Of a stretch of 64,000 nt of DNA, positions 1 to 64,000 are shown in pieces (the stretch's first letter is position 1; every line of letters begins with the position of its first letter). The notes beneath the pieces are model-generated. The model did not search any database. It was given only the letters and a program-made list of their open reading frames with translations, and was not told the origin of the DNA. Position numbers and translations under genes: made by a program. This stretch comes from Streptomyces hygroscopicus (lineage in GTDB: Bacteria; Actinomycetota; Actinomycetes; Streptomycetales; Streptomycetaceae), in assembly GCA_002021875.1 (NCBI GenBank), contig CP018627.1, positions 8,308,001-8,372,000 of the forward strand. Reading direction: 5' to 3'.

Positions 1-459
1 GCCATCCGGCCCGTCCGGAATTCTCCCGGGCCGCCGTGTAGCCGGGTCAGGCACTGCTCCGAGAACCGCACCGGCGGATACCCGGGCGTTCCGCGTAGCG
101 GCCCGATCGCCCTGACCAGCTGACTCGGGCGCCGCCTGCGAAACGGCCGTCCTACGGAATTCACGCCCGCTCGGAACAGCGGTGAGTGCGGGGGGACTTT
201 GCCGACGCCGTTTGGTCGAATTTTCACCTCGGTAGTGCCAAGGGCTCTCCAACGGAGTCAAGACTTGGGCAACCCGGTTCGCCCGCATATGCCGCGCCAT
301 CAGCGGTGATTTCACTGTGCACTCACCTGGTCACCAACTTCCGCCGACGCGCCTCGCAATTCCGAGCGTAGGCTCCGAAACAAGTTGTTGATCAAGCTCG
401 GCCCCCCTCGGTTCAAGGGGGGCTGGTGAATTCGTCATGTTCCCGTCAGGGGGAAACTC
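1..459. other. Upstream region of the urease operon, no gene recognised
   Basis: I see no convincing coding sequence here. The short open frame at 186-371 has neither a good ribosome binding site nor a recognisable protein. The stretch presumably holds the promoter of the urease operon. The only structure I can point to is the hairpin at 401-423. Confidence 0.5.
401..423 (+). terminator. GC hairpin in the urease operon leader
   Basis: The arms GCCCCCC (401-407) and GGGGGGC (417-423) are perfect complements around a 9-base loop. The hairpin ends 36 bases before the first urease-operon gene. It could terminate an upstream transcript, or act as an attenuator or stability element in the leader. 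The sequence does not decide which. Confidence 0.45.
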
Positions 460-1410
460 ATGCCTACAACAGGGCAGGTGTCGCAGCCGGGACGCTGGGC
501 TCCGGCCGATGTGGGACGGATACCGATGCGGGGCGTCGCCCAGGTGGCGCTCAGCGCGAGCCCGTGGACCGGCTTATTGTTCACCATCGCGTTATTCGCG
601 GGCGGCTGGCGGATCGGCGTGTACGGCCTGCTCGGCGCGGCGGCGTCCACCGTGGCCGCATCCGTGCTGGGCGCCGACCGGGACGGTCTGGCCAACGGGC
701 TGGAGGGCTACTGCGGTTGCCTGACCAGCATCGCCATAGTCGTCCGGCTCGGCGCCTCCTGGCGGACCGCACTGCTCGCCGTCCTCGCCGCAGCGGTCTG
801 CGCGGTGCTGAGCGCGGCGGTCGGCCATCTACTGGGCCGCATCGGTCTGCCCGCGCTGACGGCCCCGTTCTGCCTGGTCGCCGGGGTGCTGGCGATCGCC
901 CTGCCGACCGCGCCGGCCGCCGCACCACCGCTCCCCCGCGACGGGGCAACCACCTTGTCGGCCTCGGAACTCGGCCATGCGTTCTGCAACAACCTCGGTC
1001 AGGTCTTCTTCCTCGACAAGTGGTACGCGGGCCTGGTCCTGCTTGCCGGACTGCTCATCACCTCCCGGGTCGCCGCCGTCGCCGCCGCCTGCGGCAGCGT
1101 CGTCGCGATCCTGACCGCTTGCGCCATGGGCCTGCCCGCCGAACGGATCAGCGAGGGGCTCTACGGCTACAACGCGGTGCTCGTCGCCATCGCACTGGCC
1201 GCCACCTTCTTGACCCTCACTCCGTGGACCGCGGGGTACGCCGCGCTCGCCGCCGTGGCCTCGGTCCCCTTCACGGCCGCCTGGCAGGCATTCGCCCAGC
1301 CCTCCGGCGGATCTCCCTTCACCTGGCCGTTCGTCGTGACGACCTGGCTCTTCCTGGAGGCCGCTCCAGCCTTGGACCGGCCGGGCATCTCGTCAGAGAA
1401 AGCGAAGTGA
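460..1410 (+). CDS. Urea transporter (UT family channel)
   Basis: The 316-residue integral membrane protein has about ten hydrophobic helices and the repeated two-half layout of bacterial urea channels, with the conserved stretches [10 protein letters not shown] and [13 protein letters not shown] in matching places. It would let urea through the membrane to the urease encoded next door. The ATG at 460 follows a purine-rich site (AGGGGGAA) at good distance. The gene ends 5 bases before ureA, so it is the first cistron of the operon. Dedicated urea channels beside urease genes are known in other bacteria. The family assignment rests on motif recall and operon context. Confidence 0.85.
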
Positions 1411-1415
1411 CACCA

Positions 1416-1721
1416 ATGAACCTCGCACCGCGCGAAATCGACAAGCTCCACGTCTACGTGGTGGCCGACCTGGCCCGGCGCCGCAGGGACCGGGGCACCA
1501 AGCTCAACTACACCGAGGCCGCCGCCCTGATCACCGAGGCCGTCCTGGAAGCCGCCCGCGACGGCCACACGGTGGCCGAGTGCATGGAGCTGGGCCGCAA
1601 GGTCGTCACGGCCGACCACGTCATGCCCGGGGTACGCGAGATGCTCACCGTCCTCCAGGTCGAGACCGCGTTCGTGGACGGGACGAAGCTGGTCACCTGC
1701 CACGACCCCATCGGCGCCTGA
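1416..1721 (+). CDS. ureA: Urease gamma subunit
   Basis: This 101-residue protein is the smallest of the three structural subunits of urease, which hydrolyses urea to ammonia and carbamate in the cytoplasm. It has the family length (about 100 residues) and opens with [11 protein letters not shown], followed by the typical basic run ARRRRDRG and NYTEAAALI. The start lies 5 bases after the urea-channel stop, which suggests translational coupling. gamma, beta and alpha are separate genes here, as in most bacterial ureases; some organisms fuse them. Confidence 0.97.
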
Positions 1722-1758
1722 AACCGCCTGAATCCCCGCCTGAGACAAGGAGACGACG

Positions 1759-2169
1759 ATGTCGGGTGGAGCCCACTACCTCTACGGGGACGATCCCGTG
1801 GAGATCAACCCCGGTCGGGCCAAGGTCGGTCTGACGGTCGCCAACACCGGTGACCGGGCCGTCCAGATCGGCTCCCACTACCACTTCTTCGAGGTCAACC
1901 GCGCCCTGCGGTTCAACCGCGAAGCCGCGTACGGCATGCACCTGGACATCCCGTCCGGCACCGCCGTCCGCTTCGAGCCCGGCGACACCCGCGAGGTCGA
2001 GCTGGTCGCCTTCGGCGGAAGCCGGCGGCTCATCGGCTTCGCCGGACTCGTGGACGGCGGCCTGAACGCCGACGACACCCGGCGCGCCGCGCTGCGCCGC
2101 GCCGGACAACTGGGATTCGCCGATACCGGCGGCAACGCCGACACCGAGAACGAGGGAGCCGACCACTGA
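1759..2169 (+). CDS. ureB: Urease beta subunit
   Basis: The 136-residue protein has the beta-subunit signature: an early [20 protein letters not shown] strand, then [11 protein letters not shown] and a [13 protein letters not shown] segment. The beta subunit packs against alpha in the urease trimer. A clear ribosome site (AAGGAGACG) precedes the ATG. Its TGA shares one base with the ATG of ureC. The C-terminal tail is acidic and poorly conserved, which is usual. It is slightly longer than the enteric counterpart (about 100 residues). Confidence 0.97.
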
Positions 2170-3893
2170 TGGCGATCATCCCGCGCAAGCAGTACACGGA
2201 CCTGTTCGGCCCCACCGTGGGCGACCGGTTCCACCTCGCCGACACCAACCTGGTCGTCGAGGTCGAGTACGACCACAACGCCGGCTCCTACGGCGACGAG
2301 GCCGTCTACGGCGGCGGCAAGGCCATCCGTGACGGCATGGCCCAGGACCCCGCCGCGCTCAACCGCGAGGGTGCGCTGGACCTGGTGATCACCAACGTGG
2401 TGGTCCTCGATCCGGTGCTGGGCGTCGTCAAGGGCGACATCGGGGTCCGGGACGGACTGATCGTCGGAGTGGGCAAGGCAGGCAACCCGCATGTGCAGAA
2501 CGGTGTCGACTCCAAGCTGGTCATCGGCCCCGGCACCGAGGTCATATCCGGTGAGCACCTGATCGCCACCGCCGGCGGCGTCGACACCCATATCCACTTC
2601 ATCTCGCCCCAGCAGGCCCAGGAGGGCCTGTCCAACGGCATCACCACCTTCTTCGGCGGCGGCACCGGGCCGACCGACGGCAGCAACGGCACCACCTGCA
2701 CCCCCGGCCCGTGGAACATCCAGCGGATGCTGGAGGCCGTCGAGGACCTGCCGGTCAACGTGGGTCTGCTCGGCAAGGGCAACGGCAGCCTGCCCGAGGC
2801 GCTGCGCGAGCAGGTCGAGGCGGGCGTGGCCGGTCTGAAGGTGCACGAGGACTGGGGCGCCACTCCGGCCACCATCGACAACGCGCTGCGGGTCGCCGAC
2901 GAGCACGACGTCCAGCTCGCCATCCACACCGACACCCTCAACGAGGGCGGCTTCTTCGAGGACACCCTGTCCGCGATCGACGGCCGGACCATCCACACCT
3001 TCCACACCGAGGGTGCGGGCGGCGGTCACGCCCCCGACATCATGCGGGTCTCCGGCGAGCCCAACGTCCTGCCGGCCTCCACCAACCCCACCCTGCCGTA
3101 CACCATCAACTCGGTGGACGAGCTGCTGGACATGGTGATGGTCTGCCACCATCTGTCCCGCAACATCCCCGAGGACGTCTCCTTCGCCGACAGCCGGGTG
3201 CGCGCCGAGACCATCGCGGCCGAGACGGTACTGCACGACCTCGGCGTGATCAGCATCTTCTCCTCCGACTCCCAGGCCATGGGGCGCGTCGGCGAGTCCT
3301 TCGCCCGTGCCTTCCAGACCGCGCACCACTGCAAGGAGGTGCGCGGTGCGCTCGCCGAGGACAGCTCCCGCAACGACAACGCGCGCGTGCTGCGCTACCT
3401 GGCGAAGCTCACCATCAACCCGGCGATCGCGGTGGGCGCCTCCGATGTGATCGGCTCGCTCGAGCCCGGCAAGCTCGCCGACATCGTGCTCTGGCCGATC
3501 AACTCCTTCGCCGCCAAGCCCAAGCTGATCGTCAAGGGCGGCATGGTGAACTGGGCCCTGATGGGCGATCCCAACGCCTCCCTGCCGACGCCTCAGCCGG
3601 TCTACTACCGGCCGATGTTCGGCAGCTTCGGCCGCGCCCGGCAGCGTACGTCCGTCACCTTCATGTCCCAGGCGGCCATCGCCGCCGGCGTCCCCGGCGA
3701 ACTGGGCCTCGGGCGGCGGATCGAGCCCGTGCGGCGCTGCCGGACCGTCGGCAAGCAGCACATGGTCCGCAACGACGCGCTGCCGCGGATCGAGGTGGAC
3801 CCGGAGACCTACAAGGTCACCGTCGACGGCGAGCCCGCCACCATCGAGCCGGCCGAGCGCCTCCCGCTCAACCAGCTCTTCTACATCGTCTGA
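2169..3893 (+). CDS. ureC: Urease alpha (catalytic) subunit
   Basis: The 574-residue protein is full length for the family (about 570). The nickel-site residues are visible in order: a THIH pair near residue 140, the lysine that becomes carbamylated in GLKVHEDWG near 224, [10 protein letters not shown] near 250, [10 protein letters not shown] near 280, the flap histidine in VCHHLSR near 327, and the last nickel ligand aspartate in SSDSQAMG near 367. It is therefore expected to be active once loaded with Ni by UreDFG. It starts within the ureB stop codon. A gap of 95 bases separates it from ureF, the largest in the operon. Confidence 0.98.
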
Positions 3894-3988
3894 CGCACCC
3901 CCAGGACGGTCCGCAGGGGCGCTCGCGTGCCCTGGACCCCGCGGCCCGACCTCGACGGACGGCCACCCGGCAGGAACGGAAACCCAGC

Positions 3989-4687
3989 GTGAACGAACCG
4001 ATGCCGGTCCCGGCCCTGCTGACCGGGCTCCAGCTCACCGACTCGGCCTTTCCCAGCGGCTACTACACCCTCTCCCACGGGCTGGAGGGCTACCAGCAGG
4101 CCCGTGCGGTCACCCCGCGCAGCCTGCCCGCCCTCCTCCACGACCTGCTCCGCCACAGCGCGGGGCCGGCCGACGCGACCGCCCTCGCCCTCACCCACCG
4201 CGCGGTGGCGGCGGACGACTGGGACGGGGTGGTGGCCGTGGAACGGCGGCTGTACGCCACCAAGCTGGGCCGGGAGGCCCGGCAGGCCGCGGTCCGCACC
4301 GGACGGCAGTTGCTCGACCTGGCCGGCGAGGTCTACGGGACGCCGCAGCTCGAGCGGTACCGCACGCTGCACCGGGACGGTGCGGTGCGCGGCTGCCAGC
4401 CGGTCGTCGCCGGCGTCGTCCACGCGGCGAACGGCCTCACCACGCGCCAGGCGGTCACCTGCGAGCTGTTCGCCTTCGCGGCCAGCTTCGTGGGGGCGGC
4501 CCTGCGACTGCGGCTCACCGACCACCGCCGGGCCCAGGTCGTGCTGCACGGCGCCGCCCCCGTCATCGAGGAGACCGTGGCGGCGGCGCTGGACCGGGAC
4601 CTGGCCGACCTCGGCGGATGCGTCCCCGTGGCCGACATCATGGCCGGCCGTCACGAGCGCGCCGAGGCACGGCTGTTCGCGAGCTAG
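3989..4687 (+). CDS. ureF: Urease accessory protein UreF
   Basis: UreF is a helical GTPase partner that joins UreD and UreG on apo-urease during nickel insertion. The protein has the family motif [19 protein letters not shown] near its N-terminus and all-helical spacing. I chose the GTG at 3989 (232 residues) because it follows AGGAACGG at normal distance; an in-frame ATG at 4001 is the alternative. The gene sits between ureC and ureG in the order usual for actinobacteria. Confidence 0.93.
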
Positions 4688-4737
4688 CGCCCTGCCTGCC
4701 ACCGAGAAGACACCCCCACTCCGGACAAGGAATCACC

Positions 4738-5448
4738 ATGCACGACCCCACACAGGTCCGAGGCTCCCACCACCACCATGACCACGACGAGTTGATCCGG
4801 CGCCCGAAGGACGGCGTGCTGCGCGTCGGCATCGCCGGGCCGGTCGGCTCCGGCAAGACCGCGCTGATCGAGGCGCTCGTCCCGGTGCTGATCGCCCGCG
4901 GCCGGACTCCCGCCGTCATCACCAACGACATCTACACCACGGAGGACGCCGCCCATGTGCGGCGCACCCTGGACGGGATCCTCGCAGCGGACCGCATCGT
5001 CGGTGTCGAGACCGGAGCCTGCCCGCACACCGCGGTCCGGGACGACCCGACGATGAACCAGGCCGCGGCCGACGAGCTCCTGGAGCGCTTCCCCGAGGTG
5101 GACACGCTGCTCTTCGAGAGCGGCGGCGACAACTTGACGCTCACCTTCAGCCCGGCACTCGTCGACCTCTTCCTGTTCGTGCTGGACACCGCGGAGGGCG
5201 ACAAGATGCCCCGCAAGCGGGGTCCGGGCATCACCGAGTGCGAGCTGCTCGTCATCAACAAGATCGACATCGCCCAGTATGTGCGATGCGACCTGGACCG
5301 GATGGAGTCGGACGCCCATCACGTCCGGCAGGGCCGGCCAGTGGTGCTCACCAACTCCCTGACCGGAGAGGGCCTGGACACCATCGCCGACTTCCTCCTG
5401 TCCCAGGAGGCCGCCCGGCAGATCGGCCAGGAGGCGGCTTCCGCATGA
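4738..5448 (+). CDS. ureG: Urease accessory GTPase UreG
   Basis: UreG is the SIMIBI-class GTPase that delivers Ni to urease using GTP. The P-loop GPVGSGKT lies at about residues 34-41, followed by [10 protein letters not shown], the CPH nickel-binding site in [20 protein letters not shown] and the NKID guanine-recognition motif. A short histidine/aspartate cluster (HHHHDHD, residues 11-17) precedes the GTPase domain and could bind nickel. The protein has 236 residues. Its stop codon overlaps the ureD start by four bases. Confidence 0.97.
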
Positions 5449-6386
5449 CCGAGGCGCCCGCGCGGCTGCACCCCGCACACTACGAACCCCGGCGGGTACC
5501 GGCCCGGATGCTCGACCTGGCCGGCACTCCGGACACCCTGGCCGCCGGGCGCCCCGGCAAGGTCGGCCTGCTCGAACTGGGCTATGCGCGGGTCGGCGAC
5601 CGCAGCGAACTGGTCCACCGCTACCAGAAGTCCCCGCTCCAGATCATGCGGCCGCTGTATGTGGACCCGCTGCGGCCGGACATGCCGGTGACCTATCTCA
5701 TGTCCACCGGCGGCGGCATCGTCCAGGCCGACCGCAACCGCGTCGACGTCGAGTGCGGCCCCGGGACCGCCGTACATCTGACGACGCAGGCCGCCACCAA
5801 GCTGCACCGCATGGAGTTCGACCACGCCACCCAGGTCGTCCACCTCACCGCCGCCGCCCACAGCTATGTCGAGTACCTGCCCGACCCGCTGATCCCGTAC
5901 CGGGACGCGCGCTTCTACCAGCAGACCCGCTTGACCGCCGACCCCACGGCCACCGTCGTGCTGGGCGAGACGATCGCGGCCGGCCGGCTGGCCCGGGGTG
6001 AACGGCACGCCTACCGCCTGCTCTTCAGCGACCTGGAGATCATGCGTCCCGACGGCGAGCCGGTGGTGGTCGACACCGTCCGCCTGGATCCGCGTGAGCC
6101 GGGCTCGGTGACCGGCCCGGCGGTCTTCGGCGGGCACGACCTGATGGCCACGCTCTACGCGGTCACTCCGCTCGCCCCCGCGGCGCGGGTCGCCGACACC
6201 CTGCACGAGGCCCTGCTGAGCACCGGCCTGGCTTTCGGCGTGAGCGTGCTGCCCGACGACTGCGGAGCGTGGACGCGGATCATGGGCAGCGACCCGCCGG
6301 CCGTCACGCGCGCTCTGCGTACGGCCTGGAATGCCCTGCGCGCTCTGCTCATCGGGGTCCCCGCCCCCGATCTGCGCAAGACCTGA
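5445..6386 (+). CDS. ureD: Urease accessory protein UreD (UreH)
   Basis: The 313-residue scaffold protein is needed with UreF and UreG for nickel insertion. Family features include [16 protein letters not shown] near the middle, [11 protein letters not shown] and [13 protein letters not shown]. It starts at an ATG overlapping the ureG stop (ATGA), a coupled arrangement. It is the last cistron of the operon and is followed by a strong hairpin at 6387-6419. Confidence 0.95.
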
Positions 6387-6419
6387 CGCCCTCCGGCCGC
6401 ACCCGGCGTCCGGAGGGCG
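6387..6419. terminator. Bidirectional terminator between ureD and the MarR gene
   Basis: Ten-base perfect arms CGCCCTCCGG (6387-6396) and CCGGAGGGCG (6410-6419) surround a 13-base loop. The hairpin lies between two convergent genes, starting directly after the ureD stop codon, so it can serve both. There is no T-tract, as is common in Streptomyces. Confidence 0.75.
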
Positions 6420-6428
6420 GCCGTGGTG

Positions 6429-6905
6429 TCAGACCCGGCCCCGCTGGGCGCGCAGATGCTCGGCGACGGGCACCAGCGATCCGTACAGCGCCTTGAGGTC
6501 CTCCGGCGCGAGCAGATCGATGAAGTGGTTGCGCACGGACGCCACATGGTGGGGTGCGACCTTGCGCATGGTTTCCCAGCCGTGCTCGGTCAGCACGGCG
6601 TACAGCCCCCGTCGGTCGGATTCGCAGTTCTCGCGGCGGACCAGGCCGGCGTTCTCCATCCGGGTGATCTGATGGGACAGCCGGCTCTTGGACTGCAGGG
6701 TCGCGGAGGCGAGGTCGCTCATCCGCATCCGGCGGTCCTCCGACTCCGAGAGGTTGACCAGGATCTCGTAGTCGTTCATGGTCAGGCCGAACGGCTGCAG
6801 GTCTTTTTCGAGCTGGTAGGTCAGCAGCCGGCTGACATCCAGGTGGGTGCGCCACGCGCGCTGTTCCTCATCGCTGAGCCAGCGCGTGCCGTTCTCGGTC
6901 TCCAT
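6429..6905 (-). CDS. MarR family transcriptional regulator
   Basis: The 158-residue protein has the MarR winged-helix layout: an N-terminal dimer helix, then RMSDLASATLQSKSRLSHQ as the recognition helix-turn-helix, the GLVRRENCESDRRG wing, and a C-terminal dimerisation helix. I start it at the ATG at 6905 (METENG); longer forms lack a ribosome site. A 14-base inverted repeat lies just upstream, so autoregulation is likely. It is convergent with the urease operon, and nothing in the sequence ties it to urea control. The ligand is unknown. Confidence 0.88.
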   Translation of the reverse strand: METENGTRWLSDEEQRAWRTHLDVSRLLTYQLEKDLQPFGLTMNDYEILVNLSESEDRRMRMSDLASATLQSKSRLSHQITRMENAGLVRRENCESDRRGLYAVLTEHGWETMRKVAPHHVASVRNHFIDLLAPEDLKALYGSLVPVAEHLRAQRGRV

Positions 6906-6913
6906 GGGATGTA

Positions 6914-6927
6914 TTCTACCTATAGAA
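6914..6927. promoter_or_regulatory. Probable MarR operator
   Basis: TTCTA and TAGAA form an inverted repeat with a 4-base spacer, 9 bases upstream of the MarR start codon. It is unusually AT-rich for this DNA. The position fits autorepression by the adjacent regulator; this is inference. Confidence 0.5.
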
Positions 6928-6999
6928 GTTGAATTCCGAACCAATGGATGCATCGGGCTAGAGGTCACCTGTTCGACGTTACACTCCGCACGCTCGCGC

Positions 7000-7680
7000 T
7001 CACGAACCGGTACCCCCTGTCTCGCCAACCGATATTTCGGCGACGACTTGCTCGGTGGACTGCAGCAGTACGGTCCCCGCGCCCACGAACTCGAACTGGT
7101 GCTCCTCGCCCGAGGCGCCCCCGATCCCCGTGCGCGACCTGACGGCCCCGAGAAAGCCGCGCAGATACTGGTGGTCGTAGTGGTGGCACGGTGTCGGGCA
7201 GTCCGCCCAGCCCACCAGCGCCTGCGGATCCACCCGGATCGGCGGCTCCATGAAGACCACGGGCCCATTGGAGGCGGCCACGAACTTCCCGGTGCCGATG
7301 AGGGTGAGGAAGCCCGGGACGATGGACTGCTTCAGCGACAGCGACGGCTGGAAGGCGAGCAGATTGCCGGACCGGATGGACAGGTTGCCGTCGTCCAGGT
7401 CATAGGAGTTGACGTCGAAGGCGCGGTCCGCGAGCACCATCTTCCCCTTGCCCTCGGCCACCACCCAGTCCGCCGCGTGCAGCGGGGAGTGGAAGCTGTA
7501 CGCGATGAGGTGGTCGAGGTGGCCGAGCCCGACGCCATGGAAGTCGATCTGCCCGTAGTAGGCGACCATCTTCCCCTTCTGCAGGAACCACTGGCCGTTC
7601 AGGTCCACGCTGAAGGCGTACGGATTGATGTTGTCGTCGACGGGCAGCGTCCAGGCGTCGTGGATGACGGGGCCGTTCAA
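7000..7680 (-). CDS. AIM24 family protein (third of three)
   Basis: The 226-residue protein belongs to the AIM24/TRAP-like beta-sandwich family. Visible family features are the early LNGQWFLQKGKMVAYYG strand, the AEGKGKMVLADRA segment and a C-terminal GEEHQFEFVGAGTVLLQSTE strand matching its two neighbours. It starts with a TTG inside the stop of the preceding AIM24 gene (TTGA overlap), preceded by GGAGAAG, so translation is coupled. It is the most diverged of the trio and contains an extra insert with CHHYDHQY near residue 165. The bacterial function is unknown. Confidence 0.85.
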   Translation of the reverse strand: MNGPVIHDAWTLPVDDNINPYAFSVDLNGQWFLQKGKMVAYYGQIDFHGVGLGHLDHLIAYSFHSPLHAADWVVAEGKGKMVLADRAFDVNSYDLDDGNLSIRSGNLLAFQPSLSLKQSIVPGFLTLIGTGKFVAASNGPVVFMEPPIRVDPQALVGWADCPTPCHHYDHQYLRGFLGAVRSRTGIGGASGEEHQFEFVGAGTVLLQSTEQVVAEISVGETGGTGS

Positions 7681-8327
7681 AGCTTCTCCTCCGATGCCTG
7701 GACATAGACCATGCCGGTGCCGGACAGCTCCAGTTGGAACGCCTCCCCCGAGCCCCGGCCCACCATTTCGCGCCAGCCGATCGCCGTCGAGAGCTTATTG
7801 CGAACATCACCCCGGTGGGCGACATAGGCTTGCGGATCGACATGCACCGGACGTCCGGGGCCGATCGGCAGTTCCAGCACCCCGCCGTGCGCCATGACCG
7901 CCGCGGAGCCGTGCCCCTCCAGGGTGGTGGTGAACAGCCCCTGTCCGGTGACCTGGCCGCGCACCATGCCCATCACCCCGCCCTGGGAGCCCATGAACAT
8001 CGTGCCCTGGCGCAGCGAGCCGTCGAAGGCCAGCAGCCGGTCCGACTCCACATAGAGGGTGTCGCCGACCAGGTCGATCACCTGGACGTGATGGCCGCCG
8101 TGCCCGAACATCACCGTGCCCTGGCCCTCGACGGTCATCAGCGGGGTGTCCTCGTCGGCTATCCGCCGCCCGATCATCCCCCGCACCCCGCGCTGCCCGC
8201 CGGTGATGCTGGGGGTGAACCGTACGTCCCCGCGGTACGCGAGCATCGCGCCACGCTGGCTGAACAGGGTCTGCCCCGGCAGCACCTGGGCCTCGACCAT
8301 GCGAGAGGTGAGCAACCTGAACGGCAT
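7677..8327 (-). CDS. AIM24 family protein (second of three)
   Basis: This 216-residue cytoplasmic protein is clearly paralogous to the next gene: both share QVLPGQTLFSQ/RVLAVDL-type openings, a GMIGRR/GMVTRR motif, a GHGG/KGHG loop and a terminal SGTGMVYVQASE/GDGLVYVQPSE strand. The start codon shares a base with the stop of the upstream AIM24 gene, and the stop overlaps the next by four bases. The three therefore form one tightly coupled operon read right to left. The molecular function is not known to me. Confidence 0.87.
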   Translation of the reverse strand: MPFRLLTSRMVEAQVLPGQTLFSQRGAMLAYRGDVRFTPSITGGQRGVRGMIGRRIADEDTPLMTVEGQGTVMFGHGGHHVQVIDLVGDTLYVESDRLLAFDGSLRQGTMFMGSQGGVMGMVRGQVTGQGLFTTTLEGHGSAAVMAHGGVLELPIGPGRPVHVDPQAYVAHRGDVRNKLSTAIGWREMVGRGSGEAFQLELSGTGMVYVQASEEKL

Positions 8328-8965
8328 CAGAGCTCACCTCCGATCGTGTTGCGTTCGCTGGGCTGGACGTAGACCAGCCCGTCGCCCTCGAAGCGGATCT
8401 GGAAGGACTCCCCGCCGCTCTCGCCTATCAGCGCCCGGAAGTTCACCCCCGCCTGGAAGTGCTGCTTGAGACCGCCGGTGTGGGCGAGGTACGCGCCCGG
8501 GTCGACCTGCAGCGGGGTCTGCGGGGTGACGCGCAGCACGATCGCCGTGCCGGCCGAGACGAGCGCGGCCTGGCCGGTGCCCTCGACGGTCGTGGTGAAC
8601 AGGCCGTTGCCCTGCGAGGAGCCGCGCAGCCCGGTGAAGGAGGCGCCGGTGCGCAGCGCGGAGTCCGTGCACAGCAGATTGCTGGACTCCACATAGAGCT
8701 TCTCGCCGTGCAGCGAGACCAGGTTGATCTCGCTCGCCCGGTCGGCGAAGTAGCACGTGCCGTGCCCCTTCACCTCCATGACGGCCATCTGCTCCCCGGT
8801 GAGCCGCCGGGTCACCATCCCGCGCAGCCCCTCGCCGCCGCCGGTCTTCTTCTTGAAGGTCATATCCCCCTCGTAGGCGACCATCGCGCCGTTCTTGGCC
8901 TTCACGGAGTCGCCGGTCAGGTCGACCGCGAGCACCCTGCTTTCCTGGAGCCGAAACTGAGCCAC
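8327..8965 (-). CDS. AIM24 family protein (first of three)
   Basis: The 212-residue AIM24 protein is the first cistron of the trio. The reading frame stays open 114 bases further upstream, but I place the start at the GTG at 8965 (then AQFRLQESRVLAVDL), because Streptomyces homologues I remember begin with MAQFRLQ and the upstream residues are low-complexity. The family is named after a yeast mitochondrial inner-membrane protein. In bacteria it is often found in tandem copies, with no settled function. Confidence 0.87.
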   Translation of the reverse strand: MAQFRLQESRVLAVDLTGDSVKAKNGAMVAYEGDMTFKKKTGGGEGLRGMVTRRLTGEQMAVMEVKGHGTCYFADRASEINLVSLHGEKLYVESSNLLCTDSALRTGASFTGLRGSSQGNGLFTTTVEGTGQAALVSAGTAIVLRVTPQTPLQVDPGAYLAHTGGLKQHFQAGVNFRALIGESGGESFQIRFEGDGLVYVQPSERNTIGGEL

Positions 8966-9135
8966 GGAGCCGACGGTAGCGGGCTCTGACGTCGGCGGAC
9001 AGGGAGCGCCGGGGGCTGGGGGTGCCCCCCGGGCCATGATCGCCCGCGAAGCTGCGACAATGGGCGCAGGCTTGTGCATTCATTCACAAGCCGGTCTGTG
9101 TTCTGCCGTACCCCTCTTCACACGAAGGTGCTCTC

Positions 9136-9480
9136 GTGGACTTCAAGACCGCCACCGCGCTGCGCCGGCTCCGCCTGGTCTCCGCGCCCGAGGCCGTGTC
9201 GTTCCTGCTGCTGCTCATCTGCTCGGTGCTCAAGCGCACCTCGGACTTCAACGCGGTGCCGGTGATGGGCATGGTGCACGGCGTGCTCTTCATCCTCTAC
9301 GTGGTCTTCTGGGCGGACGCCTGGAACCGCACCAAGTGGAAGTGGCAGACCGCGGCCCTGTACTTCGTCCTCTCCGTCCTGCCCACCGGCGGCTTCTTCG
9401 CCGAGCGCAAGCTCAAGCGGGAGACCGAGGCCGGTGTGATCGCGGCCCGCGCCCGTAAGGAGGGCGTGGTCAACGCATGA
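9136..9480 (+). CDS. DUF3817 integral membrane protein
   Basis: The 114-residue protein has three predicted membrane helices and the DUF3817 pattern: [15 protein letters not shown] at the start, a conserved [13 protein letters not shown] helix, WKWQTA, and [11 protein letters not shown] before a charged tail. Its stop overlaps the next start (ATGA). A second DUF3817 gene lies at 12819, so two paralogues sit 3.3 kb apart. The function is unknown. Confidence 0.88.
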
Positions 9481-9770
9481 TCGTCGCCTTTTCGGTGACG
9501 CCGCTGGGCGTCGGCGAGGATGTGGGGGAGTACGTCGCCGACGCGGTGCGGGTGGTCCGTGAATCGGGGCTGCCGAACCGTACGGACGCGATGTTCACCT
9601 CGATCGAGGGCGAGTGGGACGAGGTCATGGACGTCGTCAAGCGCGCCGTCGCCGTGGTGGAGGCGCGGGCGCCCCGGGTCTCGGTGGTCCTCAAGGCCGA
9701 TATCCGCCCGGGCGTCACGGACGGTCTGACCTCCAAGGTCGAGACGGTCGAGCGCCATCTGTCCGACTGA
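9477..9770 (+). CDS. MTH1187-family thiamine-binding protein
   Basis: The 97-residue small alpha/beta protein has the family opening [10 protein letters not shown], a central [22 protein letters not shown] stretch interrupted by the conserved glycine, and [13 protein letters not shown] near the C-terminus. Members of this family bind thiamine or hydroxymethylpyrimidine as tetramers; the ligand here is inferred. It is translationally coupled to the DUF3817 gene through a four-base overlap. Confidence 0.85.
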
Positions 9771-9785
9771 CCGCCTCGGGGCCCC

Positions 9786-10775
9786 TCAGCCCCCGCCCAC
9801 CAGGGCCATGCCCAGCGGCGTGCGCTCGTACAGCACCTGATGGCCCTGGCGCCGTGAGCTGAGCAGTCCGGCTCCGCGCAGCACCGCGAGATGGGCCGAG
9901 ACCGACGAGGGCGCGAGGCCGAGGCGCGCGGCCAGGGCCGAGGTGGAGGCGGGTTCCTCCAGACCGGCGAGGACCGCCGCGCGGCCCGCGCCCAGGAGGC
10001 GTACGAGCGCGTCCCTCCCCTCCGCGTCCGGCTCCCGCCACAGCCCGCCGACCCCGCGCGCCGGATAGATCACCGTGGGCTGCCACGGCGGGGCGAAGCC
10101 GCTCACCACATCAGGCCAGACGAAGACGCTGGGCATCAGCAGCACCCCCCGGCCGCCCAGGTCCTGCGTCCGGGCGGGGCTCGCGGAGGTACGGATGGTG
10201 AGCGTGCCGTCGGTCCAGTGCAGCGCGGGCCGCAGATCCGCGAACAGCCGCTCCAGGCCGCCGTCGGCCAACTGCCGTGAGCGATAGCCGATATCGGCCT
10301 CCAGCAGGGCCCGCAGCCGGGGCCAGTCCGGTGCGACCAGGGCCTGCCAGGCCCGTTCGGTCACCTCGGCCAGCCGCTGGACCGCGCGCGCCGGATCGGC
10401 CAGCATCGCCCGGCCCCGCGGGGACTCGGCGGCCCCCGGCGTGCATGCCAGGGACAGGACCAGCTCACGGTGGGCGGCGGCGGGGTCCGTGGCCCGCAGC
10501 CGCGCCAGCTCGTCCTCGAACGGCGCGTACGGCACCTCCGGCGGCGGACCCAGGAAGTCCGGGGTGTAGCCGCCCCGGCCCGGCATCAGCAGCCACAGCT
10601 CCGACAGATCGAGCCCGGCCACCGCCTCCCGCACCCGCCGCAGCCACGGCAGGTGGTACCCGTGCCGCTCGGTCCGGCGCAGCGTGCGCACCGCCTCGTG
10701 CGTCTGGCACAGGGGCGAGATGGCGAACCGGCAGCGCAGCAGATCGCCGGCGCCGAAATTCATATGCAGTGGCAT
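9786..10775 (-). CDS. ArsR-type helix-turn-helix regulator with large N-terminal domain
   Basis: The 329-residue protein carries an ArsR-like winged helix at its C-terminus (about residues 245-325: LAARLGLAPSSVSAHL, then LRGAGLLSSRRQGHQVLYERT). The roughly 230 residues before it have no recognisable catalytic motif and resemble the ligand-sensing part of the actinobacterial DUF5937/HTH proteins. It is divergent from the MFS exporter gene at 10856, and an ArsR-regulated exporter is a common pairing. The ligand is unknown. The CXXC metal site of classic ArsR is absent. Confidence 0.82.
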   Translation of the reverse strand: MPLHMNFGAGDLLRCRFAISPLCQTHEAVRTLRRTERHGYHLPWLRRVREAVAGLDLSELWLLMPGRGGYTPDFLGPPPEVPYAPFEDELARLRATDPAAAHRELVLSLACTPGAAESPRGRAMLADPARAVQRLAEVTERAWQALVAPDWPRLRALLEADIGYRSRQLADGGLERLFADLRPALHWTDGTLTIRTSASPARTQDLGGRGVLLMPSVFVWPDVVSGFAPPWQPTVIYPARGVGGLWREPDAEGRDALVRLLGAGRAAVLAGLEEPASTSALAARLGLAPSSVSAHLAVLRGAGLLSSRRQGHQVLYERTPLGMALVGGG

Positions 10776-10855
10776 GGCATCGCCCCCCGATCGCGAAGAT
10801 TCGGCTCAGGCCGAAACACTAGAGCCCACCCCGCCCGTACGGGCACGCTTCCGGC

Positions 10856-12211
10856 ATGGCAACGCCCTCCGGGCCCGGTACCACGGGCCCTCTCGAGTCG
10901 CGCCCCGACGCGCACGCCTCCCGACCCGAGCTCGCGCCCGGTGACGACCAGGGGCCGTCGCGGGGTCCGGGGGGCGTTGGCTACGGCGCGGTGTTCGCGG
11001 TCCGGGAGTTCCGGGCCGTCTTCGCCGCGCACCTGGTCTCCATGCTCGGCGAGGTGGTCGGCCAGCTCGCGCTGTCCGTGCTGGTCTACCGGCTCACCGG
11101 ATCGCCGCTGCTCAGTGCCCTGACGTTCGCCACCTCGATGCTGCCGTATGTGATCGGCGGCGCCCTGCTGTCCTCCGTCGCCGACCGCTTCCCGGCCCGC
11201 CGGGTGCTGGTGGTCTGCGATCTGGTGCACGCCGGATGCGTGGCCGCCATGGTGGTGCCGGGGATGCCGGTGGCCGCGCTGCTCGCGCTGCGCTGTGTGC
11301 CCGCCGCGATCTCGCCGGTGTTCAGCGGGACCCGGTCGGCGACGCTCGGCGACATCCTCGGCGAGGGCGACGCCTTCGTCCTGGGCCGCTCGGTCATCCG
11401 GATCACCTCCCAGACCGCGCAGCTCGCCGGGTTCGGGGTCGGCGGGCTGCTGCTCGTCGCCGTCTCGCCGCGGGCCGCGCTGGCGCTCACGGCCGCGGCG
11501 CTCGTCGGCTCGGCGCTGGTGCTGCGCTTCGGCACCCGCCGCCGCCCGGCGCGGCAGGTGGCCGGGGGCGGGGCTCCCCCAGCTACCGCTGGGAGGTGCC
11601 CCCTGCTCGGGGACTCGCTGAGCGGGATGCGGCGGCTGTTCGCGGACCGCCGCATCCGGGCGCTGATGCTGCTGTCGTGGGTGCCGCCGATGTTCGTGGT
11701 GATGCCGGAGGCCCTGCTGACGCCGTACTCCGATGGGCTGGGGCTCGGCTCGGTGGGGCTCGGGCTGCTGATGTGCGGGATGCCGGTCGGGGCGGTCGCC
11801 AGTGAGGTGCTGGTGGGCTCGCTGCTGGGACCGCGGGCCCGGGCCCGGCTGACGCTGCCGGTCGGCGTCCTGGCGATGCTGCCCGCCCTGGGGTACGCCG
11901 TCCGTCCCTCGTTCGGCTGGGCGCTGGCCCTGCAGCTGCTGACCGGCTGCGGTATCGCCTACAGCCTCGGCCTCGACCAGTGGTTCCTCGCCGCCGTACC
12001 GGACGAGCTGCGCGGCCGGGCGATGACGGTGCTGACGGCCGGGCTGATGACCGCGCAGGGTCTTGGCATGGCGGTCTCCGGCGCGGTCGCCGAGTTCGTA
12101 CCGGTCCATGTGGTCGCCGCGACGGCGGGTGGCTGCGGGGCGCTGTGCTCGCTGCTGGTGGCGCTGGAGGTGCGGCGCACCGTCTCCGGGCCCGCCCGGC
12201 CCGAAGTGTGA
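10856..12211 (+). CDS. MFS transporter, probable exporter
   Basis: The 451-residue protein has 10-12 predicted membrane helices in two halves. The first half carries ALTFATSMLPYVIGGALLSSVADRFPARR, split here by its DRFPARR loop, matching the MFS family of multidrug/macrolide-type exporters. The central loop (around residues 230-250) contains a stem-loop repeat embedded in the reading frame (11570-11602). It is divergent from an ArsR-type regulator that probably controls it. The substrate cannot be told from sequence. Confidence 0.85.
   Translation: MATPSGPGTTGPLESRPDAHASRPELAPGDDQGPSRGPGGVGYGAVFAVREFRAVFAAHLVSMLGEVVGQLALSVLVYRLTGSPLLSALTFATSMLPYVIGGALLSSVADRFPARRVLVVCDLVHAGCVAAMVVPGMPVAALLALRCVPAAISPVFSGTRSATLGDILGEGDAFVLGRSVIRITSQTAQLAGFGVGGLLLVAVSPRAALALTAAALVGSALVLRFGTRRRPARQVAGGGAPPATAGRCPLLGDSLSGMRRLFADRRIRALMLLSWVPPMFVVMPEALLTPYSDGLGLGSVGLGLLMCGMPVGAVASEVLVGSLLGPRARARLTLPVGVLAMLPALGYAVRPSFGWALALQLLTGCGIAYSLGLDQWFLAAVPDELRGRAMTVLTAGLMTAQGLGMAVSGAVAEFVPVHVVAATAGGCGALCSLLVALEVRRTVSGPARPEV
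11570..11602 (+). repeat. Palindromic repeat unit inside the MFS gene
   Basis: The arms GGGGCTCCCCCAGC (11570-11583) and GCTGGGAGGTGCCCC (11588-11602) form a long hairpin around TACC. I recognise this as a dispersed Streptomyces palindromic element usually seen between genes. Here it lies in frame in the loop between the two transporter halves. Confidence 0.65.
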
Positions 12212-12254
12212 GATAGGGCTGACCACGATATGACCGGCCGGTAGGGTCGGTGGT

Positions 12255-12764
12255 GTGCCGAAGCCGCTCAGCCTGTCGTTCGACCCCATCGCCCGTGCCG
12301 ATGAACTCTGGAAGCAGCGGTGGGGGTCCGTGCCCTCCATGGGCGCGATCACCTCGATCATGCGGGCCCACCAGATTCTGCTCAGCCAGGTCGACGCGGT
12401 CGTCAGACCGTACGGACTGACCTTCGCCCGCTATGAGGCGCTGGTGCTGCTCACCTTCTCCAAGTCCGGTGAGCTGCCGATGTCCAAGATCGGCGAGCGG
12501 CTGATGGTCCACCCGACCTCGGTCACCAATACGGTGGACCGCCTGGTCAAATCGGGTCTGGTCGACAAGCGGCCGAACCCCAACGACGGCCGCGGCACCC
12601 TGGCCTCGATCACCGGCCGGGGCCGTGAGGTGGTCGAATCGGCCACCCGCGATCTGATGGCGATGGAATTCGGGCTCGGGGTCTACGACGCCGAGGACTG
12701 CGGCAAGATCTTCGAGCTGCTGCGCCCGCTGCGGGTCGCCGCGGAGGACTTCGAGGACAGCTGA
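12255..12764 (+). CDS. MarR family transcriptional regulator
   Basis: The 169-residue protein has the MarR winged-helix fold: helices opening with SIMRAHQILLSQVDAVV, recognition region LPMSKIGERLMVHPTSVTNTVDRL, wing KRPNPNDGRGTLASIT and a C-terminal dimer helix. The start is the GTG at 12255. A TAGGGT-like -10 element ends about 10 bases upstream, so the transcript may have little or no leader. It is followed by a hairpin and then the second DUF3817 gene. Confidence 0.87.
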   Translation: MPKPLSLSFDPIARADELWKQRWGSVPSMGAITSIMRAHQILLSQVDAVVRPYGLTFARYEALVLLTFSKSGELPMSKIGERLMVHPTSVTNTVDRLVKSGLVDKRPNPNDGRGTLASITGRGREVVESATRDLMAMEFGLGVYDAEDCGKIFELLRPLRVAAEDFEDS

Positions 12765-12771
12765 CGAAGAC

Positions 12772-12796
12772 CCGGGGGCGGCGAAGATCGCCCCGG
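12772..12796. terminator. Hairpin after the MarR gene
   Basis: The arms CCGGGGGCG (12772-12780) and CGCCCCGG (12789-12796) pair with a single bulged G around an 8-base loop, just after the MarR stop codon at 12764. Confidence 0.55.
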
Positions 12797-12818
12797 AACG
12801 GGCGGTTACGCTCAGGGC

Positions 12819-13151
12819 ATGAAACGCAGCGTGCTGACCCGCTACCGGGTCATGGCCTACCTCACCGCAGTGATGCTGCTCGTGCTCTGCACCTGCATGG
12901 TGTTCAAGTACGGCTTCGACACGGGCGAGGACCTCACGCTCGTGGTCTCCCAGATCCACGGTGTGCTCTACATCATCTACCTGGTCTTCGCCTTCGACCT
13001 CGGCTCCAAGGCCAAATGGCCGTTCGGCAAGCTGCTGTGGGTCCTGGTCGCGGGCACCATCCCGACGGCCGCGTTCTTCGTCGAGCGCAAGGTCACCCAC
13101 GAGGTGGAGCCGCTGGTCAGTGGCGCGACGCCGGCACCCGCGCAGGTCTGA
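12819..13151 (+). CDS. DUF3817 integral membrane protein
   Basis: The 110-residue protein has three hydrophobic helices and the same DUF3817 plan as the gene at 9136 (RYRVMAYLTAVMLLVL, QIHGVLYIIYLVFAFDLG, GTIPTAAFFVERK). The pair are diverged paralogues rather than a recent duplication. It stands alone between a MarR gene and the mutase gene. The function is unknown. Confidence 0.87.
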   Translation: MKRSVLTRYRVMAYLTAVMLLVLCTCMVFKYGFDTGEDLTLVVSQIHGVLYIIYLVFAFDLGSKAKWPFGKLLWVLVAGTIPTAAFFVERKVTHEVEPLVSGATPAPAQV

Positions 13152-13263
13152 CCGGCGGTTTGCGGCCCTTCCGCGCGTCCCGTCCGGGGCTGGACGAGGC
13201 GCGCGGCCGGGGAGTGGATGTCCCCGTTCGGCCCAGTATGGTGAGTCTCGCGTCGACAATTAG

Positions 13264-13275
13264 TAGGACGTCCTA
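13264..13275. promoter_or_regulatory. Palindrome at the mutase promoter
   Basis: TAGGACGTCCTA is a perfect 12-base palindrome 13 bases before the mutase start codon. Its position suggests an operator overlapping the promoter or transcription start. The binding protein is not known from the sequence; the TetR gene at 15001-15675 is one candidate. Confidence 0.5.
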
Positions 13276-13288
13276 GTACTTTTGGAGT

Positions 13289-15025
13289 ATGGACGCCGAA
13301 GGCATTGAGGCGGGCCGCCGACGGTGGCAGGCCCGGTACGACGCGGCACACAAGCGCGACGCGGCCGGGGGTTTGGGGGCGAAGCCCCCAAGGGATTGGA
13401 CGCGCTCGACGTTGTCGGGGGACCCCGTCGAGCCGGTCTACGGACCCGCCCCGGGCGACAGCGTGGAGGGGTTCGAGCGGATCGGCTGGCCCGGCGAGTT
13501 CCCGTACACCCGTGGCCTCTACGCCACCGGATACCGGGGCCGGGCCTGGACCATCCGCCAGTTCGCGGGGTTCGGCAATGCCGAGCAGACCAATGAGCGC
13601 TACAAGATGATCCTCAAGGCGGGCGGCGGCGGGCTGTCGGTCGCCTTCGACATGCCGACCCTGATGGGCCGCGACTCCGACGATCCGCATGCGCTCGGCG
13701 AGGTCGGTCACTGCGGTGTCGCCATCGACTCCGCCGCCGACATGGAGATCCTCTTCAAGGACATCCCGCTCGGCGATGTCACCACCTCGATGACCATCAG
13801 CGGTCCGGCCGTGCCCGTCTTCTGCATGTACCTGGTCGCCGCCGAGCGCCAGGGCGTGGACATCTCGCGGCTCAACGGCACGCTCCAGACGGATATCTTC
13901 AAGGAGTACATCGCGCAGAAGGAGTGGCTCTTCCCGCCCGAGCCGCATCTGAAGCTGATCGGCGACCTGATGGAGTACTGCTCCGAGGGCATCCCGGCGT
14001 ACAAGCCGCTGTCGGTCTCCGGCTACCACATCCGCGAGGCCGGGGCGACGGCCGCGCAGGAGCTGGCGTACACCCTCGCCGACGGCTTCGGGTATGTGGA
14101 GCTCGGCCTCTCCCGCGGGCTGGACGTCGACACCTTCGCGCCCGGGCTGTCCTTCTTCTTCGACGCGCATGTCGACTTCTTCGAGGAGATCGCCAAGTTC
14201 CGCGCCGCCCGCCGGATCTGGGCCCGCTGGATGCGCGATGTCTACGGGGCGAGAACCGAGAAGGCGCAGTGGCTGCGGTTCCACACCCAGACCGCCGGGG
14301 TCTCGCTCACCGCCCAGCAGCCGTACAACAACGTCGTACGGACGGCCGTGGAGGCCCTCGCCGCGGTCCTCGGCGGCACCAACTCGCTGCACACCAACGC
14401 CCTGGACGAGACCCTGGCCCTGCCCAGCGAGCAGGCCGCCGAGATCGCCCTGCGCACCCAGCAGGTGCTGATGGAGGAGACCGGGGTCCTCAATGTGGCC
14501 GATCCGCTGGGCGGTGCCTGGTACGTCGAGGCGCTGACCGACCGGATCGAGGCCGACGCCGAGAAGATCTTCGAGCAGATCAAGGAGCGCGGCCGCCGCA
14601 CGGTGCCGGACGGACGGCAGCCCGAGTGGCCGATCACCGCCGGCATCCTCCAGGGCATCGAGGACGGCTGGTTCACCGGCGAGATCGCCGAATCCGCCTT
14701 CCGGTACCAGCGATCCCTGGAGAAGGGGGACAAGAAGGTCGTCGGCGTCAACTGCCACGAGGGCTCGGTCACCGGCGATCTGGAGATTCTGCGGGTCAGC
14801 CACGAGGTCGAGCGCGAGCAGGTGCGGGTGCTGGGTGCCCGCAAGGCCGGCCGGGACGAGGCCGAGATCGCCGAGGGGCTGGGGGCGCTGGTCGCCGCCG
14901 TCCGCGAGGGCTCCAACATGATCGAGCCGATGCTGAAGGCGGTGCGCGCCGAGGCGAGCCTCGGCGAGATCTGCGACGCCCTCCGCGACGAGTGGGGGGT
15001 CTACACGGAGCCGGCCGGCTTCTGA
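13289..15025 (+). CDS. icmA: Isobutyryl-CoA mutase large subunit (IcmA-like)
   Basis: The adenosylcobalamin-dependent enzyme interconverts isobutyryl-CoA and n-butyryl-CoA, linking valine breakdown to butyrate units for polyketides. The 578-residue chain has the mutase TIM-barrel landmarks: GYRGRAWTIRQFAGFGNAEQ split by its glycine, FDMPTLMGRDSDDP, SGYHIREAGATAAQELAYTL and GGTNSLHTNALDE. There is no C-terminal B12-binding domain, so a separate small subunit (IcmB) encoded elsewhere is required, as in Streptomyces. Around residues 29-43 a GLGAKPPRDW stretch replaces the shorter linker I remember in IcmA (566 residues), where a palindromic repeat sits in frame. A related methylmalonyl-CoA mutase-like activity cannot be excluded. 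Confidence 0.85.
   Translation: MDAEGIEAGRRRWQARYDAAHKRDAAGGLGAKPPRDWTRSTLSGDPVEPVYGPAPGDSVEGFERIGWPGEFPYTRGLYATGYRGRAWTIRQFAGFGNAEQTNERYKMILKAGGGGLSVAFDMPTLMGRDSDDPHALGEVGHCGVAIDSAADMEILFKDIPLGDVTTSMTISGPAVPVFCMYLVAAERQGVDISRLNGTLQTDIFKEYIAQKEWLFPPEPHLKLIGDLMEYCSEGIPAYKPLSVSGYHIREAGATAAQELAYTLADGFGYVELGLSRGLDVDTFAPGLSFFFDAHVDFFEEIAKFRAARRIWARWMRDVYGARTEKAQWLRFHTQTAGVSLTAQQPYNNVVRTAVEALAAVLGGTNSLHTNALDETLALPSEQAAEIALRTQQVLMEETGVLNVADPLGGAWYVEALTDRIEADAEKIFEQIKERGRRTVPDGRQPEWPITAGILQGIEDGWFTGEIAESAFRYQRSLEKGDKKVVGVNCHEGSVTGDLEILRVSHEVEREQVRVLGARKAGRDEAEIAEGLGALVAAVREGSNMIEPMLKAVRAEASLGEICDALRDEWGVYTEPAGF
13373..13391 (+). repeat. Palindromic repeat inside icmA
   Basis: The arms TTGGGGGC (13373-13380) and GCCCCCAA (13384-13391) surround GAA. 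The GGGGGC-GAA-GCCCCC core is common in Streptomyces intergenic DNA. Here it is translated as part of the mutase N-terminus. Confidence 0.65.
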
Positions 15026-15675
15026 GCCCCCTCCGGGGCGGGTCCGGCCGCGGCGCCGCCGGAATCCGCCCCGGTCAGCCCGTACAGCAGCAGGTCCGTG
15101 AAGTCCCGGGCCCACCGCGGGTCCACCGGTTCCGCGCTGATCATCAGCCGGTGGAGCACCGCCCCGGCGACCGTGTCGAAGATCAGGTCCGCGTTGCGGG
15201 CCGCCGCCTCCGGGTCCTCCTCGCGCGGCAGCTCACCGCGGAGCCGGGCGCGCTCCCGGCCGACCGTGACCAGCCGCTTCTGCCGGTCCACGATCGCCGA
15301 GCGCACCCGGCACCGCAGCGCCTTGTCGTGCATGGCCTCCGCGATGACGGCCATCAGCGCGGTGCCCGTCTCGGGCCGCTCCAGCAGCGCCCCCAGCCGG
15401 ATCACCACGGCCTCCACATCGGCGTGCAGACTGCCGCGGTCGGTCGCGTCCAGGTGCTCGTCGAAGACCGCCGCGATGGCGTCCACCACCAGCTCGCACT
15501 TGCTGGCCCAGCGGCGGTAGAGGGTCGTCTTGGCGACCCCGGCGCGGGCCGCCACATCGCCCAGCGTCAGCTTCGCCCAGCCCAGTTCCACCAGGGCGGC
15601 ACGCGTGGCGCCCAGGATGGCTCGGTCGGCCTCGGCGCTGCGCGGGCGCCCGGTGCGGCGTGCGGACGGGCTCAT
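15001..15675 (-). CDS. TetR family transcriptional regulator
   Basis: The 224-residue protein has a TetR helix-turn-helix at about residues 12-58 (TLGDVAARAGVAKTTLYRRW) and a helical ligand domain with a C-terminal region like TetR_C_11. The 3' end overlaps the end of icmA by 25 bases in convergent orientation. A perfect 23-base operator lies between it and the thioredoxin gene. The regulator probably controls itself and the divergent gene. The ligand is unknown. Confidence 0.88.
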   Translation of the reverse strand: MSPSARRTGRPRSAEADRAILGATRAALVELGWAKLTLGDVAARAGVAKTTLYRRWASKCELVVDAIAAVFDEHLDATDRGSLHADVEAVVIRLGALLERPETGTALMAVIAEAMHDKALRCRVRSAIVDRQKRLVTVGRERARLRGELPREEDPEAAARNADLIFDTVAGAVLHRLMISAEPVDPRWARDFTDLLLYGLTGADSGGAAAGPAPEGAQKPAGSV

Positions 15676-15719
15676 GCGCGGCACCCTACCCGCCAGTACC
15701 GCACACCGTCCCTGGTGAG

Positions 15720-15742
15720 TTACGCTACGGCTCGTAGCGTAA
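15720..15742. promoter_or_regulatory. TetR-type operator between divergent genes
   Basis: Ten-base perfect arms TTACGCTACG (15720-15729) and CGTAGCGTAA (15733-15742) flank a GCT spacer. The position is 45 bases upstream of the TetR start and 72 bases before the thioredoxin-domain gene. Size and symmetry are typical of a TetR dimer site. Confidence 0.75.
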
Positions 15743-15813
15743 GGGTGTGCCACGGCCGGGCCATCGGCCGATGCGCTTTTCCCTTCACCGCGGGAAGAGG
15801 GGAGGATAGGACC

Positions 15814-16785
15814 ATGCAGCCACGGAACATGTCCATGAGTGGAGTGGTCGACCTCGCCGCGGTGAAGGCGGCCGGAGAAGCGAAGCAGAAGGCGGAAAAG
15901 GCGCGGGCCCAGGCGGCCGGCTCCGGGGGCGCGGCCGCGCCCGCCCGTCTGATCTTCAATGTCGACGAAGCGGGTTTTCAGCAGGACGTCCTGCAGCGCT
16001 CCACCGAAGTGCCGGTCGTCATCGACTTCTGGGCCGAGTGGTGCGAGCCGTGCAAGCAGCTCGGCCCCATCCTGGAGCGGCTGGCCACGGAGTACGCGGG
16101 GCAGTTCGTCCTCGCGAAGATCGACGTCGACGCCAACCAGATGCTCTTCCAGCAGTTCGGCGTCCAGGGCATCCCCGCGGTCTTCGCGGTGATCGCGGGC
16201 CAGCCGGTGCCGCTCTTCCAGGGTGCCGCGCCCGAGGCGCAGATCCGCCAGGTGCTGGACCAGCTCATCCAGGCGGCCGAGCAGCAGTTCGGCATCGTGG
16301 GTACACCTGTTGAACCCGGCGCCCAGGACGAGGGCGCCGAGGAGGCCGCCCCGGAGGTCCCCGAGTCGCCGCAGGAGACCGCGCTCGGCGCGGCCCATCA
16401 GGCGCTGGACGCCGGGGACCTGGGCGGTGCGGTGCGGGCGTACCAGAGCGTGCTCGCCGACGACCCCGCCAACGGCGAGGCGAAGCTGGGCCTGGCCCAG
16501 GCCCAGTTGCTGGAGCGCGTTCAGGGAGTGGACGCCACGCAGGCGCGCAAGGCGGCGGCGGAGAGCCCCGCGGATGCCAAGGCCCAGATCACGGCGGCCG
16601 ACCTGGACTTGGTGGGCGGTCATGTGGAAGACGCCTTCGGGCGGTTGGTGGAGACGGTGCGTCGTACGGCGGGGGACGATCGGGACGTGGCGCGCGTTCA
16701 TCTCCTGAGCCTGTTCGAGGTGATCGGCGGTGAGGACCCCCGAGTGGTGGCGGCGCGCAGCGCGTTGGCGCGCGTGCTGTTCTGA
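15814..16785 (+). CDS. Thioredoxin-domain protein with TPR-like tail (CnoX/YbbN family)
   Basis: The 323-residue cytoplasmic protein has an N-terminal low-complexity region, a thioredoxin domain at about residues 55-160 with active site WCEPC, and a C-terminal helical repeat domain (about 190-320: ALGAAHQALDAGDLGGAVRAY). This layout matches the CnoX/YbbN holdase family. The active-site pair is intact, so a redox role is possible, unlike E. coli CnoX, which has a changed site. The ATG at 15814 follows GGAGGATAGG. It is divergent from the TetR gene across a perfect operator and is followed by a long hairpin. Confidence 0.88.
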   Translation: MQPRNMSMSGVVDLAAVKAAGEAKQKAEKARAQAAGSGGAAAPARLIFNVDEAGFQQDVLQRSTEVPVVIDFWAEWCEPCKQLGPILERLATEYAGQFVLAKIDVDANQMLFQQFGVQGIPAVFAVIAGQPVPLFQGAAPEAQIRQVLDQLIQAAEQQFGIVGTPVEPGAQDEGAEEAAPEVPESPQETALGAAHQALDAGDLGGAVRAYQSVLADDPANGEAKLGLAQAQLLERVQGVDATQARKAAAESPADAKAQITAADLDLVGGHVEDAFGRLVETVRRTAGDDRDVARVHLLSLFEVIGGEDPRVVAARSALARVLF

Positions 16786-16807
16786 CCTCGGGCTCCTCAA
16801 ACAACAC

Positions 16808-16847
16808 AGCGGCCGCTCTTTACCAAAACTTGGTAAACGCGGTCGCT
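16808..16847. terminator. Long hairpin after the thioredoxin-domain gene
   Basis: The inner perfect arms TTTACCAA (16819-16826) and TTGGTAAA (16830-16837) are extended by AGCGGCCGC and GCGGTCGCT (8 of 9 pairs). It lies 22 bases after the stop codon. Terminator is the simplest reading, but the inner arms also resemble the operator-like repeats that follow. Confidence 0.6.
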
Positions 16848-16848
16848 G

Positions 16849-16861
16849 TTACTGCCAGTAA
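16849..16861. promoter_or_regulatory. Inverted repeat, possible operator 1
   Basis: TTACT-GCC-AGTAA lies just after the thioredoxin-gene hairpin. It shares both arms with the repeat at 16977-16992, which suggests one protein binds both. Confidence 0.45.
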
Positions 16862-16976
16862 GTGCGAGCCCGGCCTTTGTCCGGTCTTGGAGTAAATCTC
16901 CCTCTCTTTCCGGTCACTGTCCGGCAACCCTGCGTGCCTGATCTCGACCGTCCTGCCGCAGTTCGGTTATCCGTCC

Positions 16977-16992
16977 GTTACTCGCTAGTAAC
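16977..16992. promoter_or_regulatory. Inverted repeat, possible operator 2
   Basis: GTTACT-CGCT-AGTAAC has six-base perfect arms, 357 bases before the DUF6230 start. It is likely within the promoter region of that operon. The regulator is unknown. Confidence 0.5.
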
Positions 16993-17299
16993 GAACCCCT
17001 TGTGCCTGGGCCTGGAATGGACCACGATCGGCCAAGCTCGGTCCATCCCTCCCGTAGCTCGGCATCCGGTCGGCGCGTCGGTGTGGTTGGGTCCCCACCG
17101 GGCAGGCCGGCGGCAGTGGCGTCGGCCGTGGACAGGGGGGTCTCTGCCCCAAAGGCAGGGCCTGTCCAGGAGGTTGCGCGAGATTGCGTGGCCAGTGGTT
17201 GTCGCTCGGGGGTGATCGCCGGTGTTGCGGGTGCGGTGTGCGCCTGTGAGACGTGGGCGCTCTCCTTCCCGAGGACGTAGCACTTCTCCCATCCCAGGT

Positions 17300-17316
17300 C
17301 CGGGGCTTCGCCCCGG
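17300..17316 (+). repeat. GGGGCTTCGCCCC-type hairpin in the leader
   Basis: CCGGGGC and GCCCCGG flank TTC, 33 bases upstream of the DUF6230 start codon. It has the same core as the element inside icmA, read on the other strand. It could be a mobile palindromic unit or a leader structure. Confidence 0.5.
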
Positions 17317-17348
17317 CCGGAGATGTACGTCCGAGAAGGAGGAAAGTC

Positions 17349-17966
17349 ATGGAGTCCGTGGCTCGTGGCGGCACCAGATGGAAGCGGTTCGCCGTTGTCA
17401 TGGTGCCGAGCGTTGCTGCCACGGCCGCGATCGGCGTCGCCCTGTCCCAGGGTGCGCTCGCGGCCTCGTTCAACGTGTCCGGTCAGCAGTTCAAGGTCTC
17501 GGTCGACCGGCTCGACGGCACCGGGTTCGCGCAGTACGGCGCGCTTGACACCCAGCACGGGGGCAAGAAGATCCCCGTCGCGGTGTCGGCGTTCAAGAGC
17601 GCGAAGCTCAAGGGCCTGTGCCAGTCCGTCGTGGTCCCGGTTCCCGTCTTCGGCGACGTGACGCTGAAGCTGACGGCGGGCAACGGCAGCAAGCAGGTCG
17701 AGGCCAAGAACCTCTTCATCGATCTCGATCAGCTCGACGCGGACGCCACGTTCCGTGGGATCGACATCGGTGTGGCGGCGGGTGACGCCCATAAGGGTCC
17801 CGGCATCAACAAGGGCGATGCGGCCGATCCCGGTTCGTTCGGCCAGCAGGCCGATTCCGCGACGCTGACCGGTGTGAAGCAGACCGCCTGGGCGACCAGT
17901 GCGGGCACGTTCAAGCTCTCTGGCCTTTCGATGAAGGTCAGCAAGGGCAAGAACGAGTGCTTCTGA
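17349..17966 (+). CDS. DUF6230 family secreted/cell-surface protein
   Basis: The 205-residue protein has a signal-type N-terminus (residues about 13-37, WKRFAVVMVPSVAATAAIG, then SQGALAAS as the likely cleavage region). The mature part is beta-rich, with KNLFIDLDQLDADATFRGIDIG split by its conserved glycine. It matches the actinomycete DUF6230 family, usually encoded beside DUF6114, as here. The start is the ATG at 17349 behind an excellent ribosome site. A strong terminator follows it, so it may be made in excess of the downstream genes. The function is not established. Confidence 0.85.
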   Translation: MESVARGGTRWKRFAVVMVPSVAATAAIGVALSQGALAASFNVSGQQFKVSVDRLDGTGFAQYGALDTQHGGKKIPVAVSAFKSAKLKGLCQSVVVPVPVFGDVTLKLTAGNGSKQVEAKNLFIDLDQLDADATFRGIDIGVAAGDAHKGPGINKGDAADPGSFGQQADSATLTGVKQTAWATSAGTFKLSGLSMKVSKGKNECF

Positions 17967-17979
17967 TCCGTTGAGCTGA

Positions 17980-18010
17980 GGGTGAGGGGCCGCGGCGCTG
18001 CCCCTCACCC
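17980..18010 (+). terminator. Terminator after the DUF6230 gene
   Basis: Eleven-base perfect arms GGGTGAGGGGC (17980-17990) and GCCCCTCACCC (18000-18010) surround a 9-base loop, 13 bases after the stop codon. It separates the DUF6230 gene from the next two genes, possibly as a partial terminator. Confidence 0.8.
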
Positions 18011-18102
18011 GGGCATCGATCAGCAGCGCGTATGCGCCACGCTAGTACTGCTGTAGAACAACCGCGATCACACCGATCGCCGGCCCCAGGGAGCTGTTTT
18101 CG

Positions 18103-18633
18103 ATGAGTGCCGAGTCGCCGGGGGCGAGTGACCGTATCAGCCGTTGGCGGGGGTCCTTCAGGGCGTGGCGCTGGCAGCGCCCGTTCTGGGCAGGGCTGTT
18201 GAGCCTGCTGGCGGGGGTGCCGATCATGTACTTCCCGTACAACGACGTCAACGCGGGCGGATTCACCATCAACATGTCCACCACCGCCGGATCGGCCTCG
18301 CTGATCATCGGGGTGCTGTTGGTGGTCCTGGGCCTGACCATGTGGTTCCAGCCCATGGTGCGGGTGTTCGCCGGAGTCGCCACGATCCTGCTCGGCCTGG
18401 TGTCGATCCCCGTATCGAACTTCGGCGGCTTCCTGATGGGATTCCTGCTCGCGCTGTTCGGCGGCGGCATGAGCATCTCCTGGGCACCGGGTGAGACTCC
18501 CTCCGCGCAGCCGGCCGAGAAGCCGGGAGCGGTGCCGCAGGACGACGGGAACGGTGACAACGTGCCGGAACCGGCTGGGGCCGGGTCCGCACCGGACCAG
18601 GAAGCCAGGAATGGGAGGCACCGTGCGGGGTGA
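18103..18633 (+). CDS. DUF6114 integral membrane protein
   Basis: The 176-residue protein has about four membrane helices (GLLSLLAGVPIMYFPY, then ASLIIGVLLVVLGLTMWF, ATILLGLVSIPVSNFGG, MGFLLALFGGGMSISW) and a disordered acidic/proline tail. This is the DUF6114 pattern. A basic arginine-rich segment precedes the first helix. It overlaps the next gene by 11 bases. With the DUF6230 protein and the following secreted protein it forms a conserved three-gene envelope locus of unknown role. Confidence 0.85.
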   Translation: MSAESPGASDRISRWRGSFRAWRWQRPFWAGLLSLLAGVPIMYFPYNDVNAGGFTINMSTTAGSASLIIGVLLVVLGLTMWFQPMVRVFAGVATILLGLVSIPVSNFGGFLMGFLLALFGGGMSISWAPGETPSAQPAEKPGAVPQDDGNGDNVPEPAGAGSAPDQEARNGRHRAG

Positions 18634-19975
18634 AGACCGACCCGAGCAGCCGGAGGGAGTGAGCCCGCGCCGGGTCAGAACGGGCCCGCGGCACGCGGCA
18701 CCGAAGAAGTCGGTACTGACCCGCCTTCAGATGCCCGCCGGCAAGGCCATAGCGCTGGCCGCCATGCCGACGGCCGTGCTGATGGGCATGGGGCTCACTC
18801 CGCAGCTCGCCTCGGCCAACCCACGGCCCGAGGACCGCTACAAGCCCGGGCCGTGTGTGTCCCAGCCGGACGAGGCGGACAAGGACGACTCCAAGGGCGG
18901 CAAGGACGCCTCGGACTCGCAGAGCGAGGACAAGGACGCCAAGAACAAGGACGACAAGGGCGCCGAGGACGCGAAGGGTTCGCCCGAGAAGGGCTCCCAG
19001 GACGGCTCCAAGGGCTCTGAGAAGTCCTCGGACGGCAAGGCGGGCTCGGGCGACGACAAGGCCACCTCCACGCCGTCTCCGTCCCGTTCCTCCTCCGCGC
19101 CGTCCCCCGGTGCCGGGGACGAGAAGCCCTCGGCCTCGCCGAGCCCGTCGAAGTCCAAGAACCCCCTGGACCCGCTGGGTCTCGGGGACGCGCTCCACGA
19201 CATCCTGACGCCCGGGGAGAAGGCCAAGGAGTCGGCCGAGCCGAGCGCCTCGCCGAGCCCCTCGTCGAGCGCCGGGCCCAGCTCGTCTCCGTCTCCGTCC
19301 GCGTCGAAGTCCAAGAGCTCCGACAAGCCCACCGATCCGGTCAAGGACACGGTGGACAAGGTGGGCAAGGGCCTCAAGGACACCGTGGACGGGGTGGGGA
19401 AGACCGTCGAGGACGCCAAGGACAAGGCGGACAAGGCGCTTCCGAAGCCCTCCTCGTCCGCCTCGAAGGACGCGAACGGCAAGGAGGCGTTCCCCTGCCC
19501 GAAGTTCGACGCCGACGCGTACGAGAACGCCGAGACCGAGCCGACCTCGAGCCTGCTGCCCGAGGACCCCTGGACCCTCAAGAGCACCCTGCTGACCCTG
19601 CACGGCCTGGACTACAAGGGCATCGTGGAGGTCAAGACGCAGGGCGGCCAGATCAAGAAGGTCCTGAAGTTCACCGCCTCGGGCGTGGACATCAAGGATC
19701 TGCACCAGCTCGTGGTGGGCCCGGCCGGGACCACGACCCATGTGCAGGGGCGCGAAGGGTCCACCTCGACCATTCGCAACGGCACGGTGACCATGTACAC
19801 CGAGGAGCTGAAGGGGAACCTGCTGGGGCTCATCCCGATCACCTTCAGCCCCAAGAGCCCGCCGCCGGTCAACATCCCCGAGGTGTTCTTCACCGATGTC
19901 ACCGTCACGCAGGCCGGCCAGTTCGGTGGCGACCTGACCATCCCGGGTATGCATCTGTCCAAGACCGGGGAGTGA
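18623..19975 (+). CDS. Large low-complexity exported protein of the DUF6114 operon
   Basis: The 450-residue protein has an N-terminal basic region and hydrophobic helix (about residues 33-55, IALAAMPTAVLMGMGLTPQ, then ASANP as a likely signal cleavage site). A long segment rich in Lys, Asp, Ser and Pro (about 70-290) follows, then a folded C-terminal part from about residue 290 ending in LTIPGMHLSKTGE. I chose the GTG at 18623 because GGGAGG precedes it; the ATG at 18611 has no room for a ribosome site. The first 11 bases overlap the DUF6114 gene. I do not recognise a catalytic domain; a cell-wall-spanning spacer is plausible. Confidence 0.75.
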   Translation: MRGEDRPEQPEGVSPRRVRTGPRHAAPKKSVLTRLQMPAGKAIALAAMPTAVLMGMGLTPQLASANPRPEDRYKPGPCVSQPDEADKDDSKGGKDASDSQSEDKDAKNKDDKGAEDAKGSPEKGSQDGSKGSEKSSDGKAGSGDDKATSTPSPSRSSSAPSPGAGDEKPSASPSPSKSKNPLDPLGLGDALHDILTPGEKAKESAEPSASPSPSSSAGPSSSPSPSASKSKSSDKPTDPVKDTVDKVGKGLKDTVDGVGKTVEDAKDKADKALPKPSSSASKDANGKEAFPCPKFDADAYENAETEPTSSLLPEDPWTLKSTLLTLHGLDYKGIVEVKTQGGQIKKVLKFTASGVDIKDLHQLVVGPAGTTTHVQGREGSTSTIRNGTVTMYTEELKGNLLGLIPITFSPKSPPPVNIPEVFFTDVTVTQAGQFGGDLTIPGMHLSKTGE

Positions 19976-20034
19976 CCCCGCGACATCAAGGACCCGTTCG
20001 GGAGCCGCAACCCCCTCCTCCGGGAGGGAAACGA

Positions 20035-20072
20035 CCGTGGGCACCGCCTCCACTCGGAGACGGTGCCCACGG
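20035..20072. terminator. Terminator between convergent genes (before pyk)
   Basis: Twelve-base perfect arms CCGTGGGCACCG (20035-20046) and CGGTGCCCACGG (20061-20072) surround a 14-base loop, between the low-complexity protein gene and the end of pyk. It can serve both directions. Confidence 0.8.
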
Positions 20073-20086
20073 GCGCGTTCGGCGGG

Positions 20087-21514
20087 CTACTGGCTCGCGC
20101 CGCCCAGGTGGTGCACCCGGACCATGTTGGTGGTGCCGGGGACGCCGGGGGGCGAGCCGGCGGTGATGATCATGGTGTCGCCCTCGTTGTAACGGCCCAG
20201 CTTCAGCAGCTCGGCGTCCACCAGGTCGACCATCGCGTCGGTGTGCTCGACATAGGGCGCCACGAAGGACTCCACGCCCCAGCTCAGCGTGAGCTGGTTG
20301 CGGGTGGCCGCATCGGTGGTGAAGGCCAGGATCGGCTGCTGGGCGCGGTAGCGGGAGAGCCGGCGGGCGGTGTCACCGGACTGGGTGAAGGCCACCAGCG
20401 ACTTGGCGCCCAGGAAGTCGGCGATCTCGGCGGCCGCGCGGGCCACCGAACCGCCCTGGGTGCGCGGCTTCTTGCCGGGCACCAGCGGCTGCAGACCGCG
20501 CGAGAGCAGCTCCTGCTCGGCGGCCTGGACGATCCGGGACATCGTCTTGACCGTCTCGATCGGGTACGAGCCGACCGAGGACTCGGCGGAGAGCATCACC
20601 GCGTCGGTGCCGTCCAGGATCGCGTTGGCGACGTCGGACGCCTCGGCGCGGGTCGGCCGGGAGTTGGTGATCATCGACTCCATCATCTGGGTCGCGACGA
20701 TCACCGGCTTGGCGTTGCGGCGGCAGAGCTCGATCAGCCGCTTCTGCACCATCGGGACCTTCTCCAGCGGATACTCCACCGCGAGGTCACCACGGGCCAC
20801 CATCACCCCGTCGAAGGCCGCGACGACCTCGGTCATATTGGCGACCGCCTGCGGCTTCTCCACCTTGGCGATCACCGGCACCCGGCGGCCCACCTCGTCC
20901 ATGACACGGTGGACGTCCCGGACGTCGGACGCGTCCCGGACGAAGGACAGGGCGACCATGTCGCAGCCCATCCGCAGGGCGAACTTCAGGTCCTCGATGT
21001 CCTTCTCGGACAGCGCGGGCACGTTGACCGCCGCACCCGGCAGGTTGATCCCCTTGTGGTCGGAGATCACCCCGCCCTCGATGACGATGGTCCGGACCCG
21101 GGAGCCCTCGACCGCGGTGACCCGCAGCTCGACATTGCCGTCGTTGATCAGGACCTGGTCGCCCTTGGACACATCGCCCGGCAGCCCCTTGTAGGTGGTG
21201 CCGCAGATGGTGCGGTCACCCTCCACGTCCTCGGTGGTGATGATGAACTCATCCCCGCGGACCAGCTCCACCGGGCCGTCCTTGAAGGTCTCCAGACGGA
21301 TCTTGGGGCCCTGGAGGTCGGCGAGGACGCCGACCGCGTGCCCGGTCTCCTCGGATGCCTTGCGGACGCGGTGGTACCGCTCCTCATGCTCCGGGTGGGT
21401 TCCGTGGCTCATGTTGAACCGGGCCACGTTCATCCCGGCCTCGATGAGGGACTTGAGCTGGTCGTAGGAGTCGACAGCGGGGCCCAGAGTGCAGACGATT
21501 TTGGAACGGCGCAT
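20087..21514 (-). CDS. pyk: Pyruvate kinase
   Basis: The 475-residue enzyme transfers phosphate from phosphoenolpyruvate to ADP, the last step of glycolysis. It is full length with the expected landmarks: KIVCTLGPA and GMNVARFNMSHG at the start, MVARGDLAVE (Mg-binding) in the middle, TQMMESM and DGTDAVMLSAES next, and a C-terminal regulatory domain. It is the last gene of an apparent pta-ackA-pyk set on this strand, which places ATP-yielding steps of pyruvate and acetyl-CoA metabolism together, opposite pfkA. Streptomyces usually has two pyk genes; this one matches the pyk2 locus as I remember it. Confidence 0.96.
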   Translation of the reverse strand: MRRSKIVCTLGPAVDSYDQLKSLIEAGMNVARFNMSHGTHPEHEERYHRVRKASEETGHAVGVLADLQGPKIRLETFKDGPVELVRGDEFIITTEDVEGDRTICGTTYKGLPGDVSKGDQVLINDGNVELRVTAVEGSRVRTIVIEGGVISDHKGINLPGAAVNVPALSEKDIEDLKFALRMGCDMVALSFVRDASDVRDVHRVMDEVGRRVPVIAKVEKPQAVANMTEVVAAFDGVMVARGDLAVEYPLEKVPMVQKRLIELCRRNAKPVIVATQMMESMITNSRPTRAEASDVANAILDGTDAVMLSAESSVGSYPIETVKTMSRIVQAAEQELLSRGLQPLVPGKKPRTQGGSVARAAAEIADFLGAKSLVAFTQSGDTARRLSRYRAQQPILAFTTDAATRNQLTLSWGVESFVAPYVEHTDAMVDLVDAELLKLGRYNEGDTMIITAGSPPGVPGTTNMVRVHHLGGASQ

Positions 21515-21586
21515 GAGGCTGATCCTATCGGTTTGTTTCGGAGCGGAATTTTTCAGTCTTGGGGCTGGCGGAGCCGGAACCGGAGG

Positions 21587-22732
21587 CTAGGCGCTGACCA
21601 GGTCGAACGTCTGGCCGGCGATCTCCAGCTCCTCATCGGTGGGCACCACGGCCACCGCGACCCGGCTGGACTCCGTGGAGATCAGCCGCGCCGTGGCGGA
21701 GCGCAGCGCGTTGCGGACTCCGTCCACCTCGATGCCGAACGCGGTGAGGTCGCGCATCGCCGCCTCCCGTACCGCCGCGGAGTTCTCCCCCACACCGGCG
21801 GTGAACGCGATGGCGTCCACCCGCCCGAGTACCGCGGTGTACGCGCCCACATACTTCCGCAGTCGGTGGATGTAGATGTCGAAGGCGAGCTGGGCGGCCT
21901 GATCGCCCTCGCCCATCCGGCGGCCGATCTCGCGCATGTCGTTGTCCCCGCACAGACCGGCCAGCCCGCTGCGCTTGTTGAGCAGCGTGTCGATCTCATC
22001 GGTCGACATACCGCCCACCCGGGACAGATGGAAGATCGCCGCCGGGTCGATGTCTCCCGAGCGGGTACCCATCACCAGGCCCTCCAACGGGGTCAGCCCC
22101 ATCGAGGTCTCCACGCAGACGCCGCCGCGCACCGCCGAGGCGCTGGCCCCGTTGCCCAGGTGCAGCACGATCGTGTTGACCGCCGCGGGGTCCTTGCCCA
22201 GCAGCGCGGCGGTGGCCCGGGAGACATACGCGTGCGAGGTGCCGTGGAAGCCGTAGCGCCGCACCCCCCAGCGGTCGGCGGTCGCCACGTCGATCGCGTA
22301 GCGCGCCGCCGCCTCCGGGATGGTCGAGTGGAACGCCGTGTCGAAGACCGCGACCTGCGGCAGGTCCGGGCGCAGCGCGCGGGCCACCTTGATCCCGGTG
22401 ACGTTGGCCGGGTTGTGCAGCGGGGCCAGCGGGATCAGCTTCTCGATCTCCTCGACCACCTCGTCGGTGATCAGGGTCGGCTCGGTGAACCGGGTGCCGC
22501 CGTGCACCACCCGATGGCCGACCGCCGCCAGCTCGGGCGAGTCGAGGCCCAGGCCCTGGGCGGCCAGTTCGTCGGCGACCTGCTTGAGGGCCGCCGCGTG
22601 GTCGGCGACGGGGCCCTCACCGATCCGCTCCACGATGCCGGAGGCGGGCCGGGAGCCGTCGGCCATGTCCAGAAGCTGGTACTTCACGGACGAGGAGCCG
22701 GAGTTGAGGACGAGGACTCGGGAGCCGTTCAC
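21587..22732 (-). CDS. ackA: Acetate kinase
   Basis: The 381-residue enzyme converts acetyl phosphate and ADP to acetate and ATP, or the reverse. The ASKHA-fold motifs are present: VLNSGSSSVKYQL at the start, GHRVVHGG, RRYGFHGTSHAYV and HLGNGASASAV. It starts at a GTG whose bases overlap the pta stop (GTGA), so Pta and AckA are translationally coupled. The length is slightly under the E. coli enzyme (400), as in other actinobacteria. Confidence 0.96.
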   Translation of the reverse strand: MNGSRVLVLNSGSSSVKYQLLDMADGSRPASGIVERIGEGPVADHAAALKQVADELAAQGLGLDSPELAAVGHRVVHGGTRFTEPTLITDEVVEEIEKLIPLAPLHNPANVTGIKVARALRPDLPQVAVFDTAFHSTIPEAAARYAIDVATADRWGVRRYGFHGTSHAYVSRATAALLGKDPAAVNTIVLHLGNGASASAVRGGVCVETSMGLTPLEGLVMGTRSGDIDPAAIFHLSRVGGMSTDEIDTLLNKRSGLAGLCGDNDMREIGRRMGEGDQAAQLAFDIYIHRLRKYVGAYTAVLGRVDAIAFTAGVGENSAAVREAAMRDLTAFGIEVDGVRNALRSATARLISTESSRVAVAVVPTDEELEIAGQTFDLVSA

Positions 22733-24828
22733 GCGGACTGCGCCTTCTGTGCGGGGGACGCCGGGGACTGGGCCTGGATGGCGGTGATCGAGACGGTGTT
22801 GACGATGTCCTGGACGAGTGCCCCGCGGGACAGGTCGTTCACCGGCTTGCGCAGACCCTGCAGCACCGGGCCGACCGCGACGGCGCCCGCCGAGCGCTGC
22901 ACGGCCTTGTAGGTGTTGTTGCCGGTGTTCAGGTCCGGGAAGATCAGCACGGTGGCGTTGCCCGCCACCTCGGAGTCGGGCAGCTTGGTCGCCGCGACCG
23001 CGGCGTCCACCGCCGCGTCGTACTGGATCGGACCCTCGACCAGCAGATCGGGGCGGCGCTCGCGGACCAGCTCGGTCGCCTTGCGGACCTTGTCCACATC
23101 CGCGCCGGAGCCCGAGGTGCCGGTGGAGTACGACAGCATCGCGATCCTCGGCTCCACCCCGAACCGGGCGGCCGTCGTCGCCGACTGGATGGCGATGTCC
23201 GCGAGCTGCTCGGCGTCCGGGTCGGGGTTGACCGCGCAGTCGCCGTAGACCAGCACCCGGTCGGCCAGGCACATGAAGAAGACCGAGGAGACGATCTCGG
23301 CGCCCGGGGCGGTCTTGATGATCTCGAAGGCGGGCCGGATGGTGGCGGCGGTGGAGTGCACCGCGCCCGAGACCATGCCGTCGGCCAGGCCCTCCTGGAC
23401 CATCAGGGTGCCGAAGTAGGAGACGTCCGCCACCACGTCGTACGCCAGCTCGTAGGAGACGCCCTTGTGGGCGCGCAGCTTCGCGTACCCCTCGGCGAAG
23501 CGCTCCCGCAGCGGGGAGGTCTGCGGATCGACGATCTGCGCCTCGGCGAGCTGGATGCCGAGCTCGGCCGCGCGCTTGCGGATCGCGTCCTCCTCACCCA
23601 GCAGTGTGAGATCGCACACATCGCGGCGGAGCAGTACGTCGGCGGCGCGCAGCACCCGCTCCTCCGCGCCCTCGGGCAGCACCACCCGGCGGCGACGGGA
23701 CCGGGACCGCTCGATCAGCTCGCGCTCGAACATCATCGGGGTGACCCGGGCGGAGCGGCTCACCGAGATGCGCTCGGTCAGCGCGGCGGTGTCCACATGC
23801 CGCTCGAAGAGGCCGAGCGCCGTCTCCGCCTTGCGCGGCGCGCTCGCCGTGAGCTTGCCCTCGATGGCGAACAGCTCGGCCGCCGTCGGGAAGGACCCGC
23901 CCGCCACCGACACCACCGGGGTCCCCGGGGCCAGCCGCGAGGCCAGCGCCAGGATGTCCGGGCCCGGCCGCTCGTCCAGGGTGAGCAGCACCCCGGCGAT
24001 CGACGGGGCGCCGGCGCTGTGCGCGGCCAGCGCGCCCACGATCAGGTCCGCGCGGTCCCCGGGCGTCACCACCAGACAGCCCTCGGTCAGCGCGGGCAGG
24101 AAGCTCGGCAGCATCGCGCCGCCGAACACGAAGTCCCGCACGTCCCGGGAGAGCCCGGTCTCATCGCCGAGCAGCACCTCCGCGCCCAGGGTGCGGACGA
24201 TCTGGGAGACGGTGGGTGCCGACAGCGACTGGTCCTCGGGCAGCACATAGCTGGGGACCGGCAGCTTGGCGGCCAGCCGCTCGGCGATGGCCTCGCGGTC
24301 CCCGGGCACCACCCGGTTGACGACCACCGCGACCACGTCGCAGCCCTGCGCCTCGTAGGCGCGGTAGGCGTTGTGGGCCTCGGCACCGGCCGATTCGGCG
24401 GTCTGCCGCTGCCCGCCGACGACCGTGATCATCGAGGCGCCGAACTCATTGGCGAGCCGTGCGTTCAGCCCCAGCTCGTCGGGGAGGCTGGTGGCCGCGT
24501 AGTCGCTGCCCAGCACCAGGACGTAGTCATACGCGTCGGCGACCTCGTGGAAGCGGCCGACGAGCTGCGAGACCAGCTCGTCGGCGCCCCGCTCGGCCTG
24601 GAGCGTGGCCGCCTCGTGATACGTCATGCCGAAGACCGACTCCGGCGACTGGCCGAGCCGGTAGCGCGCCCGCAGCAGGTCGAAGAGGCGATCGGGGTCG
24701 TCGTGCACCAGGGGGCGGAAGACGCCGACCCGGTCGACATGACGGGTCAGGAGTTCCATCACCCCCAGCTCCACGACCTGGCGTCCGTCGCCACGCTCGA
24801 CTCCGGTCACGTACACGCTGCGTGTCAC
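22729..24828 (-). CDS. pta: Phosphate acetyltransferase
   Basis: The enzyme makes acetyl phosphate from acetyl-CoA. The 699-residue chain has the three-part layout of long Pta proteins: an N-terminal P-loop-like domain, a DRTGG-type middle domain (about 215-325) and the catalytic PTA/PTB domain from about residue 370 (RRVVLPEGAEERVLRA, SYSTGTSGSGADVDKV, VLIFPDLNTGNNTYKAVQR split by usual spacing). The N-terminal P-loop reads TGVERGDGRQ and lacks the lysine of a true Walker A. I chose the GTG at 24828 (then TRSVYVTG) behind GGAGAG; the frame stays open 60 bases further upstream without support. Confidence 0.94.
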   Translation of the reverse strand: MTRSVYVTGVERGDGRQVVELGVMELLTRHVDRVGVFRPLVHDDPDRLFDLLRARYRLGQSPESVFGMTYHEAATLQAERGADELVSQLVGRFHEVADAYDYVLVLGSDYAATSLPDELGLNARLANEFGASMITVVGGQRQTAESAGAEAHNAYRAYEAQGCDVVAVVVNRVVPGDREAIAERLAAKLPVPSYVLPEDQSLSAPTVSQIVRTLGAEVLLGDETGLSRDVRDFVFGGAMLPSFLPALTEGCLVVTPGDRADLIVGALAAHSAGAPSIAGVLLTLDERPGPDILALASRLAPGTPVVSVAGGSFPTAAELFAIEGKLTASAPRKAETALGLFERHVDTAALTERISVSRSARVTPMMFERELIERSRSRRRRVVLPEGAEERVLRAADVLLRRDVCDLTLLGEEDAIRKRAAELGIQLAEAQIVDPQTSPLRERFAEGYAKLRAHKGVSYELAYDVVADVSYFGTLMVQEGLADGMVSGAVHSTAATIRPAFEIIKTAPGAEIVSSVFFMCLADRVLVYGDCAVNPDPDAEQLADIAIQSATTAARFGVEPRIAMLSYSTGTSGSGADVDKVRKATELVRERRPDLLVEGPIQYDAAVDAAVAATKLPDSEVAGNATVLIFPDLNTGNNTYKAVQRSAGAVAVGPVLQGLRKPVNDLSRGALVQDIVNTVSITAIQAQSPASPAQKAQSA

Positions 24829-25038
24829 GCGCACTCTCCGTTCCTCTGGCGTTCTGGGGTGTTTTCCGTTTGTGCGCCCATGGGACACAAATTGGCCACA
24901 TTGAACGGCCCGGTCCTCTTGACAATACCTGCGACCGTGATTAAGGCGCTGGCCGCTTAGGGGGATACAGCACTACCCCGCCCATGAAACAATCGGACTG
25001 GCTCACATCTACCCGTAGGGAGCAGGAGACACAGCACG

Positions 25039-26064
<1,026 letters not shown>

Positions 26065-26196
26065 CCCGTCACGCCCTGGCGATCTTGCGCTCGTTGGGCG
26101 CTCACTCCCGGTCGCCGCCGTGCTCCCGCCCCTCTGATACTGTCCCCGCCTGATCAAGGGGGAACTGGTCAGGAGATGTGAGGAGTTAAGGGCGGG

Positions 26197-27555
26197 ATGC
26201 GTGGTTTATGGGGCCGTGCGCGGCAGCGCCGCAAGCCCCTCGTCGTACTGATGGCGGTGGTGGGGATCGCGGGAGCCGTCCTCGCGACCCGGGACAGCGG
26301 CGGCGGCCATCTCGCCGCCAACCAGGCTCAGTTGAGGAAGGCGTGCGACGGCACGCTGCCGTACGGGGACCTCGAACGGCTGGTGCGTGACGAGCGGCCG
26401 GGCAAGCTCAGACAGCACGGCACGATGCTCGCCCCCGGCCAGGAGAGCCGTTCGTTGCTGGACTGCTCGCTGTCCTGGGGAGACGGATACGGGGTCACGG
26501 TCCATGCCGAGGCGCTGGTGTCCGATGTCCCCCAGGCAGTCGAGACCCGGAACCTCCTGGAACCGGCCGGTGGCCACGGCACCTTCGTGGCACCGGGCAC
26601 CACCGGCCAGTACGGCAAGCGGGGGGCCTGGCTGGTCACCGACTGCCTGGGCGGGCTCGGCGGCCGGGTCCGGCCCACGACGGATCTGTATGTGACGGCC
26701 CGGGTGACGGACGGGACTGACGGGGCAGAAGAGGCCGACGAGGCAGACGACGCCGGCGAGGCGACGGCGGGGAACGGCAAGCCGGACCGCGCCACCGCGC
26801 TCCTCGGCTTCCGTACCGCCGTACAGGTCGCCAACGTTCTCACCAAGGCCCAGCGCTGCGGCTCCGGCCCGCTCGCGATGCCGAAAACCGTGGTGGACAC
26901 GGACGAGACCCATGGCGCGCCCGGCCGGGCCCTGCGCAAATGCGAGTGGATCGACGGCTCCTCGCTCCCCGGCATCGCCTCCGGCTCCTGGACCACCCTC
27001 GGCGATCTGCAGGAGTCCACCGGCCTGAGCGCCTGCTCCGGGGAGTGGGACGCGCAGAAGAACGCCGGTAAGCGCCCGCGCCCGAAGGAGTGGCAGGTCA
27101 CCGAGGTCGAGGCGGCCAGTTGGTCGGGAGTCCTCGGCCGGTCCGCCTACGACTCCTATGAACGCGAGGGCCATGTGCCCGGGTGGGGAGCGCAGGAGGG
27201 CGAGAGCCCCTCAGAAGCCGGTTCCGAGGCCGGTTCCGAGGCGGACTCCGAGGCGGACGCCGGTCGTGGTGTGCGGCAGGAGGACCGCGTCTCCTCCTAC
27301 GCCGGACGGCCCCAACTCGCCCTGTGGGCCCAGTCGGTGTGCGGTGGCCGCACCACCTACCACCGGGTCGCCGTCTTCCCCGAGATCCGGCTCGAGGACG
27401 GCGAGACCGCCGTCATCGGCGGCAAGGACCGCGCCAGGCTCTCCACCACCGCCCGTACCGTCCTCGACCGCTATCTCGACGCCGAGGACGGCTGGCCCGT
27501 ATCGGCGGACTGCCGTGACACCAAGGTGCTCGGGGAGGTGGAGCAGTGGCACTGA
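26197..27555 (+). CDS. Membrane-anchored extracytoplasmic protein of unknown function
   Basis: The 452-residue protein has one N-terminal membrane helix (about residues 18-35, PLVVLMAVVGIAGAVLA) and a large outside domain with several cysteines. The outside part begins with KACDGTLPYGDLERLV, closely similar in pattern to GACDGVLPVGDVRSVL of the next protein, so the two are paralogues. An acidic linker (about 170-190) and a short Glu/Ser/Ala repeat (about 338-352) are present. It overlaps the next gene by 10 bases. No catalytic motif is seen. Such paired proteins are widespread in Streptomyces without a known role. Confidence 0.7.
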   Translation: MRGLWGRARQRRKPLVVLMAVVGIAGAVLATRDSGGGHLAANQAQLRKACDGTLPYGDLERLVRDERPGKLRQHGTMLAPGQESRSLLDCSLSWGDGYGVTVHAEALVSDVPQAVETRNLLEPAGGHGTFVAPGTTGQYGKRGAWLVTDCLGGLGGRVRPTTDLYVTARVTDGTDGAEEADEADDAGEATAGNGKPDRATALLGFRTAVQVANVLTKAQRCGSGPLAMPKTVVDTDETHGAPGRALRKCEWIDGSSLPGIASGSWTTLGDLQESTGLSACSGEWDAQKNAGKRPRPKEWQVTEVEAASWSGVLGRSAYDSYEREGHVPGWGAQEGESPSEAGSEAGSEADSEADAGRGVRQEDRVSSYAGRPQLALWAQSVCGGRTTYHRVAVFPEIRLEDGETAVIGGKDRARLSTTARTVLDRYLDAEDGWPVSADCRDTKVLGEVEQWH

Positions 27556-28697
27556 CCCGACCCACACTCACCCGGCGCGGGGTCCGGGCCCTGGCGGCCG
27601 TCGCGGTGGCGCTGGCCGCCCTCACCGGAGCGATCGTCTGGTTCGCGGGCAGCGAGGACCGGGCGCTGGACGGGGCCTGTGACGGGGTGCTTCCGGTCGG
27701 CGACGTCCGCTCGGTGCTCGGCGAGGACGCCGAACTGGACGTGACCAACCGCACCGAGGGCGCCTTCGGGGACAAGGCCGCCAAAAGCGGGGGCAAGCGG
27801 GCCAACAGCCTGTCCGTCCGCTGCCGGATCGCCGCCGAGGGCACCGGCCACATCGCCGTCACCATCGCGGGCTCGCCCCGCCCCCGCGCCGAGTACGGAT
27901 ACGGCGAGCTCTACGCCGCCGTACCCGCGAGCCACACGCTTCCCGTCCCCCTCGGCAACGGCTGGTCCGGCCTGTTCGCCGCCGAGACCGCACGGCTGGA
28001 CGACGCCGAGGACGGCACGGCCACCACCGCCGTGCTGCTCGACTGCGCCCGGCGCGGCGACAGCCTGCTGATCACCGTCGAGACCGCGCTGCGCGGCGCC
28101 ACCACCCTCGACGACCCCGCCGTCCGCCCCGACTTCGTCCGCACCGCCACCGCCACCGCCGAGGCGGCCAACGACCACTGGGGTTGCGGCGCCCGCCTGG
28201 GCACCCCCGTCCGTACGGTCGGCCTGCCGGTGAACGAGGACGAGTACGAACCGCTGCTCGGCGCCAAGGGCACCTGCGCGGCCGTCCCCACCGCCTCCCG
28301 CTCCGCCGTCTCCACGGCCCGCGAGACCGCCCGCGACCGGGCACCGCGCGAGAACTGCGTCCTCGGCACGCGGGACGGCTCCCCGCTCTACCGTCTTGAG
28401 GCGTACTACGGCCCGTACGCGGAGGACGCCCGCTCCCAGTACACCCGGGACTACGACTACGAGAACGTGACCCCCGCCGAGAAGCCCGCCGGGCGGCTCG
28501 GCCAGAGCGCCTACTGGGCCGGTGCCACCTGCCCGCGCGGCGCCGAGTCCGCCCTCTACCTCATCCGCGCCGCCGACGCCGACGGCGAAACCCGCCGCCG
28601 CCCCGACCTCGCCTACGAACGCGCCGCCCTGGCGGCTTTCGCCGCCGCCTCGGCCGAACACCACGGCTGCGCGTCGCCGAGCCTGCCCAAGGGCTGA
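27546..28697 (+). CDS. Membrane-anchored extracytoplasmic protein, paralogue of the previous gene
   Basis: The 383-residue protein starts at a GTG inside the end of the preceding gene. A single membrane helix (about 14-33, ALAAVAVALAALTGAIVWF) is followed by an outside domain with cysteines at spacings resembling the upstream paralogue. The shared ACDG-LP-GD motif directly after the membrane anchor suggests both fold alike and may form a heteromer. A strong terminator follows. The function is unknown. Confidence 0.7.
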   Translation: MALTRPTLTRRGVRALAAVAVALAALTGAIVWFAGSEDRALDGACDGVLPVGDVRSVLGEDAELDVTNRTEGAFGDKAAKSGGKRANSLSVRCRIAAEGTGHIAVTIAGSPRPRAEYGYGELYAAVPASHTLPVPLGNGWSGLFAAETARLDDAEDGTATTAVLLDCARRGDSLLITVETALRGATTLDDPAVRPDFVRTATATAEAANDHWGCGARLGTPVRTVGLPVNEDEYEPLLGAKGTCAAVPTASRSAVSTARETARDRAPRENCVLGTRDGSPLYRLEAYYGPYAEDARSQYTRDYDYENVTPAEKPAGRLGQSAYWAGATCPRGAESALYLIRAADADGETRRRPDLAYERAALAAFAAASAEHHGCASPSLPKG

Positions 28698-28733
28698 ACC
28701 ATGGGCCGACCCGGCCGAAGCGCCCGACCCGGC

Positions 28734-28764
28734 GGCGGCGCCGTCATCCCTTGACGGCGCCGCC
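28734..28764. terminator. Bidirectional terminator overlapping the permease stop
   Basis: Thirteen-base perfect arms GGCGGCGCCGTCA (28734-28746) and TGACGGCGCCGCC (28752-28764) have a 5-base loop. It contains the stop codon of the leftward permease gene and lies 37 bases after the rightward gene ending at 28697. Confidence 0.85.
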
Positions 28765-29637
28765 CAGGGCGAAGCCGCCGCCCAGGCGGCGGGAGATCAG
28801 GACGTAGAGCAGCAGCACGGGCGTCGAGTAGAGGATCGAGAAGGCGGCCAGCTGGCCGTAGACGACCTGGCCGTAGTTGCCGAAGAAGGTGAAGATCGAG
28901 ACGGACGCGGGGAGTTGTTCGGGGGAGAGCAGCAGCATGAAGGGGACGAAGAAGTTTCCCCACATCATGATGAAGCTGTAGATCATCACCACCGTGATGC
29001 CCGGGCCCATCAGCGGCAGGATGACCCGGGTCAGGCTCTGCAGCCAGGACGCGCCGTCGGTCCAGGCGGCCTCTTCGAGGATCACCGGCACGCCGTCCAT
29101 GAAGTTCTTCATCAGCCAGACGGCGAAGGGGAGTTGGGAGGCGGAGAGGAAGAGCGCCGTGCCGGACATGGTGTCGATGAGGTCCACTTGGACGAAGAGT
29201 CCGTAGACCGGAACCATGATCGCGGTGATCGGCAGACAGGTGGTGAAGAGCACCGTCAGCAGATACGGGCGTACGACGCGGGAGCGGAAGCGGGAGAGGG
29301 GATAGGCGGCCAGCGCGGCGCAGGCGACGGTCAGGATGGTGGCGCCGCCGCACAGGAGCAGGCTGTTGAGCATCGGCGTGAAGGTGATCTCGTCCGTCCA
29401 CACCGCCGAGAAGTTGTCCAGCGTGGGCGAGCCGGGTGCCGAGACCCGCAGGGTGGCGTCGCTGTCGATGGAGGCCAGGACCAGCCAGGCGAGCGGGAGC
29501 AGGAACGCGGCCGCGATGAGCAGCAGCGCGGCGTCGGCGGCCAGTCGGCGGCGTCGGCTCGGGGACCAGCGGGGGCGCGGGCGGGATGTGGCGGAGCCGG
29601 GCCATGGGCGGGCGGGGCGGGCGGAGAGCGTGGACAA
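28744..29637 (-). CDS. Carbohydrate ABC transporter permease, MalG type
   Basis: The 297-residue membrane protein has six predicted helices and a cytoplasmic basic N-terminus. The EAA loop (about residue 187, EEAAWTDGASWLQSL) contacts the ATPase. It is a CUT1-family permease that should pair with a MalF-type partner and a binding protein, but neither adjoins it. The only candidates in this window are 16.8 kb away (46427-48739), on the same strand and in the right order. It starts at a TTG behind AGGAGG. A GTAACCGGTTGC palindrome about 55 bases upstream resembles a LacI-family operator. No ATPase gene is present; Streptomyces commonly shares MsiK. Confidence 0.88.
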   Translation of the reverse strand: MSTLSARPARPWPGSATSRPRPRWSPSRRRRLAADAALLLIAAAFLLPLAWLVLASIDSDATLRVSAPGSPTLDNFSAVWTDEITFTPMLNSLLLCGGATILTVACAALAAYPLSRFRSRVVRPYLLTVLFTTCLPITAIMVPVYGLFVQVDLIDTMSGTALFLSASQLPFAVWLMKNFMDGVPVILEEAAWTDGASWLQSLTRVILPLMGPGITVVMIYSFIMMWGNFFVPFMLLLSPEQLPASVSIFTFFGNYGQVVYGQLAAFSILYSTPVLLLYVLISRRLGGGFALGGAVKG

Positions 29638-29740
29638 CCTCGGACCTCCTCGCGCGCTTGCGAGCGCAGTCGATCAGCGTGCCGTCCATGTAACCGGTTG
29701 CCACTCGCGTTGGGGAAGACGCGTGCGCGGTTCGCTCGCC

Positions 29741-29805
29741 TTACGGCGTCGGCTTACGGCGTCGGCTTACGGAGTGGGCTTACGGCGTCGCCTTACGGCG
29801 TCGGC
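29741..29805. repeat. Five-copy 13-base tandem repeat
   Basis: The unit TTACGGCGTCGGC occurs five times head to tail; copies three and four carry substitutions. The last copy (29793-29805) supplies the stop codon and last codons of the LytR-CpsA-Psr gene read on the other strand. The array sits at the left edge of the segment that splits the sugar transporter. Confidence 0.9.
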
Positions 29806-31046
29806 GGGGCGATGTCCACCGGCTGGTCGTTCCGCAACTGGTCGAAGAGGCGCCTCGCCTGCGTCACGTTCCACTGCACGGCGCTGCCCTTGGAGGTCCG
29901 GAGGTTGGGGTTGGCCACCGGGACGTTGAGCTGCCGGCCGTCGCCCGAGGTGACGCCCTTCATCGCCTCGAACAGGGACATCAGGTTCCGCAGGCCCATG
30001 TCCTTGTCCACGATGAGCGTGTCCAGGCCCGCGCGTACGGTCGGGAAGGCCGCGAACGGGTTGGCCAGGACGCCCGGTGTGGCGGCCTTGTCGGCGAGGG
30101 CGGCCAGGAACTTCTGCTGGTTCTGGGTGCGGCCCAGGTCGCCCTTGGCCTCCTGCTTGCGCTGGCGGACGAAGGCGAGCGCCTTGGCGCCGTCGAGGGT
30201 GTGGCAGCCCTTCTGCAGGTCCAGCCCGGACTTGGGGTCCTTGATGTCGCGGTCCACGCACATCCGTACCCCGCCGACCGCGTCCACGACGTCCACGAAT
30301 CCGGAGAAGCCGATCTCCGCGTAGTGGTCGATGCGCAGCCCCGTGTTGCGCTCGATGGTCGAGACGAGGAGATCGGGGCCGCCCATCGAGTACGCCGCGT
30401 TCAGCTTGTTCTGGGACGGGGCGAAGGTCTTGCCGGTGTCGGGGCGGAGGAACCCCGGGATGGTCACCCAGGAGTCGCGCGGCAGGCTCATCATCGTGGT
30501 GCCGTTGGAGCCGGTGTGCAGCACCATCATCGAGTCGGTGCGGCGGCCCTCGGCCGAGCCGGTGCGCAGGTTCTTCCTGGCCTGTTCGGAGAGGCCCTCC
30601 CGGCTGTCGGAGCCCACGATGAGGTAGTTGGTGCCCTTGCCGGGCGGTGGGCGGTCCGGTGATTTGCCGAGGTCGACCTCGCGGTTGAGCTGGGTGTCGG
30701 CCCAGACGTAGGCGCTGCCGGAGGCCAGGAGCAGCGCGGAGACGGTCACGATGGCCAGCCGGATGATCCGGCGGCGCCGACTGAGGGGTTCCTTGGGGGC
30801 GCGGCGCCGGACGGTGGGGGTGGGGGTGGGTTCGGGTTCGGGTGTGGGGGTGAGTGTGGGAGCGCTGACGGTCTCCTCGCCCCTGCGGTAGGGGGCGGGT
30901 TTCGTCGGGACGCCGGGGGTTCCCTGCGCGGGCATGCTCTGGGTGGTCCCCTGCACGGGGATGCTCTGCGTCTCCGCCGTGGAGATGTCCCAGGCCCGCC
31001 CCGACGGCCGGTTCGCGGCGGCCCACCCGTCCAACCGATCGCTCAT
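29793..31046 (-). CDS. LytR-CpsA-Psr (LCP) family wall-polymer ligase
   Basis: LCP proteins transfer lipid-linked glycopolymers to peptidoglycan outside the membrane. The 417-residue protein has a cytoplasmic proline/threonine-rich region (about 1-90), a membrane helix (about 94-112, IRLAIVTVSALLLASGSAY) and an LCP domain with NYLIVGSDSREG, RTDSMMVLH, SLPRDSWV and NKLNAAYSMGGP, including the usual arginine and aspartate residues. I start at the ATG at 31046 (MSDRLDGW). Its last residues PTP and stop fall in a tandem repeat. The neighbouring glycosyltransferase suggests a cell-surface polymer role. Confidence 0.92.
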   Translation of the reverse strand: MSDRLDGWAAANRPSGRAWDISTAETQSIPVQGTTQSMPAQGTPGVPTKPAPYRRGEETVSAPTLTPTPEPEPTPTPTVRRRAPKEPLSRRRRIIRLAIVTVSALLLASGSAYVWADTQLNREVDLGKSPDRPPPGKGTNYLIVGSDSREGLSEQARKNLRTGSAEGRRTDSMMVLHTGSNGTTMMSLPRDSWVTIPGFLRPDTGKTFAPSQNKLNAAYSMGGPDLLVSTIERNTGLRIDHYAEIGFSGFVDVVDAVGGVRMCVDRDIKDPKSGLDLQKGCHTLDGAKALAFVRQRKQEAKGDLGRTQNQQKFLAALADKAATPGVLANPFAAFPTVRAGLDTLIVDKDMGLRNLMSLFEAMKGVTSGDGRQLNVPVANPNLRTSKGSAVQWNVTQARRLFDQLRNDQPVDIAPPTP

Positions 31047-31150
31047 GGGCGCAGTCTGCCCAGCGGCCGGAGGGGCCCGCCGTCGCTTCATAGAGCTATG
31101 ACAACTTCGGCGCTGCGTTGAACGCGGAGGTGGTCCCCATCCGTCAGGTC

Positions 31151-31206
31151 GTCGGTGCCGTCACGTCGGTGCCGTCACGTCGGTGCCGTCACGTCGATGC
31201 CGTCAC
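31151..31206. repeat. Four-copy 14-base tandem repeat
   Basis: The unit GTCGGTGCCGTCAC occurs four times at 31151-31206, the last copy with one change, followed by a degenerate fifth. The stop codon of the glycosyltransferase gene (31203-31205, other strand) lies in the fourth copy. Confidence 0.9.
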
Positions 31207-33347
31207 TTCGATGTCAGGCTCCGGTACGCGGGCGCCTCGCCCAGCGCCTGGGCGGCCGTCCCCGAGCGCTGGATGCGGTGCCACCGCAGCCGCGTCCCGA
31301 GCAGGAGGGCGACCACGGACTGGATGACCACCAGATACATCAGTTGCCGGTAGACGAAGAGCTGGAAGGGCAGGGACCACAGCGCCCGCATCCGCTCACC
31401 GTCCAGCCGCAGCGCGTATCCGGCGCAGACCATCTGGATCGCGAGATAGCCGAGCCACACCCCGGCCGCCTGCCCCGGGTCGAGGAAGAGCGCACCGTAC
31501 AGGGCGAAGAGGTCGATCACGGGCGCCAGCAGCGGCAGCAGCACCTGGAAGAGGGTGAGATAGCTGAGCCCCCGGCGGCCGAACCGCCCCACCGAGCCCA
31601 GGGAGACCACCGCGCGGCGGTGCTTCCACATGGCCTGGAGGGTGCCGTATCCCCAGCGGTAGCGCTGGCGCCAGAGCTGGCGCAGGGAGGTGGGCACCTC
31701 GGTCCAGGCGACGGCGGTCTCCTCGTACACGACCCGCCAGCCGGCCCGCCACAGCGCCATGGTGAGGTCGGTGTCCTCGGCGAGGGTGTCCTCGCTGACG
31801 CCGCCGACGCCCATGAGCGCGTCCCGCCGGAAGGCCCCGATGGCGCCGGGCACGGTCGGCATGCACTCCAGCACCTCGAACATCCGCCGGTCGAGGTTGA
31901 AGCCGAAGACGTACTCCAGATGCTGCCACCGGCCCAGCAGGCTGCGCCGGTTGCCGACCTTGGTGTTGCCGCTGACGGCGCCGATGGCCGGATGGGCGAG
32001 GGGCTGGATGAGCTGGTGGACGGCGTCCGGTTCGAAGACGGTGTCGGCGTCGACCATCACCACGATGTCGTGCCGGGTGTGGGCCAGCCCGGTGTTGAGG
32101 GCGGCGGCCTTGCCCGCGTTGGGCTGGCGGACCACCAGCACCCGGGGGTCGTTGACGCTCGCGGCGATATCGACCGTACGGTCCGTCGACCCGTCGTCGA
32201 TCACGACGATCTGCAGGCGCTGATGGGTGGAGGCGAGCAGCGAACGGATGGTGGCCTCGATGCCCGCCTCCTCGTTGTACGCGGGGATGAGCACCGTCAC
32301 CGGCTCGTTGACCTCCCGCAGCCAGGGCGCGCCGGGCCGGAAGCGGGTGAGCCGCCGGACATGGGTGCGGGCGAACAGCACGAGCATCAGCAGCCGCAGC
32401 ACCCCCAGCGCCCCCGCGATCCCCAGCACCCAGGTCATGGTGGACACGAAGCCGCGGCCGATGGCCGCGACCCAGATCAGCGCCTTGCCCTCCCAGCGCT
32501 CGAGGTCGGAGACCGGCACGTCGACCGGGGGCACGCCGAGCCCGCCGGTCACGGTGGTGAACTTCTTCGCCCGCGGGTCCTTCAGCAGCTTCTCGGTCTC
32601 CTGGTACGCGGTGTCGGTCTGGCTGAACTGCCGGACCACGCCCTGCGCGGGCTTCTTGGCCGACCGGTCGGCGGCCACCAGCGCGTACCCCTCCTCGGCG
32701 ACCCGCCGCGCGGCCTGCCACTCGTCGCCGCACAGCGTGTCCACATCGGTGGTCAGCGGCAGCCGCAGCAGCCTCGGCTGGACCCCCACCGAGCCCGCCA
32801 GCGCCGACTCGGTGAGGGACAGCTCCATCCGGGAGCGGGTGGGAGAGGCGGTGCCCATGTCGGCGCCGGTGTAGGTGTTCGACCCGATCTCATGGCCCTC
32901 GGCGCGGATCCGGCGTACGAGATCCGGGTACTGGGCCGCCTTGGCGCCGGAGACGAAGAACGTGGCCCGCGCGTCGTACCGGCGCAGCAGGTCCAGCAGG
33001 CGCGGGGTCTGGACGGGGTCGGGCCCGCCGTCGTAGGTGAGCGCGACCGTTCCGGCGGGCATGCCCACGGTCCGCACCTGATCGCCGTTGATCTGCACCA
33101 CCGGCCCGCCGTCGGCCAGCGCCCGGGGCACTGGGCTGGTGCAGGGCCGCCGCGCCTTCGCCGCGTCGACCTCGTGGGTGGTCCAGCCCTGGAACATCAG
33201 CAGGCCGAACATGACGGGAAGGACGAGGAGCAGAAGCAGCCAGTGCGCGCGCGGGTCGCGGGACCGCTTGTGCCGTCCTCCTCGGGACAAGTGGCTGGAT
33301 TCCTGGCGTTTTTTCGACCGGTTGCCCTCAAACATGGTTGGTCGCAC
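31203..33347 (-). CDS. Polysaccharide deacetylase-like / family 2 glycosyltransferase fusion
   Basis: The 714-residue membrane protein has an N-terminal anchor (about 36-55), an extracytoplasmic NodB-type domain (about 95-265), a membrane helix (about 300-325) and a processive GT2 domain (about 345-580), then C-terminal helices. GT2 motifs are intact: LIPAYNEE, DDGSTD near 384, DADT near 431, EDTDL near 522 and QRYRW near 564. The deacetylase part looks degenerate: TYDGGPD replaces TFDDGP, and the zinc-histidine motif reads GSNTYTG. It should polymerise a sugar chain, perhaps chitin- or hyaluronan-like. The start is a GTG at 33347, with an ATG at 33335 as the alternative. Confidence 0.9.
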   Translation of the reverse strand: MRPTMFEGNRSKKRQESSHLSRGGRHKRSRDPRAHWLLLLLVLPVMFGLLMFQGWTTHEVDAAKARRPCTSPVPRALADGGPVVQINGDQVRTVGMPAGTVALTYDGGPDPVQTPRLLDLLRRYDARATFFVSGAKAAQYPDLVRRIRAEGHEIGSNTYTGADMGTASPTRSRMELSLTESALAGSVGVQPRLLRLPLTTDVDTLCGDEWQAARRVAEEGYALVAADRSAKKPAQGVVRQFSQTDTAYQETEKLLKDPRAKKFTTVTGGLGVPPVDVPVSDLERWEGKALIWVAAIGRGFVSTMTWVLGIAGALGVLRLLMLVLFARTHVRRLTRFRPGAPWLREVNEPVTVLIPAYNEEAGIEATIRSLLASTHQRLQIVVIDDGSTDRTVDIAASVNDPRVLVVRQPNAGKAAALNTGLAHTRHDIVVMVDADTVFEPDAVHQLIQPLAHPAIGAVSGNTKVGNRRSLLGRWQHLEYVFGFNLDRRMFEVLECMPTVPGAIGAFRRDALMGVGGVSEDTLAEDTDLTMALWRAGWRVVYEETAVAWTEVPTSLRQLWRQRYRWGYGTLQAMWKHRRAVVSLGSVGRFGRRGLSYLTLFQVLLPLLAPVIDLFALYGALFLDPGQAAGVWLGYLAIQMVCAGYALRLDGERMRALWSLPFQLFVYRQLMYLVVIQSVVALLLGTRLRWHRIQRSGTAAQALGEAPAYRSLTSK

Positions 33348-33492
33348 GGTAGTTGCGGGGCGCGGAGCGGGTCCGGTGATGCAGCGCGAATGGATAAGAA
33401 TTCCCGGGTCGCCGCCCGCCGCGCGGCCGGATCACGTAATGCACACGCGGAAGCGGCCACCTCCGCGAGGCGGCTCTGCTTGACTGACGCCC

Positions 33493-34278
33493 ATGACCTC
33501 TGCCGATGCGTCCGTCTTCGAGACCACCAGGCCCGCGTCCGCCGACTACCTCACCCGGTTCGCCGCGAGCGACGCCGGGCGCGACTACAAGGCGCGGATG
33601 CTGGACGCGCTCGACCTCCGGGCCGGGCTGACCGTCCTCGACGCGGGCTGCGGCCCCGGTGCCGATCTCCCCGCCCTCGCGGAGGCGGTCGCCCCCGGCG
33701 GTACGGTCATCGGGATCGACCGCGACCAGGAGATGCTGGACGGGGCGGCGGCGCGCACCGCCGCACATCCGTGCGTCGAGCTGCGGCGCGGCGATGTCCA
33801 CGCCCTCCCCCTGGACGACGCCGCGGTGGACCGCGCCCGCACCGACCGGGTGCTGCAGCATGTGGACGACCCGGCCCGCGCCCTCGCCGAGTTCCACCGG
33901 GTCCTGCGGCCGGGCGGGCGGCTGGTGATGGGCGAGCCCGACTGGGACACCCTCGCCGTCGACCACCCCCACTCGTCGCTCTCCCGCGCCTACACCCGCC
34001 ACATCACCGAGCAGGTGATCCGCAACGCCGCCATCGGCCGCCAGCTCGCCCGTCTCGCCACCGACGCCGGGTTCCGCGTGCCGGAGGTCATTCCGGTCAC
34101 CCAGGTCTTCCGCGATGTCCGCGCGGCGGACCGGGTCTTCGGATTCGAGCGCACCACCCGCCGCGCCGTCGAGGCCGGTTACCTCAGCGAGTACCAGGCG
34201 GGCGTCTGGCTGCACCACCTCGCCCACCGCCCGTTCTTCGCCTCGGCGACGCTGTACGTGGTGGTGGCGGAGGCGTAG
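33493..34278 (+). CDS. SAM-dependent methyltransferase
   Basis: The 261-residue class I methyltransferase has the SAM-binding motif VLDAGCGPGADL at about residue 48, acidic IGIDRD after strand 2, and LRPGGRLVMGEPDW after strand 5, typical of the UbiE/Methyltransf_11 type. The substrate is unknown. It converges with the monooxygenase gene 17 bases downstream. A stand-alone methyltransferase next to a hydroxylase suggests modification of a small aromatic or polyketide molecule; that is inference. Confidence 0.88.
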   Translation: MTSADASVFETTRPASADYLTRFAASDAGRDYKARMLDALDLRAGLTVLDAGCGPGADLPALAEAVAPGGTVIGIDRDQEMLDGAAARTAAHPCVELRRGDVHALPLDDAAVDRARTDRVLQHVDDPARALAEFHRVLRPGGRLVMGEPDWDTLAVDHPHSSLSRAYTRHITEQVIRNAAIGRQLARLATDAGFRVPEVIPVTQVFRDVRAADRVFGFERTTRRAVEAGYLSEYQAGVWLHHLAHRPFFASATLYVVVAEA

Positions 34279-34295
34279 CCGGTCGTGCCGCGGTC

Positions 34296-35750
34296 TCAGG
34301 CGGGCCTGAACCAGGTGGCCAGCGCCTCGTGCAGACCGTCGCCCGTCGTGCCCTGCCAGGCGACGTAGCAGTCCGGCCGGAGGAGCAGGGCGGTGTCGAG
34401 GCCGGGGGCGGGCACGGTGTCGACGTGCGCCGCCCAGGGGCCCGGGTCGAGGGTGGCGGTGGGGTCCAGGAGGAGGGGGCGGGCGGTGCGGGTCAGGTCG
34501 CGCAGGCCCGGCAGGTCCGGGGCCCAGTGGCCGACGAGCGGGCCGGTCGCCGGGCCCATGTCGTAGGTGATGTCCGCGCCGGCGAGCAGCCCCGCGATGT
34601 GTCGCCGGGTCGCGGGCCGGCCGAGCAGTTCGCCGAACAGCTCGCGCAGCGCCGTCACCTCGCCGCCCGGCCGGATCAGCAGCGACTGCGCCTGCGTGTG
34701 CATCGCGACCCGCCGCGCCGCCGGGTGCCGTTCCGACTCGTACGTGTCCAGCAGCCCCTCCGCCGCGTGGCCGCGCACCGCCGCCGCCAGCTTCCAGCCG
34801 AGGTTGACCGCGTCCTGGAGGCCCAGGTTGAGTCCCGGGCCGCCGATCGCCGAGTGCACATGCGCGGCGTCGCCGAGCAGCAGGACACGGCCCGCGCGGT
34901 AGCGCTCGGCGATCCGGGTGTTGCCGCCGAACAGCCGCCGCATCAGATGCGGTCCCGGCCCGGTCGGCGGGTCGAGGGTGACGTCCGCGCCGAGCACCCG
35001 GCGGGCGCTGGCCCGCAGTTCGTCGAGCGATGCCTCGCCCTCTTCCGGCTGCCCCCATTCCACGGTGGTCAGCTTCGGGTCACCGTCCGGTGAAGGCGCC
35101 CAGGCGATCAGTCCGCGCTCGGTCCGCAGATGCTGGAACGGCGGGATGGCGCCGAAGCCGGGCACGGTGAGGCTGCCGTCCGGACCGATCAAGTGTGCGG
35201 GCACGCCCACATGTCCGGTGCGCGACACCGAGTCGTCGCTGGTCACGCCGGGGAAGTCGATGCCGGTGAGCTTGCGGACCGTGCTGCGCCCGCCGTCCGC
35301 GCCGACCAGGAACTCCGCCTCGATCGGGCCCTGTTCGCGCAGCTCGATGCTCACCGACTTCTCGCCCTGCGTCAGCCCGATGACCTCGTGCCCGCGCCGG
35401 ATGTCGACACCAAGCTCCGCCGCGCGCTCGGTGAGCATCCGCTCGATCCGGAGCTGCGGCACGAGGAGTGTGTAGAGCGGGTTGTCCGGCAGATCGCTCA
35501 GATCGAGCGGGAACGCGCCGAACGTGAAACGGGGCGCCGGACTGGGCGTGGTGCCGGGCGCGGCCAGCCGCTCGTACAGCCCGCGCCGGTCGAGCATGCG
35601 GATGACCTGGCCCACGAGGCCGTTCGCACGCTGCGTGTCGGTTGGTTCGGTGAGGCGTTCCAGGACGACCGGGCGCACACCGGCCAGGGCGAGTTCGCAG
35701 GCGAGCATCAGGCCGTTGGGCCCCGCGCCTGCGATGACGACCTCGATCAT
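34296..35750 (-). CDS. FAD-dependent aromatic monooxygenase (rifampicin-monooxygenase-like)
   Basis: The 484-residue flavoprotein of the PheA/TfdB hydroxylase group has all three FAD/NADPH motifs: GAGPNG at residues 8-13, GADGGRSTVR near 149 and LLGDAAHVHSAIGGPGLN near 290. The overall pattern (MIEVVIAGAGPNGLMLACELALAG opening, split by its glycines, and PTDTQRANGL) reminds me of Rox enzymes that inactivate rifamycins, but tailoring enzymes look alike. A TetR gene 24 bases upstream, same strand, probably regulates it. C-terminal thioredoxin-like tail present. Confidence 0.87.
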   Translation of the reverse strand: MIEVVIAGAGPNGLMLACELALAGVRPVVLERLTEPTDTQRANGLVGQVIRMLDRRGLYERLAAPGTTPSPAPRFTFGAFPLDLSDLPDNPLYTLLVPQLRIERMLTERAAELGVDIRRGHEVIGLTQGEKSVSIELREQGPIEAEFLVGADGGRSTVRKLTGIDFPGVTSDDSVSRTGHVGVPAHLIGPDGSLTVPGFGAIPPFQHLRTERGLIAWAPSPDGDPKLTTVEWGQPEEGEASLDELRASARRVLGADVTLDPPTGPGPHLMRRLFGGNTRIAERYRAGRVLLLGDAAHVHSAIGGPGLNLGLQDAVNLGWKLAAAVRGHAAEGLLDTYESERHPAARRVAMHTQAQSLLIRPGGEVTALRELFGELLGRPATRRHIAGLLAGADITYDMGPATGPLVGHWAPDLPGLRDLTRTARPLLLDPTATLDPGPWAAHVDTVPAPGLDTALLLRPDCYVAWQGTTGDGLHEALATWFRPA

Positions 35751-35774
35751 GAATTCCCTTTCGGGGGAGGGGAG

Positions 35775-36392
35775 TTAGGGGTTTTGCTCGGTGGAGAGCC
35801 CCGCCGCGAACCGGGCCAGGGCCTCCGTGAGCAGGCGGCGCACCGGCACGGGTGGGTCGGTGCGGAGATGGTGGGCGATGGCGGTCTGTACGGCGGCCAC
35901 CACCGCTGACGCCACGAGGTGCGGGTACAGGTCCTGATTGAGGTCACCGCCGGTTCGTTCGGCGATCGCCGCCGTGATCTCGGCCTCGGCGGTCGCCCCG
36001 GCGCGCAGCATCTCGCCCCGCAGCGCCGGTTCGGCGACCATCACGCGCACACCCGCCGTCCACTGCGCCGCGTCGGTGGCGGGGGGATGGGCCATCGACT
36101 CCGCGTCCGCCGCGAACTGCAGCAGTACGGAGTCGGTGATCGCGTCCCACAGCGGCTCATCCGGCCGTTCGCGCAGCGCCTCCGCGATGCGCAGGAAGCG
36201 GTCGAGGTGGCGGAACGCGATCGCCTCGGCCTTGCTCGAGAAGTAGTTGTTGAACGTACGCGGCGAGACACCGGCCGCCTCGGCGATGTCCTCCACCTTG
36301 ACCTTGTCGAACCCGCGCTCCACGGTCAGCCGGATCGCGGCCCAGCTCAGTGCCGCGTGCGTCTGGGCCTTCTTGCGCTCTCGCAGTCCCAT
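35775..36392 (-). CDS. TetR family regulator of the monooxygenase
   Basis: The 205-residue regulator has a TetR helix-turn-helix (about 12-55: VEDIAEAAGVSPRTFNNYF, then SSKAEAIAF). It is the first gene of a two-gene operon with the monooxygenase, 24 bases apart. I place the start at the ATG at 36392 (MGLRERKK); the upstream extension reads through the AT-rich operator region. TetR-monooxygenase pairs often respond to the monooxygenase substrate. Confidence 0.9.
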   Translation of the reverse strand: MGLRERKKAQTHAALSWAAIRLTVERGFDKVKVEDIAEAAGVSPRTFNNYFSSKAEAIAFRHLDRFLRIAEALRERPDEPLWDAITDSVLLQFAADAESMAHPPATDAAQWTAGVRVMVAEPALRGEMLRAGATAEAEITAAIAERTGGDLNQDLYPHLVASAVVAAVQTAIAHHLRTDPPVPVRRLLTEALARFAAGLSTEQNP

Positions 36393-36407
36393 GCGATGAG
36401 AGTAGCA

Positions 36408-36437
36408 ATTTTTGCGTGCCCCGCAAATGTGCGGGGC
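36408..36437. promoter_or_regulatory. Overlapping inverted repeats upstream of the TetR gene
   Basis: TTTTTGCG and CGCAAATG arms around TGCCC (36408-36430) make an imperfect operator-like repeat. It overlaps a perfect GCCCCGCA/TGCGGGGC stem-loop (36418-36425 and 36430-36437, loop AATG). One is probably the TetR operator and the other a terminator of the gene at 36453; they share bases. Confidence 0.5.
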
Positions 36438-36452
36438 CCGCACTTTTTTCGA

Positions 36453-36905
36453 TTAGGGTTCGGTTGATGACGCTGCCAGGTCCAGCTCGGCCCAGATCTC
36501 CTTGCCAACGGTTCGCTCGCGCACGCCCCAACGCGCGGCGAGGGCGCGGACGATGAGCAGGCCACGGCCGTGCTTGTCGCGGGGCGACGGATGGCGGGGC
36601 CGGGGGAGCCGCTCGCCCCGGGGGTCGGATACGGCGATACGTAAGCGGGTTTTGCTGAGGGTGAGCTGAACCCGGAAGAGTCGCCCGGGGATGCGGGCGT
36701 GCCGAATGGCGTTGGTGGCCAGCTCGGACACGATCAGCGCGGTGTCGTCGGCGAGTGCGGGGTGGCCCCACTCGGCGACGAGTCGCGTGGCGTGCTGGCG
36801 GGCCCTGGTCACGCTTATCGGTGTCGGGACGTAGTCGACGCGGCCCTCTTCGATGACGGGGTCGCTGGGGTCCGGGATCCGGGGGTCTTGGGGCGCGAAT
36901 GCCAT
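36453..36905 (-). CDS. ATP-binding protein, anti-sigma-kinase-like (HATPase_c_2)
   Basis: The 150-residue cytoplasmic protein has the GHKL ATPase motifs: VSELATNAIRHA (N box) near residue 63, VSDPRGERLP (G1) near 93, and KHGRGLLIVRALAARWGV (G2) near 111. This small, single-domain kinase group resembles RsbW/SpoIIAB and is very numerous in Streptomyces. It is commonly linked to HTH-DUF5753 and DUF397 genes, as here, where it is divergent from them. No partner sigma factor is proven; the nearby ECF gene is not a usual target. Confidence 0.87.
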   Translation of the reverse strand: MAFAPQDPRIPDPSDPVIEEGRVDYVPTPISVTRARQHATRLVAEWGHPALADDTALIVSELATNAIRHARIPGRLFRVQLTLSKTRLRIAVSDPRGERLPRPRHPSPRDKHGRGLLIVRALAARWGVRERTVGKEIWAELDLAASSTEP

Positions 36906-37098
36906 CGCGTACCTCCAGTGGGCAGGGCAGGGCGGAGCGAGTCCGCCAACTGACGTCCCTGTGCGAGCGGTTCATCACGGACCGTAGCCCCGTGGCGCTG
37001 ATCAGTTCAACTCCACTGAGGAAAATTCAACCGATCTCGCTTGCGGGGTGCTTCGCTACGCTCCAGACTGGCGTCACATCACGGAGGAGAGATTCACG

Positions 37099-37980
37099 GT
37101 GACAGAGGGTCAGTCCACCCAAGGGAACAGCACATCAAGCGTCTTGGGGAGGAGACTGGGCGCCGAGCTGATGAGCCTCCGGACCAGAGCGGGCCTGACG
37201 CAGACGCACGCGGCGAAGGCGCTGAGCGCTTCGACGGGCAAGGTCGCCAAGATGGAGGGCGGGTGGGTGCCGGTCCGGGACCCGGATGTCCGAGCGCTCT
37301 GTGAGCTCTACGGTGCGACAGACGCTGAGACCGTAGGCCCGCTACTGGAGTTGGCGCGCATCGACCGCGAACGCCGCAAGGCGAAGGGCTGGTGGAACGA
37401 TGTCGCGCTCACAAGGACGATGCGGGAATACGTACCCCTTGAGAACGCGGCCACGGCTGTCAAGGCATGGCAGGTGTCGCTCATTCCTGGGCTGCTCCAA
37501 ACCCCGGACTACATTCGGTCGTTGCGACGTGAGTGGGTTCCAGATGATCACCCCGATCAGGTCGAGGCGTTCGTCGCCTCCAGGGCTGCTCGTCAGCAGC
37601 GGCTTTCCGGGGACAAGCCGCTCGCCCTCTGGGTCATCATTTCGGAGGCGGCGCTGCGTGTTCCCGGCGGCGAGCCCGAGATGCTGCGGAAGCAGTTGGC
37701 GAGCCTCCTCGACTGGAGCGAGCGGCCCAATGTCACGATTCAGGTGCTTCCTTTCGGCGCGGGGATGACTCGAGCGCTCGCGGGCTCCTTCAACGTTCTC
37801 TCGTTCGCCGAGCCGGGCGCCATGGACGTGGTGTTCCTGGAATTGGCGTTCTCCACCACGTGGGTTGAGGGTGGCGAAGGCGCGGCGCAGCACGTAAGAC
37901 TGTTCGAGGAGACTGCGCGGGGCGCGCTGCCCGAGGCCGAGTCCCGAGCCTTCATCGGGGCACTCATCAAAGGACTGTGA
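37099..37980 (+). CDS. XRE-type helix-turn-helix protein with DUF5753 domain
   Basis: The 293-residue protein has an N-terminal Cro/CI-type HTH (about 15-70: LMSLRTRAGLTQTHAAKAL and STGKVAKMEGG) and a DUF5753 domain (about 105-285: VPLENAATAVKAWQVSLIPG, LLQTPDYIR, NVTIQVLPFGAG). I start at the GTG at 37099 because GGAGGAGAG precedes it. It belongs to the WhiJ-like family and sits 3 bases upstream of a DUF397 gene, the normal partner, with a GHKL ATPase divergent. These modules affect development and antibiotic production in Streptomyces; the specific target is unknown. Confidence 0.92.
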   Translation: MTEGQSTQGNSTSSVLGRRLGAELMSLRTRAGLTQTHAAKALSASTGKVAKMEGGWVPVRDPDVRALCELYGATDAETVGPLLELARIDRERRKAKGWWNDVALTRTMREYVPLENAATAVKAWQVSLIPGLLQTPDYIRSLRREWVPDDHPDQVEAFVASRAARQQRLSGDKPLALWVIISEAALRVPGGEPEMLRKQLASLLDWSERPNVTIQVLPFGAGMTRALAGSFNVLSFAEPGAMDVVFLELAFSTTWVEGGEGAAQHVRLFEETARGALPEAESRAFIGALIKGL

Positions 37981-37983
37981 GCT

Positions 37984-38181
37984 GTGACAACCTTCGTCTT
38001 CCGTAAGTCGAGCTACAGCGGCGGAGAGGAAGAGTGCGTCGAGGTGGCCACGAACGTTCCCGACGTCGTGGCGATACGCGACTCCAAGGACCTCGGCGGC
38101 CCGATACTCCGGTTCGCCCCCGGCGCATGGGCGGACTTCCGGGTTGCCCTCACCCAGGAGCCCAGGCAGAACATTATGTGA
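37984..38181 (+). CDS. DUF397 small protein
   Basis: This 65-residue protein has the DUF397 pattern: FRKSSYSGGEEECVEVA at the start, VVAIRDSKDLGGPILRF in the middle split by its glycine, and WADFRVAL at the end. Related proteins pair with WhiJ-like HTH regulators, and this one begins 3 bases after such a gene with a GTG. It likely binds or modulates the upstream regulator. Confidence 0.93.
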   Translation: MTTFVFRKSSYSGGEEECVEVATNVPDVVAIRDSKDLGGPILRFAPGAWADFRVALTQEPRQNIM

Positions 38182-38226
38182 CGCGCGTCACCGGAACTCG
38201 CCCCTCCTCCCGGTCAGCCAACACAC

Positions 38227-38871
38227 GTGACCACAGATATGCGAACCCGGGTGCGGGCCGGGGAGCCAGACGCCTTCGCGGAGTTGTTCGACGCCTACGC
38301 ACAGGCCGTCTACCACCACGCCTTCCGGCTGACCGCCGACTGGTCCATGGCCGAGGACGTCATGTCGGCCACGTTCATGGAGGCGTGGCGCCGCCGTGCG
38401 TCGGTCGACGCCGAAGGCGGCTCCCTGCGGCCCTGGCTCCTCGGCATCGCCACCAACGTCGCCCGCACCCATTGCCGCAGCAACCGGCGTTACCGGGCCG
38501 CTGCCGCCGCTGCCGCCGAGGCGGGGCCCGCCTCGATGCGGATCCCCGACCACGCCGAGGAGACGGCCGGACGCGTGGACGACCGGAGACGCATCAACGC
38601 CACCCTCACCGCCCTCGCTTCGCTCAAGCGCGCCGAACGCGAGGTCCTTGTCCTCTGCCTCTGGGAAGGCATGGAGTACGCCGAGGCCGCCGAAACCCTC
38701 GGCGTCCCCATCGGAACCGTCCGCTCCAGGCTGTCCCGAGCCCGCACCAAGCTGCGCAAACTCGCCGACGCCGAACTGCGCCGCAGAAAACGGGAACTCA
38801 CTCCGCTCACCCGGCAGGTAAAGGGCGATCGCACTCACGCGATCCGGTCCGCAGAGGAAGGAATCCGATGA
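38227..38871 (+). CDS. ECF-type RNA polymerase sigma factor
   Basis: The 214-residue sigma factor has region 2 at about residues 14-82 (FAELFDAYAQAVYHHAFRLT, WSMAEDVMSATFMEAWRR split) and region 4 at about 132-185 (LKRAEREVLVLCLWEGMEY, VPIGTVRSRLSRARTKLRK split). It directs RNA polymerase to a regulon of unknown identity. The four-base overlap with the next gene couples it to a membrane protein. That protein is the best candidate for a surface sensor or modulator, although it lacks the zinc anti-sigma motif. The start is the GTG at 38227. Confidence 0.92.
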   Translation: MTTDMRTRVRAGEPDAFAELFDAYAQAVYHHAFRLTADWSMAEDVMSATFMEAWRRRASVDAEGGSLRPWLLGIATNVARTHCRSNRRYRAAAAAAAEAGPASMRIPDHAEETAGRVDDRRRINATLTALASLKRAEREVLVLCLWEGMEYAEAAETLGVPIGTVRSRLSRARTKLRKLADAELRRRKRELTPLTRQVKGDRTHAIRSAEEGIR

Positions 38872-39941
38872 ACCACGCCAGCCCCTCCCAGCCGCATCCG
38901 GCTGAGTGGCCGGAGACCCAGGAGCTCCTGGGCGCCGAGGAGCGGGGTCTGCCGGCGGGCCGCCACGAGTTCCACAAGGAGCACCTGATGGCCCAGATCC
39001 ACGACGACCTCCGCACCACCAACGGCGCCCCGGCCGCCCCCGCGCGGCAGCGCAACCCGTTCCTGCGCCGGAACGTGCTGCTGCCCGCCATGGCCTGCGC
39101 CGTGGCCGCGGCGGTCGTGGGCGGCTTCGCCCTCGCCGGGGGCGATGGCGGCGACGGCAAGACCCCCCTGGCCACCGGCCCCGCGCTGACCACCCAGGTC
39201 GGCACCGCCGACGCCAAGGCTGCCCCCGAGCTGCTCAATCGCATCTCCCTGGCGGCGGCCGACACCTCCGGGCCCACGGTGCGCGACGGGCAGTTCCTCT
39301 ACATCGCCTCGAAGGTGGCCAACACCTACCCCAAGACCGTGGACGACAAGACCACGGTGGTGAGCGAGGAGCTGCACTCCCGCCAGGTCTGGCAGTCGCC
39401 GGACGGGAAGGACGGCTGGCTGATCGAGCCGGGTCAGACCAGCGGCAAGGGCATGACCCTGGCCGGTGAGCACCCGATCAGCGCGGCCTACAACGCCCTG
39501 GTGAAGCTGCCCACGGACCCCGACGCGCTGCTGCGGAAGATCTACCAGGACGTCGATGAGAACCGGGACAAGGGGGTTCCCCGCGACCAGGCGGCCTTCG
39601 TCGCCATCGGCGATCTGCTGACCGAGAGCTACCCGCCCGCCAAGCTCGGCCCCGCCCTCTACAAGGCCGCCGCGAAGATCCCCGGCGTGGTCGCGGTGGA
39701 CGACGCGGTCGACGCCACGGGCCGTCATGGGGTCGCGGTGGCGCGGCTGAACGAGGCCGATGGCCAGCGCGAAGAGTGGATCTTCGACAAGAAGAGCCTG
39801 GGATTCCTCGGTGAGCGCAATGTCCAGGTCAAGCCCACCGAGGACGGCCCGATCAAGCCCGGCACCGTCCTCTTCACCAGCGCGATCACCGAGCGCGCGG
39901 TCGTCGACGGCAACAAGCAACTGCCCTCCCAGGCGGGCTGA
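38868..39941 (+). CDS. CU044_5270 family membrane protein, sigma-factor partner
   Basis: The 357-residue protein has a cytoplasmic N-terminus (about 1-65), one membrane helix (about 68-90, NVLLPAMACAVAAAVVGGF) and a large outside domain with YIASKVANTY, RQVWQSPDGKDGWLIEPG and a C-terminal AITERAVVDG stretch. This matches the actinobacterial CU044_5270 family, usually encoded directly after an ECF sigma gene. By topology it could be a non-canonical anti-sigma factor or effector; I see no HxxxCxxC motif in its N-terminus. It overlaps the sigma gene (ATGA). Confidence 0.85.
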   Translation: MNHASPSQPHPAEWPETQELLGAEERGLPAGRHEFHKEHLMAQIHDDLRTTNGAPAAPARQRNPFLRRNVLLPAMACAVAAAVVGGFALAGGDGGDGKTPLATGPALTTQVGTADAKAAPELLNRISLAAADTSGPTVRDGQFLYIASKVANTYPKTVDDKTTVVSEELHSRQVWQSPDGKDGWLIEPGQTSGKGMTLAGEHPISAAYNALVKLPTDPDALLRKIYQDVDENRDKGVPRDQAAFVAIGDLLTESYPPAKLGPALYKAAAKIPGVVAVDDAVDATGRHGVAVARLNEADGQREEWIFDKKSLGFLGERNVQVKPTEDGPIKPGTVLFTSAITERAVVDGNKQLPSQAG

Positions 39942-39942
39942 C

Positions 39943-40197
39943 ATGCGGGTGACATGGCGGCATAGGGCGTCGATGGCCTCCATCGCGGCGATAACCGTCC
40001 TGCTGGCCGCGGGAGTGATGGCGGGGGCCGCACTCGCGGCCCCCGGGTCCGGCCTCGGCGTGCGAACGGAAGGCGCGGCCACCGGCGCCGGGTCCGCCGT
40101 ACCACCACACGGTTCACCGGGGATCTCGGACAGGGCGGCGGAGCAGACGAGCATCGAGAAGGCCGTGCCACGCCAGACGTTGGCGAAGGACCAGTAG
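39943..40197 (+). pseudogene. Chimeric small reading frame made of copied DNA
   Basis: The frame could encode 84 residues with a signal-like helix (ASIAAITVLLAAGVMAGAAL) but has no family match I know. Bases 40000-40087 match 46201-46288 (79 of 88), and bases 40119-40191 match 46748-46820 (71 of 73, inside the MalF permease gene, opposite strand). The stretch between the two matches is 31 bases here but 459 there. It is best read as a deleted duplicate rather than a normal gene. It may still be translated from the sigma operon, as it starts 1 base after the preceding stop. Confidence 0.65.
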
Positions 40198-40247
40198 GCG
40201 ACACTCCGCGACTGGGGCGATCGTCCCCATGTCGCGGAGCCGCTGAC

Positions 40248-42629
40248 CTATCGCCGCTCGATCAGCGCGCGCAGCCCCGCCGCTCTGGGGTCCTCGTAGC
40301 CGGAGAGCAGGCGCAGGGCCTCGGCCCGGTGCTGACGGGATTGGTTGCCGTCGCCTTCGGCGAGAGCAAGGGCCAGCCCGGCGAGGGCCAAGGCTTCATG
40401 CCAGCGGTCGCCCAGCACGTGGTGGGCCGCCGCCGCACGGCGATGAAAGTCGGCAGCTTCGTCCAGGCGGCTCATCGCTCGGTATGTCTCGCCGGCACCG
40501 TGCCATGCCATGGCTTCGCGGCTGCGGTCGCCGAGGCGGCGATGGAGTGAGGCCGAGCGCTGGAAGGAGGCCAGCGAGTCGGAATGCTCGCCGAGGGCCC
40601 GCTGAGCGTTGCCCAGTGCGATGAGCCAGTAGCCCTCCAGCACATGGTGCCGCAGGTCCAAGGCGATGTTGACGGCCTCTGAAGCCGTCCGCAGCGCCGC
40701 ATCGAGCTCTCCACGGTCCATATGGATCGAGCTCAGCAGACCTAATGCCCTGCCCATGTTGGGCCGGTCGTTCCGGGCCCGGTAGGCGGCGTGCACCAGC
40801 TCGGCGTTGCGGGCTGCCTCATCGGCCCGCCCCGCTTGGTGGCAGGCGTCGGCAAGATTGATCAACGCGATGGACTCCCAATGCGGGTAACCGAGTTCGC
40901 CGAAGGCCGATCGGGCGCTCTGGAAGCTCGTCTCGGCGTCGGCCAGCTCGCGCAGACGCAGGTGCACCAGACCCAGCAGATTCAGGCTCTGGGCCTCCCC
41001 GTACCGATCGCCCACCTCACGTCGGATCGCCAGTGCGGTCTCGTGGCATTCCCGGCTCTTGATGAGGTCATTGCCCCTCGTGTAGCTCATGCCCAGGCAT
41101 TCGAGCAGCCAGGCTTCGCCCAGGGGTTCACCGAGGCGGCGTACCGCCTCCAGACCGATCGGGGCCACGGTGAGCCAGTCATTGACGGAGGTGGAGCGGG
41201 CCCGCGCGTAGAAGAGAACCGCCGACAGCCGCCAGGCATGCCGATCCAGTCCGGCCGTGCCGGCGGCACGTACGGCGGAGAGAAGGTTCGCGTGTTCGCG
41301 CTCGGCCCAGTCCACCGCGTGGTCGTATTCGGCGAAGCTGAGTGGCATCACCCCTTCGGCCGGTGGGTCGAGCGGGAGGTGGTCTTCCTCTGGTTCGACC
41401 CAGCTCTGGACGGCGTCGGCCGTGTGCACGTACCAGTCCAGGACCCGGCACAGAGCTGCAGTGCGGTCCTCTGCGGGCTCCTCTTCCAGTGCCTGTTTGG
41501 TGGCGTAGGCGCGCAGTAGGTCGTGAAACTCGTATCGGTCCGGCGCGGTCTGCTCCAACAGATGCGCGCCGACCAGCGTGTCCAGCGCCTGTCGTACCCG
41601 GCCCGCCGGGAGTGCGGCGAGTGCGGCGGCAGCGTGCAGACTGAACTCGGGGCCAGGGTGGATTCCGAGCAGCCGGAAGAGACGGGCAGCAGATGGCGCC
41701 AGAGCGCGATAGGACCAGGCGAAGACCGTACGGACGGCCTCGGCCCCGTCCTCATCGCCCGTGCTGAGCACATCCCACAGGGCGGACTCATCGCGCAGGT
41801 CGGTGATCAGATCGTCCAGCCGCATATACGGGTGGGTCGCGGCTCGTTCAGCCGCGATCCGCAGTGCCAGCGGAAGGCAGGCGCAGAGGTGGGCCAGCTC
41901 GGTGAGCTTCTCCGCATCGTCCTCCGGGCGATAGCCGGCGGTGACCGATCGCAGCAGGGCCACGGCCTCGGGTTCGGGGAGGGTGCCCAGTGTTATGCGT
42001 CGGGCGCCATCTCGTACGGCCAGCCCGGAGAAGCGGCTGCGACTGGTCACGACGGCCAAGCTGCCGGTGGAACCCGGCAGTAGCGGGCGGACCTGGCTGA
42101 CAGTGGCCGCGTTGTCCAGCACCACGAGCATGCGGCGGCCGGCCAGGAGCGAGCGGTAGAGCCCAGCGGCGTCATCGAGATTGTGCGGAATGGCGCGGGG
42201 ACGGACCCCGAGGGCGGCGAGAAACCCGTGTAATACCTGCTGGGCAGTGACCGGCTCGCCAGGATCGTAGCCGCGCAGATTGGCATAGAGCTGGCCGTCG
42301 GGGAAGCGATCGCGGACCAGGTGTGCCCAGCGCAGTGCGAGCGAGGTCTTGCCCGCCCCCGCGGTCCCCGTGATGACATAGACGGAAAAGACAAGAGTGC
42401 CACCGTGATCGGCGACCATCACCGCGTTCAGCTGATCCAGTTCGTCTGTGCGGTTGATAAAGCCGTGTACGTCTGCTGGTAACTGCCGGGGCACCGGAGG
42501 GCTCGTGCCATCTCCCTGATGGTGGAAATGGACCCCGCCGTGGACGTTGCGAGCTTGCACGACATCGCGAGACGACCCGGACAGCTCACTGTGCGTACCA
42601 TCGCGGGGGTACTCCTGGCCCTGATTCAT
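40248..42629 (-). CDS. STAND ATPase (NB-ARC with TPR repeats), no DNA-binding domain
   Basis: The 793-residue protein has a short N-terminal region with the motif DVVQARNVHGGVHFH (about residues 22-36), an NB-ARC domain with P-loop GTAGAGKTS (about 87-95), MLVVLDNAATV (Walker B), a winged-helix part, and TPR repeats from about 480 to the end (GEAQSLNLLGLVHLRLREL, GNAQRALGEH, GDRSREAMAWHGAGE). It lacks the OmpR-like DNA-binding and BTAD domains of the SARP at 56731, with which it shares the NB-ARC/TPR plan. The ligand and effector are unknown. It likely shares an operon with the two small genes upstream. It may be a sensor of phage or stress, by analogy to bacterial NLR-like proteins. Confidence 0.88.
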   Translation of the reverse strand: MNQGQEYPRDGTHSELSGSSRDVVQARNVHGGVHFHHQGDGTSPPVPRQLPADVHGFINRTDELDQLNAVMVADHGGTLVFSVYVITGTAGAGKTSLALRWAHLVRDRFPDGQLYANLRGYDPGEPVTAQQVLHGFLAALGVRPRAIPHNLDDAAGLYRSLLAGRRMLVVLDNAATVSQVRPLLPGSTGSLAVVTSRSRFSGLAVRDGARRITLGTLPEPEAVALLRSVTAGYRPEDDAEKLTELAHLCACLPLALRIAAERAATHPYMRLDDLITDLRDESALWDVLSTGDEDGAEAVRTVFAWSYRALAPSAARLFRLLGIHPGPEFSLHAAAALAALPAGRVRQALDTLVGAHLLEQTAPDRYEFHDLLRAYATKQALEEEPAEDRTAALCRVLDWYVHTADAVQSWVEPEEDHLPLDPPAEGVMPLSFAEYDHAVDWAEREHANLLSAVRAAGTAGLDRHAWRLSAVLFYARARSTSVNDWLTVAPIGLEAVRRLGEPLGEAWLLECLGMSYTRGNDLIKSRECHETALAIRREVGDRYGEAQSLNLLGLVHLRLRELADAETSFQSARSAFGELGYPHWESIALINLADACHQAGRADEAARNAELVHAAYRARNDRPNMGRALGLLSSIHMDRGELDAALRTASEAVNIALDLRHHVLEGYWLIALGNAQRALGEHSDSLASFQRSASLHRRLGDRSREAMAWHGAGETYRAMSRLDEAADFHRRAAAAHHVLGDRWHEALALAGLALALAEGDGNQSRQHRAEALRLLSGYEDPRAAGLRALIERR

Positions 42630-42650
42630 TTCGGAGCTCTCCCCAGAGTC

Positions 42651-43262
42651 TCAGCCTCGATCGCCGACGACTTCCCGCTCGACATAGGAAGTGATGTCTT
42701 CCCCGGCGGCGAAGAGGTCGGCGATGAACCGCTCCCACCGCTCAACAGACGCTGGGTCGGTGAACCGGATCGCGCCCCTCGGCACGCTCTCCTCTGTGTA
42801 CATCACCTGGTAGAGGACGCGCCCGCCCAGAACCACCAACTCCGGCAATGGCTGCTCGCCCTCGAGATGGCTGACGGCCGCTGCGGGAACAACTCGGACC
42901 GGCCCGCCGTTCTCCGAGCGTACCCGGAGCGAACGCAATTCCCATTGCACATAAGGCGTGAGCGGCTGCTCCGTGATCCGGACGCGATGGAAGACCGAAC
43001 CACGGGAGGCGGCCTCTTCCGCCGCTTCTCGGAGAGCCTGAGCCTCGTCTTTCAAAAGCCGCTCAGCCTCCGCCAGATCGCCTCGGTAGAACGCGTTCCA
43101 GCTCGGGCTGTTGCTCTCCTTGAAATACTGCTTCCGTTCCAGCTTCCAGGAGTCGCGGTTACGCGTCTGCTCGTAGTGCAGGTCGAAGTCATCCAAATAG
43201 TCATCGAGTTCCAGCCAGTCGCCCTGTGCGGGGTCGAGTGGGGGAACCGGGATGTCATGCAT
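42651..43262 (-). CDS. DUF6879 family protein
   Basis: This 203-residue protein has the conserved YLDDFDLHYEQTRNRDSWKLE stretch (interrupted here by one residue for length), FHRVRITEQPLTPYVQWEL and VMYTEES..RGAIRFTD pattern of DUF6879. I start at the ATG at 43262, whose bases overlap the upstream stop codon. The family is widespread in Streptomyces, typically next to a small ADP-like hypothetical gene and an HTH/STAND gene. No catalytic residues are evident. Confidence 0.82.
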   Translation of the reverse strand: MHDIPVPPLDPAQGDWLELDDYLDDFDLHYEQTRNRDSWKLERKQYFKESNSPSWNAFYRGDLAEAERLLKDEAQALREAAEEAASRGSVFHRVRITEQPLTPYVQWELRSLRVRSENGGPVRVVPAAAVSHLEGEQPLPELVVLGGRVLYQVMYTEESVPRGAIRFTDPASVERWERFIADLFAAGEDITSYVEREVVGDRG

Positions 43263-43521
43263 CGGGGATGTCCTTCTTCGCGTGGCTGAGCACGTTGCCG
43301 GGGATGACGACAAGCCTCTCCCCGATGCCCAGTGCGACCCCTTCCGGGAGTCGCGTTTCGTAGGTCTCGGTAAGGTCTTGTCCGATGACGGCCACGTCAC
43401 CGTTGCTGAGTCGCCAGATGTCGGGACAGGTTCTGTTGTCGGCGCAGTCGGGATCCCGCTCTTGGGGTGACTGCCCCAGGCGCCTGTCGAATAACGCTGA
43501 CGGATCCGCCTGCCATGCCAT
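43255..43521 (-). CDS. Small hypothetical partner of the DUF6879 protein
   Basis: The 88-residue protein has a recognisable DIWRLSNGDVAVIGQDLT core seen beside DUF6879 genes in many streptomycetes. The start is the ATG at 43521 (MAWQADPS) after a GAGG-rich site; a longer frame to 43590 has no support. It overlaps the DUF6879 gene by 8 bases and heads a three-gene set with the STAND protein. The function is unknown. Confidence 0.7.
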   Translation of the reverse strand: MAWQADPSALFDRRLGQSPQERDPDCADNRTCPDIWRLSNGDVAVIGQDLTETYETRLPEGVALGIGERLVVIPGNVLSHAKKDIPDA

Positions 43522-43645
43522 CGTCCTCGCCCCCTCCAGCCCTTCGGCAAAGGGCGTATGCGAGCCAACATACTGCCGCCCGGCTTGCACGGGGGAGGAG
43601 GATGAGGGTCTGTATTGAGCCGAATGACCGAGTTGGTCATCGCGC

Positions 43646-44030
43646 CTACTTGCCGAACCGCGCGATCGCTTCCAGGACCGCGCCCCGCATCGTAGGGCTG
43701 CCCGTGTGCCCCGAGTCGTCGATCACCTTCAGCTCCGCGTCCGGCCAGATCTTGGACAGCTCCCACGCGGTCTTCAGCGGACTGCCCAGGTCGAGTCGTC
43801 CGTGGATCAGAACTGCGGGGATGCCGGACAGCCGGTGCGCGTCACGGAGGAGTTGTCCGTCCTCGAGCCACGCGTCATGGGCGAAGTAGTGCGCGCGGAT
43901 ACGGACCGAGGCCATTAGTGCGTCGTCGGACTTGTCGCTGTAGTAGCCAGGGCTGCCAAGTACCTCGTGGGCGATGACGGCGTCCTCCCAGGCGCACCAG
44001 TCCTGCGCCGCGACGTCTCCTGATTCGTCC
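43646..44030 (-). pseudogene. C-terminal remnant of a proline iminopeptidase
   Basis: Translation on the minus strand gives the last ~125 residues of a prolyl aminopeptidase: CAWEDAVIAHE, RIRAHYFAHDAWLEDGQLL, IPAVLIHGRLDLGSPLKTA, and the catalytic-end IDDSGHTGSP containing the histidine. The N-terminal two thirds, with the nucleophile serine (GGSWG), is missing: upstream the match stops at about 44005-44030, where sequence of a different gene on the other strand begins. It is therefore a truncated pseudogene. The aspartate (GRLD) and histidine (SGH) are still there. Confidence 0.8.
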
Positions 44031-44158
44031 TCAGCCCCAACGAAGCCCCGGTCATCAGCGCCAACGGGCGCTACGTCGCGTTCGAGTCCTGGCGGGACGA
44101 CCTGGTCCCAGGGGACACCAACGAGGCACAGGACATCTTCGTCCACACCCGCTGGTAG
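44024..44158 (+). pseudogene. C-terminal remnant of a WD40-like (PD40) repeat protein
   Basis: The plus strand reads FVLSPNEAPVISANGRYVAFE and SWRDDLVPGDTNEAQDIFVHTRW, then stop: the final blade of a PD40 beta-propeller. A stop lies directly upstream (44021-44023), and the rest of the gene is absent. It abuts the iminopeptidase remnant end to end at 44005-44030, marking a recombination or deletion junction. Confidence 0.7.
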
Positions 44159-44193
44159 GGCTTCGCCAGGGCTCAGGCGGCCCCGCCGCCCGG

Positions 44194-45099
44194 CTATGTG
44201 TTCAGCAGGGCCTTGAAGCGAGCCGCGCCATGGTGGGTCAGCCAGTCCCCGAAGGTGAGCAGGCCGGGGTGGAGAGCGCGCAGGGGCTCGATGTCGACCA
44301 AGGGGTAGATGCCGTCGTTGAGGGACTGGATGCCGCGGGCCGCCTCCTCGCTCTGGGCGCGTACGGCGTCGAGGGGGATGTGGACGTACGGGACCTCCTG
44401 GCCCGTGGCCCGGCTGATGGCGGCGGCGGTCTCCGGTGGGGTGAGGGTGTCGCCCGCCAGGTCGAAGGCGCGGGAGCGGAAGCGGCCGGGGTCGTCGAAG
44501 GCGAGGGCGGCGAAGGCCGCGATGTCGGACAGCGCGATGAACTGCTGGCGGGTGTCCGGATTGTACGGGGTGGCCAGGGCGCCGCCGCGCAGACCCCATA
44601 CGGGGTGGAGGAGGTTTTCCATGAAGGACGTGGGGCGCAGGACGGTCGCGGGCACGCCGATCGCGCCGATGTGCTCCTCGATGCGCCGCTTGCTCTCCAG
44701 CGTCGACAGCCCGCTGTCAGCGTCGGCGCCGAACGCCGAGGCGTAGACGAGGAGTTGAGCCCCGGCGGCCTGCGCGGCGTCCGCCACGTTCCTGCCCCGC
44801 CGTACCTCGTCGTCCGGTCCGTATTCCGCGGGCAGGCCCGGCATGCCGGGGGTGGGCTGGACGCTGAAGACACCGTGGGCTCCGCGGGCCGCGGCGTCGA
44901 GCGAGGCGCGGTCGTCCAGATCGCCCGCGACCAATTCGGCGCCCGCCGAGGCGAGGGCGACTGCCGCGGGGCTGGTGGTGTCCCGGGTGAGCGCGCGTAC
45001 ATGGTGGCCGTCGGCGAGCAGTCGCCTCGCGGTGGCGCCGCCCTGCTGACCGGTCGCGCCGGTCACCAGGATGATTCGTTTCGACGTCATGGGGGTCAT
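44194..45099 (-). CDS. NmrA-like NAD(P)-binding protein
   Basis: The 301-residue atypical short-chain dehydrogenase has the nucleotide motif LVTGATGQQGGATARRL near residue 10, then VAGDLDD, and a substrate part ending in LHPGLLTFGDWL. NmrA-like proteins bind NAD(P) and often act as redox sensors or reductases. It is divergent from a TetR gene, with an operator-like palindrome between them, a common reductase/TetR arrangement. The active-site Tyr/Lys of classical SDRs is not evident. Confidence 0.88.
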   Translation of the reverse strand: MTPMTSKRIILVTGATGQQGGATARRLLADGHHVRALTRDTTSPAAVALASAGAELVAGDLDDRASLDAAARGAHGVFSVQPTPGMPGLPAEYGPDDEVRRGRNVADAAQAAGAQLLVYASAFGADADSGLSTLESKRRIEEHIGAIGVPATVLRPTSFMENLLHPVWGLRGGALATPYNPDTRQQFIALSDIAAFAALAFDDPGRFRSRAFDLAGDTLTPPETAAAISRATGQEVPYVHIPLDAVRAQSEEAARGIQSLNDGIYPLVDIEPLRALHPGLLTFGDWLTHHGAARFKALLNT

Positions 45100-45130
45100 A
45101 GCGGAAGGCTCCCGAGTAGAATCGGAACGA

Positions 45131-45144
45131 GTAACCCGGTTAAC
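45131..45144. promoter_or_regulatory. Operator-like palindrome between NmrA and TetR genes
   Basis: GTAACC-C-GGTTAAC is a near-perfect inverted repeat in the 103-base divergent promoter region, plausible for the adjacent TetR protein. Confidence 0.5.
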
Positions 45145-45202
45145 GTACCGGAACGGCTGACCCGCTTGTCAATCAGCCCGCTTGTCGATCAGGGAGACGG
45201 AG

Positions 45203-46039
45203 ATGGTGAGGGAAGCGGCGCGCGGCGCGGCAGAGGGCGAAGGGCCGCCTCAGGAAGGGCTGTCCCCGGCTGGGTTGCCTCCGGAAGGGCTGCCCTCGCG
45301 GGCCGACGCGCGGCGGAACAGGGCGCGGGTACTGGCCGCGGCCAGGGCCTCGTTCGCGGCGGAGGGCAGCATGGCGCCGCTCGGTGCCATCGCCGAGCGG
45401 GCCGGGGTGGGCGCCGGGACGGTGTACCGCCACTTCCCCTCCAAGGAGGACCTTTTCGAAGCGGTGATCGCCGACAGCGTGGAGGGGTTCGTCGCCGAGG
45501 GGCGGGCGTTGGCCGTGGCCGAGGACCCGGGGGCGGCGTTCTTCGGTTTCCTGGAGCGCGTGGTCAGGGAGGCGTCGCTCAACCGTGCGCTGTGCGAAGC
45601 CTTCGCCCGGGAGGCACCCGGCCGTTCGCCCGATGTGGCGGCGGCCGGTGCCCGGCACGAGTTCGGTGACGTGCTGAGTGTGCTGCTCCGGCGCTCCCAG
45701 GAGGCCGGAGCGGTCAGGGCGGATGTCGAAGCGGCGGACGTACAGGCGCTGGTGGCGGGGTGCGCGGCCATGGAGCAGGGGCGGGGCCCCGGGTCCGGGG
45801 TGCTGACGGCGGTGATGTGCGACGGATTGCGGGCGGAACAAGCCGTAACGAAATTCCGTAACGGAATGGAGGAGGCTGGCGACGGAGCCGCCGGTCCGCG
45901 TGGCGAAATCGGTCGGTGCGAGATGTGCGGTGGCCCGCTGCCCGGCGACGGCGCCGGCCGCGCGGGCCGCCCCGCGCGGTTCTGCGGGGCGGCGTGCAGG
46001 CAGAAGGCCCACCGGCGGCGCACGCGCGCCAGTGGCTGA
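45203..46039 (+). CDS. TetR regulator with C-terminal cysteine cluster
   Basis: The 278-residue protein has a TetR DNA-binding region (about 36-85: APLGAIAERAGVGAGTVYRHF) and a ligand domain to about 220. A further segment follows with CEMCGGPLP and RFCGAACRQKAHRRR (about 239-275). The four cysteines look like a zinc ribbon; I would not expect it on a TetR protein. The ATG at 45203 follows AGGGAG. It is divergent from the NmrA-like gene. Whether the extra domain reflects a gene fusion needs family comparison. Confidence 0.85.
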   Translation: MVREAARGAAEGEGPPQEGLSPAGLPPEGLPSRADARRNRARVLAAARASFAAEGSMAPLGAIAERAGVGAGTVYRHFPSKEDLFEAVIADSVEGFVAEGRALAVAEDPGAAFFGFLERVVREASLNRALCEAFAREAPGRSPDVAAAGARHEFGDVLSVLLRRSQEAGAVRADVEAADVQALVAGCAAMEQGRGPGSGVLTAVMCDGLRAEQAVTKFRNGMEEAGDGAAGPRGEIGRCEMCGGPLPGDGAGRAGRPARFCGAACRQKAHRRRTRASG

Positions 46040-46426
46040 CCGCCTGCCCGTGACCGAACGAACGCGGCGGCGACTGGGTGACGTACGTCATGGGAACGTG
46101 GCCGTCCCCGCGGTCAGTTGAGGGTGTGATCACAGACAGGGACATCAGCCCGGCGGCGGGCACTGGACCGTCGACGAGCGCCACGGCGGCGGTGTGCGCC
46201 CTGCTGGTCGCGGCGGTGCTGACGGGGGCCGCGCTCGCGGCCCCCGGGTCCGGCCTCGGCGTGCGGACGGAAGGCGTAGCCACCGGCGTGGGAGCCGCCA
46301 CGGGGGTGGGAGCCCCCACCGGTGTGGAAACCGCCACCGGTGTGGAAACCGCCCCTGGGGACCCGGCCGGGTCCATCACCCCGGCGGGGTTCGGGGCGGA
46401 GTGCGGGGCGGAGTTCAGAGTGGGGT
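46040..46426. other. Gene-free stretch at the right edge of the island, source of the copied DNA
   Basis: A frame from 46078 (or the GTG at 46127) could encode a protein with a signal-like helix and alternating Gly-Val/Thr-rich repeats, but I do not accept it as a gene: it runs into the MalF gene on the other strand. It contains a GGGGGCCGC/GCGGCCCCC stem-loop (46224-46245), which may end transcription of the permease gene, and an 18-base unit ACCGGTGTGGAAACCGCC twice in tandem (46318-46353). Bases 46201-46288 recur at 40000-40087. Confidence 0.6.
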
Positions 46427-47344
46427 TCAGACCTCCTCGCGCATCAGCCTCAGGTACACCATCGAGAACAGGGCTCCCACCAGCAGCAACAGCAGCGCCA
46501 CTGCCGTGCCGTAGCCGATGAGGGACTTGTTGAACGCCTGGTCGTACATGAAGACCGGGAGCGTCTGGCTGCGGTTTCCCGGGCCGCCCCGGGTCATCGC
46601 CCAGATGAGGCCGAACACCGACAGCGTCTGCAGGGTGTTCAGCATCAGATTGGTGCCGATGGAGCGGCGGATCATCGGCAGGGTGATGTGCCAGAAGCGG
46701 CGGAAGCCGCCCGCGCCGTCGACCTCCGCCGCCTCGGTGATCTCCTTGGGGATCTCGGACAGGGCGGCGGAGTAGACGAGCATCGAGAAGGCCGTGCCGC
46801 GCCAGACGTTGGCGAAGGACACGGCGAGGATGGGCAGGGTGTAGAGCCAGTTCTGGGACGGCAGGCCCAGCCAGTCCAGCAGCGCGTTGAGCGTGCCCTC
46901 GCGGCGGAAGAACGCGTACAGCAGGAAGCCCGCCACGATCTCGGGGACGACCCAGGCCGCGATGACGATCGCGCCGGTCAGTGTCCGCACCGGCCGGGAG
47001 GCGCGCTGCATCAGGGCGGCGAGGGCCAGGCCCAGGGTGTTCTGGCCGACGAGGGAGGAGAGCAGGGTGAAGACGAGGGTGAGGACGACGGCGTTGCGGA
47101 AGTCGTCGTCCCCGAAGGCGCGCTGGAAGTTGTCCAGCCCCACGAAGTCCGTGGAGGACGCGCCCGTGAGCTGCATATTGGTGAAGGCGATATAGACGCA
47201 GTACGCGATGGGGCCACCGAGGAAGAGCAGCAGCATGACGGTGGCGGGGGCGAGCGGAAGCCAGCGCAGGGGGCGGCCGCGACGGGGGCCCGGCCGGGCC
47301 GGGGTGTCCGTCGGGGCCGCCGCCACTTTGGTCGCGGTTGCCAT
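46427..47344 (-). CDS. Carbohydrate ABC transporter permease, MalF type
   Basis: This 305-residue inner-membrane subunit of a CUT1-type sugar importer has six predicted helices and an EAA loop near residue 203 (EAAEVDGAGGFRRFWHITLP interrupted only by normal variation). It follows the binding-lipoprotein gene by 12 bases. The MalG-type partner expected directly downstream is missing here and is found at 28744-29637. Part of its coding sequence (46748-46820) is duplicated at 40119-40191. Confidence 0.9.
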   Translation of the reverse strand: MATATKVAAAPTDTPARPGPRRGRPLRWLPLAPATVMLLLFLGGPIAYCVYIAFTNMQLTGASSTDFVGLDNFQRAFGDDDFRNAVVLTLVFTLLSSLVGQNTLGLALAALMQRASRPVRTLTGAIVIAAWVVPEIVAGFLLYAFFRREGTLNALLDWLGLPSQNWLYTLPILAVSFANVWRGTAFSMLVYSAALSEIPKEITEAAEVDGAGGFRRFWHITLPMIRRSIGTNLMLNTLQTLSVFGLIWAMTRGGPGNRSQTLPVFMYDQAFNKSLIGYGTAVALLLLLVGALFSMVYLRLMREEV

Positions 47345-47356
47345 CGGGGGCGGCCC

Positions 47357-48739
47357 TCAGCCCTGGCCGCTCGCCGCCACCGTGGCGCCGTCGGCGATCG
47401 ATTTGAGCTGGTCGTCGTAGGACTTCGCGGCCTTCTCCGGTGAGGAGCCGCCGGCCGTCGCCGCCTCCATGGCCTCGCCGATCGCCGTGGACACCTGGGG
47501 ATAGACGGGGGTGGTGGGGCGGTAGTGGGTGTACTTCACCAGGCCCGTGAAGAAGGTGATCCCGGGCATGGAGGAGGTGTACTTCGGGTCCTGCGCGACG
47601 TCCTTGCGGACCGCGATCTGGGCGTCGACGATGTCCCAGGTGACCGCGTTGTCCTTGGTCTGGAGCTGCTGGATGAACTTCCAGGCCAGATCGGGGTTCT
47701 TGGACTTCGCGGTGATCGCCCACGTCCAGCCGCCGGACATGCTGACCTGGCCGGGCGCCTGCCCGTTCTGGGTGGGCATCGGGGCCTGGCCGAGGGTCTT
47801 GGACCACTCGGGCCAGGGCTTGCCGCCGGTCTTCAGCCAGTTCTGGCCCAGCCAGGAGCCGTCGAGGGCGATGGCCAGCTTGCCCTCGGGGAGCCATTCG
47901 CTGAAGACGGTCGTGCCGACGTTGGGATCGAGGGCGTCGGAGATGTCCGGGCCGAGTTTCTCGGAGTAGACGGTCCGGAGGAAGCCCAGGGCGTCCTGGA
48001 AGCCCTTGCCGCCGGTGACCCACTTCTTGGCGTCGGGGTCGTAGAGCGGGTTTCCGCCCGCCTCGCCCGTGCCGTACAGCAGCATCTCGAAGCTCTGCAT
48101 CACGGAGGTCTCGCCCGGGGCCTTGCCGGTGTAGGTGTTGAGCGGGGTGACGCCGGGGACCTTCTGCTTGATCGTGCGCGCCGCCTTGAGGATGTCGTCC
48201 CAGTTCTTGGGCGACCAGTCGGCCGGCAGCCCGGCCTTGGCAAAGATCTTCTTGTTGAACCAGAGGCCACGGGTGTCGGTGCCGTCCGGGACGCCGTACG
48301 TCTTGCCGTCCTCGGCCTTGGCCGCCGTCTTCGCGGTGTCGACGAACTGGTCCCAGGTCTTCCACTTGGCCAGATAGTCGTCGAGGGGGCGCAGATAGCC
48401 CGCCTTGATGTCCGAGTTGATCCGGAAGGTGTCCTCGTAGACCAGGTCGGGGGCGGTCTTGGGGGACCGCATCATCTGCTGGACCTTGGTGGCGTAGTCG
48501 TTGTCCTGCGCCTGGATCGGGATCAGCTTGACCTTCTTGCCGGGGTTGGCCTTCTCGAACTGCTTCTTCACCTCGGCCAGATGGTTGTCCTTGAAGCGGA
48601 TCTTGTTGTCCGTGGAGCGGTTGTAGACGACCTTGACGGTGTCCGGGTCGCTGCCCGAACCGCCACCGCAGGATGTGAGTCCTGCGGTGGCGGCGAGGGT
48701 GGCGGCGAGGATCAGTGGGGCGGTGGGGCGCACGGGCAC
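47357..48739 (-). CDS. Sugar-binding lipoprotein of an ABC transporter
   Basis: The 460-residue extracellular solute-binding protein (family 1) has a lipoprotein signal ending in LTSC near residue 23, then a mature bilobal domain with NPGKKVKLIPIQAQDNDYAT, GKLAIALDGSWLGQNW and the hinge pattern of this family. It delivers a sugar, identity unknown, to the permeases. It is the first gene of the transporter operon on this strand. A plausible promoter lies upstream (TTGACC at 48798-48803 and TACGGT, spacer 18, minus strand). No ATPase gene is nearby, consistent with use of MsiK. Confidence 0.92.
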   Translation of the reverse strand: MPVRPTAPLILAATLAATAGLTSCGGGSGSDPDTVKVVYNRSTDNKIRFKDNHLAEVKKQFEKANPGKKVKLIPIQAQDNDYATKVQQMMRSPKTAPDLVYEDTFRINSDIKAGYLRPLDDYLAKWKTWDQFVDTAKTAAKAEDGKTYGVPDGTDTRGLWFNKKIFAKAGLPADWSPKNWDDILKAARTIKQKVPGVTPLNTYTGKAPGETSVMQSFEMLLYGTGEAGGNPLYDPDAKKWVTGGKGFQDALGFLRTVYSEKLGPDISDALDPNVGTTVFSEWLPEGKLAIALDGSWLGQNWLKTGGKPWPEWSKTLGQAPMPTQNGQAPGQVSMSGGWTWAITAKSKNPDLAWKFIQQLQTKDNAVTWDIVDAQIAVRKDVAQDPKYTSSMPGITFFTGLVKYTHYRPTTPVYPQVSTAIGEAMEAATAGGSSPEKAAKSYDDQLKSIADGATVAASGQG

Positions 48740-48895
48740 GACCTCCTTGCTGGCCTCTGTGGGCTGCGGGCTGACCGTAAGGTCGGCTTCAACGGAAGGT
48801 CAATCCCCGTGACCTGGATCGTCACTTGATCGAACGCCGCCGCGGGGGTACGCCCCGGGCATACGGGGGCGTGGCCCAGCCGGTGGCAGCCGGAC

Positions 48896-49897
48896 TCAGC
48901 CGTTGTAACCCGCGAGGACCTTGGTGAAGTCGTACGTGCCCTGGTCGATCCCGCTGCAGGCGTCGCCGTCCGTGCCGGAGCCGCACTTGCGGTCGCGGTT
49001 GAGCGACCAGAAGCTGACGCGGGCCAGGTGGTGGCTCTTGGCGTAGGACACCATGTCCTTGAAGTTGTTCAGGGATATGGTCTCGCCCGCGACGTCGGTC
49101 TTGCCGTTCATCGAGGAGAAGCCGACCTTGCGGTAGGCGGCGTCGGAGGAGAGGCCGTAGGCGCTCGCCACGGTGTTCTTCAGACCGTCCACCGCCGACT
49201 TGGTGGCCCCCGCCATGTCGATGGAGCCCTGGCCGAAGTCGAACGGCATGACCGCCCAGCCGTCCACGTCGAGCCCGGCCGTGGCACCGCGCTTGACCAG
49301 GTCCTTTCCATTGGCGTCGGGGCCGGACGTGGTGGTGCCGAAGGTGACGTACACCTTGATGCCGCTGTTCTTCTGCTTGACCGTCTTGAGCGCGTCGACC
49401 ACGCGCTGGCGGACCGTCGCGTTCTCGAACTCGCTCGCTTCGATGTCGATGTCGATCGACTTCAGCTGGTAGGCGTCGATGACCTTCTGGTAGGCGCCGG
49501 CGAGGGCGGAGGCGGAGGAGCACTTCTCGCCCAGCTTGTTGCCGCTCCAGCCGCCGAAGGAGACGGTGACATCGCCGCCCGCCGAGCGGATGGAGTTGAT
49601 CGTCGACTGGTCGTTGCCGCCGGTGAGCGCACGGGAGCCGTCCCACTTGGGGTTGCAGCCGCCGTCGGAGAGCATGAACGCCATCGTGAACTGCGTGGTG
49701 CCGGTCGCCGACATGACGTCCGTGGCCTTGGGCGGGGAGCCCCAACCCAGGTAGAGGTAGGGGCCGTTGAGCCCGCTGGGCGCGGCGGCGGTGTGCTGCG
49801 GCGCCGCCTGGGCGGTGGCCGCCGTGGTGACGCCCGCGGCGAGCAGGCCGACAGCGGCGGCGAGGGCGAGTCTGCGGTGATGCCGGGAACGAGGCAT
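48896..49897 (-). CDS. Secreted GH18 chitinase-like protein
   Basis: The 333-residue protein has a Sec/Tat-type signal (about 1-31, RRLALAAAVGLLAAGVTTA, cleavage near AQA-AP) and a GH18 barrel: YLYLGWGSPP, VSFGGWSGN, and the catalytic IDIDIE at about residues 146-152, which keeps the DxDxE arrangement. GH18 enzymes cleave chitin or chitin-like chains. There is no carbohydrate-binding module. A perfect palindrome 102 bases upstream with the GAAAnTTTC core is like chitosanase/chitin operators. The start is the ATG at 49897. Confidence 0.88.
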   Translation of the reverse strand: MPRSRHHRRLALAAAVGLLAAGVTTAATAQAAPQHTAAAPSGLNGPYLYLGWGSPPKATDVMSATGTTQFTMAFMLSDGGCNPKWDGSRALTGGNDQSTINSIRSAGGDVTVSFGGWSGNKLGEKCSSASALAGAYQKVIDAYQLKSIDIDIEASEFENATVRQRVVDALKTVKQKNSGIKVYVTFGTTTSGPDANGKDLVKRGATAGLDVDGWAVMPFDFGQGSIDMAGATKSAVDGLKNTVASAYGLSSDAAYRKVGFSSMNGKTDVAGETISLNNFKDMVSYAKSHHLARVSFWSLNRDRKCGSGTDGDACSGIDQGTYDFTKVLAGYNG

Positions 49898-49998
49898 GGC
49901 TGACGGAGCCTCCTGGTGGGGGGTGGGAGGGAAGTCGAGCGAGGCGCGATCTGGCGAGGCTGAACCTAGCGAGGCGGCATGCCCGCGACAAGATGTCG

Positions 49999-50017
49999 GA
50001 TAGGAAACTTTCCTATC
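49999..50017. promoter_or_regulatory. Perfect operator upstream of the GH18 gene
   Basis: GATAGGAAA and TTTCCTATC flank a single C. The core GAAACTTTC is the reverse complement of the GAAAGTTTC box that I recall for CsnR, the ROK-family repressor of Streptomyces chitosanase genes. It likely mediates induction by chito-oligosaccharides; the repressor is not in this window. Confidence 0.7.
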
Positions 50018-50169
50018 GGGCGCGGGTGGTGGGTGATCCGGCGGCGTGTGCTCCGCGGTGCCCGGGCCACCGCCAGGGTGTGGTGTGGTGCCCGGGCCCC
50101 GCCGGGGTGTGGCGTGGTGCTGCCGGGCGCGTGGCTCGTCGCGGCGGCCCGGGCGGCGCCGTCCCGGGT

Positions 50170-50814
50170 CTACTGGGTGCTGGTCCGATTCCAGAAGTGG
50201 TGTGTCAGGCCGCTTGCCGAGGTCGCCGACTCGATGGTGAAGCGGTCCTGGACTTCGGCCTGTCCGTCCCACAGCGAGACCCCGGCGCCGAGGGTGATGG
50301 GCACGGTGACCAGGTGCATGAAGTCGATGAGGTCGGCCGTCAGGAACTGCCGGACGGTGGAGGGGCCGCCACCGATGCGCACGTCCTGCCCGTCGGCGAG
50401 GTCCTGGGCGTAGGCGAGCGCGTCCTCGGGTGTGGCGTCGAGGAAGTGGAAGCTCGTCCCGTTGTCGAAGTGGACGGGGTCACGTCGATGGTGGGTGAGC
50501 ACCACCACGGGCGTGCGGAAGGGGGGTGCGTCGCCCCACCAGCCTCGCCAGTCGTCGTCGGTCCACTCGCCGGTCTGTGGGCCGAACTTGCCCCGGCCCA
50601 TGATCTCGACCCCGATGCCCTGACCCCAGGTGCTCGTGAGAGCGCGATCGAGGGTGATCGGTTCATTCGCGACGTCCACGCCGTGGATGAACCGCCCGTC
50701 GAAGCGCGCGAACAGTCTCTCGGCGTCCCCGATGGGTTTGTCGAGCGTGATCGTCTCGCCCGCGCTGTAGCCGTCGAGGGAGACGAAGAAGTTGTGCACT
50801 CGGACCTTGGCCAT
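50170..50814 (-). CDS. Dihydrofolate reductase-like protein (RibD C-terminal domain)
   Basis: The 214-residue protein has the RibD_C/DHFR-like fold: VHNFFVSLDGYSAG at the start, GVEIMGRGKFGP in the middle, VVVLTHHRRDP and a nucleotide-type DVRIGGGPSTVRQFL near residue 140. It reduces an unknown substrate with NAD(P)H. The ATG at 50814 follows GGAGGTGG. It is divergent from an HxlR-type regulator, with paired repeats in the shared promoter, so the reductase is probably regulated by that protein. Confidence 0.88.
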   Translation of the reverse strand: MAKVRVHNFFVSLDGYSAGETITLDKPIGDAERLFARFDGRFIHGVDVANEPITLDRALTSTWGQGIGVEIMGRGKFGPQTGEWTDDDWRGWWGDAPPFRTPVVVLTHHRRDPVHFDNGTSFHFLDATPEDALAYAQDLADGQDVRIGGGPSTVRQFLTADLIDFMHLVTVPITLGAGVSLWDGQAEVQDRFTIESATSASGLTHHFWNRTSTQ

Positions 50815-50835
50815 GCGGTCCACCTCCGGTGAGTG

Positions 50836-50891
50836 ATTGCGAACTGCAACTGGTTGATGAACTCTACGATGGAGGAGTTGCGGGTTGCAAT
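50836..50891. promoter_or_regulatory. Widely spaced inverted repeats in the reductase/HxlR promoter
   Basis: Arms ATTGCGAACTGCAAC (50836-50850) and GTTGCGGGTTGCAAT (50877-50891) match at 12 of 15 positions when inverted, with 26 bases between. Each arm contains its own TTGC/GCAA half-sites. The layout suggests two HxlR dimers bound across both promoters. Confidence 0.6.
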
Positions 50892-50912
50892 CAGTCGGGA
50901 GGTGTGTGCGCG

Positions 50913-51428
50913 ATGCGTGAGGAGCCGCGTTCGGGTTGTGCGATCAACGCCGCGGTGGAGGTCCTGGGGGACCCGTGGACGCTGATCGTGCTGCGCGACG
51001 TGATCTTCGGTGGACGTCGTCACTTCCGCGATCTGCTGACCCGGAACGATGAGGGCATCGCGTCCAACATCCTCGCCAGCCGCCTGCGCAAGCTCGTCGA
51101 GGGAGGGCTGCTCAGCCGCGACGATGCCACGCGTGGCCAGAAAGCGACCTACACCCTCACCGAAGCCGGCATCCAGACTCTCCCGGTGATGGTCGCCCTC
51201 GGCGCGTGGGGGTTGCGGCACCGGCCCACAACCCCCGAGCTCGCGGTGCGAGCCCGACTCCTCGCGGAGGGCTCCCCGCACCTCGTCGATGAGCTCATGG
51301 ACGAACTGCGCGAGCTCCACCTCGGCGTCACTCGCGAAAACCCGAAGAGCCCCACCGCTTCGGAGCGGTTGCAGCAAGCGTACGAAGCCGCGATCGCAGC
51401 CGGAGACGGCCGCCCTAGTGCTTGCTGA
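50913..51428 (+). CDS. HxlR family transcriptional regulator
   Basis: The 171-residue protein has the HxlR winged-helix signature: CAINAAVEVLGDPWTLIVLRD (one residue group shown in two halves), FRDLLTRNDEGIASNILASRLRKL, and a TLTEAG wing. A cysteine (C10) in the SGC motif near the start is the residue used for redox/electrophile sensing in this family. The ATG at 50913 follows GGGAGGT. Its last 14 bases overlap the end of the response regulator gene (convergent). It likely controls the divergent reductase gene. Confidence 0.9.
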   Translation: MREEPRSGCAINAAVEVLGDPWTLIVLRDVIFGGRRHFRDLLTRNDEGIASNILASRLRKLVEGGLLSRDDATRGQKATYTLTEAGIQTLPVMVALGAWGLRHRPTTPELAVRARLLAEGSPHLVDELMDELRELHLGVTRENPKSPTASERLQQAYEAAIAAGDGRPSAC

Positions 51429-52122
51429 GCCAGCGGTACAGCAGCTCGGGACGGCCGATCTGTCCGTAGTGCGGGGCGCGGGCGGCCCGTCCGGCCTCCA
51501 CCAGGTGCTCCAGATAGCGGCGGGCGGTGATCCGGGAGATCCCCACGGTCTCGGCGGTGGCCGCGGCCGAGATTCCCTCCTCCGCGCCGCGCAGCGCCTC
51601 GGTGACCGCGTGCAGGGTCGCCTGGGTCAGCCCCTTGGGCATCGCGGCGGGCTGCGGCGCCCGCAGCGCGGCCAGCGCCCGGTCCACCTCGTCCTGCCCG
51701 CTGGCCTCGCCCGCGGTCGCCCGGAACTCGGCGTACCGGAGGAGGCGGTCCCGGAGGGTGGAGAAGGTGAACGGTTTCAGCACGTACTGCACGACCCCGA
51801 GGGAGACCCCGTCGCGGACCATCGCCAGGTCCCGGGCCGAGGTGACCGCGATCACATCCGCCCCGTTCCCGGCCGCGCGCAGCGCCCGTACGAGCTGCAG
51901 GCCGTGCCCGTCGGGGAGGTAGAGGTCCAGCAGCAGCAGATCGGCGGGCGTGCGCTCCAGCAGCCGCTGGGCGTCCCCGCCGCTTCGCGCGGTCCCGACG
52001 ACGGCGAAGCCGGGGACGCGGTCGACGTACATCCGGTGTGCGTCCGCCGCGACGGGGTCGTCTTCGACGACGAGAACCCGGATCGGCGCCGGATCCCCCG
52101 GTTTCGCCTGCGGCGGGCTCAT
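51415..52122 (-). CDS. Response regulator, CitB/DcuR type
   Basis: The 235-residue protein has a receiver domain (about 15-130) with acidic pair VEDD near 20, phospho-acceptor aspartate in LLLLDLYLPDG near 66 and lysine in VLKPF near 114. A C-terminal HTH follows (about 180-232: AATAETVGISRITARRYLEHL, HYGQIGRPELLYRW). This is the CitB/DcuR class that responds to citrate or C4-dicarboxylates. It pairs with the kinase at 52873, but a 750-base stretch separates them. The regulated gene is probably dctA at 54660. Confidence 0.92.
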   Translation of the reverse strand: MSPPQAKPGDPAPIRVLVVEDDPVAADAHRMYVDRVPGFAVVGTARSGGDAQRLLERTPADLLLLDLYLPDGHGLQLVRALRAAGNGADVIAVTSARDLAMVRDGVSLGVVQYVLKPFTFSTLRDRLLRYAEFRATAGEASGQDEVDRALAALRAPQPAAMPKGLTQATLHAVTEALRGAEEGISAAATAETVGISRITARRYLEHLVEAGRAARAPHYGQIGRPELLYRWLSKH

Positions 52123-52872
52123 GGACGGATTCCTCTCGAATGGCTCTCGGACGAGGGTGCGGAACGCGATGCGCGCGGAAGCTCAGGGCTCCAATTTACG
52201 GAGGGTAACCGCAGGTGGCCAGATCTCTACGGTGATGATTCCCCTACCGCTCGTGCTGGGGCGTTTGCCCACCGGGTCCCCGCCCATGCGCGGCTGAAAA
52301 TGGCCCCGGCCGCGGCCGGGGGTGGCGGGCCGCCCCGGGCTCGCGGTCGTCCGGTGGGTGTCGAGTGGCTGTGGCGGGATGTGGCGTCGGTTCGCGCGAG
52401 GAGGCCGGGCGGCCGCTCCCGGTACCGGGCTGGGTGGTGTGCCGTGCGGCGGTCGGCGCTGGGTCGGGCGGGCCGGTCCCGCCGGGGCCTTGGCCGCCCC
52501 GCGTCCCGTCCGTGCGCGGCTGGACAGGGCCGCCCGGCGGCGGGGGTGGCGGGTGGCGCCGCGCCCCGGGAGCCGTGCCCCCGCACCGGTGGCGCGCCGA
52601 TGCCGGGCGGGGCTTCGGCGGGTGCGGCGCGCCGTGCTGACACGCGGTGCTCGGCCGGGTGGCCGTCTGGCCGGGGGTGCTGCGCCCCCTGCCCCGGTGG
52701 CGCGCCCGTATTGGGGTCGGGCTTCGGTGGGTGCGCGGCGCCGTGCTGACACGCGGTGGTTGGGCGGGCCGTCCGGCCAGGGGCGCCTCGGCCCCGGGCG
52801 CGGGCCGGTCGGCCGGTGGGTTGCCCGGGTTGACCGGGTTGCCCAGGGCCGTGCCCGGGGCCGTGAAGGGGC
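52123..52872. other. GC-rich spacer with 108-base tandem repeat between kinase and regulator
   Basis: The 750 bases contain open frames in many phases but no recognisable protein; they are Arg/Pro/Gly/Ala-rich on either strand. Two imperfect copies of a 108-base unit run from 52583 to 52798, sharing CCGGTGGCGCGCC near the start and GCCGTGCTGACACGCGGTG later. A further decayed copy may precede them. It interrupts an operon that is normally compact. Confidence 0.6.
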
Positions 52873-54501
52873 TCATGGTGTGGCGGCCGGGGTCGCCAGA
52901 GGCAGGCGGACCGTGAATTCGGCGCCGCCGTCCGTGGCGGCCGACACCTCCACCGTGCCCGCGTTGCGGCGGGCGGCCTGGCGGACCAGGGCCAGGCCCA
53001 GGCCGCGCCCCTGCGACTTCGTGCTCCAGCCGCGCCGGAAGACCTCCTCGGCCGCCGCCGGGTCCAGCCCGGCCCCGGTGTCCGCGACGCTCAGCGTCAG
53101 CTCGCCGGCGTCCGTGCGGGCGGTGACCGTGACGCGGGCGCTGCGGGGTGCCCCGCCGTGGCCGACGCCCTCCGCGGCCGCGTCCGTGGCGTTGTCGATG
53201 AGGTTGCCGAGGATGGTCACCAGGTCGCGGGCGGGCAGACCGGGCGGGAGGACGCCGTCGTCGATGCGGCTGTCGGGGGCGAGGACGAGTTCGACGCCGC
53301 GTTCGTTGGCCTGTGCCGCCTTGCCCAGCAGCAGCGCGGCCAGCACCGGTTCGGCGACCGCCCCCACCACCTGGTCGGTCAGCGCCTGTGCCAGCTCCAG
53401 CTCGGCGGTGGCGAAGTCGACCGCCTCGTCCTCCCGGCCCAGTTCGATCAGCGAGACGACGGCATGCAGCCGATTCGCGGCCTCATGGGCCTGGGAGCGC
53501 AGCGCCTCCGCGAAGCCGCGCACCGAGTCCAGCTCGCCGGAGAGCGCCTGGAGCTCGGTGTGGTCGCGCAGGGTGACGACCGTGCCGCGCTGTTCGCCGC
53601 TGCTCACCGGGGAGGTATTGAGGACCACCACCCGTTCCGCGGTCAGATGCAGTTCGTCCACCCGCGGCTCGGTGGCGAGCAGGGCGCCGGTCAGCGCGGG
53701 CGGCAGGCCCAGGTCGGAGACGTAGCGGCCGACGGAGTCCTCGGGCAGGCCGAGCAGCTCCCGCCCGCCGTCGTTGATCAGCGCGATCCGCCGCCCGCCG
53801 TCGAGCATCAGCAGCCCCTCGCGCACGGCGTGCAGCGCGGCCTGGTGGTAGTCGTGCATCCGGCTCAGCTCGTCCGCGTTCATCCCGTGCGTATGGCGGC
53901 GCAGCCGGGCGTTGATGACATACGCGCACAGGCCGCCGAGCGCGAGCGCGGCCGCCGCCACACCGAGCAGCGCGAGTAGCTGCCGGCGCACCTGGGCGCT
54001 GATGGTGTCCACGGTGATGCCCGCGCTGACCAGCGCGGTGATCCGGCCCCCGGCGCGGTCGTCGCGCACCGGGGCGACCACGCGCACGGAGGAGCCGAGC
54101 GTGCCCGTATAGGTCTCGGCGAAGATCCGGCCACGCAGCGCGGGCTTGATATGGCCGAGGTAGGTGGCGCCGATCTGGCGCGGATCGGGGTGCGCCCAGC
54201 GCACACCGTGGGTATCCATGATCGTGACGAAGGTGACGTCGGTGTCCCGGCGCACCTTCTCCGCATACGGCTGGAGCCGGGCGGTGGGGTCCTTGGACCG
54301 TGCGGCCTCGGCGACCGACGGGGAGTCGGCGACGGCCACCGCGGCGGCCGTCGCCCGCTGCCGCGCGGCCACCACCGCCTGCTCGCGGTCGGTGACGTAG
54401 GCGAAGACGGCACATCCGGCCACCAGGGCGGCGACCAGTACGACCTGCATCGCGAAGAGCTGGCCGGCCAGGCTCCGGGGGTGGGGGATGCGCATGGACA
54501 T
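52873..54501 (-). CDS. Sensor histidine kinase, CitA/DcuS type
   Basis: The 542-residue membrane kinase has helix 1 (about 10-30), an extracytoplasmic sensor domain (about 32-170, with DTDVTFVTIMDTHGVRWAHP typical of the CitA/DcuS cache fold, split by variable residues), helix 2 (about 172-195), a PAS domain (about 205-310), the phospho-acceptor region RSQAHEAANRLH near 340 and a GHKL ATPase end (NLIDNATDAA, VADTGAGLDP, GRGLGLALVRQAA). It senses citrate or C4-dicarboxylates and signals to the regulator at 51415. It is divergent from dctA, its likely target. The start is the ATG at 54501, with 54495 as the alternative. Confidence 0.92.
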   Translation of the reverse strand: MSMRIPHPRSLAGQLFAMQVVLVAALVAGCAVFAYVTDREQAVVAARQRATAAAVAVADSPSVAEAARSKDPTARLQPYAEKVRRDTDVTFVTIMDTHGVRWAHPDPRQIGATYLGHIKPALRGRIFAETYTGTLGSSVRVVAPVRDDRAGGRITALVSAGITVDTISAQVRRQLLALLGVAAAALALGGLCAYVINARLRRHTHGMNADELSRMHDYHQAALHAVREGLLMLDGGRRIALINDGGRELLGLPEDSVGRYVSDLGLPPALTGALLATEPRVDELHLTAERVVVLNTSPVSSGEQRGTVVTLRDHTELQALSGELDSVRGFAEALRSQAHEAANRLHAVVSLIELGREDEAVDFATAELELAQALTDQVVGAVAEPVLAALLLGKAAQANERGVELVLAPDSRIDDGVLPPGLPARDLVTILGNLIDNATDAAAEGVGHGGAPRSARVTVTARTDAGELTLSVADTGAGLDPAAAEEVFRRGWSTKSQGRGLGLALVRQAARRNAGTVEVSAATDGGAEFTVRLPLATPAATP

Positions 54502-54659
54502 CAGTCTGCACACGCATCTTTGTATGAACGAAATGAACGGAAGGGTGACCCCCGTCACAGGGGTGGGGCATAGTCGCCGGGACCGTTCAAGGCGGTGTGC
54601 GAGCCGCACACAGTACAGCGCCGGGACAGTTGGACGGCAGATCAGAAGGAGGCAGCACC

Positions 54660-56099
54660 GTGGCTGCGGACACCACGCCGCCCGCATCCGGGCGTACGGA
54701 GCCGGATGGGACGAAGCCGAAGAAGGAAAGGATTCACTACCTCTACCTCGCCGTCATCGGCGCGGTGGCGCTCGGCATCCTGGTGGGCTTTGTGGCCCCC
54801 GATACGGCGGTGGAGCTCAAGCCGATCGGCGAAGGCTTCGTCAACCTGATCAAGATGCTGATCTCCCCGATCATCTTCTGCACGATCGTGCTCGGGGTCG
54901 GCTCGGTGCGCAAGGCCGCGAAGGTCGGCGCGGTCGGCGGTCTCGCGCTCGGCTACTTCATGCTGATGTCGACCGTGGCCCTCGCCATCGGCCTGGTCGT
55001 CGGCAACTTCCTGGAGCCGGGCAGCGGCCTGCACATGAGCCATGACGCGGCCCAGGCCGGGCAGAGCCAGGCCGAGGGCGCCTCCGAGTCGACGGCGGAC
55101 TTCCTGCTCGGGATCATCCCGAAGACGCTGGTCTCCGCCTTCACCGAGGGCGAGGTGCTGCAGACCCTGTTCGTGGCCCTCCTCGCGGGCTTCGCCCTGC
55201 AGGCGATGGGCAAGGCCGGCCAGCCGGTGCTGCGTGGCATAGGCCACATACAGCAGCTCGTCTTCAAGCTGCTGTCGATGGTCATGTGGGCCGCCCCGGT
55301 GGGCGCCTTCGGCGCGATCGCCGCCGTGGTCGGCGAGACCGGCGTTGACGCGCTCAAGGCGCTCGCGGTCATCATGGTCGGCTTCTACGTCACCTGTGTG
55401 CTGTTCGTGTTCCTCGTCCTCGGGACGATCCTGCGGCTGGTCGCGGGCGTGAACATCTTCCTGCTGCTGAAGTACCTGGCGCGAGAGTTCCTGCTGATCC
55501 TGTCGACCTCGTCCTCCGAGTCGGCGCTGCCGCTGCTCATCGCGAAGATGGAGCACGCTGGGGTCAGCAGGCCGGTCGTCGGCATCACCGTCCCCACCGG
55601 CTACTCGTTCAACCTGGATGGCACCGCCATCTATCTGACCATGTCCTCGCTGTTCATCGCCGAGGCCATGGGCGAGCCGCTCTCCATAGGCCAGCAGATA
55701 TCCCTCCTCGTCTTCATGATCGTCGCGTCGAAGGGCGCCGCCGGTGTGACCGGCGCGGGCATGGCGACGCTGGCGGGCGGTCTGCAGTCGCACCGGCCCG
55801 AACTGGTCGACGGCGTCGGCCTCATCGTCGGCATCGACCGCTTCATGAGCGAGGCCCGCGCCCTCACCAACTTCGCGGGCAACGCGGTCGCGACCGTCCT
55901 GGTCGGCACCTGGACCAAGGAGATCGACAAGGAGCGGATGAACGAAGTCCTGGGCGGACGGCTGCCGTTCGACGCCGAGGGCTTCGCGCGCCACGGCGGC
56001 GGCCACGGCCCGGCCGCCGACGACTCCGACGAGGCCGAGGGCAAGTCCCTCCCCGAGCGGCGTGACGGCGACCCGGCGAAGGAGCACGTGCCCGCCTGA
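54660..56099 (+). CDS. dctA: C4-dicarboxylate transporter, DAACS family
   Basis: The 479-residue sodium or proton symporter takes up succinate, fumarate and malate. Hallmarks are IKMLISPIIFCTIVLGVGSV, the serine-rich loop STSSSESALPLL, PTGYSFNLDGTAIYLTMSSLF and AGMATLAGG. Eight membrane helices and two re-entrant hairpins are expected. The GTG at 54660 follows AAGGAGG; the frame stays open upstream. The hydrophilic tail is acidic and His-rich. Its neighbour kinase/regulator pair strongly suggests dicarboxylate induction. A direct repeat ATGAACG (54524-54530 and 54533-54539) lies in the shared promoter region and could be a regulator site. Confidence 0.94.
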   Translation: MAADTTPPASGRTEPDGTKPKKERIHYLYLAVIGAVALGILVGFVAPDTAVELKPIGEGFVNLIKMLISPIIFCTIVLGVGSVRKAAKVGAVGGLALGYFMLMSTVALAIGLVVGNFLEPGSGLHMSHDAAQAGQSQAEGASESTADFLLGIIPKTLVSAFTEGEVLQTLFVALLAGFALQAMGKAGQPVLRGIGHIQQLVFKLLSMVMWAAPVGAFGAIAAVVGETGVDALKALAVIMVGFYVTCVLFVFLVLGTILRLVAGVNIFLLLKYLAREFLLILSTSSSESALPLLIAKMEHAGVSRPVVGITVPTGYSFNLDGTAIYLTMSSLFIAEAMGEPLSIGQQISLLVFMIVASKGAAGVTGAGMATLAGGLQSHRPELVDGVGLIVGIDRFMSEARALTNFAGNAVATVLVGTWTKEIDKERMNEVLGGRLPFDAEGFARHGGGHGPAADDSDEAEGKSLPERRDGDPAKEHVPA

Positions 56100-56112
56100 C
56101 ACTTTGCGCGCG

Positions 56113-56150
56113 CCGCGGCCCTGCCCTCCTGAATCGGGGCAGGGCCGCGG
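56113..56150 (+). terminator. Terminator after dctA
   Basis: Fourteen-base perfect arms CCGCGGCCCTGCCC (56113-56126) and GGGCAGGGCCGCGG (56137-56150) have a 10-base loop, 13 bases after the dctA stop codon. Confidence 0.85.
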
Positions 56151-56285
56151 GCGTTTCACGGGCGCATACGTTGCGCACATACGGCGAATGGCGCCCCGCG
56201 TCCTCCCCCCGTTGGAAGACGCGAGACGCCGCCGTTGGCTACGCCGCCACTGCCCTTTGGCGGTCCTTTCGGCGCCGAAGGCGCC

Positions 56286-56480
56286 TCAGCGCTGGCCGTC
56301 CGGCGCGCGGCGTAGCTGTTCCGGGAGGGCGGTCCATTCGGGGCCCTCGTGCAGGGGTTTGACCCAGGCGATGTTGCCGCCGGTGTCGACGTAGGCGACG
56401 CGGCCCATGGCCTCGCGTTCGAGGTCGTAGACGAGCTCGCCGATCCGAGGTGTGCTTCGTGTTCCTTCAGCCGTGGTCAT
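56286..56480 (-). CDS. Small hypothetical protein
   Basis: The 64-residue protein (MTTAEGTRSTPRIGELVYD start) follows an AGGAGG ribosome site. Its core GELVYDLEREAMGRVAYVD, then GNIAWVKPLHEGPEW, resembles short PRC-barrel-like or SH3-like proteins common in streptomycetes, encoded beside regulators. It lies between dctA and the SARP gene, divergent from the latter. Sequence-based function is not available. Confidence 0.7.
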   Translation of the reverse strand: MTTAEGTRSTPRIGELVYDLEREAMGRVAYVDTGGNIAWVKPLHEGPEWTALPEQLRRAPDGQR

Positions 56481-56730
56481 GAGCCGCCTCCTCGGCACCT
56501 CACTGCCATGCTGTCCCCCGTTCATTGGTGGATGAGGGCCCCGGACCGGACACTTCCGGTTCGGTCGCCGTCGCCGCGGTGACCGGGTGACCTTCTGGTG
56601 CCCATGGGGCCCTCGATGACCGTAGGGTGCTACGAGCCGCTGATATCCCGCTGATGCCTCGCTGACCCGAACCCGTGGGTAGGCTTCCACATGGTCACAG
56701 TGAAATCTCTGGTACCAACGGGGGCAGTGT

Positions 56731-59700
56731 GTGGATGGGACCGAGTTTCGCCTGTTGGGACCGGTCGGAATATGGCAGAGCGAGCGTCTCCTGGGGCCGA
56801 CCGCCGCGCAGCAGCGGTCTGTTCTGGCGATGCTGCTGATGGCCACCGGCCGCGTGGTGTCCGTCGACAGGCTGGTGTTGGCAGTATGGGGCGAGGATCC
56901 GCCGGGGTCCGCGCGAAACGCCGTACAGGTGCAGATTTCCAAGCTGCGGCGGATCCTTTCCGCCCTGCCCGGGGCCGAGTTGACGACATCGGCGAAGGGC
57001 TATTCCCTGACCGTCGCGCGTGAGCAGGTCGATCTGCACCGGTTCCGCGATCTGGTGCGGGCCGCGCGGGAGGCTCCCAAGGACAGCGGGGCTGCCGGAG
57101 CCGCAGGGCCGGCCACCGGAGCCGCCGGGCCGACTGCCGGGCCCGCCGAGGGCGCCGAGGACCGGGCCGGGGAGCTGCTGCGCGCAGCACTGCAGTTGTG
57201 GCGCGGGCCCGCGCTGGCGGATGTCGCGGGCGGCTGGCTCCCCGACACCCTGGGCGCCGGGCTGGAGGAGGAGCGGCGTACGGCGGTCGAGGAGCTCGCC
57301 GCGATCGATCTGCACTCCGGACGGCACCACGAGGCCGCCACGGAGCTGTCCGCCCTGGTGGCCGAACACCCCTTGCGGGAGCGTTCGGTGGCGCTGCTGA
57401 TGGAGGCGCTACGGCGTGGCGGCAGGCGGGCCGACGCCCTGGCGCTCTTCCGGTCCACCCGACGGAGGTACGTGGAGGAGCTGGGCATCGAGCCCGGCGA
57501 CGAGCTGCAGCGGCTCCACCGGGAGGCACTCGAGGACAGCCGGGATGGCCGGGACGGCCGGGACAGTCGGGATGGCCGGGACGGCCGGGACAGTCGGGAC
57601 GGCCGGGATGGCCGGGACGGCCGGGATATTCGAGACGGCCGGTCCGGGGATCCGTCGGGGCCGCCCGGATCGTACGGGAGCGCTCCCGCGGCGGCGGCAC
57701 CCTCCGACGCGGTGCCTGTCCCGGCCCCCGCCCCGGAGGGTGTCCCGGCCACCGACGAGGCGCCCGAGCCCGGCACCGGGTCCGGCACCGGGGCCGGCGA
57801 CGAGCCCATCGTCGTGCCCGCCTCCGCCGCCGGTCCGCCCACCGCCGGTCCGCCCACCGCCGGCCCGCCCGCTGCCGCCCCCGAGCCGATCTCCGTGGTC
57901 ACCGCCGTACCGCAGCAACTGCCCTCCGACGTCGCCCACTTCACCGGCCGCGAACGCGAACTGGCCGGGCTGGACGCCCTGCTGCGCGCGGGTTCGGGTG
58001 AGGACGGCGGACGGGCGCCCACGGCCGCGATGATCACCGTGATCGCGGGCAGCGGCGGCCTCGGCAAGACGACCCTCGCGGTGCACTGGGCCCACCGCGT
58101 CCGCGACCGGTTCCCCGACGGTCAGCTCTATCTGAACCTGCGCGGTTTCGGCCCCACCGACTCGGCCATGGCCGTCGCCGAGGCCGTACGGAGCCTCCTG
58201 GACGCCTTCCAGGTGCCCGCCCACCGGATCCCCGCGACCGTCGAGGCACAGACCGCCCTGTATCGGAGCCTGGTGGCCGACCGCCGGATGCTGATCCTGC
58301 TCGACAACGCCCGTGACGCCGAGCAGGTGCGGCCCCTGCTGCCCGGTTCCCCCGGCTGTCTGGTGGTGCTGACCAGCCGTAACGAGCTCACCAGCCTGGT
58401 CGTCGCCGAGCAGGCCCAGCCGCTGCCGCTGGATCTGCTCGACCGCGCGGAGGCGCGCGAGCTGCTGATCAGCCGGGTGGGCGCCGAGCGGGTGGCCGCC
58501 GAACCCGATGCCGTGGCCGAGGTGATCACGGTGTGCGCCGGGCTGCCGCTCGCGCTCGCCATCGTCGCCGCCCGTGCCGCCGCCCACCCCCGCTTCGGCC
58601 TGGAGGCGCTCGCCGGGGAGCTGCGCGACGCCCGCGGCAGCCTCGACGCGTTCGAGGGCGGGGACGCCACCACCGATGTCCGGGCCGTCTTCTCCTGGTC
58701 GTACCACACCCTGGGCCCCGACGCCGCCCGGCTGTTCCGGCTGCTGGGCGTCCACCCGGGCCCCGACATCGCGGCCCCGGCCGCCGCCAGCCTGGTGGGG
58801 GTCCCGGTCCCGCAGGCCCGCCGGCTGCTGATCCAGCTCACCCGGGCGCATCTGATCACCGAACGCGCCCCGGGTCAGTACGGCTTCCACGATCTGCTGC
58901 GCGCCTACGCCGTGGAGCTCACCCGGGCGTACGACGGGCAGGACGAGCGCCACACCGCGCTGCACCGGCTGCTCGACCACTATCTGCACACCGCCGTGGC
59001 CGCCGGGGCGGCCTTCACCCCGCACCGCGAGCCGATCACGGTCGAGCCGGTCCGGCCCGGGGTCAGCGTCGGGGAGTTCACGGGGCACGCACAGGCACTG
59101 CTCTGGTTCGGCCTCACCTATCCGGCGCTGATCGCGGCGCTGCAGCAGGCCGCCGAGGCCGGATTCGAGACCCACACCTGGCAACTGGCCTGGTCGCTGA
59201 TGGAGTTCCTGGACCAGCGAGGCCACTGGCACGATCAGCGCACCGTCCACCGGTGCGCCCTGGGCTCGGCCCACCGCATCCGCGATCTCACCGGCCAGGC
59301 CCACGCCTGCTACGGCCTGGGCCTCGCCGATCTGCGGATGGGCCGCTACGACCGGGCCCGCGGCCATCTGGTGCGCGCCCTGAACCTGCACCGCGAGACC
59401 GGCAACGCCGTCGGCCAGGCCCTGGCCCATGGCGCGCTCAACTTCGCCGGTGAGCGGGAGGGCCGCCATGACGAGGGGCTGCACCACGCGCTGCGCGCCC
59501 TGAAGCTGTACCGGGCGGCGGGCCACCGCAGCGGCGAGGCGTACGCCATGAACAACGTCGGCTGGGCCTACGCCATGCTGGGCGACTTCCGGCAGACCCT
59601 CGTCCACTGCGAGAAGGCGCTGAACATGATGCGGGAGGCGGGGGACAGGCGCGGGGAGTCCGCGGCCTGGGACAGCCTCGGCTACGCGTATCAGCACGTC

Positions 59701-59943
59701 GGCGACCACCAGCAGGCCATCAGTTGCTACCGGCACGCCGTGGAGCTGCGGCGCGGCCGGGGCGAGCGGGTGCGGGAGGCCGAGTCCCTGCACCGGCTCG
59801 GCAGCGCGCAGCTCGCCGCCGGGGACCGGGCCGGGGCCCGCCACAGTTGGCAGCGGGCCCTGACCCGCTTTGACGCCCTCGGCCACCCCGACGCCCAGCG
59901 GCTCCGGGACGGGCTCACCCGGCTGAGCGGGTCCGACGGCTGA
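56731..59943 (+). CDS. SARP-family transcriptional regulator with NB-ARC and TPR domains (AfsR-like)
   Basis: The 1070-residue protein combines an OmpR-type DNA-binding domain (about 1-95, FRLLGPVGIWQ and RVVSVDRLVLAVWGEDPP), a BTAD domain (about 97-268), a disordered linker with an Arg-Asp-Gly repeat (about 270-306) and Pro/Ala stretches, an NB-ARC ATPase (about 395-690, P-loop GSGGLGKTT near 442, LLDNARD Walker B) and TPR repeats (about 840-1060). AfsR-like proteins activate secondary-metabolite genes after ATP binding. The start is the GTG at 56731. It stands alone, upstream of the glycogen genes on the other strand. No biosynthetic cluster is visible nearby. Confidence 0.92.
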   Translation: MDGTEFRLLGPVGIWQSERLLGPTAAQQRSVLAMLLMATGRVVSVDRLVLAVWGEDPPGSARNAVQVQISKLRRILSALPGAELTTSAKGYSLTVAREQVDLHRFRDLVRAAREAPKDSGAAGAAGPATGAAGPTAGPAEGAEDRAGELLRAALQLWRGPALADVAGGWLPDTLGAGLEEERRTAVEELAAIDLHSGRHHEAATELSALVAEHPLRERSVALLMEALRRGGRRADALALFRSTRRRYVEELGIEPGDELQRLHREALEDSRDGRDGRDSRDGRDGRDSRDGRDGRDGRDIRDGRSGDPSGPPGSYGSAPAAAAPSDAVPVPAPAPEGVPATDEAPEPGTGSGTGAGDEPIVVPASAAGPPTAGPPTAGPPAAAPEPISVVTAVPQQLPSDVAHFTGRERELAGLDALLRAGSGEDGGRAPTAAMITVIAGSGGLGKTTLAVHWAHRVRDRFPDGQLYLNLRGFGPTDSAMAVAEAVRSLLDAFQVPAHRIPATVEAQTALYRSLVADRRMLILLDNARDAEQVRPLLPGSPGCLVVLTSRNELTSLVVAEQAQPLPLDLLDRAEARELLISRVGAERVAAEPDAVAEVITVCAGLPLALAIVAARAAAHPRFGLEALAGELRDARGSLDAFEGGDATTDVRAVFSWSYHTLGPDAARLFRLLGVHPGPDIAAPAAASLVGVPVPQARRLLIQLTRAHLITERAPGQYGFHDLLRAYAVELTRAYDGQDERHTALHRLLDHYLHTAVAAGAAFTPHREPITVEPVRPGVSVGEFTGHAQALLWFGLTYPALIAALQQAAEAGFETHTWQLAWSLMEFLDQRGHWHDQRTVHRCALGSAHRIRDLTGQAHACYGLGLADLRMGRYDRARGHLVRALNLHRETGNAVGQALAHGALNFAGEREGRHDEGLHHALRALKLYRAAGHRSGEAYAMNNVGWAYAMLGDFRQTLVHCEKALNMMREAGDRRGESAAWDSLGYAYQHVGDHQQAISCYRHAVELRRGRGERVREAESLHRLGSAQLAAGDRAGARHSWQRALTRFDALGHPDAQRLRDGLTRLSGSDG

Positions 59944-59970
59944 CGGGACGCGGGGATCAGGCGGGGCGGT

Positions 59971-62901
59971 TCAGGCGGGCCGCAGCCAGATCGTGGCCAG
60001 CGGCGGCAGCACCGGCAGGACGCTCGCGGGTCGCCCGTGCCACCCCGTGGGCTCGGCCTTCAGCGGCTCGGCGTTGGCCACACCGCTGCCGCCGTAGCGG
60101 CCGTCGTCGGTGTTCAGAACCTCGCGCCACACCGGCACCGCCTCCGGTGCCCCGATGCGGTACTCCTGGCGGACCACCGGGGAGAAGTTGCTGATGGCGA
60201 GCAGCGGGGAGCCGTCGGCGTCGAAGCGGAGGAAGGCGAAGACATTGTCCTCGCGGGCGTCGCCCTCGATCCAGGAGAAGCCTTCGGGGTCGGTGTCCCG
60301 CTGCCACAGCGCGGGCGTGGCCGCGTACACCTGGTTCAGGTCGCGGACCAGATCGCGGACGCCCCGGTGGTCGGGCTCGGCGGAGTACGACGGGTCCAGC
60401 AGCCACCAGTCGGGCCCGTATGCCTCCGACCACTCGGCGCCCTGGGCGAACTCCTGGCCCATGAACAGCAGTTGCTTGCCCGGGTGGGCCCACATGAAGC
60501 CGAGGTACGCGCGGTGGTTGGCGCGCTGCTGCCACCAGTCGCCGGGCATCTTCGACACCAGGGCCCGTTTGCCGTGCACCACCTCGTCATGCGAGATCGG
60601 CAGCACATAGTTCTCGCTGTACGCGTACACCATCGAGAAGGTCATCTCATGGTGGTGGTAGGCGCGGTGCACCGGCTCATGCGCGAGATAGCCCAGCGAG
60701 TCGTGCATCCACCCCATGTTCCACTTCAGCCCGAAGCCGAGGCCGCCGAAGCCGCTGGGGCCCACATGGTGGGTGGCGCGGGTGACCCCGTCCCACGCGG
60801 TCGACTCCTCGGCGATGGTGATCACACCCGGGCAGCGGCGGTAGACGGTCGCGTTCATCTCCTGGAGGAAGGCGACCGCGTCCAGGTTCTCCCGGCCGCC
60901 GTGCGCGTTGGGCGTCCACTGGCCGGGCTCGCGGGAATAGTCGAGATAGAGCATGGAGGCGACGGCGTCCACCCGCAGACCGTCGATATGGAACTCCTCG
61001 CACCAGTAGACGGCGTTCGCCACCAGGAAGTTGCGCACCTCCGTGCGCCCGTAGTCGAACTCCAGCGTGCCCCAGTCGGGATGCGCGGCCCGCAGCGGAT
61101 CCGCGGGCTCGTACAGCGGACGGCCGTCGAACTCGGCCAGCGCCCAGGCGTCCTTGGGGAAATGCGCGGGCACCCAGTCCACGAGCACCCCGATGCCCGC
61201 CTGGTGCAACGCGTCCACCAGGTGCTTGAAGTCGTCGGGGGTGCCCAGCCGGGCCGTGGGCGCGTAGAACCCGGTGACCTGATAGCCCCAGGAGCCGCCG
61301 AAGGGGTGCTCGGCCACCGGCATCAGCTCGACATGGGTGAAGCCGAGGTCCTTGACGTACGCCGGGAGCTGCTGCGCGAGCTGCCGGTAGGTCAGCCCCG
61401 GCCGCCACGAGGGCAGATGCACCTCGTAGACGGAGAACGGCAGCTCATGGACGCGCCCGCCCTCCCGGCGCGCCATCCACACCTCGTCCCCCCAGCGGTG
61501 GTGCGAGGCATGGACGACGGAGGCGGTGGCGGGCGGGCACTCGGTGCGCCGCGCCATCGGGTCGGCGCGCAGGGAGTGGCCGCCGTCGTGCCGGGTGATC
61601 TCGAACTTGTACAGCGCGCCCTCGCCGACACCGGGCAGGAACAGCTCCCACACGCCACTGCCACCGAGCGAGCGCATCGGCAGCGCGGTGCCGTCCCAGT
61701 AGGTGAAGTCGCCGGTCAGCCGCACCCCGAGGGCATTGGGCGCCCATACGGTGAAGCGGGTGCCGGATACGCCCTGGTGGGTCATCGGATGCGCGCCGAG
61801 CGCCCGCCACAGCTCCTCGTGGCGGCCCTCGCCGATGAGGTGCAGATCGAGTTCGCCGAGGGTGGGCAGGAAGCGGTACGGGTCGTGCAGCTCCAGCTCG
61901 GCGTCCTCGTACGTCACCAGCAGCCGGTAGTCCGGGATCTCCCGCAGCGGCAGCACCCCGGAGAACAGCCCGTCCCCCTCGGCCCGCAGCCGGGCGCGCA
62001 GCCCGGCGGCGGCGACGGTCACCGAGCGGGCGTACGGGCGCAGGCAGCGGAAGAGCACACCGCCGCGCACGGGGTGGGCGCCGAGCAGGTCGTGCGGTGC
62101 GTGATGGGCCCCGGACAGCAGCCGCCGCCGCTCCTCGTCCCCGAGCGCGGGCGCGGGCCGCACACCGTGCTCGTCGTACGCCACGTCAGCCTGCCCACCG
62201 CCCCCGGCCACGGGCCGCCCGGCGACGCGCGACGGCTCGGCCGCGCCGCCCGACTCCTCATGCCGCGCCTGGTCCGCACGCGGCGCGCGGGGCACGGGCG
62301 GCGAGCTATACGACACTCGTCCCTCGCGGCCGGGGCGACCGCGGTCGGCGGGCGGGGCCTCCTGCCCCGGGCCGCCACTGCCGACGGGCGTCTCCGGCCG
62401 CCTGGCCGGGTCCGCCGCTGTGGCGGCGTCGGGGGATTCCCGGCCGGGCGCGGGCTTGATGCCCGCCGACTCGGCGGACGTGGGGTCCTGGCGGGGGGAC
62501 CGAGCCCGCCCCCGGGCGTCCTCGGGCTCCGGTCGCTGGTCCGGGCGCGGGTGCCCGTCTGCGGAAGCCGCTCCCCCCGGCCCGGCCGCCGCGGCGGCCT
62601 CCCGCGCCCGGGCGGGGTCCGTCGCCGAAGCCGGGTCCGCCTCCAAGGCGGCCGTGGGCGGCGCCGGGCGGTCCGTGCCCTCGCCCGGCGGGGTGGCCTC
62701 GGCCGACTCCAGCTCGTGGCGAGTCGGGGCCTCGGAGCCCGGGCGGGCGGCGCGGGGCTCGGGTCGCGGATGGACGCGGCCGGGGAGAAACGTCGAGGGG
62801 ACTGCCGGGACCGCCGGACCGGTCGTGGCGCCGGTGGCGGCGGGTGGGTGGCCCGGCCCCTTGTCGGACGGGTGCTGGCCGGACGGCGGTCGTGCGGTCA
62901 C
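59971..62901 (-). CDS. glgB: 1,4-alpha-glucan branching enzyme with long N-terminal extension
   Basis: The enzyme makes alpha-1,6 branches in glycogen. The catalytic part is complete: CBM48 and N-terminal beta domains (about 250-500), then a GH13 barrel with [18 protein letters not shown], nucleophile in [11 protein letters not shown] near 637, acid in [11 protein letters not shown] near 697 and HDEVVHGK near 770. The first ~245 residues are Pro/Ala/Gly/Arg-rich and look disordered; that is far longer than usual, and an internal start (for example near residue 210-260) cannot be excluded. It lies directly downstream of the maltokinase gene, as in the GlgE glucan locus. Confidence 0.93.
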
Positions 62902-63055
62902 GGGGTGGTCCTCCCGGAGGTGTCGGGCGTCGGACGGGACGGTCGGAATCGGGAATCGGGGAACGGGGAGCGGGCGGGGCGGTGGGGCCGCTGTCCGGGG
63001 GAGCCGGGTCCCGGGGCCCGGGGAGCCTGGTCCGGGCTCGGCCCGGGCCCCCGGG

Positions 63056-64000
63056 TCAGGCGCGGGCGGTGGCGAGGCGGCGGATCGCGGTCATCGGGAC
63101 CGACAGCCAGTCGGGGCGGTGCCGCGCCTCGTAGAGCACCTCGTAGACGGCCTTGTCGGTCTCATGGGCGCGCAGCAGCTCCGGCTCGTCACGCGGATCG
63201 GTGCCGGATGCCTCCGCATAGCCCGCGCAGTACGCGGCGCGGGTGCGGCCCGCCCACTCCTGCGGGCGCTCATGGCGTCCCACGGCCGCCGCGTAGTCGA
63301 AGGACCGCAGCATGCCCGCGATATCGCGCACCGGCGGCTGCGGGCGGCGGCGCTCGGCCAGCGGACGGGACGGCTCGCCCTCGAAGTCGATCAGCGACCA
63401 CCGCCCGCTTCCTCCGCCGCCGTCCTCGGTCAGCAGCGCCTGCCCCAGATGGAGATCGCCGTGGATGCGCTGGGCCGCCCAGGTGCGGCCCGCGCGCCCC
63501 AGCACGGCCAGGTCCTCGTACGCGCCGTGCAGCTCCGCGCGGTACGGCTGGAGGGCGGGCACCGCGGCGGCGGCCGAGTCGAGGCGCTCGCTCATGGCGG
63601 CGGCGAGATGCTCGATCTGCGGGCGGCGCAGCACGGAGGTGGGCAGGGCGCGGGCCATCGCCAGATGGACCTCGGCGGTCGCATGGCCCAGCGCGCGGGC
63701 GGCGCCGGTGAAGTCGCGCCCGGCGGCCAGGGCGTCGAGCGCGAGCTGCCAGCCGTCCCGGGAACCGGTCAGGAAGGGCTGCAGCACCCCCAGGGTGAAG
63801 GGCTCCGCCGGTGGCCCGGCGCCCTCGGCCGGCGGCTCGGCCTCGAACCAGGCGGCGGGCGCGGGCACCCGGGTGCAGCCGGTGTGGGCGAGCGCGAGGG
63901 GGAGTTCGAGGTCGGGGTTGGTGCCGGGGCTGACCCGGCGGAAAAGTTTGAGAATAAACGTATCGCCATAGATCACCGAGGAGTTGGACTGCTCGGCGGT
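63056..64000 (-). CDS. Maltokinase (Mak/Pep2), 5' end beyond the window
   Basis: The C-terminal part of maltokinase (ATP plus maltose to maltose 1-phosphate, substrate for GlgE) is present, about 314 codons; the N-terminus lies to the right of the window. Seen are [24 protein letters not shown] (catalytic loop of the aminoglycoside-kinase fold), [16 protein letters not shown] (metal-binding DFE), and [16 protein letters not shown]. The next gene in the usual order (treS) should lie beyond. It is followed by glgB on the same strand, 154 bases downstream, consistent with the trehalose-GlgE alpha-glucan pathway. Confidence 0.93.

Follow-up and report, generated by a model that had tools for sequence, protein, structure and literature searches.

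The DNA examined here is a stretch of 64,000 nucleotides from Streptomyces hygroscopicus (contig CP018627.1, positions 8,308,001 to 8,372,000; hereafter the window), and it raises the question of how one sugar transporter operon came to be divided between two places 16.8 kb apart. The genes concerned are the following.

47357..48739, minus strand: sugar-binding lipoprotein (SBP), first gene of the operon (PF01547, SBP_bac_1, E 2.6e-35)
46427..47344, minus strand: malF-type permease (PF00528, BPD_transp_1, E 2.8e-16)
28744..29637, minus strand: malG-type permease, TTG start, intact (PF00528, BPD_transp_1, E 2.5e-12)

Positions, strand and order agree with an earlier reading made from the sequence only: SBP, malF, 16.8 kb of other DNA, then malG. 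An SBP_bac_1 protein together with two BPD_transp_1 permeases marks a CUT1 sugar ABC importer by Pfam content, and those relatives of the SBP whose structures are solved bind various sugars. The operon has no ATPase gene; importers of this kind may be served by a shared ATPase such as MsiK. The genome is a single contig of 12.0 Mb, in which MalG and MalF gave one match each at E <= 1e-40 (from scoring 39 of the 120 and 38 of the 118 first-look candidates), so that a second close copy was not seen among the candidates scored. A literature search on the SCO5428-5430 tags, named in that reading as the S. coelicolor equivalents, returned no paper. Upstream of the SBP gene, the aligned region contains conserved promoter-like boxes (TTGACC-18 nt-TACGGT). 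For malG, dN/dS was 0.08-0.18 in six split pairs, values that point to maintenance by purifying selection; the pump is therefore presumably still functional as two transcription units.

To place this arrangement in context, we surveyed 200 Streptomyces genomes, which yielded 97 pairs of malF and malG on the same contig. The two genes were adjacent in 86 pairs and apart in 11, and they were adjacent at all 11 outgroup loci from Nonomuraea and Sphaerisporangium, which upholds the proposal that the permeases were once neighbours and were parted by incoming DNA. On the tree, the split occurs in all 18 rows of the window's clade (S. violaceusniger type) and all 12 rows of a streptoverticillium-type clade (clade B), with separate splits in S. 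pathocidini and genome G105. The split label requires 3 changes over 96 rows or 4 over 99 rows, and three of the four are forced by well-supported branches. Conversely, the SBP-malF junction was open in 1 of 99 pairs in the same sample, and its spacing exceeded 500 bp in none of 98 loci; the independent events are nevertheless few (four splits against one), so a preference for the malF-malG junction is not statistically shown. These figures bear on whether the split is ordinary, neutral gene-order decay of the kind that a large plastic genome undergoes, with this junction no hotter than others and the shared scars incidental. The intergenic regions flanking the operon do vary (malG-pfkA spacing above 500 bp in 56 of 61 loci, u51415-SBP in 30 of 81), and indel hot spots are described in Streptomyces (PMC6722414), but the near-complete closure of the operon's other junction makes neutral decay improbable.

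The sequence-only reading had instead proposed one 16.8-kb island peculiar to this genome, which would have arisen by a single insertion in the ancestor of the strain. Adjacency of the permeases in most of the genus sample and the many genes held in common with some close relatives would fit such an event. However, close relatives throughout the clade are split too, with different contents and with insert lengths from 2.1 to 29.8 kb, the tree calls for four changes, and a malF scar within the insert (see below) records at least one later insertion; a single island thus seems very improbable. That relatives might also have the permeases apart, with the same genes between, had been named as grounds for abandoning the insertion idea: the first half of this was found and the second was not. 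Across 14 complete inserts of the window's clade (198 called genes), all flanked by malF and malG, we distinguished 107 gene clusters, of which 76 were confined to one species and none was common to all 14. The window insert has 15 of 19 clusters in common with that of S. endocoffeicus and 0 of 20 with that of S465. In clade B, modules c21 and c12 were considered as DUF5753 and HATPase proteins, an assignment that was ruled out when they proved to be glyoxalase and CBS proteins.

The window's insert is made up as follows.

29736..46426, no strand: inserted variable region (cargo), recognised by malF-malG adjacency in the genus sample; contents vary by species
29793..31091, minus: LytR-CpsA-Psr (LCP) protein (PF03816, E 2.7e-47)
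31203..33347, minus: deacetylase and GT2 glycosyltransferase, paired with LCP (PF01522, PF00535)
33493..34278, plus: SAM methyltransferase (PF08241)
34296..36443, minus: FAD monooxygenase and TetR module (PF01494, PF00440), each in 6 of 14 inserts
36453..36905, minus: HATPase_c_2 protein (PF13581), presumably AbaA-like, in 11 of 14 inserts
37048..37980, plus: XRE-DUF5753 regulator (PF13560, PF19054), which we take to be WhiJ-like, in 11 of 14 inserts
37984..38181, plus: DUF397-type small protein, triplet member, assigned through the PF04149 match of its cluster partner in NBS 14/10
38227..39941, plus: ECF sigma factor (PF04542/PF08281) and its neighbour c25 (from c25 relatives)
40248..43766, minus: NB-ARC/TPR protein and DUF6879 protein
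43646..44146, minus: alpha/beta-hydrolase gene remnant (166 aa by the ORF caller, 321-327 aa in five relatives)
44194..46039, both strands: NmrA reductase (minus) and TetR/SbtR-like regulator (plus)

The edges suggested earlier, 29640-29810 and 46040-46426, can be refined: about 75 bp directly upstream of malG (about 29638-29720) are a leader conserved across the clade and not cargo, and the right edge proved to be the malF stop codon at 46427. Tandem repeats (29736-29805, 31150-31210, 46279-46353) and the hydrolase remnant are real, as had been noticed. The edges are also free of tRNA genes, as stated (the sole ARAGORN call, 52608-52697, has an unreadable anticodon), and an Rfam scan of 24000-52000 gave no match. 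The gene next to malG, considered as a second binding protein, was excluded from that role by its LCP domain; an LCP gene adjoins malG in 7 of the 14 inserts. The modules that turn over include an XRE/DUF397/HATPase triplet, GT2-LCP, FAD monooxygenase-TetR, DUF6879-TPR and others. Most widely kept are the DUF397, XRE-DUF5753 and HATPase_c_2 proteins, which we assume to be the same kinds of partners as BldB, WhiJ and AbaA. A stretch similar to the DUF6879 region, with a DUF6879 gene and a hypothetical gene, occurs on a Kitasatospora cathayae plasmid. PADLOC, run on eight proteins of the window insert, matched the TPR protein alone, with a generic TPR model and a second, very weak hit; among two relatives' proteins it called IetS/subtilase (an S. 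endocoffeicus gene) and a Cas12-like protein (the TnpB of NBS 14/10).

Evidence for how the cargo arrived comes from pieces of the flanking genes left inside the inserts. The copied piece of the operon reported earlier in the window is real and has two parts.

39968..40098, minus: scar part 1, the old downstream flank of malF (82% identical to 46169-46299)
40119..40191, minus: scar part 2, a 73-bp internal malF fragment (97% identical to malF 46748-46820)

In S. himastatinicus and NBRC 110028, c25 and the ECF sigma gene directly follow malF, and the window's malF fragment, flank, c25 and ECF sigma gene align colinearly with the order intact malF, flank, c25, ECF sigma in these two genomes. In the window, as in G102 and S. 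endocoffeicus, malF and c25 are separated by the NmrA-TetR/SbtR block. The copied piece stems from a later insertion beside malF rather than from the founding one. Comparable malF pieces beside a former malF neighbour measure 34 bp in G102 and 307 bp in G141, against 73 bp in the window. The G141 piece is the 3' end of malF, adjoins c25 and lies 4.1 kb from the full gene; it is 98.4% identical to G141's own malF tail, with four of the five differences in the last codons, and the malF end shows an allele switch. Neither the six ORFs of the 4.1-kb G141 insert nor the neighbouring c25 matched Pfam (two c25 relatives were scanned, without a match), while the insert has partial blastn matches in plasmid records. 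Comparison of the window's malF with that of G102 showed raised divergence over roughly the final 150 bp and nowhere else, so a long recombination tract is not seen between these two.

A corresponding scar of the other permease gene is found in G018 of clade B, where a 56-bp truncated malG start (ribosome-binding site, ATG and first codons; 84%) follows a CBS gene 0.9 kb before the full malG; malG comes immediately after this CBS gene in S. griseocarneus and S. triculaminicus. Scars of malF were thus seen in three genomes and of malG in one, and a repeat search of 26 regions found no malF-coding scar beyond those of the window, G102 and G141. Other repeats near operon genes were seen in S. hygroscopicus, NEAU-Y11, S. 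netropsis and I05A-00742, and tandem CBS genes in two species.

A different trace is preserved at the two edges of the gap. The last 16 bases of malF (46427-46442) contain AGGAGG, and in many relatives with adjacent genes the junction sequences place the malG ribosome-binding site within the last codons of malF. The detached malG has the following upstream elements.

29638..29720, minus: malG leader, conserved clade-wide (GTCTTCC...GGTTTCATG...), candidate for a promoter of its own
29640..29655, minus: near-copy (15 of 16 nt) of the last 16 bases of malF, containing the malG ribosome-binding site

The near-copy precedes malG in all 18 members of the window's clade, each of which also has a single occurrence of the leader anchor GAGGAGGTCCGAGG; pairwise identity of the leaders falls from 88% to near background over about 75-100 bp. 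When leaders were compared with the last 16 bases of malF, 14 of 15 loci matched at 15 of 16 positions; at the fifteenth, S. himastatinicus, the motif lies outside the span searched and is present in the aligned leaders. Among 472 control gene starts the best match was 14 of 16, at the start directly after G035's own malF, and all others had at most 12. The doubled malF tail was shown for the window's clade, one of four split lineages; in clade B the leaders have little in common with malF tails beyond the ribosome-binding core. Recognised promoter boxes were not found in the malG leader. A conserved 6-mer common to this leader and the SBP promoter region was not seen on the forward strand, although one does recur in reverse complement. 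The search for an operator or promoter motif common to both regions also gave nothing: the AACCGGTT sequence that precedes malG is not a conserved feature of the clade.

Taken together, we give a probability of about two in three to the reading that the malF-malG junction is a recurrent insertion hotspot for accessory genes within an operon, with homologous recombination in the flanking genes as the supply route. In the ancestor from which the window's clade arose, DNA would have entered at the 3' end of malF and doubled its tail, so that the full malF stayed behind the SBP gene and malG kept a short tail containing its ribosome-binding site. The detached malG would then have gained its own conserved leader, probably a promoter. 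The gap has since served as a tolerated harbour in which modules are gained, lost and reordered. Homology within the flanking genes may have mediated some of the gains. The order full malF, new cargo, 5'-truncated malF beside its old neighbour is the pattern expected from a single crossover; it is seen in G141 and, as shorter scars, in G102 and the window. Clade B shows the mirror image, with the 3'-truncated malG start of G018 beside the old neighbour of malG.

The main rival places an att site, now or in the past, at the 3' end of malF, used by site-specific integrative elements that brought a copy of the gene's 3' end with them and then decayed and lost their integrases. Some phages do integrate at protein-coding genes and bring a copy of the 3' end, as e14 does at icd. 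Such a site would account for insertions in separate lineages at this one gene end, with SBP-malF almost spared, for the doubled malF end, and for the G141 fragment with its true 3' end, which is the displaced piece to be expected. The 16-bp malF-tail sequences at 29640-29655 and 46427-46442 could be read as terminal direct repeats; longer end repeats were not seen in the repeat searches. On the other hand, the scars in malF differ in length (34, 73 and 307 bp), and that of G018 lies in malG. In the island of this genome, neither a match to PF00589 or PF00239 (E <= 1e-5), which would mark the integrase or serine recombinase of an ICE, AICE or prophage, nor a tRNA target at either edge was found, and the inserts of relatives yielded no more than a serine resolvase in S. 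milbemycinicus and a TnpB in NBS 14/10. No tyrosine integrase was detected in 34 regions at E <= 0.1, with the caveat that the profile recovered three of four held-out integrases of this genome at 1e-14 or better but gave the fourth an E-value of just 0.003; weak integrases might therefore escape it. We consider a decayed att site unlikely.

The hotspot reading can be carried one step further, tentatively and with considerable doubt: the overlap of the malG ribosome-binding site with the coding end of malF may make the junction a self-healing landing site, at which recombination in the 3' end of malF doubles its tail, both genes survive and the operon can be reopened repeatedly. If so, hotspots within operons would be expected to arise where the tail of an upstream gene carries the translation signal of the next.

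Compared with known systems, the transporter resembles CUT1 importers of the MalFG family in combining an SBP with two permeases in an operon lacking an ATPase gene, and differs in that malG is physically detached. By the equivalence assumed above, the XRE/DUF397/HATPase triplet has the same kinds of partners as BldB/WhiJ/AbaA-type triplets (PMC10294661), whereas here it is merely a cargo module. No published account of the malF-malG split was recognised among the literature matches listed. Tidjani et al. (2019, PMC6722414) compared indel hot spots within one Streptomyces species, the hot spot of their Fig. 3 containing ICE/AICE with direct repeats at a tRNA gene; at the malF-malG site, too, related Streptomyces carry different sets of genes in the same syntenic position, but the comparison here is among species of one clade and no integrase was found. 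A close parallel is with the hotspots of Oliveira et al. (2017, PMC5635113), which share with this site conserved genes on both sides, high turnover (here 107 clusters, none in all 14 inserts), few mobile genes and evidence of recombination at the flanking genes, here the scars in malF and malG and the allele switch at the malF end. According to the same source, new genes rarely integrate in operons. The malF-malG site differs from those hotspots in lying inside an operon and in its visible truncated copies of flanking genes. It presents a three-gene operon opened several times at one joint and staying open in two clades, with the gap reused for very different genes while malG is retained. The malG leader lets one ask how a detached operon gene regains expression, and the malF and malG scars document fairly directly how a hotspot can grow without an integrase.

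The sugar importer operon, a gene for a sugar-binding lipoprotein (SBP) followed by the permease genes malF and malG, is laid out as follows in the window, which spans 8.31-8.37 Mb on the genome's one contig (12.0 Mb).

47357-48739, minus strand: SBP gene, first of the three operon genes
46427-47344, minus strand: malF, after the SBP gene
28744-29637, minus strand: malG, 16.8 kb past malF
25039-26064: pfkA, beyond malG, with pta

Beyond the SBP gene lie a response regulator, a sensor kinase and a dicarboxylate symporter. An ORF directly upstream of it (48896-50272) has a sub-threshold GH18 match and is present in much of the window's clade (S. violaceusniger type). An ARAGORN tRNA call at 52608-52697, with an unreadable anticodon in very GC-rich DNA, is probably false. 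Between pfkA and malG, two plus-strand genes without a Pfam match (26197-28697) have homologues, among the loci compared, only in loci of this clade.

The coordinates of malF and malG were compared first by eye in 60 relatives, next in 80 named malF loci that had been selected as similar to the malF of the window, and then across 200 genomes sampled from the genus, where malG and malF were each found in 96 at E <= 1e-90. The genus sample yielded 97 pairs on one contig, some genomes having a second, paralogous operon; four malF rows were left unpaired, two because the genes lie on different contigs (G193 and G120) and two for want of a malG match alongside. In 86 of the 97 pairs the two genes count as adjacent, sharing a strand with no more than 300 bp between them, and in the other 11 they are 3.5-29.8 kb apart, one of these pairs on opposite strands; the median spacing over all 97 is 24 bp. 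Since all 12 loci from Nonomuraea, Sphaerisporangium and Actinocatenispora are also adjacent, we take adjacency as ancestral, and the sequence-only reading that malF and malG were split out of one operon is upheld by both sets of loci.

A 96-row tree was built from SBP, MalF and the neighbouring u51415 and g54597. On it the split label requires three changes: in the window's clade (15 of 15 split, support 100), in clade B, of streptoverticillium type (10 of 10, support 100), and in S. pathocidini; starred branches alone force two. A second tree, with seven genomes added and four long-branch adjacent rows dropped, requires four changes, of which starred branches force three; the fourth comes from G105, which is grouped with two species whose malF and malG adjoin, at a support of 88 that is not starred. 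Both trees are quick searches with support by SH-aLRT only, and S. rugosispiralis was scored as split, its malF and malG lying on different contigs with several kb of cargo beside each. The counts alone do not separate gain from loss; given the adjacent state of the outgroups, we read the changes as gains. Of 99 SBP-malF pairs in the genus sample (two SBP rows left unpaired), 98 have a closed joint; the sole open one, in G233 (L223), spans 1.4 kb, with malG adjacent. These figures, 11/97 versus 1/99, suggest that the malF-malG joint is hotter than others, though they stem from just four versus one independent events.

In three clade B genomes (ISL-11, S. albireticuli and G107) malG is inverted relative to malF, as if one inversion breakpoint had fallen at the malF-malG joint. 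S. olivoreticuli has malG upstream of the SBP gene, on the same strand. These clade B rearrangements (loci L208-L210, L212-L213, L221-L222) extend to the glgB-type gene, whose orientation is likewise reversed in ISL-11, S. albireticuli and S. olivoreticuli.

Insert genes, called by a simple ORF caller based on codon scores, were clustered at 40% identity. In the window's clade, 14 inserts are complete and contain 198 genes; these form 107 clusters, of which 76 are confined to one species and none is present in all 14; with the split clade-wide and the contents so different, the earlier interpretation of the gap as a single island proves too narrow. The commonest genes are XRE-DUF5753 and HATPase (11 of 14) and a DUF397 cluster (8 of 14). 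Clusters in common with the window number 15 of 19 in S. endocoffeicus, 10 of 20 in S. iranensis, 5 of 16 in S. hygroscopicus and 0 in both S465 and NEAU-Y11. In clade B, seven of ten inserts contain 54 genes that form 34 clusters; three clusters are common to both clades and none is common with S. pathocidini. Pfam matches of selected insert genes point to metabolism and regulation. A stretch of a Kitasatospora cathayae plasmid, annotated as DUF6879 plus a hypothetical protein, resembles the window's DUF6879-TPR pair (67% over 54% of the query). In S. samsunensis (L203:2180-7538), two MvdD-type ATP-grasp genes flank the XRE/HATPase pair, one followed by a PCMT-type methyltransferase, an arrangement that we take to resemble graspetide RiPP modules. 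In S. endocoffeicus (L187:3877-7323), a 1148-aa subtilase next to cluster c25 matches subtilase/IetS models of defence systems.

Insertions of later date are marked by truncated permease pieces. The genes directly after malF in NBRC 110028 and S. himastatinicus are c25 and an ECF sigma gene. The window retains, next to c25, the old flank and a malF fragment of 73 bp, and between these and full malF there now stand TetR, NmrA, a hydrolase remnant, DUF6879 and TPR. In G102, the tree row nearest to the window, TetR and NmrA occupy the corresponding position, and c25 adjoins a malF piece of 34 bp. In G141, 4.1 kb of other DNA (L226:9180-13284) separates full malF from a 307-bp malF 3' piece beside c25, which is 98.4% identical to the genome's own malF tail. 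Of the five differences, four fall in the last codons: there the full copy is of AAGGAAGAG type and the piece of CGCGAGGAG type. Part of this 4.1 kb has a GC content of 0.55-0.58, versus 0.65-0.79 in surrounding 400-bp steps; plasmid records match the 4.1 kb in part, at best 73% over one third of its length, and none of the ORFs tried has a Pfam match. Such an arrangement, in which complete malF, incoming DNA and a copy lacking its 5' part beside the former neighbour follow one another, is what would result from one crossover within malF. G018 (clade B) carries the mirror image: CBS genes, a 56-bp malG piece (ribosome-binding site, ATG and first codons), one more gene and full malG. In S. griseocarneus and S. 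triculaminicus the CBS genes directly precede malG.

In the window's own genome, PF00589 matches 16 times and PF00239 11 times at E <= 1e-5; none of these matches is inside the island, and the nearest integrase is at 8,251,461. Profiles built from these matches were run on ORFs from six-frame translations of 34 regions in 33 genomes; they found no tyrosine integrase at E <= 0.1 and one serine resolvase, in S. milbemycinicus; held-out controls recovered three of four integrases at 1e-14 or better, the other at 0.003, and two resolvase loci. One TnpB was seen, in NBS 14/10. An integrase may once have been present and then lost long ago, or may be very divergent.

The displaced malG appears to be maintained, with no internal stop in the best match of each of 24 relatives searched and a dN/dS of 0.08-0.18 in six split pairs versus 0.05-0.16 in five adjacent pairs. 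Conservation of the malG leader extends over about 75 bp, beyond which identity drops near the shuffled background (mean pairwise identity per 25 bp 88, 75, 70, 62 and 60%; shuffled 56%). No promoter boxes were recognised in this leader; the SBP gene has TTGACC-18-TACGGT. Clade B has another sequence before malG, GGAGGTGCCATG in most members, and from sequence the upstream regions of both clades are candidate promoters.

Among 28 adjacent loci compared at the junction, many have a malF that finishes in codons such as ACG-GAG-GTC-TGA, with the malG start a few bases on, and there the end of malF therefore carries malG's ribosome-binding site. Before malG in the window's clade stands GCGCGAGGAGGTCCGAGG-TTG, matching the malF tail GCGCGAGGAGGTCTGA at 15 of 16 bases, and the motif GAGGAGGTCCGAGG occurs once per stretch in each of 18 clade members. 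The best of 472 other gene starts matched at 14 bases; this single start lies just past malF of G035, whose tail falls inside the searched span, and all others matched at 12 or fewer. Given this match, the end of malF appears to be doubled across the gap, though the ribosome-binding core alone would yield part of it. As a hotspot for accessory genes the malF-malG gap is of a known kind, with visible recombination scars; what is unusual about it is its place, inside an operon.
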